Origin: Pegea sp. RAD2-039
Lineage: Eukaryota; Chordata; Thaliacea; Salpida; Salpidae
Assembly: GCA_034620365.1 (NCBI GenBank)
Contig: JAQGEQ010000379.1
Coordinates: 124,001 to 188,000 of the forward strand
Direction: 5' to 3'
DNA: 64,000 nucleotides
Positions 1-64,000 of the stretch are shown in pieces (position 1 is the stretch's first letter; each line of letters begins with the position of its first letter). Under the pieces are notes generated by a model. That model was given only the letters and a program-made list of their open reading frames with translations, was not told the origin of the DNA and did no database searches. Made by a program: the position numbers and the translations under genes.

Positions 1-950
1 TTTATAATTTTCTGTTTGTTAACGCAACAAGGAAAAAAATTCCCGTTTGTGAAACCAAAATACATAGAAAGTAAGCTCACAAAAATTTTGATATCATGAA
101 CAATTAAATCAAAAGACTTTACAAAAAGATTCCCTGTTAGAAATGTGACAATTAAATGAGCACAGACACCCATAAAAAGATATATAAAAGTAGTAATAGT
201 AGCTGATCTAATCGCTAGTTTAAGTTTATCAGACTTTTTTAGGTTGTTAAATCTTTTTAGGGATTGTCTACGCATAACAACGGTTCGACGTCTGTGAGTT
301 TTTAGAGGATATATAAAGAGACAAAAGAGAACAATTTGTGAGATATAGCTCAAACAGAATCCAATATGTAAGACTACATTCCTAGAATCAAAACTCGGGT
401 TTTTCCCGCATCCAAATTTAGTTAAGTGAAAACTGTTTAAGTTAAAATCAGTTATGATAATACACGTGGCACCAACATGCAATCCAATAAAAACAAGCCA
501 ACTACAAAACTGAAATAAGTAGGTGTTTAAAAAAGACCAAGAAGTACTTCTGTAGATTATACGTTGTCGAAGCCAAAAAACGTTATTCATAATTAAAATG
601 CAGATTATATCAAACGTAAAAGCAAAATCAACCAATATTTCACAAGATATCTTAGTGAATATATCATACTGAATTAGAATACTCATTAAAATTGTAATTT
701 GAGTAATCACTAAACGAATAAAGAAGATATATGGAGAAGTAAGAGCTAAAACCCACAGCATTTTATAATCAATATGGCAATTGTTTCTTAATCTATTCAA
801 TTTTCTTCTTGAATATTTGGGAATAACAACCATAAACCAAACTGTACATGTTAGTAGTACCGTGGTAATTATTTGTGGAATAATCCAATGAAATTCTTCG
901 TCAAAACCTGTTTTTGTTTCATTATTTCTCTTCTCAAATGAAAAATTCAT
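1..950 (-). CDS. Seven-helix receptor-like protein, copy A (C-terminus cut by window edge)
   Basis: An uninterrupted frame runs from an ATG at 950 down to base 1, about 316 codons, so the protein is nearly complete and only the stop lies outside. It has about seven hydrophobic segments and an Asn-rich, probably extracellular N-terminus. It shares landmarks with the genes at 3244, 6980, 36992 and 39127: a Cys at the start of helix 3 (KISCEI), a Cys in the loop after helix 4 (KFGCGK), FCLFIYPL at the end of helix 5, and LKKSDKLKLAIRSATI before helix 6. The GIGELL motif of the other copies is replaced by a basic RRQSLKRFNN stretch, and the helix 3 motif is also diverged (FWLRQRIIY). No intron is visible. 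Seven-helix receptor function is inferred; ligand and family name are unknown. This is the most divergent member together with the one at 39127. Confidence 0.75.
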   Translation of the reverse strand, partial: MNFSFEKRNNETKTGFDEEFHWIIPQIITTVLLTCTVWFMVVIPKYSRRKLNRLRNNCHIDYKMLWVLALTSPYIFFIRLVITQITILMSILIQYDIFTKISCEILVDFAFTFDIICILIMNNVFWLRQRIIYRSTSWSFLNTYLFQFCSWLVFIGLHVGATCIIITDFNLNSFHLTKFGCGKNPSFDSRNVVLHIGFCLSYISQIVLFCLFIYPLKTHRRRTVVMRRQSLKRFNNLKKSDKLKLAIRSATITTFIYLFMGVCAHLIVTFLTGNLFVKSFDLIVHDIKIFVSLLSMYFGFTNGNFFPCCVNKQKII

Positions 951-2898
951 ATTCTGTAAATTCTGCAAGATAAAAAAGTTTTTTTTTTAATCTTTAAAAC
1001 ATTTGAATATCGTTTAAAAACAACTATTTAAATTTTGTTTAGAAAAATAAGAACATGAAATATACTATTTAAATAATATTATTTATAAACCAATTAATAC
1101 TTGAAAAACGTATTTAATATTTAATAATAATAATAGTTTCAATTAAATTTTTGGTCTGATAAACTACTAGATATTAAAATCAAAAAAATAAAACTTTTTA
1201 TTTAAGTAAAAATTTATAAATTTTCATCATATATTTTGTTAAAAGTAAATTGTTTTCTTTAAAGCATGATAAAAGGAATGATTAAAGTTTCATCTTTTAT
1301 TCAAAAGTTAAAATATCTTTTAAAACTTAAAATTTTAAAATCTAATGATACTTGATTATACAAAAATAAACATTTTTTAAACCTCAAAAAAGTTTTAAAA
1401 AGTTATAAGACAATTAAAACAATTTACTAAACTTTTTTCTTATAGAAAATGACTTTAAAACCTCTTTGAAAATCTTTTTTATATCTTTATCATCTCAAAT
1501 ATTTTGCCTTAATGTCACTTTATTTATGTCAAGTTCAGTATTTTATAATTAACAACTAAAATTATTTCTGATGAAAATTGTAAAGCAACTTTTAAAAAAT
1601 AAATCATTCAAAATTTGAAAAATCTAAAAAGTTTATTTTATTAAAAACTAGTTTTGGTTGTAAACCTTCAAAAACTAAAAATTAAAAATGTTGTTTTGAA
1701 AAATCTAATACAAAACATGAAAGTCAAAACAAATCTTAAACTGAAAAAAAGAAAATTAAAAAATGTTTTTAATTTCAAATAGTGTTTTATTGTTTAGAAA
1801 GAGTTATTTAAAAATAATTAAAACAAATGAAATAACAAAAATGCTTATAACATATAGTACTTCAGCTTTAACATTTTTGTTGTTATAAATCTTTATTAAA
1901 ATTAAGGTTTGTTGTAATGATGCAGATAAACAAATAAATGATATTTAAGTTATATTTAGATTTAAACACCTATAAAAGGCTAAAGAGTTAATTTTATGGT
2001 TACAAAGTTTAACTTCTAAATAATTGTTTGATTTAAAAAACCGAAACTTAAGAATCAAAGATTTTTTTTCTGTAATTACCTAAAAAGTTTCAAATTAAGT
2101 TTTTTAATTATCTAGAGTTTTGAAAAAAACAATTTGGTTGATTTCTTTTAAAACTACTTTTTATCTACTAAGTTTTTTAGGACTTGCTGTTGTCAATTTC
2201 TAAATTTCAATCACTAAAATTTCAAAACTTTCTGTTTTTCAGAGGGATTTGAATCCTTAAATAAATAATTTAAAGATACCTTTTTACCTAAAACAAAAAG
2301 ATACTTCTAAACAACAACAAGAAGTTTCAAATAAATCTTCAATAACAGAATTCTCACTAAGTCTTTTAAACATCTTAATAATCTTAAAACAACTGAAGTA
2401 GTTTTCTACTTTAAAATTTATAAAATATCAAAAGTATTATAAAAAGTGAATTATGATAAACTGTTAAGTAAAAAAAAATAGAAAAAATAGATATAATAAA
2501 CAATGATTAGATACTTATTTATTTACAAAAGTTCTTATAAAGGCCAATTATTATTATTATCAAACAAATTTATATAATATATATTTAGAAATATATAAAC
2601 ATTTTTATACTATATTATAAGTATTTAAATATTGATATTTAAAATTGCTATGTTAAAAAAATCTTTTATAGACTGTTAGCAAAAATGTAATAATATGGAA
2701 AACTGATTTATTAATTAATAGATTTATTAGATTGAATTAAGAGAGTTGAAAATAGTAGTGTCTTTGAAATTATTTTATTCAAGATGTTAAATTTTAGCTT
2801 AATTTCATGTACAAATGTTGTTTGCGTTTTTAAGTTACAAGTCAGTTTTCTAACTTTTGATACTTTTTCTAAATAATTTAATAAAACAAAAATAGTTA
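951..2898. other. AT-rich intergenic sequence
   Basis: Very AT-rich with homopolymer runs and stops in all frames. I see no coding exon, RNA gene or ordered repeat. It separates receptor copies A and B and may hold the promoter of copy A. Confidence 0.6.
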
Positions 2899-2953
2899 CT
2901 TATTTATTATAATAAATGCGAAGGAGGGTGCCTCCCGCTAACACACATTCTAA
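2899..2953 (-). mobile_element. LINE 3' tail fragment (solo)
   Basis: A short stretch matches those at 9138-9213 and 48240-48310: an ATTTATT-rich end, the core AATGCGAAGGAGGGTGCC, then CGCTAACACACATTCT. At 48240 the same sequence lies just beyond LINE ORF2 on the minus strand, so this is probably the 3' end of a LINE inserted in minus orientation and truncated at its 5' end. Compared with the other two copies it lacks the AAAGAGAGCAC part of a short hairpin. Confidence 0.6.
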
Positions 2954-3243
2954 CAGTTACCATCTAAAATAACAACAAATCGAATGTTTTTCATTTATTG
3001 AAAATTATCTCAGTAACAATTGGTTATTGAAAGCAGAAAAATGTTCGAAGTATCTTCAATCTATAAAATATTTTTAGAAGTTTGAAGAAAAGTATTTTAT
3101 AATGAAAATAAGAATATCTTTGAAAATTTTTTTTTCTAAATTAAAAGAGTTTGAAATACTTATCTTATAATAAGAATAAGATATAAATAATTATTATATA
3201 TAGAAAAGAAACCTTATTTAAATTATTAATATTTATTTTACAT

Positions 3244-4194
3244 TTAAGGTAAGCAACATTTATTACCTCTTTTAAAACATCTAAAAGTTTTTTTAAAACC
3301 ATTAAACGATAATAAGATCGAAATACAATTGATGAACAGACTGATATTAAATATCAAAGTTTCTACTGTTTTAACTACACCAGCATGTAAAATAAATCGA
3401 GTAATTATTACTGCTACTAAAAAGGAAGTCAAACAGATCGACATAATAATAGTAGCAGTACGAATTGTATGTTTTTGCTTGTCTGATTTCCTCAAAAGCT
3501 CCCCAATTCCAAAGCTTGCTCTAATAGCTTGATTTAAGTTGTTCAAAACACATAATGGGTAGATATACAAAGAAAATAAGATTACATAAGAAGCAACAAA
3601 CATAATTGTAGATGAATAGAACCAGCCACCAGGTGCTTTTGTCTCGTTAAAAATACAACCAGCCTCAGATATACCATAAGATCTAAATTTAACTACATCG
3701 ATACTTGCTAATACTCCACTTATATTAAACAAAATTGGAAAGGAATAAGAGAAAAATTTCCATGTGCATGTCTTCAAATGCATGAGTGTTGGTTCAGAAT
3801 AAAGTAGAGTCTGTTTAAACCAAAGAAAAATAATTGAAGAAGACATTGAAAATTCACAGAGTAAGCTTGTGATTACAGATGCAATATGACATCTTATATG
3901 ACCAGTGTCATTAACTAAACTAAAATAACCAACTAAACCAAGACTGATGCAACTTATAAGACGAAGACAAGCAACAACTGGTACAGTAATTGCAAAAACA
4001 ATTTCAGAACGATTTATGGTTTTTCTCAACTGATCTTTCTGCTGTGAAACTATTTTGAAGCAATATTGACAAAACCAAAACAATACAATAGCTGTTAAGA
4101 TTAATAAAATAGCATTTACAGACTCGACGAAAAACCGAAACTTATTTCCACCTTCAAACGATGTTTGATTTTCAAAGTTTGTAAAATTTTCCAT
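3244..4194 (-). CDS. Seven-helix receptor-like protein, copy B (intact, single exon)
   Basis: A 316-aa frame without introns. The N-terminus carries two N-glycosylation sequons (NFT, NQT). Hydrophobic segments lie at roughly residues 22-46, 64-94, 105-133, 147-170, 192-216, 247-270 and 283-303. Receptor-like landmarks are a Cys at the head of helix 3 (HIRCHI) and a Cys in the second extracellular loop (AGCIFNE), the pair that forms the classic GPCR disulfide. After helix 3 comes FLWFKQTLLYSEPTLMHLKT; helix 5 ends in LYIYPL; the loop before helix 6 reads FGIGELLRKSDKQKHTIR. There is no DRY or NPxxY motif, so it is not an ordinary rhodopsin-class receptor. An AATAAA lies on the coding strand just past the stop (3232-3237). 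Best reference member for the family in this window. Function unknown; sensory or peptide receptor is possible but unproven. Confidence 0.85.
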   Translation of the reverse strand: MENFTNFENQTSFEGGNKFRFFVESVNAILLILTAIVLFWFCQYCFKIVSQQKDQLRKTINRSEIVFAITVPVVACLRLISCISLGLVGYFSLVNDTGHIRCHIASVITSLLCEFSMSSSIIFLWFKQTLLYSEPTLMHLKTCTWKFFSYSFPILFNISGVLASIDVVKFRSYGISEAGCIFNETKAPGGWFYSSTIMFVASYVILFSLYIYPLCVLNNLNQAIRASFGIGELLRKSDKQKHTIRTATIIMSICLTSFLVAVIITRFILHAGVVKTVETLIFNISLFINCISILLSFNGFKKTFRCFKRGNKCCLP

Positions 4195-6979
4195 CTAACT
4201 GTTTTCTAGGCAAAAAAAACTTGATAAATTCTGTTAAAAAGAAAGTTTAGTTTTATATAAGCTACATATTGTACATATTTTAAACTAAAGAAATACTTTA
4301 AAATATTTGGTGGGATATGTTAATTAAAACTTATTATTTCTAGTTTTAGACAATAAACACTTTTACAAGAATAGTTTATTTAAAGTTCAATTTAAAACAA
4401 AACTATTTCAAAATTTTTATCTAAGCTTTTTATTATATCAATATTAGCTAACAGCTTACTAAAATACGAATAAAAACAAACTTAAAAAAATCTATCATTC
4501 AAAAATTTGCATTTGCAAAGGTTAGTATTTCTACTTTATGAAAAAAACCCTTAAAATTAAGTAATTAATAAATAAATCGTTAAAAAATTACATTAAAAAA
4601 TGATTTTTATTTATTGTAAGCATTGTTACAAAGAGTATTTTACAAAAAAAATACTTAAAGTTAAAATAGTTTACTAATTCAAAAAGTAAGAAAAGTTTTC
4701 AAGTTATTGAAATATTTTAGATTATTAAAATTTTGTCAATAAGTTTCTATAAAAAGAACTATCAATTTCTAAATCAGTTTTAAAATTTAATTTCTAAAGA
4801 ACGTACAAAAAATGAAGTTTAAAATAATTGATACATCTTTAATTGAAAAAATATAATTCTAACAGTCGAAAAATTCAACTTTTATTAAATGGAAAACTAA
4901 AAATAAAAGTTTCAAACTTTTTTTAATTCAAAATAGTTCATATGATTATATTATAATAGTAAATATTATAACCTATTTATATTTTTTATGTATACAAAGA
5001 TATTTTGACAAAAAACTAGTTATTAGACTATTAAAATTTAAAATTCAAGTTTTGTTATTAGCTTCATATAGTTTATACAATTTTATTTTTTATTTAGATT
5101 TATTATCTAATTACATTTCAAATATACTGTGAGATTACAAATAACAAATAATTTGTAAGAATGTTAAACTTGGCTTTTTAAAATTATCAAAAAATGAAAT
5201 TGAATTATAAAAATACAAAAAATTACAGCAATAGAACCCGATAAAAATAAAAGAAATTAAAAAAAAATTTAGAAAACTATTCTAATCAATCATAATATTT
5301 ACAAAAGGTAGATTTTTTCAGTAACGAAAAAATATTACCTATAAAATTTTTTATTTCTGGTTTAATTTTCTAATTCTGAATAATCTTAGATAATTAAACA
5401 AAAAGTAAACAGCAAAAACATTTTATAATGTTCCCAAAATTTAATAAAATATCAAAAGTAAAACTTATAAATTGTTTACTAGAAATTGTACAAACAAAAC
5501 GTTTTTATGAAACAAATTATTACAAATATTATTTTTAATAAAAATTATCCAAAAATAAATGAATAAGAAATTATTGTTCATATAAATAGATAATATATAA
5601 AAGATATAATAAATAAGTATTTATTTCTATACTAAATTACTACAAACCTTAATAGAAAGATTTCTATTTCAAATTTTAAAAGTTAAGTAATAATTGTTTA
5701 TATTTATCTTAATATAAACGTTTTGGTTAAATTATGAAAATATTATATTTCCTAAAAATACTTTTCCAGAAATTGTAAAAATAAACAACCATTAGTAAAG
5801 ATATTTTTTATACCAAAAACTTCTTATTAGCAAAATTACTTCAAAAATGTTTGTTAAAAAATCCTACATTTAGTGAAGTTAAAAAGTGAACAATTATGTT
5901 TAGAATATTAGTAACATGCATGCCTCTTAAATATTAACTATTTATACAAAAAACAAACTATATTTCTGAACTTATTTCAGCTTACTAACAGACATGTATC
6001 AATGTTTCTAAAGATAATAATCTTCTTAATATTTATTTTTGTTGAAAACAGTAACTGCTAAATAATTGATGAAATTTTTCGATTGATTTTTATATGAAAA
6101 TTTACCCAATATCATAATTATAATACTTACAAAAACATAGATTTGTTTAAAAAAAGTAATTCAGATTACTTCTTGTAAAACTCTAGCTAAAATATATGCT
6201 TCTAAAAACAGAATCTACTCTAAAAATATATTTTTAGTAACATAAGAGCTTAACTAAAGCTTTATATAAAATAATAAATCTTTAAACTAATAAGTATTGG
6301 ATAATCTCATCTTATAATAAAAAATTTAAAAAACTTTATATTTCTTAACAGTTTTACATACTTTCTTAGGTTTGTGTTATGCACAAGTGTTATTTGCAGC
6401 AAATAAAACATACTAATACAATAAATTACAAGGTGGTAGTTGCAGATTAGAATAAGTTTCTGTATATGGTAAGAAGATTTACAAAACAGACTGAAAGTAA
6501 CAAGCTAAAGCTCTCAGCATGAAAATAAGATCAAAGTTTTTAATGCAAAAATATAGAATTATTTTGTTTAGTTAAAGTACTGAAATAATAGATATAATTG
6601 CTCTAAAAATAGACTAAGTTTAGATCTATATTTGTTAATGAGGCTTGACTAATTTAAAAAATGTTCAAGCAAAATACAAAATTCAAAAACTTTTGTTAAT
6701 AACTTTTGTTTAATACCTTGTCAAGAAAATAGAAACAAAAACAATACAAGTCAAAAGTAATTGTTTATAAATATCATATATCAATATAAAAATGAAAAAC
6801 TTTGAAATTGTTTGAATAATTTGATGTATTTACAATTCAAAATAGAGTCGAAGACATTTATTCAAAGTTAATTATATGATGACCGTATATAAGAAACATA
6901 ATTTTATTAAATGCGATAAGAATAAGAAATTTTATGAAATGTTATACAAAAGTACGAGAAAAGTTAAAAAATGATTCAT
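4195..6979. other. AT-rich intergenic sequence
   Basis: About 2.8 kb of AT-rich sequence with no open frame of note, no tRNA-like fold and no ordered repeat that I can see. It holds the upstream region of copy B. Confidence 0.6.
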
Positions 6980-7962
6980 TCATGCAAAAAATAAACTTTC
7001 TTCATTTTCAACATCATTATTTGTTGGTTTTGGAACACAAAGAAAAGTTCTTTTAAAGAATTTAAACGAACACAGAATCGAAACAACATTTACAAAAAAG
7101 CTTAAATCATAAAAAATATTTTCTGTTGACTTCAGAGCATTACTCGGTAAAAGAATTCTACTTATACCTGCTATTAACATACTTGAAAAGATACAAACAG
7201 ACATGCTTATAGTTGCAGATCTCATCAAAGTCTTCAACTGGTCAGATTTCTTCAGTAATTCACCAATTCCATATTCATTTCTTACAGATTCATGAAGCTT
7301 AGCTTGAATGTGTAACGGATAAATATACAAACAAACTAACAAAACATGCGAAATTAAAAACGATCCAATTATTGTTCCAAAGAAAGGGTCTATCATCTTA
7401 AATTTAACAAGGATACAACCATGAGGTGATGCAGTATAGCTGTTGACTAGAAAAACATTTATTGCAACCAAAACTAAAGTTGTATGATGAAGAAACAGAA
7501 TCAGTTGTGATAAAAACTTATATAAACGTGTTCGCAGGTGACTCAAAGTGGATCAGAGTACATTAGATATTGTCGATACCAAAGAAACGAGTACAAAGGT
7601 ATCCACAGGGCTACACTGAAAAGAGAACCAGCATCACAAGCATGTTCACAGGCGAAGCTTTCCAAATATCCAGTTGAAGTTAGTATTCCAACAACAATAG
7701 TTGCTAGTGAACTTAATAATCTCAAAGATAAAATTGTTGGAAGAACAAGTGATGAAATTATCATAATATTTTGTCTGCTCTTTTGCGGGTGATTAATTTT
7801 CTTTCGATAGATTATAAAAGAAGATAGAAGCTTCAATGTTAGAACCAGTAAACTTAAAGTTGAAACTAAAGCAGCTATCACCTTAGGTTGAATTGGAAAG
7901 TTAAAACTTGACGTTGGAATAACTGTTCCATTTGCAATGGTTCTGCTTGTTTTATTTTCCAT
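6980..7962 (-). pseudogene. Seven-helix receptor-like gene, copy C, with a one-base frameshift
   Basis: Two adjoining minus-strand frames, 7962-7543 (139 aa) and 7546-6980 (188 aa), together match the whole length of copy B. The first carries the N-glycosylated start, helices 1-3 and FLWYRQYLMYSDP; the second picks up at LSHLRTRLYKF and holds helices 4-7, LYIYPL and YGIGELLKKSDQLK. The break falls inside the conserved YSxPTLxHLxT motif near 7543, where one base has been lost relative to the other copies, so the Thr codon is incomplete and a TGA follows. Both halves are otherwise well preserved, with the paired cysteines in ACEHAC and HGCILV. The loss is therefore recent, polymorphic, or a sequencing error in a non-homopolymer context. 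Confidence 0.8.
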
Positions 7963-9137
7963 AATATAAATTAATTTTAAAGATCTGAAAAAATAAGAAT
8001 TTAAATATAAATTATTTTTTGTTTGTAGCTCAAAATGGAAATTTGTAAATTTTTACATTTAGCTTTAAATCTATTTTTATTAAATAAAACTAATTTCAAA
8101 CTTTATAGATAGAAAAAAGAAAAAGTAATTATAATACCCCACTTAATGAAAGCTTAAAAACTAAGAATAAAACTCTAATTGAAAAACTTTCTTGTATTTA
8201 TTAATTAAAACTAATTTTTGATTAAAATGTTTAAACTAAACATCAAAAAGTTTTTTTATCAAATTTTGTAAATGTCACAAACAGCTTGCAAGATATTTAT
8301 GGAATTTTATTTTAAAGATAAGTTTAATTAGTAAAATAAAAGATTAATTAATTAAACTTTCATTCTATTCATATAAATACAAAAAGATAACTGTAGGTTA
8401 AAAAAATATATTTTTAAGCTGGTTTTTCCTAGCTTTAATCTACTTTAAACCATCTACAAACTTATTAAGCTTTTATATTAATTAATTAATGTTATTTTTA
8501 ACTAAGTTTAATTCAATAATCTTCAAATTATTTGAAACGCTTTTAAACGCAAATAAAAAAACAGATTATCAAAAAATAAACAACAATAGTAAAATTAAAA
8601 ATTCTTCAAATTCGTAAAATATACAAATAAATTTAAACAAAAGTATTTATTCATAATCTAAAGTTAACTTAACCCATAATGACATAGTTAAAGATAAAGC
8701 TGAAACTTTCATGTAGCTTTGCTGTAAATAAATTTAAGAAATGCAAATTATTATAAGATTTTAAGTAATGTCTGTAACGTAACAAGAACTATCAAATCAA
8801 TTTAAATATTTGTTTGTAATCATTGAGATACTTCTACAAATAAATAACACATTAAATTATTTAAAAATAAAAAAAAAAAGGTCCATGAATCATGCTAGAC
8901 TGTCTATGAGATAACTTTTATTTAATGAAACTATTAAAAAATATAAAAGCTATTTTTAATACAAAAAATTGATAAAAATATTTTGGTATAACTATTTTAA
9001 AAAGTTGCAAGTTTTGACAAAAATTTCGTTAGGTTATTGTTACTAAAGACTGTTTTGATTTTGGCTAAATTTTAGTTCATTTTAAATTGCATATAGCATG
9101 AAATAATAACCAAAAAAATACATAGCTGTATTTTAAT
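7963..9137. other. AT-rich intergenic sequence
   Basis: No gene or structured repeat seen. It includes the upstream region of copy C. Confidence 0.6.
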
Positions 9138-9213
9138 AATTTATTTATTTATTACAATAAATGCGAAGGAGGGTGCCTAAAGAGAGCACCTCTCGCTAAC
9201 ACACATTCTCACA
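9138..9213 (-). mobile_element. LINE 3' tail copy
   Basis: Begins with (TTTA)n-type sequence, then AATGCGAAGGAGGGTGCC and a short hairpin made by GGTGC and GCACC, then CTCTCGCTAACACACATTCT. It is nearly identical to 48241-48306, which abuts a recognisable LINE ORF2, and related to 2899-2953. Read on the minus strand it ends in a TAAATAAA repeat, as LINE 3' ends often do. Confidence 0.65.
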
Positions 9214-9740
9214 AATTAGTGTACTGATGGGGATATAGAATATAAGAGACCCCTGTCGAAGCATCACAATGCAGAGAACTAACTGAGGATATTTGAGGAT
9301 CTAGCAAGCTAGATAGAACTATAGAGAATTATCATAAATCTCCAAGAATACTCGACAACCATACAGTGCACACAGCTTCTAACCTCATACTGTCCACCAT
9401 CTCAAGCCTCCTAGCGCACGCTTGTATATAGTATATAGAGAAGTATAATGGAATGATCTTGAGGACATTAAGATGGGTGCTAAAGTCCAGAAAGTCACGT
9501 GATTGGCAGAAGTGGTACAGAGCTTCATCAATTGATGGTTTACAAGACACCATAAGAATGAGAAAGAGAGAGGATAGAGATTCTGGTTGTTCTGTTTACA
9601 ATAAGGAAATAACGAGGGGCTTTGATGGTCCGGGTACCCCGAGTTGTGATGTTTATCCGAAGAGCAGGAGGAGTGACGTCGTGGAGGTTTGGCATATCAT
9701 TAAATCACTTGAAGGTGAACCTCAATAACGCTACTGATTG
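9214..9740. other. Less AT-rich block, possible retroelement remnant
   Basis: This block is visibly richer in G and C than its surroundings and abuts a LINE tail. Open frames exist on both strands: a 91-aa plus-strand frame at 9453-9728 containing SRDWQKWYRASS, and a 73-aa minus-strand frame at 9332-9553. Neither carries a domain I can name. The plus-strand fragment loosely resembles the far C-terminus of some LINE reverse transcriptases (a DRxxW-type pattern), which is weak evidence. It could equally be the 3' untranslated part of the adjoining element. Confidence 0.3.
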
Positions 9741-12017
9741 AGATGAACATGTGAAGTCTACCATCCAATTATTTGTAGTATTTGAGTTATACAACAGAAG
9801 AGTATTTTACCGCGTCCGTAAAAGTCGTCCAAATACAGGTACTTACTTGCTTGATTATCCCCAGTTCGCAACGAAATATAAAAGGGTCATTATCAGAACA
9901 GTTATTTACTTGATTATATTTATTAATGTAAGTTATTGCTGTAGCTACTTTTTAATAATTTCTAATAACCGTTTTCTTTTATTCCAATTTTATTTGTAAT
10001 TTTTTATATTTCTTGTAAAGTAACTAAAGTTGATAGTTGATCAAGTTAGTTGTCGCTAATCACATTCCCACCTAAAAAAAGGTGCTGAAAAATTGGAAGT
10101 ATCAAAATATAAAAAATAACTTGAGTTTTTATTTGAATGTTTTATAAAATATTGTCACTTAGTAATTCCTGAAAATCTTTTATCTTATTCATAAAACTAA
10201 AAGTCATAATTTAATTTTATTGATTAATATTCACACCAGAGGTAATTTTGTGTATCAAACAATCTAAGGGTTGAAAATTGAACAATTGAAAATGATTTAT
10301 TTAACTATAAACACAATTAATAATTATTTAATCAGTAATATAAGCTAATAATTATCTATCTACTTTTTTATCACAAAAAGGATTAACTCATACATAGAAT
10401 TACAAATAAATAATTTGAAACTTACAAAGATTATATACTAGTAATGATAAAGCTTATATCTATAATATTTTTCAAAAAACTGAGAAAAAGTAGTTTGTAA
10501 TTTGCAAATTCTATAATAAATGTTTTTAAGGGGATAATAATATTAGTAAACATGTTTCTTATACAGTAAACAACTTTTTTTCATCTAAATCTGTTTTTTC
10601 CAAGTTCTTATTATTAAAATAAACTTTTACAATTTTTTTTATCACTGTAAGCTTAAGATATTTCATTAAATTTCCATCTATTTTGAAGTTTCCCAACTTA
10701 TTATTTTAAAGTTTTCAAAAATTATGTTATTTTATTTTCTAATTATGACTTTTAAAAATTTAACTATTTCACTAAGGCTATATTTTTGATTATTTACTAA
10801 TAATTACTTAGTCATTCCAGTACAAATGTAAAGTTTAAGATTTTATGCGCTTATATAGATTTTTATATATTTTATTTTCTTATACTTCTTTTTAGTTTAA
10901 AAGATTTTTTCCTTCAAATTTTTACTTGTGTTTAAAAAGTGTAATTCTTGTAACCAAATTTGCAGTATTACAAAGATAAAAATTAGTTTTATTTTGTAAT
11001 TTCTACAGTTTAAATTCTTACAACTGAAACAACTATTTATTTTAAAGTTAGTCAATTACTTAGAGCTTTAATTTTTATAATAAAATTAAAAAATTAAAAA
11101 TAAAGTTAGCTTTGTGAAGATCTTTTTAAAGCCAGATTGAAAAATGTCCGAATTGTAAGCCAAAAAAAATCTTTAAAATATTTAAGAAAATATTGAAATC
11201 ATCTGAAAAGTTTGTTGCTTAATATTGATGATGATTCAATTTTTGAAACTGCTTTTTGCTACCTCAAAGATTGTTTGATTCAATATATAAAATTAAAAGC
11301 TTCATCAAGAAACTTTGATTCAAAGATAACTGATAAATCTTCTTATAATATAGTTGACCAAGAAGAAAAATTTATAATTTTCATGACTAGTATCTAATTT
11401 ATGATTCAGATACTGAAACCTACATTTTGTTGAACAAACCAATAAAAAAATTTAAGACAATCGTAAAAAAATACTCTAAAAATTTGATATTTACAAGCTA
11501 GTCTATTGATCTACCTAGTCTATCTATAAAATTGATCAATTTGTAATCGCTTTTATTGTAAACGTACAAATAGTTTAAACAGTACTGTTGCAACTTATCT
11601 TGTGGAACTGTAAAAGTTTTTTGATTGGTTTAAAAATCTTCATATCTAAATTAACAACAAAATTGTTGATGTAAAAACAGTTTCTGCCAGTTTCAAAAGT
11701 TGTGAAGAACAAAACTTTATTATTCAAGCCTCAAAAATAAAGCAGATAGTGAATCTAATGCTCCCTAATTTATTATCAGTGATAAAACTCGCTCAAATAA
11801 TTGGTAGATACATGCAAGGGTTTCAATAATATTTTCATAGTAATTGATTACGCAATAATATAAAAAGATTTTGTTTATATAAACATTTTAACGTCTAAAC
11901 ACGAAATATAGAAACCTAAATAAAAATCTGAATGGTGAATAGTGCCAAGAAAAAGGAATTTATTTTCAAGCTTTGATTTAACAAATTATCAAAATCTGAA
12001 AGAAAATTTTAAGATAT
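9741..12017. other. AT-rich intergenic sequence
   Basis: No supported gene. Short frames (9751-9999, 11212-11397) have the composition of AT-rich noise and no splice context that I trust. Confidence 0.55.
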
Positions 12018-13181
12018 TTAGAAATATTTTGAAGACATTTTTTCATAAACTTCTTCACTGGGATAACTTGCAGCATCATGTTTGTTTTCTCTACACTCTT
12101 TGTTGCTTGTCGAACCTCCTGAAACAGCGGAAAAAGAGGACATCTCTGCATATTCATCTTCCATAATCTCCTTTGGTACTTGATATATTTCTTCATCTTC
12201 ATATCTAGGACAGCATCTTGGAACCTCATAAATTGAAGAGCTCTGAATATGATGACTTTTCTTTAGCTCTTTTGGCATATGCGTTAATGACACTGCAGTC
12301 CGTGGTCTAGGCATCCTTTTAGACTTAATTTTTGGGACCTTTGCAATTTTTATTCTTTTTAATGATACTTTATTTACAACACAATTTTCATAAACTACAG
12401 AGTTAATTTCTTCTTCATGTTCATCTACTTGTGACTTAACGCTGCTGAAATTACTTTCTACGTATGTTGAAGTTCGCGGCAGATTATTATTAAAACTCCT
12501 TTTCAGATTTGGTTGTAATTGTTCATTGAAACGGGTTTGATTACTTATTTCTTCATCAATTATATGATCTGAGGACTTATCAGCTATCAATAAATCTTTA
12601 GATTTTTTAGATGATGTTTTTCTACATTTTATCCCAGACAAGATTCCAATAAATGCTAAAAATACCACCAAGAACAAAGCAGCAAATAAAACTGTGCCAA
12701 TCTTCCAAAAGTTAGTCTGATTTTCACAACTAACTTCCAAGGAATCTTTCAAACAGATAAATGACTCTTCTTTTAACTCACTATTACATCCAAACAGAAG
12801 TTGGCTTGATGGGAATAAACTAACTCTTCCTTTTTCTTTTAAGACTTCATCCCATTCCAAATCATTAATATCTAACTCAACACTTTTTACAGTGCCACAC
12901 TTATTTGTGACCACTGGGGCAACTGTCCAGCTGGACACACTTCTTTTGATGAAAGATTCATCTTGACCCAGACAATCTATTAAAAGCTTAGAAACTTCCT
13001 GAACCAAATCCTTAGTTTTAAGTTCAATCAAACTCGCATTATTTGCAGCACAATGTTTAAAAGAATCCTTTAAATTCATTTTCTCATCCACAACTAAAAT
13101 ATCTCCAACAGAAGTTGAAAATTCAAAGCCACAGCTGCTTGTATTAGCTGGTATTGAGATATTATTCATTATGTATACCAT
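12018..13181 (-). CDS. Type I membrane protein: C-type-lectin-like ectodomain and tyrosine-motif tail
   Basis: The visible frame gives 387 aa. Residues about 17-152 hold seven cysteines in a layout like a C-type lectin fold: SFKHCAANNASLIEL (helix-type segment), SSWTVAPVVTNKCG, then FGC and FICL near the end. Sequons such as NQT at 155 support an extracellular side. A transmembrane helix spans about 161-184, followed by a basic stop-transfer (KCRKTSSKKSK). The 200-residue cytoplasmic tail has tyrosines in SH2-ligand contexts: Y264 in VYENC (YxN, Grb2-type), Y318 in IYEVP and Y333 in IYQVP (YxxP, Crk-type), Y344 in YAEM and Y379 in YEKM (YxxM, PI3-kinase p85-type), plus a proline/basic stretch (RMPRPRT). 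No signal peptide is present, so an upstream exon is probably missing; an in-frame stop lies just before this ATG. Likely a surface recognition receptor signalling by tyrosine phosphorylation (inference). Confidence 0.75.
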   Translation of the reverse strand: MVYIMNNISIPANTSSCGFEFSTSVGDILVVDEKMNLKDSFKHCAANNASLIELKTKDLVQEVSKLLIDCLGQDESFIKRSVSSWTVAPVVTNKCGTVKSVELDINDLEWDEVLKEKGRVSLFPSSQLLFGCNSELKEESFICLKDSLEVSCENQTNFWKIGTVLFAALFLVVFLAFIGILSGIKCRKTSSKKSKDLLIADKSSDHIIDEEISNQTRFNEQLQPNLKRSFNNNLPRTSTYVESNFSSVKSQVDEHEEEINSVVYENCVVNKVSLKRIKIAKVPKIKSKRMPRPRTAVSLTHMPKELKKSHHIQSSSIYEVPRCCPRYEDEEIYQVPKEIMEDEYAEMSSFSAVSGGSTSNKECRENKHDAASYPSEEVYEKMSSKYF

Positions 13182-15310
13182 AAGTTATATGATTTATAAA
13201 GCTGAAACACTGTTAAAATGTAATCAATTATATTTGTGTAATTTTATATATGTTATGAAATATTAAATATTGAATTTAAATATTAAAATTTAAATCTTAA
13301 ATTTCACTGATTAGATTTTATTGTGATAGTTTTAATTAAACTTATTACTAATACGTTATGAATAAGCTTCATTGGTAACATTATTAAAATTTCAATAAAA
13401 TAAGAAATTGTTTAATTGTTGTGCTAATAATTAAAAAACAGTTATATATACATAATTTTTCTCAATTATTGCTTGAATAACTCTTAACAAAAAACTCTTA
13501 TGGTAAACTGAAAAATTAACTGTGAACTAAAATATAGACGAATAAAAGATTTTTCAAAATTCTAAGTTTTTAAAAAGAATTGAAAAAAAAATTAAAAGCA
13601 AATTATTTTTGAATACAAGATCTTTTTTATCGTAGAAAATAAATAAGGCCATAGTTTAAAATATTATTAGAAATGCATAAACAAACAATTTATATGTAAA
13701 ATAATAAAGTTACACAAAAGTCATGTTTAATCTACTTTTATCTAAAATCAGAAAATCGCAAATATTTCAAAAAAACTTTAATTTTCTTTATTTACATCTA
13801 CTTAAATATTATAGATATAATTGAAATTTTATTAATAAAGCATTGTATCCATGAAAAGTTGAAGAAATATGAAATTTACAAACTTTTAATTTACCCCTGT
13901 GATTGCTTGTTTAATACTGAGCACTGTGTAAACCATATACTGTAGTAATAACTCAAATAGTTACATTAACTAAATACTATTAGACGAAATATCTCTGTAG
14001 CAATTTTTTAAGCAACAAAATTGCAATGAAAAGCTAACTTTAAAACTAGATTTAGAAAAATAGAAGATATTAATTTTAGATTGTTACAAAACTTAAGCAC
14101 TATAAACTTTTAAAAATAGAAATATAAGCCTTTTGCTTTTAAGTTAAATATTATGCAACGCTTGATTATAATTATAAACATTTATAAAACAACTTATTGT
14201 GTTTAGAAATCAAAAAATCACGAGAAAGAAAAACCAGACCTTTATTTAATGTTTTATAGATACAAAATCATAAATAAGAATACTAAATCGTTTTAGATAG
14301 TCAAGAACAATAAATTCACTAGTTTATTAATAAAATATTTTTGATATTAGTATAATAATTATCGACTATGATCATTATAATAACATGATAAAATAAACTC
14401 ATCCAAAGTTAAAAACTATAACAAATGAATTTTTAGGTAGAAGAGATTTTACTTTATTAAAGTGATATAAGTGTTTGTAAAAACATTTGAAATGAATGAG
14501 ACACGCTGGATAATTGTACAGAGTTCATTACTAGAAACTACAACTCAAAATTAGAAATACTAACTTGTACATTTTTGCAATAATATGAAAGATATAGAAG
14601 TGTAAAAAAAATTTATTTTTAATAATAAGTTTTGTTTTTCCAGCTAAGTAAAAAGTATCTAGTTTTAAAGTAGTGTTTTGTTGGACTTTGAGACTATTAT
14701 AAGTTATGTATACTTTTAATTAATATAAAATGATGCTTGTAATCCCCAATCTATTTTAATTACTAGCAAAATTTACATTATGATACTTTAAAACTAACTG
14801 CAAAAGAGAAAATAAAAGTTAAATAAGCTTTACACAGTATAAAACAGAAGCAATTTGTAGAATAAAAATGATCGAAAAAATCTTTGTTGAGAGCATTAGA
14901 ATTAAAGTTCTTTTTCTTTCAAATTCCGGTAATAAGTAATATAATATAAAATTTTATATTAATTTTTATGATGTCCAAGAGGTTCATAAGGTTTAGAATT
15001 ATATAAAAACTTCTATGAGTAGACCTAGGTCCGTAAGAAGCTTTAATTCTTATCTGATTAAATTAGCTTCTTCTGAAATGATTCTTAAGTAAGTAGTCAG
15101 AAAGAGTTAAAAAGCTCTCTAAAAAGCTTTTCAGGTTCAAATTTCAAGATAATTTTAAAACGAAACCATTTCAATCGAAACGCCATAATAGTCATGTCAT
15201 CAATTTCAAACTTTAACTTGACCAAATGATACAAAATCAGTGAGATACTTTGAAGTCAATCTCAATTATCGTTTAATTGCTAAAAATAAACCCTAAGTCA
15301 TCTGGTTTTG
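13182..15310. other. AT-rich intergenic sequence
   Basis: Nothing convincing. The signal-peptide exon expected for the lectin-like gene at 12018-13181 should lie in this interval, but I could not pick it out. Confidence 0.5.
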
Positions 15311-16861
15311 TAGAAAAATATTATATTTATGAAGAAAACAAGTTTGATTTCGTAGAGGAAGTATCTGAAAATAATAAAGGGTTTGAATTTAGTTTTATTT
15401 GCTTATCGTTTTAGTAAATAAATTTATTTACATTTTATAAATATTTAGATTAGTTGTTTGTTTCTTATTTTAGATTTGCTGTATTACTAAGTAAGTTTAA
15501 AGTTTTGGTAAATAAATTGAATATGTAATGTTTAATTTAAGTCCGTTTTTTAAATTAATTAGTTTATTTAGAATATTTTGTAAAAAATACTATTATTAAA
15601 TAGATGATTTTATAATTTTCTACATAAATTTGCTTTGGATTGTTTTAAAGTTTTGAATTATTAATGATTTTAATTCTTAATAAATATTTCTAAAGTTAAA
15701 TTGTTTTTATTAAGACTTAGATTCTTATATATTTAATGGAAATTTTATTTTTAAACTAATTCATTAAATTAAATTTTATGATTTCTTTTTAACTTTTAAT
15801 ATTTTATATTCTTTAAAAGAATGAAATCAATTTTAATAACATTTTTTATTAAAGTTGATTACAATTATAATAAAATACTCTAAATATATAATTAAATATA
15901 TAACTAGATATCATAACTTTAATGAAATATAAGTTTTTAGCAATGATACTTATTCTGTAACTAATTATCTGAATTTATATTTTTCTATTTTGTTAATTTT
16001 TTTTGATTTGTAAAAAATAAGTTAAAAATATTTAAATAAACAAAAAATTACTTATATTGTTAGTTTTCATAATTTTGGACTAACAATTTTTTCTTATCTT
16101 GTTTATTACTCAGATTTTTATTTTCTTTTTAACAAAATTTATTATTCTAATTATGTTAAGTTGAAATAAACAATTATTTGATCTTATTTAATTTTTATAA
16201 CAAAATTTATTTTTATACATAAATAAAAACTTAATTGACATGTATATAATTTTTTCAATTTTTTTATTATATGAAGATTTATAAAATATATTTTTGGGTT
16301 ATTTGTAAACTATAATTCATTTATTTTATTAGATAATTATTTTTTGTTTTTAGTAATTAGCTTTTATTTAAATCATTTTGTTTCTTTATATTTAATTTGT
16401 TTTATTAGATTCTAAATGGTTAAAACTATTTCTGTAAAACTTATGATCTTAAAACTGAACAAATTCTAAAAGATGCTGATGACACATTTTAAATTGAAAA
16501 CCATTTAAACTTTCTGATATATTAAAAAATCATCTTAAGGTTTTATATTTTTTTATTAAGTGTATAAATTTGTCTTTAAATACTTTTAAATATATTTTAA
16601 AATTATATGAAATACTTTTTCATAAACTCTCACAATTTACTTTTATCTAACTGACTTATATATCTTATTTTTGCTTTCAAGTTATTTTAAACTAATTGTA
16701 TTTATTTTTAAAGCTTTTTTAACAAGCACACTAAAAAGCTAATTAGGAGTAAAGATTTAAATCATTAAGTTAACTTACAATCAAGAGTTTTTTTTTAATT
16801 TTATAAGTTTAAAACATATAATTGATGATAATCCACCATATATAAATTGTTGATGATGTAG
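15311..16861. other. AT-rich stretch with one open segment
   Basis: After TTTTGTAG at 15313 a plus-strand frame stays open for about 33 codons and includes NKFDFVEEVSENN. A similar open segment (QEYDFVNEYVPQN) follows ATTTCAG at 17237. The shared pattern hints at duplicated exons of an unrecognised gene leading to the exons at 17657-18005, but I found no convincing donor sites. The remainder is AT-rich without features. Confidence 0.25.
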
Positions 16862-17010
16862 ATATTTGAAAAATCTCAATATGAGATGTATATGAATGAA
16901 CTTGGTGTTTACAAATCTTATTATGCTTCTGATAATAACTTGTTAGCTGATATGAAGCAAACTGAAGAATACAAGACAGACAATCAAATAAGTCTTCATT
17001 CACAGAATAA
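16862..17010 (+). CDS. Candidate exon of unrecognised gene
   Basis: From 16862 a plus-strand frame reads about 50 codons before a stop, beginning IFEKSQYEMYMNELGVYKSY and ending in LHSQNK. Residue composition (E, K, Y, N balanced, no homopolymer) looks coding compared with its AT-rich surroundings. It is preceded by a weak acceptor (GATGATGTAG). No donor fits cleanly with the next exon, so the exon limits are unsure and the product is unknown. Confidence 0.3.
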
Positions 17011-17656
17011 ATAGGTTAATTAAAAATTTTCATCATAATTCTAAAGATATAAACTGAAATATATTTGTTTTATATCAAATAACTTCTTACAAAATAAAAT
17101 CTTTTCACTTTTAATCATTTATTTCCTCAATTTATGATTTAGCTTATCTTGTATTTGATGTTATTTAAGATTATTATCTGGTTTAAAAGTTGAGCAAAAT
17201 ATAGTTTGTTCTTAGAAAGCAAGATTTATAATTTCAGTTTGTTTACAAAAACAAGAATATGATTTTGTAAATGAATATGTTCCACAAAATATATTGGAAA
17301 ATCATAATTTATATTTTATGAGCATTTGTGAAAATGATCTAATATTTTCTTTTATTATTAAAAAAAATTGATTTATTTTCAATCTTTTTTGTTTTGATTT
17401 ATTTTAATTATGCACATATTATCACATATTTAAACTTTTAAATGAATTTTTATGACTTGTTCGTGTGTTGTAAGACAACCAAATTTAAGTATATATATGT
17501 CTGAATTCCTAATTATTTCTCTCATTATTTATTTTTCAATTGTTTAATACTTTTGAGGTTGTGTTTCAAATTTTTATAAAATAAAGTTACAAATTACAAA
17601 TTGTAAACAATAGTTATCCCCTAAGATTAAATCTAATTTATTTATTTGTATTTTAG

Positions 17657-18005
17657 ACTTGATGAAATTAATTTAGAATTAAGAGCAACTTTTGAAGAGA
17701 TGAATAAGAAATTTGTTAATTTAAAGGTACAATTAAGTGATTTGTAGTTATCTAATTACTTTATAAGTTGTGTTTATTTCATTCTTATGTTTGTGTTGTA
17801 GCTTGTTGGCATAAAATAGAATGTTTTGCAAACAGAAATTCCTTTAATAACTCAGTTTACTAATTTTCTAATAAGTTTGTCGTTTAGTAAATATTTTGCT
17901 TGTATTTGCTAATTCAATTTGACAATTATTTATATGAATTGGGAACAGGTTGTAGCTGAATGGTCTAAGATGTTGGTTAGTTTGATTACAGAAAACATAA
18001 ATTGA
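17657..18005 (+). CDS. Two candidate 3'-terminal exons of unrecognised gene
   Basis: Exon 17657-17726 follows a good acceptor (TTGTATTTTAG) and ends at AAAG|GTAC. It reads LDEINLELRATFEEMNKKF and is charged and helix-like, possibly coiled coil. Exon 17949-18005 follows GGGAACAG and continues in phase as VVAEWSKMLVSLITENIN then TGA. The junction keeps the frame with phase 0, which supports both. Upstream exons are unresolved and may include 16862-17010. The product is not recognised. Confidence 0.4.
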
Positions 18006-18189
18006 AGACGGACAATGAAAGAGCAACAGATGAAGGAATCAACAAATGAAGCATCTGAAAGAAACTCGACACTAAGAACCAAACAAACCTTCAAACAACC
18101 AACAAATATTTGCCACCAAGCTTTTACAACATCAATTAACAAATCACCAAAGTTCACTTCAAAACAACATTTCATTCAAAAAACTTCAT

Positions 18190-18251
18190 CCTCATCAGCA
18201 AAAGATCCTCATCAGTAAAAGATCCTCATCAGCAAAAGATCCTCATCAGCA
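18190..18251. repeat. 17-bp tandem repeat, about 3.6 copies
   Basis: CCTCATCAGCAAAAGAT is repeated in direct tandem with one base change. It sits about 250 bp upstream of the large satellite and shares its TCATC/GATCC-rich composition. Confidence 0.8.
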
Positions 18252-18496
18252 TGTCATCTTTCTCTAATCACAGAAGACGATCTTGTTAACAGTAAGATTC
18301 TTCTTCAATATTTTGTAAACTCAACCAAGCGTGACGAAATGATTTTCTGCAGCTACTTATTATCATGAAGAAAATTCGAGAAAAAGAGATTTGGAAACAC
18401 TGGAAAGAAGACCTCCTTTGTTGCTAGTGAGATTTATCAATCTTCTTTTAACTTAATCTAATCTTTAAGCTTGCAATTCAAAATTTACAATTGCAC

Positions 18497-21400
18497 TAAA
18501 TCCAAACATGACTTCATCTTCTAATTATTCTGATCTTCAAACTCTCTAACAACTTGTCTCAGAGTTACATCAGTTCATTCTGATATCTCCCATCTCTTCT
18601 CATGAAGATCCAAGCATGACTTCATCTTCTAATTATTCTGATCTTCAAACTCTCTAACAACTTGTCTCAGAGTTACATCAGTTCATTCTGATATCTTCCA
18701 TCTCTTCTTTTGAAGATGCAAACATGACTTTATCTTCTAATTATTCTGATCTTCAAACTCTCTAACAACTTGTCTCAGAGTTACATCAGTTCATTCTGAT
18801 ATCTTCCCATTTCTTCTTTTGAAGATGCAAACATGACTTCATCTTCTAATTATTCTGATCTTCAAACTCTCTAACAACTTGTCTCAGAGTTACATCAGTT
18901 CATTCTGATATCTTCCATCTCTTCTTTTGAAGACTCAAACATGACTTCATCTTCTAATTATTCTGATCTTCAAACCCTCTAACAACTTGTCTCAGAGTTA
19001 CATCAGTTCATTCTGATATCTTCCATTTCTTCTTTTGAAGATGCAAACATGACTTCATCTTCTAATTATTCTGATCTTCAAACTCTCTAAAAACTTGTCT
19101 CAGAGTTACATCAGTTCATTCTGATATCTTCCCATTTCTTCTTTTGAAGATGCAAACATGACTTCATCTTCTAATTATTCTGATCTTCAAACTCTCTAAC
19201 AACTTGTCTCAGAGTTACATCAGTTCATTCTGATATCTTCCATCTCTTCTTTTGAAGACTCAAACATGACTTCATCTTCTAATTATTCTGATCTTCAAAC
19301 TCTCTAACAACTTGTCTCAGAGTTACATCAGTTCATTCTGATATCTTCCATTTCTTCTTTTGAAGATGCAAACATGACTTCATCTTCTAATTATTCTGAT
19401 CTTCAAACTCTCTAACAACTTGTCTCAGAGTTACATCAGTTCATTCTGACATCTTCCCATCTCTTCTTTTGAAGACTCAAACATGACTTCATCTTCTAAT
19501 TATTCTGATCTTCAAAATCTCTAACAACTTGTCTCAGAGTTACATCAGTTCATTCTGATATCTTCCATCTCTTCTTTTGAAGATGCAAACATGACTTTAT
19601 CTTCTAATTATTCTGATCTTCAAACTCTCTAACAACTTGTCTCAGAGTTACATCAGTTCATTCTGATATCTTCCCATCTCTTCTTTTGAAGATGCAAACA
19701 TGACTTCATCTTCTAATTATTCTGATCTTCAAACTCTCTAACAACTTTTCTCAGAGTTACATCAGTTCATTCTGATATCTTCCCATCTCTTCTTTTGAAG
19801 ATTCAGACATGTGTTTATCTTCTTATTATTCTGATCTTCAAACTCTCTAACAACTTGTCTCAGAGTTACATCAGTTCATTCTGACATCTTCCATCTCTTC
19901 TTATGAAGATCCAAGCATGATTTCATCTTCTAATTATTCTGATCTTCAAACTCTCTAACAACTTGTCTCAGAGTTACATCAGTTCATTCTGATATCTTCC
20001 CATCTCTTCTTATGAAGATCCAAACATGACTTCATCTTCAAATTATTCTGATCTTCATACTCTCTAACAACTTTTCTCAGACCCACATCAGTTCATTCTG
20101 ATATCTGCCCATCTCTTCTTTTGAAGATTCAGACATGTGTTTATCTTCTTATTATTCTGATCTTCAAACTCTCTAACAACTTGTCTCAGAGTTACATCAG
20201 TTCATTCTGACATCTTCCATCTCTTCTTATGAAGATCCAAGCATGATTTCATCTTCTAATTATTCTGATCTTCAAACTCTCTAACAACTTGTCTCAGAGT
20301 TACATCAGTTCATTCTGATATCTTCCCATCTCTTCTTATGAAGATCCAAACATGACTTCATCTTCAAATTATTCTGATCTTCATACTCTCTAACAACTTT
20401 TCTCAGAGCCACATCAGTTCATTCTGATATCTTCCATCTCTTCTTATGAAGATCCAAACATGACTTCATCTTCAAATTATTCTGATCTTCAAACTCTCTA
20501 ACAACTTGTCTCAGAGTTACATCAGTTCATTCTGATATTTTCTCATCTCTTCTTATGAAGATCCAAACATGACTTCATCTTCAAATTATTCTGATCTTCA
20601 AACTCTCTAACAACTTTTCTCAGACCCACATCAGTTCATTCTGATATCTGCCCATCTCTTCTTTTGAAGATTCAGACATGTGTTTATCTTCTTATTATTC
20701 TGATCTTCAAACTCTCTAACAACTTGTCTCAGAGTTACATCAGTTCATTCTGATATCTTCCATCTCTTCTTATGAAGATTGAAGCATGATTTCATCTTCT
20801 AATTATTCTGATCTTCAAACTCTCTAACAACTTGTCTCAGAGTTACATCAGTTCATTCTGATATCTTCCCATCTCTTCTTATGAAGATCCAAACATGACT
20901 TCATCTTCAAATTATTCTGATCTTCAAACTCTCTAACAACTTTTCTCAGACCCACATCAGTTCATTCTGATATCTGCCCATCTCTTCTTTTGAAGATTCA
21001 GACATGTGTTTATCTTCTTATTATTCTGATCTTCAAACTCTCTAACAACTTGTCTCAGAGTTACATCAGTTCATTCTGATATCTTCCCATCTCTTCTTAT
21101 GAAGATCAAAGCATGATTTCATCTTCTAATTATTCTGATCTTCAAACTCTCTAACAACTTGTCTCAGAGTTACATCAGTTCATTCTGATATCTTCTCATC
21201 TCTTCTTATGAAGATCCAAGCATGATTTCATCTTCAAATTATTCTGATCTTCAAACTCTCTAACAACTTGTCTCAGAGCCACATCACTTCATTCTGATAT
21301 CTTCCATCTCTTCTTATGAAGATCCAAGCATGAATTCATCATCTAATTATTCTGATCTTCAAACTCTCTAACAACTTGTCTCAGAGTTACATCAGTTCAT

Positions 21401-22331
21401 TCTGATATCTTCCATCTCTTCTTATGAAGATCCAAGCATGACTTCATCTTCTAATTTTTCTGATCTTCAAACTCTCTAACAACTTGTCTCAGAGTTACAT
21501 CAGTTCATTCTGATATCTTCCCATCTCTTCTTATGAAGATCCAAGCATGACTTCATCTTCTAATTATTCTGATCTTCAAACTTTCTAACAACTTGTCTCA
21601 GAGTTACATCACTTCATTCTGATATCTTCCATCTCTTCTTATGAAGATGCAAACATGACTTCATCTTCATATTATTCTGATCTTCAAACTTTCTAACAAC
21701 CTTTCTCAGAGTTACATCAGTTCATTCTGATATCTTCCATCTCTTCTTATAAAGATTCAAATATGACTTCATCTTCATATTATTCTGATCTTCAAACTTT
21801 CTAACAACCTTTCTCAGAGTTACATCAGTTCATTCTGATGTCTTCCCATCTCTTCTTATGAAGATGCAAACATGACTTCATCTTCTTATTGTTCTGATCT
21901 TCAAACTCTCTAACAACTTGTCTCAGAGTTACATCAGTTCATTCTGATATCTTCCATCTCTTCTTATGAAGATCCAAACATGACTTCATCTTCTAATTAT
22001 TCTGATCTTCAAACTCTCTAACAACTTGTCTCAGAGTTACATCAGTTCATTCTGATGTCTTCCATCTCTTCTTATGAAGATCCAAACATGACTTCATCTT
22101 CTAATTATTCTGATCTTCAAACTCTCTAACAACTTGTCTCAGAGTTACATCAGTTCATTCTGATATCTTCCCATCTCTTCTTATGAAGATGCAAACATGG
22201 CTTCATCTTCAAATTATTCTGATCTTCAAACTCTCTAACAACTTGTCTCAGAGTTACATCTGTTCATTCTGATATCTTCCCATCTCTTCTTTTAAAAATT
22301 CAAACATGACTTCATCTTCAAATCTTTCTGA
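18497..22331. repeat. 108-109-bp satellite array, about 35 copies
   Basis: A direct tandem repeat with starts at 18510, 18618, 18726 and 18835, giving periods of 108, 108 and 109. Each unit contains GACTTCATCTTCTAATTATT, GATCTTCAAACTCTCTAACA, and CAGAGTTACATCAGTTCATT, then a variable TCTTCCCATCTCTTCTTATG part with the palindromic GAAGATC. Units differ by a few percent. A variant with TTCAGACATGTGTTTATC recurs near 19800, 20127, 20668 and 20995, at spacings of 3, 5 and 3 units, so there is higher-order structure. The 108-bp length is a whole number of codons, but stops occur in every frame of the consensus, so it is not a protein-coding repeat now. It runs directly into the leucine-rich-repeat fragment at 22425. 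Confidence 0.95.
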
Positions 22332-22424
22332 TATAATCTCTTCCTACTCATCAACATTCCTGCTACATCTCCTGCAAAATCTTTCAACAAAATCCAAACC
22401 TCTCTAATCTTTAATATCTTACAG

Positions 22425-22822
22425 GATCAGCAACAACCAATTAATCATTCTTCAAACATCCATCATCTCTGTCGACATCTCTTCCAATCACTTCAACATC
22501 TCAATCAAATCTTCCCGAATTTGTCACGCTTGAATGCGTCCAACAACAACCTTACTTCAGTAGATTGGGACCATTTCAACCAAATGGTAAGTCCGTGGTC
22601 ACCATTTGTCCACAGTCCAACAATTTATCTTTCCAGTTCTTATCACCTCTCGACCCATCTAGAAACATGATTGATGACGTCACACTGTCGCGAACCACGT
22701 GACTTCCGTCATTAACGAATCTTAACTTATCGTCCAATCACCTAACAAGATTTCAATCATGTGATGAACTTTATAAGCTTCCAGCGCTGACGTCACTTAC
22801 AATCGATCACAACTTGATCTGA
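22425..22822 (+). pseudogene. Leucine-rich-repeat gene fragment, two exons with an in-frame stop
   Basis: Exon 22425-22586 follows ATCTTACAG and reads through FPNLSRLNASNNNLTSVDW to a GTAAGT donor. A 50-bp intron (22587-22636, ending TTTCCAG) is followed by an exon continuing in phase: LSPLDPSRNMIDDVTLSRTT, then TGA at 22700-22702, then still in the same frame LPSLTNLNLSSNHLTRF and LPALTSLTIDHNLI before a second TGA at 22820. The LxxLxLSxNxL pattern is the standard leucine-rich repeat. Because clear repeats continue past the first stop in frame, that stop looks like a nonsense change (possibly TGG to TGA). N- and C-terminal parts of the gene were not found. It abuts the 108-bp satellite. Confidence 0.65.
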
Positions 22823-23281
22823 TATGCTAATCCTTAGATCAAGGATCTCAATCTGTGTCCCTCTTTCAAGCATCTTTTTTGATAAAATAAAAACAACTAA
22901 GCACAAAAGAGTTTTTTGTAGTTAATTAGGATTTATAATTCTTTTAAAATCTTAAAAGCAAATTTTATTCTAAACCATTAACTAACATCACAGTCTTCAA
23001 TTTCAAAGTAAACTTTTTGGTCGTGACTAAGAATTGATTTGTGAAATTTAAAATTTATAAAAATTTGTTCTAAATACAAAATATTCTTTCATCAGTATAT
23101 TTAGGTAACTTATTATAATTTTTTTACTTCTCATGTAATTGCTTTATAGTTTCAATGTTAACTAATATTTTTAGATATACAATTAATTGTAAGTTTAGTT
23201 ATTTGGATGAATAAAATGAAAGTTTAACTTCTTCTATTAAAAGTTTCAACCTGATCTCTATAAACTTATTTTTGTAATTGA
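22823..23281. other. Short AT-rich spacer
   Basis: No gene or repeat recognised. Confidence 0.5.
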
Positions 23282-23535
23282 CGCGATTATCAGACATCTT
23301 GATAAGATTTTTCGACATTTATCAGCGATTCATCCGTAATTGAATCTTACTATCTCCTTGTTCTGATGCAAAGATATTCTTAAACACTTTAACTTGATTT
23401 CCAGTTTGTAGAAAATGATGCACAAAAACTTCACTTGGTTTCTTTATAGACAGCAGATACAGCTTCATGTCAGTTTCTACATAAGTCTGGCAGCTTTGAA
23501 AGTACTTTTTCATATCTTCAGCTGTATAACTAACA
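23282..23535 (-). other. Possible minus-strand exon fragment, unidentified
   Basis: A minus-strand frame of 63 codons at 23322-23513 (MKKYFQSCQTYVETDMKLYL at its start, HHFLQTGNQVKVF later) can be extended upstream as SYTAEDMKKYF. Composition is more protein-like than the surroundings and it abuts a LINE fragment on the same strand. I do not recognise it. It may be a host exon fragment or part of an element. Confidence 0.25.
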
Positions 23536-23770
23536 AGTACAATAGATCTCGTAGATATCGCCTGAACAGATTCGATTTGTTGATATCACCAACTTGATAT
23601 GACATCCATGCACTGACATTGTATTCATGAATTTGTTCCTAAGGTTTAGGAATGAAGATGTTTGTAGAGTAATGAATCAATTGATGGGAAATTTAAAGGA
23701 AATTACAGCTGGTTGAGGAGGGAAAGTTATTAATTCAGACTTTGTGGGCTGGATTCTGACTAAAGATTAT
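23536..23770 (-). mobile_element. LINE reverse-transcriptase C-terminal fragment
   Basis: Read on the minus strand this matches parts of the plus-strand LINE fragment at 30890-31230. In both, GTTGGTGATATCAA is followed by AATCGAATCTGTTCAGGCGA, and both contain CCAGCCCACAAA near the other end. In the family's frame this corresponds to the DIKKIESVQ-type motif found after the palm domain of CR1/L2/Jockey-type reverse transcriptases. Decayed, without an intact frame. Confidence 0.65.
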
Positions 23771-24777
23771 CTCAAGTTTTTTAAGAGTTTCAAAAACTTG
23801 TCAAAACTTTTTAAATTGTACTAAATATACTATTGTTATAAAAACAATTGTTTGATAATCTATATTAAAGGTTTCTAAGCAAGATTTTAAGGTGTAGATA
23901 ACTACCGTTCGTTATTCATTTATAACATTTTGATTTTAACTTTTCAAATTATAGAATTATTAATACTAACATTACATTGAATGGCTGAAATAATTACATA
24001 AGAAGCTTAAAGAATAAGTTAATAATTGTATGCTAAAATGAATATATTAAAAGTTTTTATCTATTTAATAAATATATCCTTTAAATACATATTTTTAAAA
24101 TTTATAATTTCAGTTTTTATCTTTTTGTAATCATTAGCTTTTTGAATTATTGTAAAATAAATCTTATCGTTAAAATTAATCTGTTCAATATAAATACAAA
24201 TCAATTGTAAGTTTTGAATTTTTATCCAAAAATATTTATTAACTTTTTACTTAATAATATTTATAAATCACTTTCAAGTTTACATTTAGCTAAAGTCTTT
24301 TGCAATTTATTGTAAATTAATATTTTTAGTCCTATATTATTATTTGACAAAAGTAAATACATCTGAAGTTTTATAAAATCAATGAAAATAAAAAGTAACT
24401 AATTTGATTTTTGCTGAAATGTATATTGTAGTTTTTTTTAGTTTATCAAAATAAAAACAATTTTGTAGATTACTTTCACAGAAACTTTTTTTTCAAAGCT
24501 TAGAATAAAACTGATTAAAATATCTGTAGTAAACTATTTCTTTACATAATTCAAACTAAGAAACAAATTAAGAAACTTATAATGTTTTGTTTTCGAGTTA
24601 AGTTTTGTTATCTGCAATCATGCGTTAAGGAAATAAAACTCTAGCACCATCACTGTTAAAAGGTTTCCAGGAAGATTTTTGAGTTACTCTTTTAAAGAAA
24701 TTCTTTTTTCAGATCATGAATTCTTTTTTGATGATGTAAGGAAGTGAAAGTTAAGTTCACATTTAATAAATTGAAGA
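23771..24777. other. AT-rich intergenic sequence
   Basis: No supported gene, RNA or ordered repeat. Confidence 0.55.
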
Positions 24778-25016
24778 AAATTTAATCATTTAAGAAACCC
24801 AACTGTACACAGACACCGATAGATACTGAAGATTTTATGAAAACAGTAAATGGTTCATCGTTTAAGACTAAGAACTCTTCGCAGAGTTTTGATAATGGTT
24901 TACTACTAACTATAAACTTTATCTTATTAAGGTGGTCCAAACATTTTCAGTCACTATTCGACGGTAAGCGCTCAATAAGTGATAAAATCTTCTCTATAAG
25001 CCACAACGTGACATGA
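24778..25016 (+). mobile_element. LINE fragment, segment preceding the reverse-transcriptase domain
   Basis: A plus-strand frame without ATG stays open for about 75 codons and ends at a TGA. It contains DNGLLLTINFILLRWSKHFQ and SLFDGKRSISDKIFSIS. This resembles the linker ahead of the reverse-transcriptase domain in many LINEs, which typically reads LLTDxxxILxRWxEHFxxLL. It is a different part of ORF2 from the fragments at 23536 and 30880. The assignment rests on remembered family pattern and is moderate. Confidence 0.5.
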
Positions 25017-25264
25017 TTTTAGATACATAAAAGCAAAATCTCTATCTTACATATTTTCTTTCACTATCTGGTCATCTCTTTGTACCTCAAAACACTCTTT
25101 ATATAAATAAATTTAAACATTTTTTATACTTTAAATAACTTTATAAATCTGTTGTTTTTAACTGATGCTTTAAACATAGAAATCTGACATAAATAAATTG
25201 GATATAAAGAATTATTAATAAGATACTAAAACTCTAAAGGAAGCAGAAACTTTTTTAAATCAAA

Positions 25265-25270
25265 TTTATT
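25265..25270 (-). terminator. Polyadenylation signal of the PROPPIN gene
   Basis: AATAAA on the minus strand, 22 bp beyond the stop codon of the gene ending at 25293. Confidence 0.6.
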
Positions 25271-25292
25271 ATGATTTAAACACACATAAATG

Positions 25293-26396
25293 TTAAAATG
25301 CGTCAACAGCATCAACAGAATCAATTTGTTCATTCCGTAAATTAATTCTATAAAATATTTTCTGCTGATTCTTTTTAACCAACTCCATAACAACATATTC
25401 TGTTTCCTTAAAAAGATGAACAGCGGTTACATCAACTTCAGTATAAAACCACTTAGAGACAGGAAGTTGATTAATATAAGCACAAAATGGTATATAATTT
25501 GATAAAAGTTTGCTCATAGTATCAACAATCACCGGTTTATCGGCATCCTGCTCACAAAACTTTGGAAGCTTGAATAAATTAACAAGTCCATCAGAATAAA
25601 CAGCTGCTACTATTTCACAATCAGAACTAATAGCAAGTGTATTAATCGCTCCTCCAACATAAGAACTCCTAAACTCACAGAAGAGTTTTCCGGTTGAAGC
25701 AAAAAATACTCGAATAACAGTTCCACGTTCAGAAGCAGTAGCAATCATATCACTGTTTGAATCACCACAAATAGCCACCACTTTATGCTTATGGGCTTCA
25801 AGTACCATACGAATATTCATACTCTTCAAATCAAATACTTCTAGATGCCCACAGTTACAATGATATCCATAAGTCACTAATAGTTTCTGTTTTTCTAGAA
25901 AGCAAATAGTTCCGTTTTTATCATGCATTTGACTCATATATTTCAAGGATTCATCCTTTGATCTCTCATACATTCTAAAATTATCTTCTGTAATCAATGT
26001 AATGCGGGTATCAGTTGCTGTTACTTTAATATACGGAAGATAGTCATAAAGATTGAGAGGATCCATACTTGTATTCATCATTACAAGAAAACCATCTGAT
26101 TCTGAACCAACTACAATCAACATGGACTTTTCAATGTCCGAATTTTCTCTATGACTCAGCAGCATTTTTGTGGCACACCATTTAGTGAGAGACTTAATCT
26201 GTTCTTCATCCTTTAAATTAGATTTTTCCTTCATATATAGATCAGTAATTGACTGGAGAGCAATTATTTGTACTTTGTCAAAATTCATTGGAGATATCAT
26301 CATATCCATTCTATTTAAACCTTTGAATTTGTCTACAGTAGCAATATACTTCTTGTTTTGAGACAAGAATTGAGAAGTTTCCTTAACTAGAGACAT
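25293..26396 (-). CDS. PROPPIN-family WD40 protein (WIPI/WDR45/Atg18-like), intronless
   Basis: The frame encodes 367 aa from the ATG at 26396. The middle matches the PROPPIN signature: LEAHKHKVVAICGDSNSDMI, then ATASERGTVIRVFFASTGKL, then FCEFRSSYVGGAINTLAISS and the following blade (AVYSDGLVNLFKL). In PROPPINs this region carries FRRG, whose arginines bind PI3P and PI(3,5)P2 at autophagic and endosomal membranes. Here it reads FRSS, so both the second Arg and the Gly are lost and lipid binding is probably weakened. Size fits a WDR45-like protein of about 360 aa. Absence of introns in a genome of split genes suggests an old retrocopy; the frame is intact over its whole length, so it is likely under constraint. 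Its 5' end and upstream region form one arm of an inverted duplication (see 26185-27277). Confidence 0.75.
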   Translation of the reverse strand: MSLVKETSQFLSQNKKYIATVDKFKGLNRMDMMISPMNFDKVQIIALQSITDLYMKEKSNLKDEEQIKSLTKWCATKMLLSHRENSDIEKSMLIVVGSESDGFLVMMNTSMDPLNLYDYLPYIKVTATDTRITLITEDNFRMYERSKDESLKYMSQMHDKNGTICFLEKQKLLVTYGYHCNCGHLEVFDLKSMNIRMVLEAHKHKVVAICGDSNSDMIATASERGTVIRVFFASTGKLFCEFRSSYVGGAINTLAISSDCEIVAAVYSDGLVNLFKLPKFCEQDADKPVIVDTMSKLLSNYIPFCAYINQLPVSKWFYTEVDVTAVHLFKETEYVVMELVKKNQQKIFYRINLRNEQIDSVDAVDAF

Positions 26397-27277
26397 TATC
26401 AACTTATATCAAATTTGTAAACCTAAAAAGTATTTAAAAAGTTATTTGTCTTTAAAATTTAACTGAATTTTTAATTTTATTTGAAGTAGATTTAAAGAAT
26501 CTTTAAATATAAGTATAAAAGATTTCTGAGTAAAATAATAAACCTCTAAAAATATTTAATTTAGATAAAAGATTAATAATATTTATCATAAATAAAAAGA
26601 TCACCAAAAATATCAGCTTAAAGTTTCATGATGGATTCATAAGATGAATATCCATAAAAACTACATTTGATTCAATAGAATATTGTCTATTTTAGTTATA
26701 AAAAATAATACTAAGTTTACTTTTTACAATTACAGAAAAAAATAAAAAAATAAATAAAATTTAGAACAATTTTAACGAAATTTACTTTTTCCAAATAATT
26801 ATAAACTAAAGAATAATTTAATACAAAAAACATCCACACAAATGATAACAACTTTATATAAATGTTTAAAATTATCAAAGTAACTAAGAAAATTAGGACG
26901 AAAAAACAGATTACAAAACTTTTATTAATAATGAAAGGAGAAATATATGAAAAAGTTCAAAAATATTACCATAAATATTCAAAAACAATATAATTGTTAC
27001 TAACATATTTACAATTAAAAATAAATCTTGTTCTTTTAAAGATAAAATTTTCATAACATAGTTTTATTTAAGAACAACTTTTATAATAAATATTGTTCAA
27101 TGCAAAATTTAGTCTGTAAAGAAATAGTTTTATAACTAATTGCTGATTATTATTATTATCTTCTATAGAATAAAATAAAAGATTAGAAATTAGTTTAAAT
27201 TATAACTATCAAGTATAATTATAGAAAATAAAAGATAAAAAATATGAACAAATAAATTAATGACTTCAAATTAATAA
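26185..27277. repeat. Left arm of a 1.1-kb inverted duplication
   Basis: The reverse complement of this segment reappears at 34596-35652 with high identity. It spans the first about 70 codons of the PROPPIN gene and about 880 bp upstream of its ATG. The outer limit is set by the shared GAACAGATTAAGTCTCTCAC, the inner limit by ATTAATTTGAAGTC. The arms are 7.3 kb apart. The right arm is about 36 bp shorter, which is accounted for by a deletion after codon 13. Confidence 0.9.
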
Positions 27278-29612
27278 TATTGATATTATAATGAAGATAT
27301 CTGTATATAAAAGACTTCCTGGTTTTCCTTAGGTGGCTAACAACATCAGTAGAAACGATGATAAACTCAACTGTTATCATACAGAATGAATTAGGAGCAC
27401 GCAACGTGCAAAAACCAAAATTTGAGTCTACTGTAAAACTGTTCATACATACCGCAATTAACATACAGATAAGCTATATAAGTCAACTATAAGATGACTG
27501 CTTTTTTTGAGTATTAAGTAAATGTTATTTGTTAATCTTTTTTGGCATATGGATGCAAATCACAATTCTTACAGCAAACATGACTGCTGAAAGATAATGC
27601 AAAGGTCTTATAGGATCAGATCTTTACATTAATGTAGAAAACAAGGAAAAAACAGGAATAAACGATACTTGAGTAAACGATCCTTGAAATAATAAAATAT
27701 ATGTTGCGTAATAGTTATTATGTAACATTTACTAAAGCTGTAAACAAAGTAAAAGAATTTTCTAGAAAATAAAATTCTTCATAGCCTTGGATAGAATACT
27801 TTTCATATAGTTGTAAAATTCTTATAAAATTAAACAGATTACTTTTCTTTCTTTTGTTACAAAAACTCTGGAAACTTCTGATTGAAAATTCAATCTAAAC
27901 CCAACAAAATCCTTATAAAGAAATTACTAATTAAAAGTTTCTAATATTTCTAAATCATTAATATCTAAAAAAAATACTAAATATCTTACCATTATAATTA
28001 TAAAAAAAGCTTTCATTTTTCAATGACCTGAAAACAAAACAAAATAAATGACAATAAAAAAAATTACTGTAAGACTGTATGACTGGAATAAGCTCATCTA
28101 ATCTCTTACTCATATACTAACATTCTTCTTGAGTTATTTTATATCTAGGAAGTTATTTACTGTTTTATATTCCCCAAAATATAAATAAATATAAATTTTC
28201 TTACTTAAACTAAACTTACTTTTTCAGTAAAGAAGATTATTTGATGATTTAACTAACAATTTTATTGTAACCATTTAGGGGTTTTTTGATAAATAGTCTA
28301 AACCAACGAAAGGGTAATTATCTATTTATAATAGTTTCTACTGAGGCGTCAATCTGAATCAACTACTAATTTGTTCCTCGTTGTCGATATTATCTGAACT
28401 ACTGCAAGTATATTATATATATATAATATTATATATAATTCATAATAAACCTTTTTCTTTCCTTTTTATTCAAATATTATTTTATTATTAATCAAATAAT
28501 TTCTGGTGGATTTCAAGGAAAGAATTGTGCTGCTGTCAAGTTATTCTCATTTGCTAGAAGAGAGTTTCTTATCAAACACAAACATGTCTTGATATTTGGA
28601 TTCATCAAAACTATCCTTACTTATCCTGGGAATCTTATTGAAAGTAAAAGCAGAATAATCCACCTCAAAGCAAAGTAGATCTAGACTCAACTTTAGATTA
28701 GGAATTTTTTACAGATCCAAGGTTATTGCTTAGATCTGTGAATACTGCTCTGTTACTACTGGCAAGATCCCAGTTTCAGCTTGGTTAAGAGATTGCTTTT
28801 GATGATAACTGCTGACTACCCCGGATGCTGATATTTTAATTTCTCTTTTTCATTGATTTTCTGATAACTTAATCAGAAGAGTTGAAGAAATAAACTAATT
28901 GGTTTTATGAGCTAATTTTTTAAAACTCTACAACATATATTGATTATTTTAGACTGATTTTCTAATTGATTGAAGAACATATAAACTCTTTAGTTAAGGA
29001 AGACCTTATTTAAAATGGTTTTAGTATTTTTGATATTCGGCAAAACGTTTAATTGAAGAAAGTATATTTTCACTTGGTAATATTAGACGCAAAATTAAAA
29101 AATCAAGGTTCTTTGTACCGCGGTATTAAATCCAACTAAAACTTTAGAATTTAAACTGAATTTAAGCTCGACTTGCTGCTTCAACTAGCTTTTATTTCTA
29201 CACTTAACAAACTATTTAAAACAACTAATTTTTCTGTTAAATTCTTACTACTCTTAAAAATTGATTTAGTTGAAGCTTCTAAATAAAACTAAGTTTAATT
29301 ACATATATTTATCTAAATTAAATGTACTTTTATATTTTATAATAAAACAGTTTCTGTACTTTTTATGGGTTCTATCAATTTTAACATCACTTTTATAAAA
29401 GTATTTAAACTCAAAACGCTTGACACTCTTGAAAGAAATCGAGTTTATTTGCCTCAAAAATTTATTCGATTATAAAATGAGATAAAACAAACAAATTGAT
29501 ACAAAAGTTGCAAAATTCTTAAAACTTATTAAAACAGTTCATTAAAACTGAATTAGATGTAATAATTTTGATAATCATTCCGATTTCTTCTTAAGGTACG
29601 GAGTTCCAAGGT
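27278..29612. other. Intergenic sequence inside the inverted duplication
   Basis: AT-rich. A slightly richer block at about 28500-28850 shows no frame I can support. An AT-only palindromic stretch (TATATATATAATATTATATA) lies near 28412. The 81-codon minus-strand frame at 27219-27464 is not convincing. Confidence 0.5.
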
Positions 29613-30248
29613 CTATGCCATCTCAACAGATTCATCTTCTAATCTTTTTTTAGAGTCTGCTTCATTTTCTGTTGGATTGGAGACTTCAGTTGTTCTTGTA
29701 GTTCTTGGAAATGCTGGTGGGTTTCGAAAATCAAGCATTCTTTGATACCATCTACTAGATACAATGAAGTATATATTCATAAGTATCATCAAAAGTATAA
29801 CAACTACCAACATTGAAAAAAATAAAGAATAACTTTCAGTTTTATCTTCGGCTGGAAACGGTAAAAATCCACTGCATAATTTATTTACGTGTTTATCATC
29901 AGCAAAACTATAAAGTCGACGTTCCAACACTTTCAGATAAGCAACACTACCATCCAATTGACAATTAGGTCTGAAGTCTTCATGAAATAATTGATCATGT
30001 TTTTCAGGTACATAAGCCTCACCATTAGACCATGTACAATTTCCATTATCAATCTTTAAACCAACTTGCCACCATTCGTTTCTAGAATCAACCATGTCAT
30101 GAGTTTCAGCTATTAAAATTGAAGTATCCTCAACCAAATCTTCAGTGTTGAGTGGTGACAAAAGTAATCCATAACTTTCACATTTGTCATACCATTCCAT
30201 CATACGAGGAAGGTTTCCATCTGGTTCCATTTTACGAGAATTTCTTAT
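29613..30248 (-). CDS. C-type-lectin-like type I membrane protein, last exon
   Basis: The exon starts after a strong acceptor (TATTTTTTCCAG) at 30248 and ends in a stop at 29613. Its lectin-like part has WYDKCESYGLLLSPLNTED, VDSRNEWWQVGLKIDNGNC, TWSNGEAY and two later cysteines (RPNCQLDG, NKLCSGF). The WWxVGL...CTWSNG pattern matches the core of C-type lectin domains; the calcium-binding EPN/QPD and WND motifs are not visible, so sugar binding is doubtful. A transmembrane helix follows (SYSLFFSMLVVVILLMILMN) and a short cytoplasmic tail with PPAFPRTTRTT and many acidic residues; no tyrosine signalling motif is seen after the helix. The signal peptide and the start of the domain lie on an upstream exon that I did not find. 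An ATG inside the exon is unlikely to be the true start. Confidence 0.7.
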   Translation of the reverse strand: MRNSRKMEPDGNLPRMMEWYDKCESYGLLLSPLNTEDLVEDTSILIAETHDMVDSRNEWWQVGLKIDNGNCTWSNGEAYVPEKHDQLFHEDFRPNCQLDGSVAYLKVLERRLYSFADDKHVNKLCSGFLPFPAEDKTESYSLFFSMLVVVILLMILMNIYFIVSSRWYQRMLDFRNPPAFPRTTRTTEVSNPTENEADSKKRLEDESVEMA

Positions 30249-30879
30249 CTGGAAAAAATAGGCATCAATTTTAAGCATCAAAACTTCGAAATATAAATCG
30301 TCAATCGATTAAACATTTATATTACTGATTAATTAGGCTTCATTAAAGTCAAAAATATACAAAAGCCAATCTGAAGTAAACACATAATCAACGTCTATAT
30401 GGAATAATGTAAGTACAACACTCAGTGTTGAAACATGAAAGAAAAATTCAAAAACACAACAATCTCAAAATAAAATATTTTAAAATTCCAAAGTCCATGT
30501 TATTGTATTTATAGAAAAATCGTAATTTATTGTTGTTGGCTTGTAATCAAAAAAACTTATCTATGAAGCATAGACTTGTGTGTTTAGTTTCTGCTTAATT
30601 TGTACAAAATCATTTTAAAGTTTTTTTAGTGATTTCGTAAACAAAGAATTGTATAAAATATTATCTTTTTTCTAACAACCTTTGATAAAAGTTTAAATTT
30701 TGTAAAGAAGGTTTAAGAAAAAGAATTAAGTTATTTCATTCTATAGATTTATGGATAAAAAGAAATAAACAAGAATTTTATATTAAACACGATTTGAATA
30801 AATTGTTTTTTCTTAAATAAGTTTTGTAATAGGGAAAACCCCGAACAACTCTTAGTGAATAGTAGTGGTTCCAATAGCT
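30249..30879. other. AT-rich sequence upstream of the lectin-like exon
   Basis: Probably intron and promoter of the 29613 gene. No exon could be assigned. Confidence 0.45.
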
Positions 30880-31626
30880 GACATCTTAGAATCCAGCCCA
30901 CAAATTCTGAATTTATAAATTTCTCACGTCAACCATCTTTACATTTCCTAAACCAACATTCCATTAATAAATTTATTATTCCGCAGATATATTCAGTCCG
31001 AGACTTTGGCATTACCCTGTCATCTGACTTTAAATGGCGCAACTATGTTTCTAAAATCTTTGCAAAATCAGTCAACTTTGTCTACCTTATCATAATAACC
31101 TTTAGATCTAAGGACTCATAACTCTGTATCAATCTTATCAAATTGTACTTACGTCCAATTCTTGAATACAATATCAATGTATGAATGCCATATTAAGTTG
31201 GTGATATCAAAAAATCGAATCTGTTCAGGCGACATTCACGAGATTAGTATGCAGGAAACTTAATATTAAATACGATAGTTATAAACATCGTTTCAGCTTC
31301 TTCAATTTAGATACTTTACAATTACCACAAATTAAATACAATTTAATTCTTATTTTTTAAATTATTCACAATTTAATTGACCTTCAGTTTGACGATTTTT
31401 TTTCTATTAGTTCTTCCCATAAGTTATATCAACTCAGACGAAACACATTACACTTTAATAAGCCCATATCACCAGTTACATTAATCGGAGCAATTTTTCC
31501 CTCATACCGCCCAATTAGTACATGGAACCAGCTGCCATCAGACATTATCATGTCAGAATCACTCGCGTTGTTCAAGCAGAAGTTGAACCGTTATAATATT
31601 GCCAACATTGTCATTTCTAAACTGTG
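30880..31626 (+). mobile_element. LINE ORF2 C-terminal remnant (CR1/L2/Jockey type)
   Basis: Reading the plus strand and allowing one-base indels and stops, the family landmarks appear in order: RDFGITLSSDFKWRNYVSKI, then KLYLRPILEYN, the DIKKIESVQ-type segment, YKHRFSFFNLDTLQLPQIK, and finally YRPISTWNQLPSDIIMSESL followed by KQKLNRYN and a TGA at 31624. This is the characteristic C-terminal tail of non-LTR reverse transcriptases. The 5' part of the element and the short 3' tail seen at 48240 are missing. Non-functional. Confidence 0.8.
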
Positions 31627-31971
31627 ATTTTATCCTTTTTTATACTATTAATATTCTATGTAATTATTAATTAACTGTATGGGAACTACTGAACGGACAT
31701 GTTTTATATATTTTTCATTTAATATTTTTATCATAATTATATACTATAGTTATTATTTTTTAGCATGCTTTGGTTTATTTTTCTCAGAAATTACAAAAAC
31801 TGATTACCAGTCTCCACCCAAACAACTTAGGCTCACAGGGTGATGCAAATACAGTTATTAAAGGTGAATAAGACAAGAAACACTTCAAATAAATATTAAA
31901 TCAAACAAACATTGAACAACTTTTTTCAAACGTTGTAAGAATAGTCATAAGAACTAATTGTATCACTTGCT

Positions 31972-32094
31972 ATGATGAGTTGTAGAAAGAAACTGAAACA
32001 CAATAATGTTTACGTAGCAAGCTGTTTGCTAGCAAATATTGTAGCCAGTACTTTGGGATTCTATCCTTTTCTAACTGACGGGATTTCAGAAAAG
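31972..32094 (+). CDS. Candidate first exon, membrane protein
   Basis: ATG at 31972 opens 41 codons ending exactly at a GTAAGA donor. It encodes a basic start (MMSCRKKLKHNN), a hydrophobic helix (YVASCLLANIVASTLGF) and YPFLTDGISEK. The helix followed by a YPFLTD-type turn recalls the first segment of the DRAM/Frag1 family, but that resemblance is slight. Following exons are uncertain: a stretch after GATTAAATAG near 32157 continues in phase for 19 codons and then stops. Another hydrophobic stretch (GIMLALSLILCGNIGLLMYA) lies near 32610. Confidence 0.3.
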
Positions 32095-33340
32095 GTAAGA
32101 TCTTCTTGTAATGTTTACAAACTTATTTTCTAGAATTGTCATGTTGATTAAATAGGCTTATAAAATTTACCGCGTGGGGCGGACTCTTTACAGGGGCTTC
32201 AAACGCTGTCTATAGCTTTATTTAACAGTAAAGTAAAACTAATTTGAAAAATCCTTGAGAAAATATCAGTGTCTTGATCAATCTCTCCAAAGTTCATCTG
32301 ATATTTGAGATTAAGTGAAGATGACATCAACGTCATCTCTAAGAGTATTTCTTTAGTCGCAAAAACCATAAATTTTCATCAAAAAATTTTTTGTAATTTT
32401 TCCATGCTCTAAATTTAAATCGTGTCTTTGGATCTCTTGTTTCAATAGTTACTCTTCTTACCTTCCATTGCTCTATCACATATTTAGTCAGGTCATCTTG
32501 AATAATTTTGGTTTTGTTATCAAAGATTAAAAATAAACTTCAACTGAAAATAAAAGTGGCTCTAAAGTGGCCGATGTCATACGATGACAAAACTACCAGT
32601 TTGTTTGTCATGGAATAATGTTGGCCCTGTCCCTGATACTTTGTGGCAATATTGGACTGTTGATGTACGCAATTGAGGACAGCACCTATATAGTTTGAAG
32701 AGCTGCAGTAGATTCCAATCTTCATCAAAAGTACTTTCATCAAGGTTCAAAAAGTAAATCTCTCTTCATATTTCCATTTCTATCATCACGTGATGATGAC
32801 GTCATTATTGTAACAACTTTTTTTCGGCTAATTTGTTGATTAGTATTGTTTGGGTAGTACCAACTATTTGTCCTTCAAAGTTGGTTCTATCTGTCCAGAC
32901 AAGGGCTGTTTGATCATATACACGCTAATGGCTAATCCTATTTATTTGTGGTCGTTATGTCGTGGACAGTTGAAAGTATCTGACTTCTTCTTCAACTCAA
33001 TTTACCGAATCAATAGATCAGATAAAATCTCTAGATCACCTCTGCTGTTGTCACTAGCAACGCAGGTTGAAGTGACGTCATCCGAACATCACAGAAAATC
33101 TAAGATCGTAATCTTTCTAAAAATCGTATCTCTCATCAACTTCTTCTCGTTCCCTTCCTTTTGCTCCCATCATGACTTCCTTTCCTATTGACTTTATCAA
33201 CACTTTCACTGAGTTCAGTCCTTCCAACATACTAACCCCTCTGCCCGGTCTGTCCCATTTTGTTCGCCCGTCGTCTGTCTGGAATCTGAATGATATTTTT
33301 TTTACTTAGGCTCTCGCAAAAACGTGACGATTAGAAAGCG
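32095..33340. other. Mixed region with possible exons of a membrane protein
   Basis: Less AT-rich than average. A plus-strand hydrophobic segment near 32595-32670 and an open segment at about 32847-33066 bounded by TTGATTAG and CAG|GTTG could be exons of the gene starting at 31972, but phases do not join and a stop follows the first. TGACGTCA occurs near 32800 and 33073. I do not assign a gene. Confidence 0.3.
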
Positions 33341-33353
33341 GTTGCTTGGCAAC
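33341..33353. promoter_or_regulatory. RFX X-box-like motif
   Basis: GTTGCTTGGCAAC is an imperfect inverted repeat of the type bound by RFX factors (GTTGCC spaced from GGCAAC). It lies about 290 bp upstream of the ATG at 33642. RFX sites are typical of ciliary gene promoters, which is established knowledge; activity here is inferred. Confidence 0.45.
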
Positions 33354-33641
33354 CAATTTTATGCAAATAAGTTCAGATTTATCACGAGGTCGGATCAGAT
33401 AATTGGTGGCTGAAAGTTGATACAGTAAGCGACCCGGTAAACAAGCAAAGATGATCAGAACTATATTAGGTTTTACATCAACTTTGTCGTTGGGAAAAGC
33501 GTATAACTGTGCCTCTATTTTTCGTACAAAGTATACAAAGAAACCTTTAATCACACAATACAAAATTATTGCTTTCAGATAAATGATATTTATATTTTGC
33601 AATTTAATAAAAGTTTTACAAAATCATTTCGGCAAAGTATA

Positions 33642-33760
33642 ATGTCATTTAGTGATGAGACGGAGGATAGATGCAAGTTTTTCTCACTAGCCAATTGCAA
33701 CAAGATTGTAAAGACATCTGGAAACGATAAAGATCACTTCATCAGTGGGGACCTTCTTGG
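33642..33760 (+). CDS. Candidate first coding exon, unrecognised
   Basis: ATG at 33642 opens 39 codons ending at a strong GTAAGT donor. The protein begins MSFSDETEDRCKFFSLANCN and ends KDHFISGDLLG. Composition is balanced and protein-like. No downstream exon is visible before the inverted duplication arm at 34596, so the rest of the gene may have been displaced or lie far away. An X-box-like motif upstream suggests a ciliary gene. A short minus-background relative (MSxxxxxMSEDEMERCKHKN) occurs near 40665 on the plus strand and may be a degraded copy. Confidence 0.45.
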
Positions 33761-34595
33761 GTAAGTTGAAAAAAGTTTCGGAAAATTTCAATTCATCAGT
33801 CTCATCTTTTAACTAAAATAATTAAATTGATTAAGAAGATCTCAGGTAAATGTTGAACAATTCGTTTAATTACTTTATTTTCTTTCGTTTACTTGTCAGT
33901 GATCTGTAAGTCTTCCCGGATTGCTTCTTTCAATTTTTTCACATTAACTTTCGAGAAATGTTTGTTAAAGTTCAAACTAAAATGATTAATCTGAAAAATG
34001 ATAAAGTTTAAGATGTTGTCAACAGAAGATGAAAATTCTGAACACCTTTTGGGGTTCTTCAACTAAATGATCGCTCTTAATCATATGTTGATGATCTTCC
34101 TCATAAAAATTGATAGTATGATCAACCATATTAGAATCAAACTTACATCCTGAGGTTTGTGAGTCATCTACATCCAGATCAACATCTCATTTCAGACTGA
34201 GTCATCCTTCAAAAAGTCTTATTATGATTTCAGCAGTAAAAGATCTGTGAAGATCAAGTCATTTCGAGATCAACAATTACTTAAGAAGATTTTCTTTCAT
34301 AATTGTAGATCTTTCAATTTGTATCAGAGATTTTTTACCATCGACAAATTGATTTATGTAAGCTAATTGTTTGTGAAAGAGTTTCTATGTTTTTATGATA
34401 TTTATTTGAAATATTAACTCCAGTCACTACCAGTTCTTTTTACGAGTTAGTTTTTATAAATTTGTTTTATCTGAAACAGAAAAAGATTATTCAAATTATA
34501 AACAAATTCTTTGCAGTTTCAATCTTACTACAAATTGAAAGTTACATTTACAAAGTGTTTAATTACATTACAACTTGCTACAACTTGCTACAACT
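33761..34595. other. Intergenic or intronic sequence
   Basis: No exon seen. Rich in ATCTTC/GAAGATC-type words like the satellite at 18.5-22.3 kb, but not tandem. Confidence 0.45.
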
Positions 34596-35652
34596 TTATT
34601 AATTTGAAGTCATTAATTTATTTGTTCATATTTTTTATCTTTTATTTTCTATAATTATACTTGATAGTTATAATTTAAACTAATTTCTAATCTTTTATTT
34701 TATTCTATAGAAGATAATAATAATAATCAGCAATTAGTTATAAAACTATTTCTTTACAGACTAAATTTTGCATTGAACAATATTTATTATAAAAGTTGTT
34801 CTTAAATAAAATTATGTTATGAAAAAGTTATCTTTAAAAGTACAAGATTTGTTTTTAATTGTAAATATGTTAGTAACAATTATATTGTTTTTGAATACTT
34901 ATGGTAATATTTTTCAACTTTTTCATATATTTCTACTTTCATTATTAATAAAAGTTTTGTAATCTGTTTTTTTCGTCCTAATTTTCTTAGTTACTTTGAT
35001 AATTTTAAACATTTATATAAAGTTGGTATCATTTGTGTGGATGTTTTTTGTATTAAATTATTCTTTAGTTTATAATTATTTGGAAAAAGTACATTTCGTT
35101 AAAATTGTTCTAAATTTTATTTATTTTTTTTATTGTTTTTTTGTAATTGTAAAAAGTAAACTTAATATTATTTTTTATAACTAAAATAGACAATATTCTA
35201 TTGAATCAAATGTAGTTTTTATGGATATTCATCTTATAAATCCATCATGAAACTTTAAGCTGATATTTTTGGTGATCTTTTTATTTATGATAAATATTAT
35301 TAAACTTTTATCTAAATTAAATATTTTTAGAGGTTTATTATTTTACTCTGAAATCTTTTATACTTATATTTAAAGATTCTTTAAATCTACTTCAAATAAA
35401 ATTAAAAATTCAGTTAAATTTTTAAGACAAATAACTTTTTAAATACTTTTTAGGTTTACAAATTTGATATAAGTTGATAATGTCTCTAGTTAAGGAAACT
35501 TCTCAATTCTTATCACAATACAAATAATTGGAAATGATGATGTCTCCAATGAATTTTGACAAAGTACAAATAATTGCTCTCCAGTCAATTACTGATCTAT
35601 ATATGAAGGAAAAGTCTAGTCTGAAGGATGAAGAACAGATTAAGTCTCTCAC
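34596..35652. repeat. Right arm of the inverted duplication
   Basis: Inverted copy of 26185-27277, including the upstream region and the first about 70 codons of the PROPPIN gene. The junctions are sharp: homology starts at TTATTAATTTGAAGTC and ends at AAGTCTCTCAC. Confidence 0.9.
35480..35652 (+). pseudogene. Truncated copy of the PROPPIN gene 5' end
   Basis: From ATG at 35480 the sequence reads MSLVKETSQFLSQ as in the intact gene at 26396, then a TAA. A deletion of about 36 bp removes the codons for KKYIATVDKFKG and neighbours. The match resumes with MSPMNFDKVQIIALQSITDL and ends abruptly at codon about 72. It cannot make a functional protein. It still carries the whole duplicated upstream region, so it might be transcribed. 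Confidence 0.9.
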
Positions 35653-36877
35653 ATGAAATTAAAGTTCTAATTATTTTGATATATTTAAAAATTCAAATTA
35701 AATATTTTTTTAATAATATTTATAATCTGAGAATTGTAAATTCAAGCAAAATTTTACATTCTTTCATCTGCTTCGATTTTTATCAATTTATTAAAAGATT
35801 TAATATCTTGGTAATTATTTCAAATATGATATTTTAACCTTTTCATCACCATAAGTGACTTTTTCTTAATCTTTCCGCTAAAATTATTAGATTTTTGTTC
35901 ACTACAAGATTTGTAGAAATTGTCTCTTGCATTGAATAAAATTAATAAACTTTGAAAACCAAAATTAGATTTACAAAACATTTCAAATTTAATTTCTTGT
36001 GAACATTGACCAAAGCAGTAGATGATAGAAGTTAACAATTATAAGTTAAAGATTTGCTGCCCGCTAATATGGCCCAGTGACCTGGAACAGTGGACCAGGA
36101 AAAGCAGATTATAAATTTTCTATCTAGACTTACGTCTATAACTTCTTTGCAAGCAACCACAACACAGTGGAATTATCTACTTATAGCTGCGGGAGATGTT
36201 GTGTAGGCTGATGTTGTTAGCTCATGGTGTAATAAAGAGCGGTTTACGGTAACGTAAGGTGGGGTTTGAACCTTTATACTTGAGTCAGATGATCAGCTTC
36301 CTCACTTGCTTCATAAGTTGTTCTACTATTTGAAACCATTAGTTTACCAATTTAAAAATCTAAATGTTTTTTATGGAATTTTATTGGGAACATCTTTATT
36401 ATTTTCGAGTAAATACAATTCTCTTTTTTGGGTGTGCCAAAAATATTAATTGGAATTTATTTCTTTTTTAGTATTTATAATAAAATTTAACTCAGAGAAA
36501 AAAAATTAGTGAATAATTTTCTTTCATAGCTTACAATTTTAAATTTTCTTTTTCTTATTTAATTTCGATAAAATTTGAAATACTCAAAACACTTAATTGA
36601 AGTTTAAAAATGTTTCTGACGTCAAAATATTTTAACTAAAGATGGAAATACAACCTCATCAAATATTCTAAATATTTTAAACTGACTGTGTCTAGTTAAT
36701 TAAAAAAAAACTGATTAACTGAAGGAATAAAGACGAATTAACTTTTGTATTTACTTCAGTACAAATTTTTATTTCAATTTTGCTATTAAATAAATTTCTT
36801 TGTAGTTTACTATATCAAGTTTTTACGAAGCTATAAGCATAGTTCTTGTTTATATTAGAGAAGAAAACATAATCAGG
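35653..36877. other. AT-rich intergenic sequence with a small richer block
   Basis: A block at about 36060-36300 has more G and C and short open segments (for example QIINFLSRLTSITSLQATT on the plus strand), possibly an old element. Not identified. Confidence 0.4.
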
Positions 36878-36926
36878 TAAATCGATAATAAAGTTATAAA
36901 TCGATAATAAAGTTATAAATCGATAA
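36878..36926. repeat. 19-bp tandem repeat, about 2.6 copies
   Basis: AAATCGATAATAAAGTTAT is repeated in tandem just beyond the 3' end of the receptor gene at 36992. Confidence 0.85.
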
Positions 36927-36991
36927 TGTTCAGAAACATCAATAATATATGAAAAAGTAAGAAGGTTCAAAAAGAAGTTTAAAAACTTATT

Positions 36992-37897
36992 TTATTTACA
37001 TTTAATAAACTTTACTAAAAACTTCTTAAACTTTTTGAACGATAGAAGAAGCATCATGACATTTGTAAAAGTTCCAATATCATAAAACATATTAAATATG
37101 CATTCAAGAGTTCCAAATGGAAGAATAAATTCATCAATAACCAACATAGTGACATAAGAAAGCAAACAGAAGAAGTTAGTAAAGGTTGTGACATATATGG
37201 TCCGTTGATCCTTCGCAGCGCGTCTCAAGAGGTTTCCGATTCCAAATTGCTTTAGATCAGCTTTAAATCTATTTTCAGTAAACAGAGGGTACAAGTAGAG
37301 AATTGTTAGTGCAATATGAGACGTAAATAACATTCCTAAAGCCGCCCAATGTATTGAAGAATGTTTTTGTCGTTCCTTAATACAGTTATCATGAGAAAGC
37401 TCGACCTGAGTAACAACTATACTATCCATAACTAACAAGATATCACCAGCAACGAAAATATTGAAAAAGACCAGTTTTGTCAATCTTAGTACACGAGTGT
37501 TGAGATGCTTTAAAGTTGGACCGCTATAAAGATATTTAAGACGATACCATAAAAAGAGATAGACAGGAAAGAAGCTTATAGCAACCATAATCGAAGAAGT
37601 ATCTAGTAAGGTTTGACCTAATGGTTTAAACTTTTCAGTATGAGATCTCATCAGGCAGACTATGATGGAGGACTGGTTCACCAACAAACGAATCAGTAAA
37701 CAGATAAGCATACTAACTGCAAGCACAACTAAGTATTTAGAATTCTTTAAAGTTTTCCATTCTTTTAACAAGTAAATAACAAACAAGAAGTAAGTGGCAA
37801 CTGTTATAAATAGTTGTATAGCAGTTGCTATTTGAGGCAAAACCCATATTAGGGATAAGTCATCAGTTTGATTAGACAAATTACTTGTATTTGTCAT
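36992..37897 (-). CDS. Seven-helix receptor-like protein, copy D (intact, single exon)
   Basis: A 301-aa frame without introns. N-terminal sequons (NTS, NLS, NQT) precede helix 1 (TAIQLFITVATYFLFVIYLL). Family landmarks: FLWYRLKYLYSGPTLKHLNT after helix 3, LYLYPL at the end of helix 5, FGIGNLLRRAAKDQRTIY before helix 6, and MMLLLSFKKFKKFL at the C-terminus. The second-loop Cys (HDNCIK) is present. The helix 3 Cys is shifted (CLMRSHT), so the disulfide may differ. The Lys-Ser-Asp of KSD is replaced by Ala-Ala-Lys. Same strand as copies A-C and E. Unknown ligand. Confidence 0.85.
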   Translation of the reverse strand: MTNTSNLSNQTDDLSLIWVLPQIATAIQLFITVATYFLFVIYLLKEWKTLKNSKYLVVLAVSMLICLLIRLLVNQSSIIVCLMRSHTEKFKPLGQTLLDTSSIMVAISFFPVYLFLWYRLKYLYSGPTLKHLNTRVLRLTKLVFFNIFVAGDILLVMDSIVVTQVELSHDNCIKERQKHSSIHWAALGMLFTSHIALTILYLYPLFTENRFKADLKQFGIGNLLRRAAKDQRTIYVTTFTNFFCLLSYVTMLVIDEFILPFGTLECIFNMFYDIGTFTNVMMLLLSFKKFKKFLVKFIKCK

Positions 37898-39126
37898 CGC
37901 TCTATTAAACCAGCTAACGTTTATTTCAAAAAGAAATTATCTTCGCTTCGTACCTTTAAAAAACAGAAAAATTATTTTACATATATAATAAACTAAGACT
38001 ACAATAATTTTTCTAAAATATTTGGCTTCATTGAACATAATAATTTATAAAATAAACTCCTATAAGTAATTAAAGCGTAAAAAATAGATTCGAACACCTG
38101 GCTGGCAAATAAAAAAAGACTAAATTAAGTTTGAATAAATTCTGTCAAAAAAGGTTAGTGTTTGAAAAAAATTAAATATTAACATAAAAGATAAATATTA
38201 ATAAAAGAAATATAAAAATAATAAAACTCAACTTTAAGTTATGTTATTAATTTTAATCAAAAATTATTTTGCTTGTAAATGTTTATATACTGATAAATAC
38301 TTCTATTTCTATCAATGCTGAATTCTTATATATATGAGAAATTGTATAAAACTAGATTTTATTTCTAAAACTACAATAATAAATTGAAAATTAAACAATT
38401 GACAAAAAATGCGATATCATAATTCTAATTTTTACACAACGTTTTTGGTATAAGTTCTAATTCTTTTTTTTATTAAACAATTATAAACACTTGCCTTGTG
38501 CAGCATAAAGACACTAAAATTTTTATTTATATTTTTGTAAATATAAATTCATCTTTTTATTTATAGCCGTTATTTGTCTTTTGTAAACAATATCTTAGTA
38601 TCTAAATAATTTTAGATACTTTTTACCAATTTAAGAAAAAACAAGAATTGATTGATAAACTTTAAGTTAATTAATATAAAGTTATAAATAGAGAAAAGTA
38701 TTTCACATAATAACGTTTTAGCTAATCTGAAAAATTTCATGTGTATTAAACTTTAAACAATGATAAGAATAACAAATTTTTTAAATTCAAATTTTAAATA
38801 AAATATTCTTTATAAACTAAATATACAAAAAGCTCGTAGATATTATTAAAACTTTATTTAAATCTAAAAATTTTTTCTTGTAAAGTAAAACATAAAACTT
38901 CATATAAATGTTTTAATCAAGAAAATTGTATGAAATCATGTGAAAATAACGAATATATAAAAGTGTTGAAAATATATCGAAAATGACTACACTAAATAAA
39001 ACTCAGAGATATATTACAACCATTTTTAAGAACCAGAAAAACTTGAATGTAGAAATCAGAAACGCTTTAGAATAAACCAAAGCCAACAGAAGCAGTTACA
39101 ATAAAGTTAGATGTAAAATCAAAGAA
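37898..39126. other. AT-rich spacer between receptor genes D and E
   Basis: No gene, RNA or repeat recognised. Confidence 0.55.
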
Positions 39127-40065
39127 TTAAGAAAACATTCTATCAAAGTAATAAGTTTGGGGTGGCAGAGGAGGGCTGCTTTTGCAATTAAATCGGAAAC
39201 CTGGAAGCGATCTCATGATACAAATGATGTAGACTAAGATACTTGTATTATACATCATATGACTAAGAATGCGAGGTAAAGGTTTAGGGAAGAGATACTC
39301 ACAAATGACAAAGGTAATGGAGTAAAATATCAAGCTAACAGTTAAGGTTATAAAAGCATCTTTAATGTTAGTATGTAGTTCATCAGTTTTTTTAATCAAT
39401 TCGCCAATTCCATAAGTTTCTTGTGTATTCATTTTAACAAGTTTAAGTTGATACAAAGTGTAAGCATATAAAGCATACAGCAAAATATTAGATGCAATGA
39501 ATAAACAAGTTGAAGTAAGAAATACAGAATCTGGTTTAGATCCAGAAGTCCAAACACAACCATACGGCATCATTAAAAATTCATTCGTCAAAAATCTTGC
39601 CGTTGCAAAGAGCAGAATGGCTCCACTGATTAAGATGATGTACAAGACATTACACAATTTAAAGAAGAGATTATTTAAATGTTTTAATATTGGCTCACGA
39701 AAAATCAAACTTAGTTGATAATAGAGAAAAACAAAGACTGGGATACCAGTTACTGTTAGCAACACAGTATTTAAATCAATCATCACCTCACATGCAAAAT
39801 CGCCTTGATGCTGTTCTCTAAAGATCTGATAGAGAAAGAACAGGACCTGATTGAAGACAAGGAAGATTGAAAAAGCAGAAATAGTGACACTAAAAATCCG
39901 GCTTAAAATTCTTCTTCTAGAATCCCCTTTTCCAGCCTTCTTATAATAGTAGAATGATACAATTACCCAGATCATTACAGAAAAATGTATCACTTGAACA
40001 ACTTGCGGTATGATCCAGACATGCTCCACAGATGTAGAAGTTTTTTCTTTACTTGAGTCGCTCAT
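39127..40065 (-). CDS. Seven-helix receptor-like protein, copy E (intact, single exon)
   Basis: A 312-aa frame without introns. It has seven hydrophobic segments, the paired extracellular cysteines (DFACEVM before helix 3, PYGCVWT in loop 2), FLYYQLSLIFREPILKHLNN after helix 3, LYAYTL at the end of helix 5, and YGIGELIKKTDELHTNIK before helix 6. The C-terminus ends in a proline-rich SSPPLPPQTYYF tail that copies B-D lack. N-terminus is Ser/Thr rich (MSDSSKEKTSTSVEHVW) and has no sequon, unlike copies B and D. Unknown ligand. Confidence 0.85.
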   Translation of the reverse strand: MSDSSKEKTSTSVEHVWIIPQVVQVIHFSVMIWVIVSFYYYKKAGKGDSRRRILSRIFSVTISAFSIFLVFNQVLFFLYQIFREQHQGDFACEVMIDLNTVLLTVTGIPVFVFLYYQLSLIFREPILKHLNNLFFKLCNVLYIILISGAILLFATARFLTNEFLMMPYGCVWTSGSKPDSVFLTSTCLFIASNILLYALYAYTLYQLKLVKMNTQETYGIGELIKKTDELHTNIKDAFITLTVSLIFYSITFVICEYLFPKPLPRILSHMMYNTSILVYIICIMRSLPGFRFNCKSSPPLPPQTYYFDRMFS

Positions 40066-41300
40066 AGTTATAAAAGATCTTTTTATACTTCTAGAAATAA
40101 AAAGAGATAAATCATCTCATTGAAAGTATGATAAAGTTCAACTTATTACCTTTATTCAAATTTAAAACTTTTTTTTTTGATTTGATAGAAGTTATATAGA
40201 TGTAAGCAAAGTATAACTGAAGCCTTACAAAGTTATGAATTACCATAATATATATTGAATATATATGTTTATAAATAACTTTAAATCTTAAACAATTTTA
40301 TTTAAAAATTCTTGGAATTATGAAAAGTGTAAAATATAAACAAACGATTATGAAATATTATTAACTAGAGGTAGAAAAACAAATCTTAGATTTTAATCAA
40401 ACAAATGTTATCTTAGTAAATATTCTTAAATGATGTACTTTATAGAAAAATAACTTAAAACTTAAAAATTACAAAAGTTTATATTTTCTTTCAATTATTC
40501 TAATCGTGAGAATAATTAACTAAGATAACTTTTAACATACTTAAATCAAATATAATTTTTTAATATTAATTACCTAAAATATTATTAAAAAATTTGTGAA
40601 ATATATTTTGTTTAATCTTGAGCAAGTTAGCAATAGACTTACAAAATTTAAATGTATAAAGTTTATGAGTATTGACAGTGCTTTGATGTCTGAAGATGAA
40701 ATGGAAAGATGCAAACATAAGAATCAAGTGACGTTAAGGAGCGAAAGAATGGCTTGAAGATTGATGTAATGTGAAGACCTTCCAGCAAGTACACTTGTGA
40801 TTAGACACCCAATAGGCGAAAGTGCTTAAATAACATCATTTCTGTATAAGTATAACATATGTAAAAAATTGTTTTCAAATTTTAGAGCTACTGACACTCA
40901 AACATCGTATATACATTATGGCTTTTTTATTTCATTTTGTTTAAATAATAAATATCCAAACTGTAGTAAATATTTTGATTAAAACTTCTTTAAGTTCTTT
41001 AAAGACTATTTTAACAATTTAGTGAATGATATTTATGATTTTTTGATTTCAAACAAAGTATTTTTGAATTCTAAACTCTAGTTTAATATTTTTGAGGAAA
41101 TTTTATTTTAAGGTAGTCGTTTTTTAGAATGATTATTGAAATTTATAGATATTTAAAAATAAGGTACAATTACTGAAAGGTTACCATAAAAATAATTTGT
41201 TAAAAAAACTAATATATAATCAGTATTATCAATCAGAAAATAATTATACAAATTTTCTAATCCATTAAAATCATTTTCAAAATTAGAAATCCTTTTGGTT
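40066..41300. other. AT-rich intergenic sequence
   Basis: One short frame at 40665-40755 (MSEDEMERCKHKN) resembles the start of the exon at 33642. Otherwise nothing recognised. Confidence 0.45.
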
Positions 41301-41373
41301 TGTTCCAGCCCGGGCTCGAACCGTGGACCTTTCAGATGTAAGGCAAACGTGATAACCACTACACTACGGAAAC
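41301..41373 (-). tRNA. tRNA-Val(TAC), degenerate copy
   Basis: The 73-bp minus-strand sequence has the eukaryotic tRNA-Val layout: GTTTCCG acceptor, B-box GGTTCGAGCCC, anticodon TAC in GCCTTACATC. Compared with 42617-42689 it has changes that damage the acceptor stem (3' side CTGGAAC against GTTTCCG, with one mismatch and one G-U), the T stem (CCACGG) and the anticodon stem and its flank (ATCTG for GCG). Probably a tRNA pseudogene. Confidence 0.7.
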
Positions 41374-41500
41374 TTGTTGACACAGTCCTAGCATTAAATA
41401 ATTTGCATAAAATTGAAAATATTTAGTTTTTTATGATTATAAGTTTCAACAGACTGCAGATATACTATAAAAAAATTAAAAGTTTCATTTATAAAATAAA

Positions 41501-41573
41501 TGTTTCCGCCCGGGCTCGAACCGGGGACCTTTCGCGTGTTAGGCGAACGTGATAACCGCTACACTACGGAAAC
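41501..41573 (-). tRNA. tRNA-Val(AAC)
   Basis: Intact 73-bp cloverleaf on the minus strand: GTTTCCG pairs with CGGAAAC, B-box GGTTCGAGCCC, anticodon AAC in GCCTAACACGC. It closely matches the conserved animal tRNA-Val(AAC). Confidence 0.95.
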
Positions 41574-42187
41574 TTGTTGATAAACTTGAACTTTAAAGTA
41601 TTTATATTTTAAGTTATCAATGTTTCAAAATAATGTGGACTTTAAATTTATAAAAGAATTTTTTTAACGATTTAACTCTTTAACTGAAATGAGCCAAGTA
41701 TGCAAGGATGAGAAAATCCACAAAAGTTTGAAAAAAGTATTCTTAAAACATTTTTTAAATCTTAACTAAATCCATTTTGATAGTTTTTGATTAATACTGT
41801 TATTATTCTGTAGCACCTAATTACTCTTACTATATAGTTGTAAACTTATCTGATTACATTCGTGATTACCAAAGTTTTTGATGCTGTAAATAAAGAAGCT
41901 TTAGGAAGATAATCAAACATCTTGGATATCTACTTAAGTTTACTAACATGTGACTCAAAAATTAGTAAAAAATAAAATATAAAATTTGAAAATGAACTTC
42001 TCATACTGTTGTGACATAAACAGTGTAGAAAAAGATGTATGTATACAACTCTTCTCAAAATTCTTCAGTTTGATATTAACTCATACATCCTTAAATCAAG
42101 ATGAACAAGACACAATCTACCTTTCGGTAACACTTTAATGACTTTATAATCAATTTAAGACATTTAATTTGTAAATCTTACCTCACC

Positions 42188-42337
42188 ATGAATTATAAAC
42201 TTATGTTTACCGATGATGATACGTCACCAAGCCGGTACTTAGAAGAAGATCCTCTTCTATCAAGGATGCTGAAAATCTTTTTAAGTGAGAACACGAAAGA
42301 TTTTCAACAGCTTGCTCTGTATGATGAATTGTCCTAA
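42188..42337 (+). CDS. 49-aa open frame, unidentified
   Basis: The ATG has a favourable context (CTCACCATGA). The frame reads MNYKLMFTDDDTSPSRYLEE, then DPLLSRMLKIFLSENTKDFQ, and ends at LALYDELS. Amino-acid composition is balanced and unlike the AT-rich background. It could be a small protein or an exon of a larger gene lying between the two tRNA pairs. No family recognised. Confidence 0.3.
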   Translation: MNYKLMFTDDDTSPSRYLEEDPLLSRMLKIFLSENTKDFQQLALYDELS

Positions 42338-42616
42338 TATCTCCATCAACAGCGAAAGACTCAGACCCATTCATCACTTTAATTAAAGCAGCATATTATC
42401 ATATACTAAAATTAACAGATTAGAAATTACAAACCTCCTATGGTCGACAAGTTCATTAATAGCATCTAGATGCAGGACAAGATTTTGAAAAACTGCTAAT
42501 AATATACAAATAAACTTATTACAAATTAAAATTATTCATTTTAAAAAGTTAAAAAAATTATCACAACTAATCTTAATTTAGAAAAAGTAAAATTTAAATG
42601 GTCAGCTGATTCAAAA

Positions 42617-42689
42617 TGTTTCCGCCCGGGCTCGAACCGGGGACCTTTCGCGTGTAAGGCGAACGTGATAACCACTACACTACGGAAAC
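42617..42689 (-). tRNA. tRNA-Val(TAC)
   Basis: Intact cloverleaf, differing from the AAC gene at 42817 in the anticodon (GCCTTACACGC) and one D-arm base. A T4 run follows the 3' end on the minus strand, as needed for RNA polymerase III termination. Confidence 0.93.
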
Positions 42690-42816
42690 TTGTTGATACA
42701 GCTCTAGCATTAAATAATTTGCATTAAATTGAAAATATTTAGTTTTTTATGATTACAAGTTTCAACAGACTGCAGATATACTATAAAAAAAATTAAAAGT
42801 TTGATTTATAAAAAAA

Positions 42817-42889
42817 TGTTTCCGCCCGGGCTCGAACCGGGGACCTTTCGCGTGTTAGGCGAACGTGATAACCGCTACACTACGGAAAC
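42817..42889 (-). tRNA. tRNA-Val(AAC)
   Basis: Identical in sequence to 41501-41573 over the mature tRNA as far as I can read. It is followed on the minus strand by a T6 run. Confidence 0.95.
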
Positions 42890-43501
42890 CGTTGAACTTG
42901 CAAGTAGTAAATTAAATTTAAAACCACAAAGTTTTTATTTTATACTTTATTGTGAAACTTTTGTAACAAATACGTTCTTTTTTTGCACGATAATAGTTCA
43001 AATTGTTATAAATACAAATAAATAATCATAATAAAAACATTTTTCAATAAAATTTTTATTCCAAATGAAGTGATCATGTTTTTTTAAATAATTTTAATGT
43101 TTCAATTCAATTATTAAACCAGAAAACTGGTTTTACATTTATTAAAAGTAATCTTAATTTTTTCAAATTTCTATAAAGTTTTTTTAAAATGTATTTTTAT
43201 GTTTAACAATTTAATCTGTTTTTTTTTAAACATTTTTTAACTGAATAGATAAGAATTTAAAAGGTTTGTTTTTTGAAATATTGTAAGTAATTTAAAGCAA
43301 ACAAAAATATGGAACAAAGGATTATAGACACAGTATACTGGCAACTAAAATAAACAAATGAATGAAAAAGTTAAAAGAAAACTCCAACCACTCTTTGAGA
43401 TATGGCGCTATAGAATTTTATGTAAACAAAATCTTTAGTAGTAAAGCAGAAGTGATATCATTTAGAAGGTATGAAGTTAGGAATGATTAACAGGCATTTT
43501 A
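42890..43501. other. AT-rich upstream region
   Basis: Presumed promoter and 5' untranslated region of the 14-exon gene. An acceptor-like TTAACAG lies at 43494, so a non-coding first exon is possible. Confidence 0.4.
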
Positions 43502-46500
43502 ATGTCTCCAGTATTAGAAGATCCAAAAACTTATTTAAATTTGAAGCCAGTTTTAGCTTATGGTGTAGATTGTAAAATTAAAGCAAGAAGTTTTCAACAT
43601 TTTTCTTCTGCTTTACCAAACAGGGAGAATATTTTTAAACAAAATTATGATAGAAGGTATAAACTGTTGTTAAATTTAAAAGATTCAATTTATTCTTTAT
43701 TTTTTGTTGTATGTTTTTGATTCAGTATATAAAAATGAAACTGAAATAATTATTTATTTTAAAATCTAATAATTTAATGAGTTTATATACTAAAGTTTAT
43801 TGAAAATTTTGACTAAATCCTTTATATTTTGAAAATAGTCCAAATAAGATTTATCAAATTGTTATTTTGTTTTCTATAAAATTATTTAAGTAAAAAAGCA
43901 AATAAGAATACTTGAAGTTTAAAATTAATTAAATATTTAACTAAAAAACTTTTAAAAGAAATTTTAAACAAACATCTCATAATTGTTCAAACTTAAATAA
44001 ATTTGATCTTATTTGAAGAAAAGAACAAACATTTAAAATCAAAATCATCCACTAATAATTAAATTGATAAATTAACTTTACACAGATTTAAACAATTTAC
44101 TACAAGAGGCTTTAGATCCTTACCATGGCAACCGTATGAGGTACTTGGGCAACCACTTAAGCTAGATGTAAAGAAATTGGTGTTAACCACATTAGGGCAA
44201 GATACGCGAGGCAGTGAAAGCGATGACGTCATCACAGCTTCAAAAACTTCTTCTAAATATCAGGTGATTTCAGCTTTGGGGAAAACCCGCTTGTAATAAT
44301 AATGTTTTATCTTTAGAACGGTGCATCTTTGGAAGATCAGAAATCTTTGGATATAGATGTAGACATTAAAAGAGATCTTTCACCAGCTGCATTTATCATG
44401 AAGCACAAGCAGCACGAGTAATGATGACGTCATCAACACGTCATCGTGTTTAATCGATATTTTCACAGCAAATTAAGAAATTTTGACAACGATTTAAAGG
44501 AGCTAAGAAATACTCAAACAAGTGTTAAGGTCGGCAAAGCGCTTTTTCCGCTTCTACGTCATCAAAACGAAAAAGGTGTTTCCAAATAAGTGTTTCCAAA
44601 TAAAACTGTAATCTTCTTTTTTATCATTTTTCAGAAAAAACAAAAGTTTTATCAACAAGTGGAGAAAATTTGAACAAGTAAGTTTGTTTTTCGTGTATTT
44701 GTCAACTAATTATTTACTTTTTAGATTTGAGATGATTAACCCAAGTGATGACGTCAGTGATGACGATGAAGTAAAAGAAGTGAAACCATTTCAACCAATT
44801 TATGCAAATATTTCAGAAGTGATAAAATATGACGAAAGAATTGTTGAAAGGTTTCAAATTTTTCCACTAACAGTTTTGATTATAACAAAAAGTAACGCGC
44901 GCTGTCGTTGACCAGGCCCTATGACATCAAGATCAAGGAATCTACATTTTCTATTTTTGCTTCTTTTTAAGCAAACAGTAGTGGTACTATTCACTCATGT
45001 AGTCATGCCCCAATATTCGACCAAGACAAATCGAAAACTTGTTAACTTGTATGTTACTGTCCTAGGTCACTGTTCATGTCACTGTCCCAGGTCACTGTCC
45101 CTTGTCACTGTCCCAGGTCACTGTCCATGTCACTGTCCCTTGTTACTGTCCCAGGTCAATGTCCCTTGTCACTGTCCCAGGTCACTGTCCCTTGTCATTG
45201 TCCCAGGTCACTGTCCCATATCATTGTCCCAGGTCACTGTTCATGTCACTGTCCCTTGTTACTGTCCCAAGTCAATGTCCCTTGTCACTGTCCCAGGTCA
45301 CTGTCCCTTGTCATTGTCCCAGGTCACTGCCCCATATCATTGTCCCAGGTCACTGTTCATGTCACTGTCCCTTGTTACTGTCCCAGGTCAATGTCCCTTG
45401 TCATTGTCCCAGGTCAATGTCCCTTGTCACTGTCCCAGGTCACTGTCCCATATCATTGTTCCAGGTCACTGGACCATGTCACCAAACAGCAGATTTATAT
45501 GTAGCTCAGAATTCTCAAACAGAAAATCTATAATCTGTGGATCTTTATGTTACTGTCCCAGGTCACTGTCCCAGGTAAATGGGCCGTTTCACCAGATCTT
45601 TGTAGTAGTAGGGTCATCCTATAGTGATGAAAATGGCTTTTCAGAAGCTACTAATTCTGCTTATCAGTTCAGAGTATGAATCATCCTTACTGTGATCTGG
45701 AGATGAACAGATCCAGCATCTGATGATCTAATTGATCTTTCTTTTTAGTACTCGGCGACAACTTTGTGTTCTTCATTGGCTAATGTTTACTTGCGATCTT
45801 GCGTCCAATCCCGAAATCTTCTTCCAGCAGTAAGTTCAATCAGTAGATGTCGCTCTTTATCAACATCCGTTGATCAGGAAGAATATCATCCCCTTGGGAT
45901 CTTGTTGGGATGAGATTGACCCTGGAGGTCGGATGCGCGATTCACGTCAAATGCATCTCGATTCACGATCCAATGTTAAATGGAATCGATTCGCTAAAAA
46001 CTCTTCGAATCAAAAGTAAGTTTATGACGTCACAATTGATCATGTGAATGACGTCATCACTTCTTTTAGATCACGAAGCCGTAAGAAGCTTTCAATGATT
46101 TCGAACAACTTCAATCGAAGATTTACAGATTCGAGCAGGTGATGACGTCACCACCGTTATTTACGTCATCAACACCATTTGAAAAATTTCAGAATTTCTT
46201 CCCAAAAATCATCCAATCAAACCACTGATGACGTCACACCTGAAGTATCAAGTCGCACGGTGATGACGTCATCACGTGGACGAGTGTCCAGTATTAGTGG
46301 CCAGTCATCAGCAGACACTCAAGTAGCTGCAAGTGAAACAGGTCAAGTGACGTCATCAACACGTGACGTCACTGATGATGACGTCACGATCGAAACGAAA
46401 AGAGTTGAGGATAGTGGACCTGATCATGATAATTTGAAAAAGTTATTGTCCACGATTGAGTTTAGTGTCCACAAGGAGCTGACCAGAAGACAACAAACAG

Positions 46501-47638
46501 CTGAATTAGTGGCTAATCGAAACAAGAAGTTGCCGTCATCTGTTTATGATTGTTCGTTTACTTTCATTTCCGGGGTTTTCCCTAATCTGATCCATTTCAG
46601 GGTCCCGAAACGACTACTTCCGTTTAGATGGTCAAATGATCAACATTTCAAAGATTATTCTTCCTTCTGATGACGTCACTGATATGATGATGACGTCACC
46701 TATTAAACAAGATCAACGCCCACACACAATGGCTTGTGCTACACGGTGAGTGACGTCATCATCAAATAGTGACGTCATCTTTTTCTGTCGTTAAGTAGAC
46801 AGTCTATGGTCGTCAAGGGGCGAGCAGCGGCTCAGGGAAAACCCCTCAAAACTCGGCCAGCAAGTTCGCCGGCCAAATTGGTAGATTCTGGTTCTGAATT
46901 TCGAGCTTTTGAACGACGTAAGCAGCGATTGGAGCAATTAAGCGCGAAATTTCGTGAAGTGAATGAAAGTAATTCGTTGCAACTTCATAATCATCTCAGT
47001 GATTTAGCAAGGTTGGACAATTTTTCCTTTTTTTTATTATGGCCGAGAAAAAAATGTTAATAATTTTCTTACAAACTTAAACCAATAAAAACTTCAAAAT
47101 ATTATTTCTAGAAAACGTAAAGATCGGATGCAGACGAAATTAAGAGTCTTCTCTGCATCCACTAGCCAACATCGTGATCTTCAAGAAATGCGTAGGATGA
47201 CGTCATCAGAACAAACAGTAAAAATAGAAAAATCTGAAGATGAACAAGAAACCAAATCACTATGGTTAGCAGTGACGTCATCATCATATGACGTCATAAC
47301 TCAATTTTTTCAGGTTTGATAAATTAATCACTAATCTTGGGCCAGAAATGAAAAACGACCAAAAATGTCAAATTATTCTTCATCGATTACAACTATTGGA
47401 CGCTCGTATGTCACGTGATGAACGCGTGGTGACGTCAGACGCGTTTCTAGGGGTACTTCGCGCGCTACACAATTGGGAGCTTTGCCTTCCTGACGTCATC
47501 GCAGCTGTTGAGTTTGTTCGTGACGTCGTTGTTGGAATGTCACGTGACCAATTTGAAGCTTGGTTTGAAATGAAATTATTGGCCAAAATATGTGGTCCTG
47601 TTGGTCATGAAAGTAGATTATTAGCCAAAATATCCTAA
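43502..47638 (+). CDS. Large helical protein, 14 exons, possibly CCDC60-like
   Basis: Exons: 43502-43656, 44107-44263, 44317-44417, 44469-44575, 44635-44677, 44725-44850, 45749-45829, 45878-46015, 46070-46138, 46193-46551, 46601-46745, 46799-47011, 47112-47264, 47314-47638. Every junction has GT..AG and keeps one frame, giving 723 aa and a TAA. Several introns are about 50 bp. Landmarks: RGFRSLPWQPYEVLGQPLKL, RRQLCVLHWLMFTCD, KNIIPLGSCWDEIDPGG, a basic helical region (FERRKQRLEQLSAKFREVNE), and a C-terminal helical domain with WFDKLITNLGPEM and LRALHNWELCLPDVIAAVEF. I recall a similar pattern in CCDC60 (coiled-coil protein linked to motile cilia), but that is unconfirmed. TGACGTCA occurs many times inside coding exons, producing DDV and MTSS/VTSS peptides. 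The intron at 44851-45748 holds a 13-bp minisatellite. Confidence 0.8.
45057..45480. repeat. 13-bp minisatellite with 117-bp higher-order unit
   Basis: Variants of GTCACTGTCCCAG and GTCACTGTCCCTT are repeated about 33 times. A block containing ATGTCACTGTCCCTTGTTAC recurs at about 45125, 45241 and 45358, near 117 bp or nine units apart. Because 13 is not a multiple of three, all plus frames stay open with the same peptide, which creates long spurious frames. A smaller patch lies at 45550-45580. It lies within intron 6 of the 43502-47638 gene. Confidence 0.92.
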
Positions 47639-48239
47639 GACCTCAAAAGTATCCAACTTTAGAAATTTATTTTTTTGCCAAATTTTCTTAGAAGTCAATT
47701 TGTAATTTTGTTTAATATGCATCTTAAGTTCAATCCTAATCGAATTACTACCTAAAATTATTTACTGAAATTTATCGAATATTTTTGATTTAGTAATAAA
47801 AAAAAATGTTAAAAAATTGGAATATTTACTTTAGAAGAGTTTAAATGCAGTTAATTCGTTCAAACTCCAACAAGATAACACCAATTTTTTAAAACACAAA
47901 GAAGCCAACTTAGCTCCTTCACTTTTAAAAACTCATCTTTCAATACAATAAAACATTTTGATATAAGATGTTTCAAATATTTGAAAGTTAACAGTAAAAA
48001 AATAAGTTATAGAATTACAATAATTGTATTGATAAAAACTTGCAACATACTAAATAAACAAAAGCTATGTTAGCTCGGACGTCTCCCAAAAGATCTTCTG
48101 TGTGGGAGCTATTATTCCTCATCTGTGTCTTTAAGAATCTTGAAAGATCTTCTTTTTGAGGATCAATATATTACTGATCAAAATTAAGTTTAGAAAATTT
48201 TACTGACGAAACACCCATCTAAATATGGTTAAAAAAAAT
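47639..48239. other. 3' flank of the 14-exon gene
   Basis: AT-rich; holds a polyadenylation signal at 47947. No other feature seen. Confidence 0.55.
47947..47952 (+). terminator. Polyadenylation signal, 14-exon gene
   Basis: AATAAA 309 bp past the stop codon at 47638; the first good candidate downstream. Confidence 0.45.
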
Positions 48240-48990
48240 GTTTATTTATTTCAATAAATGCGAAGAAGGGTACTTATAGAGAGCACCTCTCGTTAACACA
48301 CATTCTCACAAATGATACTTATTAAGTTAAAAATATAGAAAGCAAAAGATGTAACACATGGCATTTCAGTAGTCCTCAAAGCATATAACAGTGAACGGTT
48401 AGATAGAATTACCGTAATATTAAAAACAAGATTAAGTTCACAGTTTAAAAATGACAATGTTGGCAATATTATAACGGTTCAACTTCTGCTTGAACAGCAC
48501 GAGCGACTCCGACATGAAAATGTCTGATGGCAGCTGGTTCCAAGTACTAATTGTGCGGTATGAGAAACAAGTTATTCTGATTAATGCACCAGGTTATATG
48601 GGCTTATCAAGATGTAATGTGTTTCGTCTGAGTTGTTATAACTTTAGGGAAGGACTAATCGAAAGAAGTCATCGAATTGAAGGTCAATTAAATTGTGGAT
48701 AATTTCAAAAAATGAAATTTAAGTAGTGCTTAATTTGTTAAATTTCCAAAGTATCTAAATTTAAGAAGATGAGACGATGTTTATAACTATGTTGTAAGCT
48801 CAATAATAAAGGTGAGATGTTGGGTCAGGGAAGATCTCCATTTTACAAAGCCATTCTGGACATCAGATATTAAATGGTGCTCTATCAAATGACTGATCGT
48901 ATGATTGTGAATGATATGTTCTTTAGTTCTGCAGATAACTGAAGTCAGCGAAACTGGTCTGTAGTTAAGTGTAGTGTTTTTGAGACCCAT
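48240..48990 (-). mobile_element. Internally deleted LINE (reverse transcriptase remnants plus 3' tail)
   Basis: On the minus strand, 48990-48787 encodes the start of a reverse-transcriptase domain: LNYRPVSLTSVICRTKEHII and HHLISDVQNGFVKWRSSLTQ, matching the NYRPISLTS and QxGFRKGRS motifs of Jockey/CR1-type LINEs. It jumps directly to the YKHRLIFLNLDTLEI segment near the C-terminus, so most of the palm domain, including the FADD box, is missing. The C-terminal tail follows and ends at a TGA (48440-48438), matching 31430-31626 in opposite orientation. The 3' region ends in the AATGCGAAGAAGGGTAC tail with a TAAATAAA end at 48241. Dead copy. Confidence 0.85.
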
Positions 48991-50612
48991 TTTATGAATA
49001 GATTTTATGAATTCTGACTAAACGATTTAGGTACAAATTATGCAAATTGTTGAATGCCTTTTTTACATGCTTTCATATAACTTTTGACTCTTGCAAACTT
49101 CAAAGCAGTTTAATTTAACGTTTTGTATCATTTTACTGACAAGTAAGGATTTTGTGATTAGGTTATATAAAGTACTACACAAGTAGAAAATATCAAAATA
49201 AATTTAAAGAAAAATTTAAGATTATGGTTCAGTAATAAGTTTTGGTGATAGTTCAAAGAATATTTCAAAAATAGTCTACTTCTGATTTTAATCAAGTTAA
49301 ATAGAAACCCTATTGAAACCATAAAGTTAAAAACAATAGAAATAAGTTGTTTCAGACATAATATATTAATGTTTGTTGATTACTTTAATTTATATAAAAC
49401 AAACTGACAACAATATCAATTTCTATAAAGATTTCGACCAATTATCAAACCAGTAATAAAATTAGATAAAGTAGATCGATTACTAATGAAGTCATTTTTA
49501 GCAAAATAGTTGTTTCCTGGTGTAATTAGCCAAGTAAGTAAATCAAACGACAAACGTGACTACCTTTTATCATCAGTGTTTGACTCAATTGCCAAAAAAA
49601 GCTTGTTTACAAGCTACAACTTCTAAAATGTTAAGTTAGATTCAAGATTTGTTGATAAATAATAACTGTATTATTAATTACAATTACTTATAAAACTTAT
49701 TAAAGAAATTAAGTTGATTTAAAAAGAGTTGAATTTGAAATTAATATTAATTTGAAGAATTTCGTTGAAGGCGGATCACAAGCCAATATCTTTCAAGAAC
49801 TCTCGGTTATTAAGTTCAAAACTTATAGATGAGACAAAATATCTTCAAAGTGTTTTCTTAATTCAAGATTCTTACAACTGAAACTAATCTGTTGACTTCA
49901 AATCACGTGATTGAAATCTTCAGTTTTCTTTATGACAAAATTTTGAAATAAAATTAATGATTTCTCAAAATTTTTGTTGAAGAAGTTTAATTTGAAACTA
50001 TTTTAAGCTTTTGATCAAATGAAACTGAGATTAAATCTCTATTTAAGATTACTCTAATATAACCAATTGATTTACTAAACACTTAACAAACTGTTGAGCA
50101 AAATCTTTGTCCACTCTAAAACCTCCTCTACAAACACGAACTGAACATTGAAACTTCTGTGATTTACTAACAGATGTAGCAGCTTAAAAGCAAGCCTGCA
50201 TCTTCCTCAAAAGCCTTCATCTAATTACAAGATGTCTATTAGACAAAGAGCTAATGTAGAAACCTTATTTATTGTTTTTAATTTAAATTATCGACAACTT
50301 CAGCGGAAATTGAAATTATCAAATCTTTACAAAATGACAGAAATAAATATTAAAGATAGAAATTGAGATTATTATTAGTTTGATGATTTCAGTAGATAAA
50401 GAATTTCATTTGTAGTCCCTTTTTTTTCTAGTCAGACCATTTTAAATCAGCGACTATCAAAACTATTTACCTCACTTCTATATTAGGTCTTTTCAGGACC
50501 CAAAACCTCATATAATAAAACTTCAACAAAACCACGTGATAATATCGATGACGTAATCTATATTAGATGTTATGAAAAGTAAGAAATGACGTCATCAAAA
50601 CAAATGACATCA
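48991..50612. other. AT-rich intergenic sequence
   Basis: No supported gene. Its right end is the 3' flank of MMADHC, where TGACGTCA occurs near 50588. Confidence 0.5.
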
Positions 50613-53600
50613 TTAAAGTGAACGAAGCAAACGATCAATAATAGGATGAGAAGTAACTGCATCTGTAACCACACATCCTACAAATACGTGACTGTCCCAT
50701 TTAGAGTGGTTAATGACCTTACAGCAACCCAGGTCCTCAATTACAAAGCCCAGTTTGGCATAATTGTCATCTGTTTCTGTCATAGTACGATTTGAATTTC
50801 GTCCAAAGTACTAAAAAAAAAATAATTTGTTAGTACAAAAATGGCGTTTTTTTTAAATGGCCGAAATGTTGATTGCTTTAAATTGAGAATTTTTACAAAA
50901 CTATCATCTGATTGGTCGATAAAATTACTCATTCATAATAATTATTCACTTACAGCTTTACCAGAAGAAGGATCAATAAAGTCACTCCAGAAGTTATTTG
51001 CTCGCAGAAGATGACAAATTTCAGTTGCCGTGGATATAAACTGAAAATATAAATTAGTGAAATAATTTCAGTTTTTCTACTACTTGGTAATAAATGAGTA
51101 GTGACGTCATTATCGTAGAAATGATTCAATATTAAATGATATTTGAAAGTTTAATCTCGTGGTTCTAAATTTGCTAGTTTGAACCAACATCAGATAATGA
51201 AGATAAAACAGATTCTGCTAACACACAAGAGTTGAAGAAAATGGATAATTTCAAACTGGAGTAAGTCTTCTAGAAGATTTATAATCAAAAGATCAAAGTC
51301 TTTATAACAATCTAAAGACTAAATCTAAAAAGATCTAAATTAAAAGTGAATTGATCAATGATTTGAAGATCTTTATAAGATGAAGAGAAACACTAAAAAA
51401 TCTTTCAAAAAAATCAAAATGTTTGAAAATCAAACTTAAGAAATAAAAAGAATAAATAAATCTGTTGGACGCTTCAATCACCTTCAACCACGATTATCAG
51501 TGGATTGAAAAACTCACATTTTTAAGTAACTCTTCCCTTTCACTTTCCACTTCACCACTCCAAGAAGTCATGTCATTACGAGTTTTCTGGGTAATGGTGA
51601 TGACAGTCAAGCGGCTAGCACTTGAAGTTTTAGGCATATCCAAAAATAATTCATTAAAATCTAAAAAAATAAGAAAGTTGAATCAACAAGTTGAAAAGTA
51701 AACTGCTGTGCGTAAGTCCCCAGCATCTTCAACCACCAAACACAAAATTTGTTTGTAAGACAAGTTATTATTGACTTGGTGTTGGTGGTCGAGGAGTCTT
51801 TACAAGTCAAGGTGCTAGAAGCAAGTGAGTCTTCAGCATCTTCAACAACCAAACGCAAAATTTGTTTGTAAGACAAGTTATTATTGAATTGGTGTTGTTG
51901 GTCGAGGAGTTTTTACAAGTCAAGGTGTTGGAGGCAAGTGAGTCTTCAGCACCTTCAACAACCAAACACAAGATTTGTTTGTAAGACAAATTATTATTGA
52001 CTTGGTGTTGTTGGTCGAGGAGTTTTTACAAGTCAAGGTGCTAGAAGCAAGTGAGTCTTCAGCATCTTCAACAACCAAGCGCAAGATTTGTTTGTAAGAC
52101 AAATTATTATTGACTTGGTGTTGTTGGTCGAGAAGTCTTTACAAGTCAAGGTGCTAGAAGCAAGTGAGTCTTCAGCATCTTCAACCACCAAACACAAAAT
52201 TTGTTTGTAAGACAAGTTATTATTGACTTGGTGTTGTTGGTCGAGGAGTTTTTACAAGTCAAGGTGTTAGAAGCAAGCGAGTCTTCAGCACCTTCAACAA
52301 CCAAACACAAGATTTGTTTGTAAGACAAGTTATTATTGACTTGGTGTTGGTGGTCGAGGAGTTTTTACAAGTCAAGGTGTTAGAAGCAAGTGAGTCTTCA
52401 GCACCTTCAACCACCAAGCACAAGATTTGTTTGTAAGACAAGTTATTATTGACTTGGTGTTGTTGGTCGAGAAGTCTTTACAAGTCAAGGTGCTAGAAGC
52501 AAGTGAGTCTTCAGCATCTTCAACAACCAAACGCAAAATTTGTTTGTAAGACAAGTTATTATTGATTTGGTGTTGTTGGTCGAGGAGTTTTTACAAGTCA
52601 AGGTGCTAGAAGCAAGTGAGTCTTCAGCATCTTCAACAACCAAGCGCAAGATTTGTTTGTAAGACAAATTATTATTGACTTGGTGTTGTTGGTCGAGAAG
52701 TCTTTACAAGTCAAGGTGCTAGAAGCAAGTGAGTCTTCAGCATCTTCAACCACCAAACACAAAATTTGTTTGTAAGACAAGTTATTATTGACTTGGTGTT
52801 GTTGGTCGAGGAGTTTTTACAAGTCAAGGTGTTAGAAGCAAGCGAGTCTTCAGCATCTTCAACAACCAAACACAAGATTTGTTTGTAAGACAAGTTATTA
52901 TTGACTTGGTGTTGGTGGTCGAGGAGTTTTTACAAGTCAAGGTGTTAGAAGCAAGTGAGTCTTCAGCACCTTCAACCACCAAACACAAGATTTGTTTGTA
53001 AAACAAGTTATTATTGACTTGATGTTGTTGGTTGAGGAGTTTTTACAAGTCAAGGTGCTAGAAGCAAGCGAGTCTTCAGCACCTTCAACAACCAAACACA
53101 AGATTTGTTTGTAAGACAAGTTATTATTGACTTGGTGTTGGTGGTCGAGGAGTTTTTACAAGTCAAGGTGTTAGAAGCAAGTGAGTCTTCAGCACCTTCA
53201 ACCACCAAACACAAGATTTGTTTGTAAAACAAGTTATTATTGACTTGGTGTTGGTGGTCGAGGAGTTTTTACAAGTCAAGGTGCTAGAAGCAAGTGAGTC
53301 TTCAGCATCTTCAACAACCAAACGCAAAATTTGTTTGTAAGACAAGTTATTATTGACTTGGTGTTGTTGGTCGAGAAGTCTTTACAAGTCAAGGTGCTAG
53401 AAGCAAGTGAGTCTTCATCACCTTCAACAACCAAACACAAGATTTGTTTGTAAGACAAGTTATTATTGATTTGGTGTTGTTGGTCGAGGAGTTTTTACAA
53501 GTCAAGGTGCTAGAAGCAAGTGAGTCTTCAGCATCTTCAACCAACAAACACAAGATTTGTTTGTAAGACAAGTTATTATTGACTTGGTGTTGTTGGTCGA

Positions 53601-56599
53601 GAAGTCTTTACAAGTCAAGGTGCTAGAAGCAAGTGAGTCTTCAGCATCTTCAACAACCAAACGCAAGATTTGTTTGTAAGACAAGTTATTATTGACTTGG
53701 TGTTGTTGGTCGAGAAGTCTTTACAAGTCAAGGTGCTAGAAGCAAGTGAGTCTTCAGCATCTTCAACCACCAAACACAAAATTTGTTTGTAAGACAAGTT
53801 ATTATTGACTTGGTGTTGTTGGTCGAGGAGTTTTTACAAGTCAAGGTGTTAGAAGCAAGCGAGTCTTCAGCATCTTCAACAACCAAACACAAGATTTGTT
53901 TGTAAGACAAGTTATTATTGACTTGGTGTTGGTGGTCGAGGAGTTTTTACAAGTCAAGGTGTTAGAAGCAAGTGAGTCTTCAGCATCTTCAACAACCAAA
54001 CACAAGATTTGTTTGTAAGACAAGTTATTATTGACTTGGTGTTGTTGGTCGAGGAGTTTTTACAAGTCAAGGTGTTAGAAGCAAGCGAGTCTTCAGCATC
54101 TTCAACAACCAAACACAAGATTTGTTTGTAAGACAAGTTATTATTGACTTGGTGTTGGTGGTCGAGGAGTTTTTACAAGTCAAGGTGTTAGAAGCAAGTG
54201 AGTCTTCAGCATCTTCAACAACCAAACACAAGATTTGTTTGTAAGACAAGTTATTATTGACTTGGTGTTGTTGGTCGAGAAGTCTTTACAAGTCAAGGTG
54301 CTAGAAGCAAGTGAGTCTTCAGCATCTTCAACAACCAAACACAAGATTTGTTTGTAAGACAAGTTATTATTGACTTGGTGTTGTTGGTCGAGGAGTTTTT
54401 ACAAGTCAAGGTGCTAGAAGTAAGCGAGTCTTCAGCACCTTCAACAACCAAACACAAGATTTGTTTGTAAGACAAGTTATTATTGACTTGATGTTGTTGG
54501 TCGAGAAGTCTTTACAAGTCAAGGTGCTAGAAGCAAGTGAGTCTTCAGCACCTTCAACAACCAAACACAAGATTTGTTTGTAAGACAAGTTATTATTGAC
54601 TTGGTGTTGTTGGTCGAGAAGTTTTTACGAGTCAAGGTGTTAGAAGCAAGTGAGTCTTCAGCACCTTCAACAACCAAACACAAGATTTGTTTGTAAAACA
54701 AGTTATTATTGACTTGGTGTTGATGGTCGAGGAGTTTTTACAAGTCAAGGTGCCAGAAGCAAGTGAAATAACAATAGTAACAACAATAGTAATGACAACA
54801 AAAAGTATTTACTTTTATTTTATAATCAAAAGCTGAAAGAAATGTATCCTGTCGAACACAAAAGCAAATTAAAAAGTTGTTAAAGAGAAGTCCAAAGTCC
54901 AATTACAAAAGATTTCAAAAGTCACACCAAAAAACAGTTTAAAAGAATTTTATAAATTCTAAAATAGCAATTTTGTTTGTTTCTAAAATTATTTGGTTAA
55001 ATTGAAAACTTTTTAAGTTATTTTAGGATTATTCAATTTTAGTGCCGAAAAACACCAAAATAAATTGTAAAATAAAAAGTTGAAGTTATTACTGCTAATA
55101 AATGTCTGAATTGGATTAAAATTAGAAGAGGTATTTGGAATAGGAAAACCACAACAAGTTCAAATGATTTGATGTTAAAATTAGTTTGAAGAATTAAAAT
55201 TAGAAAGTTTAGAATGGAAAATCTTTAAAATAAAATAACCCGAAAGACTAATTTGAGTTCAAAGTAATTAGAATTTGATAAAAATCAAAAAGGTCATGAG
55301 ATGAAAGTTCATTTGAGGTCATGTGAAGCAAATCTTCTATGACGTCACTCACCTTGATGTAGAACCGAAGGGCAAGATTGAATTGCAAGTTCAACTGAAG
55401 CATCTTCAAAATAAGATTTAATGATTGAATCTGAGACATCCCCATCACAAATGACATCTTCATTTGGATCGTAATCATCATCAATAATCTACAACAACAA
55501 GAACCTCAATCAATCCCATCTTTGTGTCTTCAAAAACTCACATTTGATTCTGCAATTAGTAAAGAAAGGGTCCCAAGGTGTCTTTGGAGGTTGCTGGATT
55601 CTTCTAAGTCGTCAGCAGGACATGGTCGAGATGTACTAAAAGTGACCTGGTTGGTGGTCATGTGGTCAGTGGTCACGTGACGTACTTGGGTTTTGTAATG
55701 TCAGCATGATGAACTGATATGTTGCCTGGCAACGGAAACTTCTGGTTGGTAGGCGCCAATGGTCCAAGAAGTTCATCTGGCCAACCAGACACGGTTTCTA
55801 TGGAGACAGAAGATGACGTCATTGATGATGTTTAGTGCTCTTCTTTCAAAATGAGACAAATTTATTTATTGATTGATTTTGAGATGAGAACAAATCTGAT
55901 GATGAAGATGATGAAGCAGCAAATAAAAGAATTTTTGAAATTCACTTTCTTAGAAACTTCAATTTATAAGAAGATTGATCTTTAATTACAACCTAATCTA
56001 ATTTCTAATCACATAGTAACTACTACAACCCGAAATATAAAGATTTAAGTTCAAAACCAAATAGATTGAAAATGGGGTCTCACCAATTATCAACTAGCTT
56101 AGAAGAAGTATAATAAGTGATGATTGAAACAATATTAGCTATAAAAATAGTGAAACCATCATGATTAAGAGACAACAAGATTATATGTGCCTGTATAAGA
56201 TATAAACTTAAATTGTATAACTCATTTTAAAATTCATTTTTATATATTTAAATCCATTAAAAAAAATATGAATGAAACAAAAACTTTTTAATAAGTATCA
56301 AAAAATATTATCTAAAGAACACCAAAAAAGTATATAAGATGATGATGAATATATGATCAAATTATAATATTAAATTATTCAAAAACTCAAAACTTAATTG
56401 ACACAGATAAGATATAATTTTACATGAATATATAAATAAAATTACCTGAAGTTAGTGATTGTTTGACATTTTGTTCATCACCATCTTGAAATTTTGAATA
56501 CAATCTCATCGATGACACAACTCTTGTTGTATTTAGTAAGCTTCGCCCATAAGTTAAAACACGAAAAAATCGGTTACTATTCAATGAACCAGATGTCAT
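50613..56599 (-). CDS. MMADHC: MMADHC (cblD) cobalamin trafficking protein, 7 exons
   Basis: Exons on the minus strand: 56599-56446, 55797-55686, 55635-55542, 55488-55353, 51660-51518, 51040-50954, 50810-50613. Lengths sum to 924 bp, giving 307 aa plus TAA; human MMADHC is 296 aa. Exon 1 encodes an Arg-rich, acid-poor mitochondrial-type presequence ([20 protein letters not shown]). Exon 2 has [20 protein letters not shown], exon 4 has [13 protein letters not shown], exon 5 has [17 protein letters not shown], exon 6 has [15 protein letters not shown], and exon 7 has [17 protein letters not shown], all in the order and spacing of MMADHC. The family partners with MMACHC and directs cob(II)alamin to methylmalonyl-CoA mutase in mitochondria or methionine synthase in the cytosol. 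The cysteine pair in DLGCCKV, which contributes cobalt-thiolate chemistry, is kept. Intron 2 is 50 bp and intron 3 is 53 bp; intron 4 is 3.7 kb and holds a 113-bp satellite. Confidence 0.93.
51716..54765. repeat. 113-bp satellite array, 27 copies, inside MMADHC intron 4
   Basis: A strictly regular direct tandem repeat. Each unit contains AGTCTTCAGCATCTTCAACA, AAACACAAGATTTGTTTGTA, AGACAAGTTATTATTGACTT and TTTTTACAAGTCAAGGTGCT. Unit length is 113 bp throughout, with a few substitutions per unit. A series of 60-codon minus-strand frames, one per unit, is a by-product of the repeat and not genes. Unit types recur in order: the types at 52033 and 52146 are repeated at 52598 and 52711, exactly five units (565 bp) on, and the second type returns at 53728. 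The array begins about 55 bp from the acceptor of MMADHC exon 5. Confidence 0.96.
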
Positions 56600-59500
56600 C
56601 TTAAATCTTCGTTAATTTTTTATCTTTATTCTTTAAAAATATTTAATTGCTTTTAATCTTGTTTGTAGCTGTTAAAGATATAATAAATATAAGAATAAGA
56701 GAAGATATTTTGTGTAACAAACATATGTTTAAATTAATTAATTTTCTTTAAAAGCCAAAATTAACCTAACCCTTTAAAACAACAATTTGTAATTTAATAC
56801 TATATAAAAAAATAAAGAATAACAGAAAAATCTGTTAAATAAACAAATATTTATTTAAACTCTTTTAATTTATCATTAACAAATACCAAAACCAATCTAG
56901 TTAAAAGAAATATTTATATATAATGCTTTATATCAAAACATTATTTTAATAAAATCATTATATATATAACTATTTTAATAGTAATTAATATTTAAATACA
57001 AAAAAATCAAAACAAAATTATTAAGTTTAAATTATAACTCTAAAATAAATATAATTAAACTAAGATATAAAATCAAAATAAAAAAAAAATATCTCAACAA
57101 AAAATCAAGTTTAAAAAAAAATTTTGATATAAAAACTTAAAACATTTTTACACAAATACAAAAAACTTTATATAATAAAAATGAGAAAGTTTAAAAAATT
57201 AAATAATGATAATAATTCCAAAAATATAAAATTATGGTTGAAAATCTAGTGAATAAACATAAAAATATGGTAACTTAATTATTTATTATGAGAAAAAAAT
57301 GTTCATATAACAGTTTCAAATAAATTAAAAATTTCAAATATACATTATAAATTAGCACATAGTATTAAGGAAATAGTTATTATATATAAATTTATATATG
57401 AATAAAATTATTAATAAAATCTAAATAATTATTTTAAACCCCATTTAAGTTAGTTGATAAAATATGTTTTTATTTACTTACATTAAAATAATTAAAATAA
57501 AGAATAACAATTAAATTTATAAGATTAATGATTAATTTGAAAATAAATTTAAAAATGAAGTTCAAATAAAATTATATTTTCAGGTAACAAAAATAAATTC
57601 TTCTTAAACAGATAAAATATAAAAGTAAATTAAATGAATACAACAAATTTATTTTGGAAATTATTAGAAATAAAAGAGCAACAAAAAATAGATAAAACAG
57701 TTTGTAGATAATTAGAAAGAAAAATAAATAGTTATTTTAAAGTATAAATAAAAACTTTTAATTTTAAGCAAGTTGAAACAAAGTTAAATTTGACGTTTAA
57801 ATAACCGGTTTATGATTGAATTACTACAAGTTAAATGTTTTCATTTTCAACGACAAACTTTTTTAGCTTGAAAAATAAAAATAAAATTGGCGATACGTGA
57901 CAAAGTGGGCAGAAAAAATGTTTTAAAATAAATATAGAATAAATTTACTACACAAATAAAAAGAAATAAAATTAAAATATTCGACTTCGATTTCAGAAAT
58001 ATTTAATTGTAAATAATTTTTTACAATTAATAAATTGAAATTACTAATTTTTTAAAATTTATATTTAAAGTTCTAAAAAATATTAAACTACAATCATATA
58101 AATGTCAATAATTTTTACTTAAAGATATTTGCTGAGGCTTTAAGTTATTTAAAACTGTATTAATTTATAGGATCGTTTTTTGAAACTTTATTTTGAAGAA
58201 TATAGATTATTTTTCTGGTCGGTAGCTTGTTGAGTCATTAACTGAGATCGAATACTTTGCAATCTTGATGTAAGCGTAATAAGCGACAAGTACTTTTTAC
58301 AAAAAGTCTTTCTTCATATGGTATTATTGGTTACATAAATTGGTAAGATTAAATCGGGTAAAAATAATGATAAGTATAAACATTGTAGTGTTTCGTCATT
58401 TCATTTTTGTCATTAAATGAATCATAGAAAAGATAGAAGTATTATTTTCCACAATTTATTATTGTATGACTTTAGGTTTTTCATATTAAAATTAAAGTCA
58501 ATATTTTCTTAAAGTAATCAAATCAAACTAATAAAAATCAATTTAAGATTAATCTATTTATTATAACGAATGGTAATAATGAATAATATTATAAATAGAT
58601 TATCAGTAATAATGCAATTACTATTAATCTATAATGGTGAATATTTTTCTTTGTGTAAAGTTCCAAGTTTTTATAGGAAAATAATTACAATGCTAGTTGG
58701 ACCAAATTGGCTTTTATTAAATAATTTTGCTCAGTAAGGAATAAGGGTTAGGGTTATATTACAAAAAGGTTTTATTGCGTTGGAAGCATAGAGCTTCTGT
58801 AAAACCAAAAAGGGATATTTTTGTTTAAAAATATTTCAAATTGTTCAAAGAACTTTTCAGCTATCCTTAGTTACCTTTTAAAAGTTATAATTTTACAACT
58901 TTTTTCGGCTGTATGAATCTAAGATGGAACGAAGCTAACAGCTATACTTGCTTGCTACCTGCAAAAGTAATTTTATTATAAATGAATGCAATGTGCGTTT
59001 ACCTTTCCTCCTTAGATACCGTTTTCTAGATGCCTTTCTTCCTTTAAAGCAACCACAAGGCACTATTGGTTCGTAGTTGTAGAGATATGTTCGTCAGCTT
59101 ATGATGTTGCAGCGCAGTCTGCCGCAATTTGACACAAATAATTCAAAGCACACCAGATTAGCGGTAAAACTACATAACAACTCGTTTATCTCATGACTGA
59201 GAGCTTCAGTTTCAGTAGTGAAGTTAAAAAGTGAGATCTTTGTTGGCAGTTGAAAACTTGCAGCTTCATATAGACTTTGGTTGGTTTTATCGAGAGGACA
59301 TAGCAGTTGAGAATAATTTAACTTTATTAGGTACATGAGCTTATCAACAGTTCTTCAAAAAATCAAATTTTTGCTTGCTTAGAGATTTTAATTTTCATTT
59401 TGTCAAGTTTTAAAAAACTTTGGTTTTGAAATAAATGCTCTAATTACAATCAATATTTAAATTTATTTCTTGAGTTGTATTCTACTCCTGGTTGAAAGCT

Positions 59501-60996
59501 AAAAATAACAAAAGTTGTTAAAATTGTTTTTTACTATCGATCACTAAAATTCATCTCTAACATAGGTATGAAGATATCATAAGTTTTAATAAAAATTGTT
59601 CGAATTAATTTCTTTAATCTAATTTTGCTGAAGTCTGATACAAAAAAATTTGATAAAACTTAAATGTTGGATTTCAGCCTTAAAAAATCTGCCTTATAAA
59701 TCATTTGGATTGTGGTTAAGGGTACTGAGAAACGGGTAATAAATAAAATAGTATCTTAACCACGCATGTAAAGGCAATTGCCCTAAAGGTTATCTTGCTA
59801 ACAAAATGATAAACTTGATTGCACTATTCATTATAAAGAATTCAATTTTTCCAATTTTAGTTTAAGTCATTGAAAGCTTATGATCAAAGCAAATCCATAT
59901 AGACTAGTTGAACAGATTAAGTTCGTACTGTAGATCGAAAGATCTTTTTGTGGTATAAAACAAGGCTAAATAAACTTCTACATATAAAGACTGAACAGAA
60001 TCAAAAATTCTTCGCTTTTTTGTGCCCTCTTTTCAATTCAATTTTTTCGTATTATTAGATAATTATAAATAAAATTAATACATGAAAAGTGTTTAAGTAA
60101 ATAACTTTCAATTTTAAAGGGTAGTAAATACATTTTTTATATTTATCTGTTCATTGTTTATCATCAGTTGTAAGATAATTAGCATATACACAAACGTAAA
60201 TAAAGTTTACAGTGAAATAACTTTTTTAACAGACATATTTAGCGTTGAACTAATTCAGAAAAATCTTCAAATTGCAATGTCATTTTGTTTACTAACTTTG
60301 GACTCTTTTTTGCCACCCAGTGGTAGACACTTACATAAGAAATGATACTTATATAACTTCTAAAATAACGTCAAGTAGGTTATAGTTTTTTATATAGGGA
60401 AAGTCCCTAAAAATAACAACAATAATTTAGCTTATAGCGTTTAATTAGAAGATTTATATTCATATTTTGATTTCTTTTTTGGATAATCGACTTGAAAGTT
60501 GACAAGTAAACTTTTATAGATTGAATTTTACTCGAAAATTAACAATTTCATGCTTGTAAATTACCAATTAGTCAAGTTGAAAACGAGAGAAAAAAAAATT
60601 TAAAAATATAATAACATCAACGAGAGAACTAAAAAGAAAAAAAAAAAACTTTTCTAGTAAGTCAACTAGAATAACTTGATTAAAAGTATTTTTAAAGATG
60701 CTGGATACAATAAAATCAAACAAAAGTCCTGGTAATTGAATTTATTCTTTATTGTTCAGTTATATTTATTATTTAATTTAGAAATAAATAGTGAAGTCTT
60801 TTAAGAATAGAGTTTCTAGCTTTTTTTTATTTGATGATTTAATTGTTTATGTTAGGTATTTTAATGAAACATTTTTCTGTTTCAATCACATTTAATGACA
60901 TCAAAATAAAAATGTGTTATGTAAGTGAAGGTTTTATAAAATATAATCTAAATAATAATAATAATTATAATAATAATTTGATACTTTTATTTCTAG
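56600..60996. other. Long AT-rich intergenic region
   Basis: Upstream of MMADHC and of the bZIP gene. Extremely AT-rich at 56640-57760. A less AT-rich patch at 59040-59340 has an 80-codon minus-strand frame (59094-59336) without recognised features. The missing 5' exons of the bZIP gene probably lie in the last few kilobases, but I could not define one. Confidence 0.45.
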
Positions 60997-63055
60997 CAAA
61001 CTGGTTCTTAACCACAGATGGCAAACACACAAATAACCCTCCTGAAAAGGGGCCTGACCCAACACCCATGCCTGTCCAGGACCAGTCCAACACTTTGGTC
61101 ACTAAAGATAACCTCCAAGGTAAGATTTTAACAGCACTTTAGTATGACGTCATCAAATTCCTACCTTATTTTATAGATTTTGATAATTTTTGGAATTATT
61201 CTGGCAACCTATTATCAGACCTGCCTACTTCATACCCTTGTTGTGACGTCACCGATCCAGATGTTTTCACGGACAGCAAGCAGTTATTTGATAACCTCCA
61301 ACCTTTATCCCCATCCTTGACCCCTGATGACGTCATTGGATCTATGTTTGATGATGTAGCACCTACGTCATCACCTCCAGTCGAAAATGTAGATGTTGTT
61401 AATAATGATGAGGAGTTTTTGAACACTATCGCAACAATTGTGAGTTTTTTAATAAATTTTATTTAAAATTATAAATATATATAATTTAGAAACATAATTA
61501 TTTATAGTAATAATATATTAATTATTTATATTTATTCGTTCTAGAATATATAAAAACTTTAGATAATTTTTATGATACTAATTTGAAATTTATTTTGTAT
61601 TTAAAAATTTAAAATTTTTATATTTTAAATATATTTAATTTAAATTTATAAAAGTCTTTCTACAAATGACCTTGAGCTTTCCTGGTGTTATTTAAGGTTA
61701 AATTATCTTTTAAATAATAAATTTAAAAACTCTTTCTTTAAATTAATTAAAATTTTTTATGATTTTCAAGAAATTTCAAAGAATATTTGAAAAAATGAAA
61801 ATTAAATAATTAGAATTAAAACTGAAAATTTATCTTCATAAAATTCAATTTATATAAATTTAATAAAAAATTAATTTTTTTAGTTTCTTTTTATCTCATT
61901 ATTATTTTATTTGAATTTTATTTTATTTAAAAAATCTAAATTTACTTTTATAATTATAAACATTTACAAATATAATTTTTTACATAAATTTTAGTAAATG
62001 TTAACATTCAATCTAATAACTTTACTTCTAAAGTTTCTTTATAACTTCATTATTCTATTTTTAAACACTTTCTTCAAAGTATTTTTATTTAATGTAATAG
62101 TCTAAAGTCTACCTTTGATAACTAATAGATAAATTCATGAAACCACTATACTTTTATAAAGCTTTATGTTTCAAAAAGAATTTTTTATAAACAATTAATC
62201 ATCTTAATAATAAATTTGCTTTATGATAATGATTTATTTAATATTTTCTGATTTGTTATTCTTTCATCAACTTCTATTTTTTCCTTTAGTTTTTTAGTTT
62301 AAAATCTAAAAAATTCAAAGATATTCTTTTGAAAAATCACTTTTATCATGTTTAGTTCTTTTATACTTGACATGATTTTCATGAAAATATAAACTTTACA
62401 TTCTTCAATCAAAATTAAACAGTTTAAAATCTTGAAAAACTAAATTAGAAGATGATAAGCAACTAGAAGTTTTATTTAATTACTTTACATAAATACATAT
62501 TAATATTACTACAAAAGTATAAAAGTCTTCTTGAAAACTGCTGCTTATATAACACCAAATTTCAAATCCTAAAAACCTGTATTTAAAACATTGATTTGAA
62601 GAAATAGAAAATAAATTTAATTAATTATTTTATGTATTCAAAGTTGTATTATTATAAGGATTATTATATTATAAATTATTATAATTATAAATATGAGAAG
62701 TTTAAAGTTTGAAGATGAATTTGAAATTTTTGATAATTTGAATCTACAGGAGGTTCTTCAGTCACCTGATCCTTTTATTACATCATCAACACCCGACCAA
62801 GCAGCGTCAGTGACGTCATCAGGTGATGAAGAAAGTCAACCACATACGTCATATGCGCGAAAGAGACGTCGAAATAACGAAGCATGCCGAGAATCAAGAA
62901 GGAAGAAGAAGAAGGAAAAGATGAAGATGGAAGAGATGGTTGATGATCTCATTCATTCCAATGAAGACCTTAAAAAGAAGATTAAAGAGCTGGAGGCAGA
63001 AAGAGATAAAGTTTGGAAGATTTTAACCACTACTATCAATAGCAAGACCTCGTGA
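60997..63055 (+). CDS. bZIP transcription factor, C/EBP-PAR type (5' end missing)
   Basis: Exons 60997-61119, 61177-61439 and 62750-63055 join in one frame. The first follows TTTCTAG and has a Pro-rich segment (NNPPEKGPDPTPMPVQDQSN). The second is acidic and aromatic, like an activation domain (DFDNFWNYSGNLLSDLP, SLTPDDVIGSMFDD). The last encodes the basic region RKRRRNNEACRESRRKKKKE, where NNEACRESR matches NNxAxxxSR of C/EBP, PAR and NFIL3 proteins, then a leucine-zipper coiled coil (MVDDLIHSNEDLKKKIKELE). The protein ends TTTINSKTS. The Val of C/EBP and Ala of PAR proteins is Cys here. The zipper is short, about four heptads, and mixed Met/Leu/Ile. Polyadenylation signal at 63278. An ATG at 62693 could start a shorter isoform from the same frame. 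Start exon not found. Confidence 0.75.
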
Positions 63056-63277
63056 TCAATCAAGCGTGACGAAAATCCCGGACCCAAATTTTTTGCCTTT
63101 TTTTGTAATTTTTGTTGTTGTTGTTTTTTTTTCATTTTTTTTTCTTTTTACCTCAAAACCAGCCGCTGTTATTCTTTACCCCGGACCGCCAATTCACCCT
63201 TGACACCTATTCCCCTAGTGTTATTCAATTTTATGTATTTATAATCATCATTGTATTATGTGAATTTGAATTATTAA

Positions 63278-63283
63278 AATAAA
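63278..63283 (+). terminator. Polyadenylation signal of the bZIP gene
   Basis: AATAAA 223 bp past the stop codon, followed by an A-rich run at 63290. Confidence 0.65.
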
Positions 63284-64000
63284 ATCGAGAAAAAAAAAGT
63301 GTTGTCTTTTTAAATTTTTTAAATATTTTTAGAAAAAAGTTTTAGAAACATGAAATATTTTAAATAAAACTAAAATTTATCTTTTTATCTAAATTTTAAA
63401 TCAAGAAATAGAAAGTTGTTTTATTTATATTTAACTTTTTAGAAATAAAACTAACAAATTACAAATTAATTAAACCAAATTTCTAGAATTATGATCAATT
63501 TTGCAAAAATCACTTATGTAATATCTTTCTACAACATTCCAACATGAAATATTAAAAGTTTTCTTTATGTAATGACAATTCTTTAACAGGATTTCTTTTC
63601 ATGTGACTTCAGGTTTTTAGGAAATTTACAACAAATATTTTATTTATTAGCAAACTAAAACTGAAATCTTTTGTTTGTTTTTATTACTCCATTCAAATAT
63701 TTACTTAAAATTGATTACACATCAATACTTGAATTTTTGATTTCTTTTTTGAATAGATTTAAACAGAAACTCTTTTAGTGTAGTAAACTAAAACATGAAA
63801 AAAAGTTTAAAAGATAAAAACAAACAAATTAACCTACTTTTTTACTAGTTCAGATTTACGTATTTCATGACGTCACTTTGATTGAAATCAGTTTACTCAT
63901 AAACAAAAAAATTAATAAAAAGTTACACATGGGTATACATTTATTGGTAATTAGTATTTTATATCTTATATAACTTTTGCTACTTAATTTTCTTTGTTAT
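63284..64000. other. AT-rich intergenic sequence
   Basis: No gene seen; one TGACGTCA near 63868. Confidence 0.5.

Follow-up and report, generated by a model that had tools for sequence, protein, structure and literature searches.

Vertebrate and amphioxus odorant receptors and nematode serpentine chemoreceptors are lineage-expanded GPCR repertoires, often single-exon or clustered. For tunicates, orthologues of OR, V1R, V2R, insect and nematode chemoreceptors are reported to be lacking (PMC7776563, PMC2396169). Reviews likewise give no tunicate orthologues of vertebrate odorant receptors, and one of them adds insect and nematode chemoreceptors (PMC7776563, PMC10963430). A tunicate-specific 7TM family that includes Ciona KH.C3.516 (Cirobu.g00005701) was described by Johnson, Razy-Krajka and Stolfi (2020), who suggested a role in chemosensation (PMC7397655). 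According to that paper, papilla cells are enriched for a KH.C3.516 GFP fusion at their exposed apical tips, no BLAST hits outside tunicates are reported and the phylogeny is unresolved; the authors' alternative is a response to the transmitter of neighbouring neurons (PMC7397655).

The family described here is like that of KH.C3.516 in its seven helices, many members and tandem neighbours. Matched by this description and not by sequence, it is probably the same tunicate-specific family, and its lineage specificity rests on what PMC7397655 reports. By analogy it also resembles the lineage-expanded, single-exon or clustered repertoires of vertebrate and amphioxus odorant receptors and nematode serpentine receptors, but none of the Pfam models of those receptors passes its cut-off for the window and divergent members. 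The assembly carries a spliced leader, which we take to be of the tunicate type, at 47 places, while the pattern read backwards occurs at none. One GH6 exon is marginally over the cut-off (27.5 versus 27 bits), and COX1 was not found in the assembly. From sequence, the spliced-leader array and the marginal GH6 match point to a tunicate host.

Window genes and the genome-wide family

Five members lie in the window, by which we mean the whole stretch of 64,000 nucleotides analysed:

Member A, 1..950, minus strand: intron-free 7TM gene; ORF 3-986, ATG at 950
Member B, 3244..4194, minus strand: intact 7TM gene of 316 aa; source protein of the first AlphaFold model
Member C, 6980..7962, minus strand: frameshifted 7TM gene; N-terminal part 7543-7962, C-terminal part 6980-7552
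Member D, 36992..37897, minus strand: open 7TM gene; ORF 36992-37936, ATG at 37897; without the Cys before helix 3
Member E, 39127..40065, minus strand: open, divergent 7TM gene; ORF 39127-40116, ATG at 40065; Gln replaces the helix 3 Arg

The original prediction had taken these genes as one cluster of five receptor-like genes sharing a set of motifs. Their coordinates and their common minus strand agree with the list of open reading frames and their homology is confirmed, whereas the frame of C, the sharing of the motifs and the single cluster did not hold. Member A is a complete frame of 344 aa in the genome and extends some 45 bases beyond the start of the window. Member C is not a single ORF; its reading frame breaks near 7543-7552, and it is either a pseudogene or an assembly error.

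The homology is far above chance. Member B retrieves 53 matches in the genome including itself, the best other one with an E-value of 8e-109. A profile search of the genome finds the family at no fewer than 64 places, spread over 34 contigs; 33 of them have a further member no more than 50 kb away. This count is a lower bound in which hits within 1200 bases are merged, except for one neighbour pair on C6 separated by hand; it may contain uncollapsed duplicates, and fragments and broken copies are counted too, those on C342/C379 and C125 carrying stops and those on C380 and C14 being pieces. From 63 loci, 56 ORFs cover at least 80% of the profile, giving 55 distinct full-length single-ORF proteins, four distant members among them. 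The five window genes are real and are members of a mostly intron-free, genome-wide family.

Three sequence sets were used for the comparisons below. The alignment A3 holds 48 sequences. It is without L009, L012, L017 and L020 (window B, C, D and E) and the near copies L027, L031 and L033 of L009-L038, and of L041-L069 it is without L044, L052, L060, L062, L066, L068 and L069, which are partial, in pieces or broken. The A2 profile has member A entered as 42-926 only. A5 also has 48 rows, with L018 first, the distant members L085-L088 added and near copies removed. Divergence within the family is deep, 45 of the other 47 A3 rows being 14-25% identical to B.

In a quick tree without bootstrap, built from the 48 A3 rows and C, the members B, C, D and E form one clade with a pair on contig C107 (SH-aLRT 97). 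Member A sits in a separate 11-row clade (support 96), together with genes from C113, C125, C114, C36, C8 and C283; the branches of A, D and E are long. The five genes are thus not one simple tandem array, because A falls in a different clade from B-E. The earlier idea of a cluster split or expanded twice keeps its grouping of D and E with B and C, but not the inclusion of A, and 59 of the 64 family places are on contigs other than that of the window.

Selection on the family is mostly purifying, with dN/dS of 0.12-0.64 in the listed pairs more than 40% identical, with one exception. In 11 paralogue pairs chosen by hand, divergence is lowest in inner loop 2 (0.13), and a faster extracellular divergence was not found (0.267 extracellular versus 0.276 intracellular). 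Two side observations are recorded here. The pair L010/L011 has a dN/dS of 1.52 at a dS of 0.025, with changes mostly in the first half, and gene conversion is possible in this pair. In the 500 bases upstream of 44 members, k-mer counts show a small GATA-like excess (TGATAA 35 versus 21.8 expected, uncorrected for the number of words).

Profile searches and conserved positions

The family could not be placed in a known receptor class by sequence, as had been proposed: none of the searches run gave a strong match to the profile of a described class. Scans with Pfam (window members, 24 and 48 family members, and divergent members) and with NCBIfam gave weak scattered matches only. For the window and divergent members, in the scans showing cut-offs, no Pfam family passes. 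The tallies for 24 and 48 members carry no cut-offs, and the figures for 48 members are those among the matches listed. In these tallies 7tm_1 matches one of 24 members (E 0.01) and one of 48, which is not significant, and STE3 matches one of 24 (E 5e-4) and one of 48. Among the nematode chemoreceptor models the sole match is Srv in one of 24 members (E 0.0085). Searched against PDB sequences, the A2 profile matched two designed helical proteins, at best with E 0.0006, together with an RND transporter, and L086 found nothing below E 0.4. A comparison by hhalign with class A, represented by 18 receptors of the same genome, did not rise above reversed controls. The family scores 32.9 with class A, and its scores with two subsets of class A are 21.8 and 22.3, versus 20.8-28.9 for reversed controls with the family; class A against its own reversal reaches 36.7, and true class A subsets reach 159.

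The motifs listed earlier as common to all five genes are not shared throughout. Member A carries VFWLRQRIIYRSTSWSFL and is without GIGELL, E has YTL for YPL and RSLPGFR for LLSFxxFKK, and D has Gly in place of the Cys before helix 3, in a column that is otherwise Cys (C 54, G 1 in 55 full-length members). Across the family, C102 is present in 54 of 55 sequences and C180 in all 55, so that the Cys3.25 and loop-2 Cys pair of class A is found, D being without the first.

DRY, CWxP and NPxxY had been called missing. As letters they are absent, but two of the positions are kept: 54 of 55 sequences have Arg or Lys at the 3.50-like place, and 37 of 55 have Asn at the 7.49-like one. Residue 127, the 3.50-like one, is R in 50, K in 4 (B among them) and Q in one, window member E. 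Its spacing from the Cys is 25 in 54 of 55, equal to the class A 3.25–3.50 spacing, and the Arg/Lys in LWxRQ is placed like class A Arg3.50. The preceding residue is mostly L, Y or F and the following one mostly Q or N, versus the D/E and Y of DRY. Of the 18 class A receptors compared above, 7 (L001-L004, L079, L082 and L083) have the same spacing of 25 to a DRY-like Arg; the other 11 are without it, which counts against a class A reading. In helix 6, CWxP was not found and CxxS stands instead (C 34/55, S 35/55). In helix 7, NPxxY was not found either, hydrophobic residues occupying the P and Y places, while Asn and an aromatic residue stand at 7.49/8.50-like spacing as in class A. The family has features of its own relative to class A, namely LWxRQ, within the inner loop 2 motif LWxRQxxLYxxPxLKHL, and a Tyr-Pro pair at the inner end of helix 5.

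Predicted fold and its neighbours

Hydropathy of 48 sequences gives seven hydrophobic segments after two split ones are joined. A crude per-sequence count is less uniform and counts against this (18 of 48 sequences show seven peaks, 24 show six, 5 show five and 1 shows eight). The fraction of K/R is 0.30, 0.19 and 0.23 in the inner loops, versus 0.09 in the N-terminus and 0.06 and 0.13 in outer loops 1 and 2. An N-terminal glycosylation sequon occurs in 44 of 48, some of which may precede the true start because several A3 rows begin upstream of the first Met. The predicted topology is seven helices with the N-terminus outside and a helix 8, as in class A. AlphaFold models of B (pLDDT 85.4, pTM 0.82) and L018 (pLDDT 87.3, pTM 0.85) both have seven helices, with a hairpin in loop 2 and a helix 8. 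The anticipated seven-helix bundle is therefore returned by structure prediction with GPCR anatomy, and a fold other than seven-helix did not appear.

Solved GPCR structures are dominated by class A. By row titles, class A GPCRs make up 49 of 50 Foldseek matches listed for B and 46 of 50 for L018, a majority that is partly a base-rate effect because of this dominance; for L018 no match reaches E 0.001. Many of B's best Foldseek neighbours are peptide and chemokine receptors. It is possible, if somewhat unlikely, that proteins of this same fold are receptors for internal ligands (peptides, chemokine-like factors or lipids), acting on blood cells or during development, and that their expansion served immunity or signalling and not sensing. 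The response of KH.C3.516 to a neighbouring neuron's transmitter, allowed for in PMC7397655, would fit such a role. However, the deep divergence (14-25%) and the many members in dispersed small groups would be more typical of chemoreceptors than of peptide receptors.

By structural Z (VIA), the best GPCR in both models is the class D receptor Ste2 (7ad3), at 16.8 for B and 18.4 for L018, each 1.2 above the best class A structure (GPR55, 15.6, for B; A2A, 17.2, for L018). Together with the single STE3 match and the lack of a class A profile match, this would suit a separate GPCR lineage that lies outside the vertebrate classes and may come closest to the fungal Ste2/Ste3 type. We regard this as unlikely. 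Microbial rhodopsins score like Ste2 (16.9 for B, 17.6 for L018), and therefore Z tracks kinship poorly here; the STE3 match is weak, one among many scattered. Foldseek, which weighs local structure and sequence, returns mostly class A, and Ste2 is absent among the 50 matches listed for either protein. Identity to Ste2/Ste3 is 9-10%, and class A is favoured by the spacing of the Arg and by the loop-2 Cys pair.

Very unlikely is a seven-helix membrane protein that is GPCR-like by arrangement only (a channel, a transporter or a microbial-rhodopsin-like protein): it would fit the high Z of the microbial rhodopsins and the lack of a Pfam family above cut-off in the members scanned with cut-offs, but a conserved Schiff-base Lys was not found in helix 7 (columns 276-297 of 55 sequences, the commonest K there in 4 of 55), the paired Cys, the Arg/Lys at 3.50 spacing, the loop-2 hairpin and helix 8 all speak against it, and the longest alignments among the matches listed are with GPCR chains (up to 273 residues for B and 270 for L018). 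As a separate observation, the three matches in BFVD at E up to 0.001 are giant-virus proteins named GPCR family 1; no kinship is claimed.

A candidate chemoreceptor repertoire

A receptor-like family that sequence cannot place is supported, because a strong profile match is lacking and a GPCR-like seven-helix bundle is predicted; of the overall interpretation this part stands, and the split or double expansion of one cluster holds only in part. We favour, at a probability of about 0.5, the reading that this large family of a Ciona-like tunicate consists of cell-surface 7TM receptors, highly derived rhodopsin-like GPCRs for chemosensing. The likeness to class A (7tm_1) lies in the helices including helix 8, the loop-2 hairpin, the Cys pair and the Arg/Lys 25 residues after Cys3.25; the difference lies in the profile match, the DRY context, CWxP and NPxxY. 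The chemosensory role we infer.

As rhodopsin-like chemosensors, the receptors would admit ligands to a helical pocket beneath the loop-2 cap, which a Cys102-Cys180 disulfide may hold. Helices 5 and 6 would then open, and residue 127 with the conserved inner loop 2 would engage the G protein. Sensory cells may in this way detect water-borne or substrate cues, by analogy with what was suggested for Ciona KH.C3.516. A further proposal, which we consider quite doubtful, is that the family is the missing tunicate chemoreceptor repertoire, replacing lost vertebrate-type odorant receptors. It would then form its own GPCR class, with a distinct activation signature in which helix 3 ends with LWxRQ, Tyr-Pro stands at the inner end of helix 5, and CWxP and NPxxY are missing.

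Tunicates are the sister group of vertebrates. Now that the family is mapped, its signature defined and its fold modelled, the 55 distinct full-length frames make a concrete list of candidates in which to test expression and ligands. The family would also show to what extent a GPCR can shed the canonical microswitches and yet keep the Cys pair and the helix 3 arginine.

Five window genes and their relatives

Open frames were found on the minus strand at all five places where the original prediction had put receptor-like genes:

1-950, minus strand, member A
3244-4194, minus strand, member B
6980-7962, minus strand, member C
36992-37897, minus strand, member D
39127-40065, minus strand, member E

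Identity to B is 20-38% for the other window members or their pieces. Member A extends slightly past the window edge, and its full genomic frame encodes 344 aa. The gene for C is present as described, but it is not one open frame, because its reading frame is interrupted near 7543-7552. The cysteine before helix 3, described as common to the members, is found in the other window members but is replaced by glycine in D.

The genome searched comprises 105.7 Mb in 387 contigs, with the window at C22:124001-188000. Single-protein searches with B and the family loci L018, L037, L060 and L064 as queries identified 64 distinct places on 34 contigs, and 33 of these places have another member at most 50 kb away. 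Among the 63 loci examined are 56 single open frames (55 distinct) that span 80% or more of the family profile. In L060 the third inner loop is long and the end of the gene sits downstream in a second frame, which fits an intron, while L066 is found in three pieces; intron-bearing relatives therefore probably exist. A profile of 48 family sequences (A3), built without the distant relatives L085-L088, matches these at full-sequence E-values of 1.3e-19 to 4.9e-33, and the best value among the genome's 18 class A receptors in the same small search is 0.014.

A quick tree of 49 rows places B, C, D, E and a pair of genes on contig C107 in one clade (SH-aLRT 97), and A in a different clade of 11 rows (SH-aLRT 96). 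In the pairs listed with more than 40% identity, dN/dS ranges from 0.12 to 0.64, so purifying selection acts on most copies compared; the exception is L010/L011, with a dN/dS of 1.52 at a dS of 0.025.

Sequence placement and predicted fold

The original statement that the genes cannot be placed in a known class holds at the sequence level, since no Pfam family reaches its cut-off for family members in the scans with cut-offs shown. Weak Pfam matches include STE3 (5e-4), Srv (0.0085) and 7tm_1 (0.01), one member each. In profile-profile comparison the family scores 32.9 against all 18 class A receptors and 21.8 and 22.3 against two class A subsets. Reversed controls with the family score 20.8-28.9, and class A compared with its reversed self scores 36.7. 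The two class A subsets score 159.2 when compared with one another. The 32.9 alignment pairs the family cysteine before helix 3 and LW(F/Y)(K/R)Q with the class A cysteine and DRY region, a pairing that is not significant on its own.

Seven hydrophobic segments are seen in the 48-sequence alignment once two of them, each interrupted by one or two columns, are joined. The K/R fraction is 0.30, 0.19 and 0.23 in inner loops 1-3, 0.09 in the N-terminus, 0.06 and 0.13 in outer loops 1 and 2, and 0.17 in the C-terminus; outer loop 3 is too short for scoring. An N-glycosylation sequon precedes helix 1 in 44 of the 48. Crude single-sequence hydropathy gives seven peaks in only 18 of 48 sequences (six in 24, five in 5, eight in 1), and because of this hydropathy by itself is not decisive. 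The seven-helix fold proposed originally is borne out by the AlphaFold2 models of B (pLDDT 85.4, pTM 0.82) and L018 (pLDDT 87.3, pTM 0.85), both of which have seven long helices, a short hairpin in loop 2 and a helix 8.

Foldseek against the PDB gives 1079 matches for B at E-values up to 10, of which 11 lie at up to 0.001, the best being the endothelin B receptor (1.3e-4). For L018 there are 1170 matches at E-values up to 10 and none at 0.001 (best 1.1e-3). By our class assignment from the entry titles, the best 50 of the 1079 comprise 49 class A receptors and one GABA-B, and the best 50 of the 1170 comprise 46 class A receptors together with TAS2R14, GPR158, CaSR and PTH1R. The VIA-align Z scores of B are 16.9 for CryoR2, 16.8 for Ste2 (257 residues, 4.1 Å), 16.0 for GABA-B and GPR156, 15.9 for TAS2R14 and 15.6 for GPR55, the top class A receptor. 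Those of L018 are 18.4 for Ste2 (260 residues, 4.0 Å), 17.6 for CryoR2, 17.4 for bacteriorhodopsin and 17.2 for A2A, again the top class A receptor. By these scores Ste2 is first among GPCRs for both models, 1.2 over class A, with unrelated microbial rhodopsins equally high. The predicted fold is a GPCR-like seven-helix bundle, and the two structural comparisons differ over its GPCR class.

Residue signature and proposed working

In the 55 full-length family proteins (B numbering), C102 is kept in 54, C180 in 55, W125 in 51, P213 in 52, Y212 in 42, N289 in 37 and F297 in 48. Residue 127 is Arg in 50, Lys in four including B, and Gln in one, which is E. C102 and residue 127 lie 25 residues apart in 54 proteins and 26 in one; in class A standard numbering Cys3.25 and Arg3.50 are likewise 25 apart. 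Among the 18 class A receptors examined, a Cys 25 residues ahead of a DRY-like Arg is present in seven (L001-L004, L079, L082, L083) and absent from the remaining 11. The DRY letters are missing, as originally stated, yet LWxRQ seems to retain the functional arginine. Residue 300 is aromatic (F, Y or W) in 41/55 and residue 301 basic in 40/55, 11 and 12 positions after N289, a placing like that of F8.50 and R8.51 after N7.49. The pattern of N, ten residues, aromatic, basic occurs within one sequence in 23/55, versus 3.8 in shuffles. Both CWxP and NPxxY have been lost in the family.

Such a protein would work as a GPCR with a loop-2 cap over the helical pocket. Activation would shift helices 5 and 6 at their inner ends; residue 127, and perhaps Y212 too, would serve as switches, and the G protein may be contacted by inner loop 2. 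In 11 hand-picked paralogue pairs, divergence is lowest in inner loop 2 (0.13), followed by helices 3 and 7 (0.17), and highest in inner loop 3 and the C-terminus (0.35), with the N-terminus and helix 4 at 0.30. Diversifying ligand selection is not favoured, because extracellular parts evolve no faster than intracellular parts in these pairs (0.267 versus 0.276).

Neighbouring features and standing of the family

Other features of the window are as follows.

12018-13184, minus strand, frame of 388 aa that probably crosses the membrane once and carries several cytoplasmic Tyr motifs (VVYENC, SIYEVP, EIYQVP, EVYEKM); by eye it resembles an immune-type signalling receptor, with no Pfam or PDB match
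18500-22332, satellite-like tandem array between C and D (109-base unit, 35 copies, 93% matches)
25293-26408, single-frame PROPPIN (WIPI/Atg18-like; Pfam E 9e-11, PDB Atg18 E 6e-12), possibly a retrocopy
26717-26956 and 34963-35184, stretches with near-identical translations from opposite strands, which makes them an inverted repeat pair separated by about 8 kb
29613-30308, minus strand, frame of 231 aa that probably spans the membrane once, by eye perhaps the last part of another lectin-like receptor, with nothing above Pfam cut-off
30882-31627, two open frames resembling by eye a non-LTR reverse transcriptase end
41301-41373 and 42617-42689, minus strand, two tRNA genes
45051-45482, low-complexity array of 13-base and 116-base units giving long overlapping CHCP-rich open frames
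51721-54766, second tandem array (113-base unit, 27 copies, 94% matches)

Elsewhere in the genome, L070-L078 (contigs C12, C103, C21, C58, C23, C209) form a second single-frame receptor set above the 7tm_1 cut-off, another expanded rhodopsin-like group; some of them (L072, L073, L074) are near-identical although on different contigs. The 16-base spliced leader of Ciona followed by GTA occurs at 47 places in the genome, and the same pattern read backwards at none. Contig C4 has 33 of the 47, as units spaced about 199 bases apart (G000:C4:1135044-1142220). The assembly yielded no COX1. For GH6, one exon in the genome lies barely above the curated cut-off (27.5 versus 27 bits); tunicate GH6 genes are the topic of PMC7464555. 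Together, the leader and the GH6 exon make a Ciona-like tunicate the most likely host.

Kamesh et al. (2008, PMC2396169) report no homologues of nematode, insect or yeast chemosensory receptors among Ciona GPCRs and describe Ciona-specific "other rhodopsins". Olfactory receptor orthologues are reported absent from tunicates in a 2020 review (PMC7776563) and a 2024 review (PMC10963430). Johnson et al. (2020, PMC7397655) suggest tunicate-specific chemosensory receptors; compared by description, the window family is probably the same as theirs, to which the Ciona protein KH.C3.516 belongs. It has very likely been glimpsed in print already, and no publication on its fold, signature or class was found in the part of the literature covered. 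The family is real, unclassified and receptor-like, with a predicted GPCR fold and members that are putative receptors. This analysis adds a family map, a residue signature, structural models and corrections to the original prediction.
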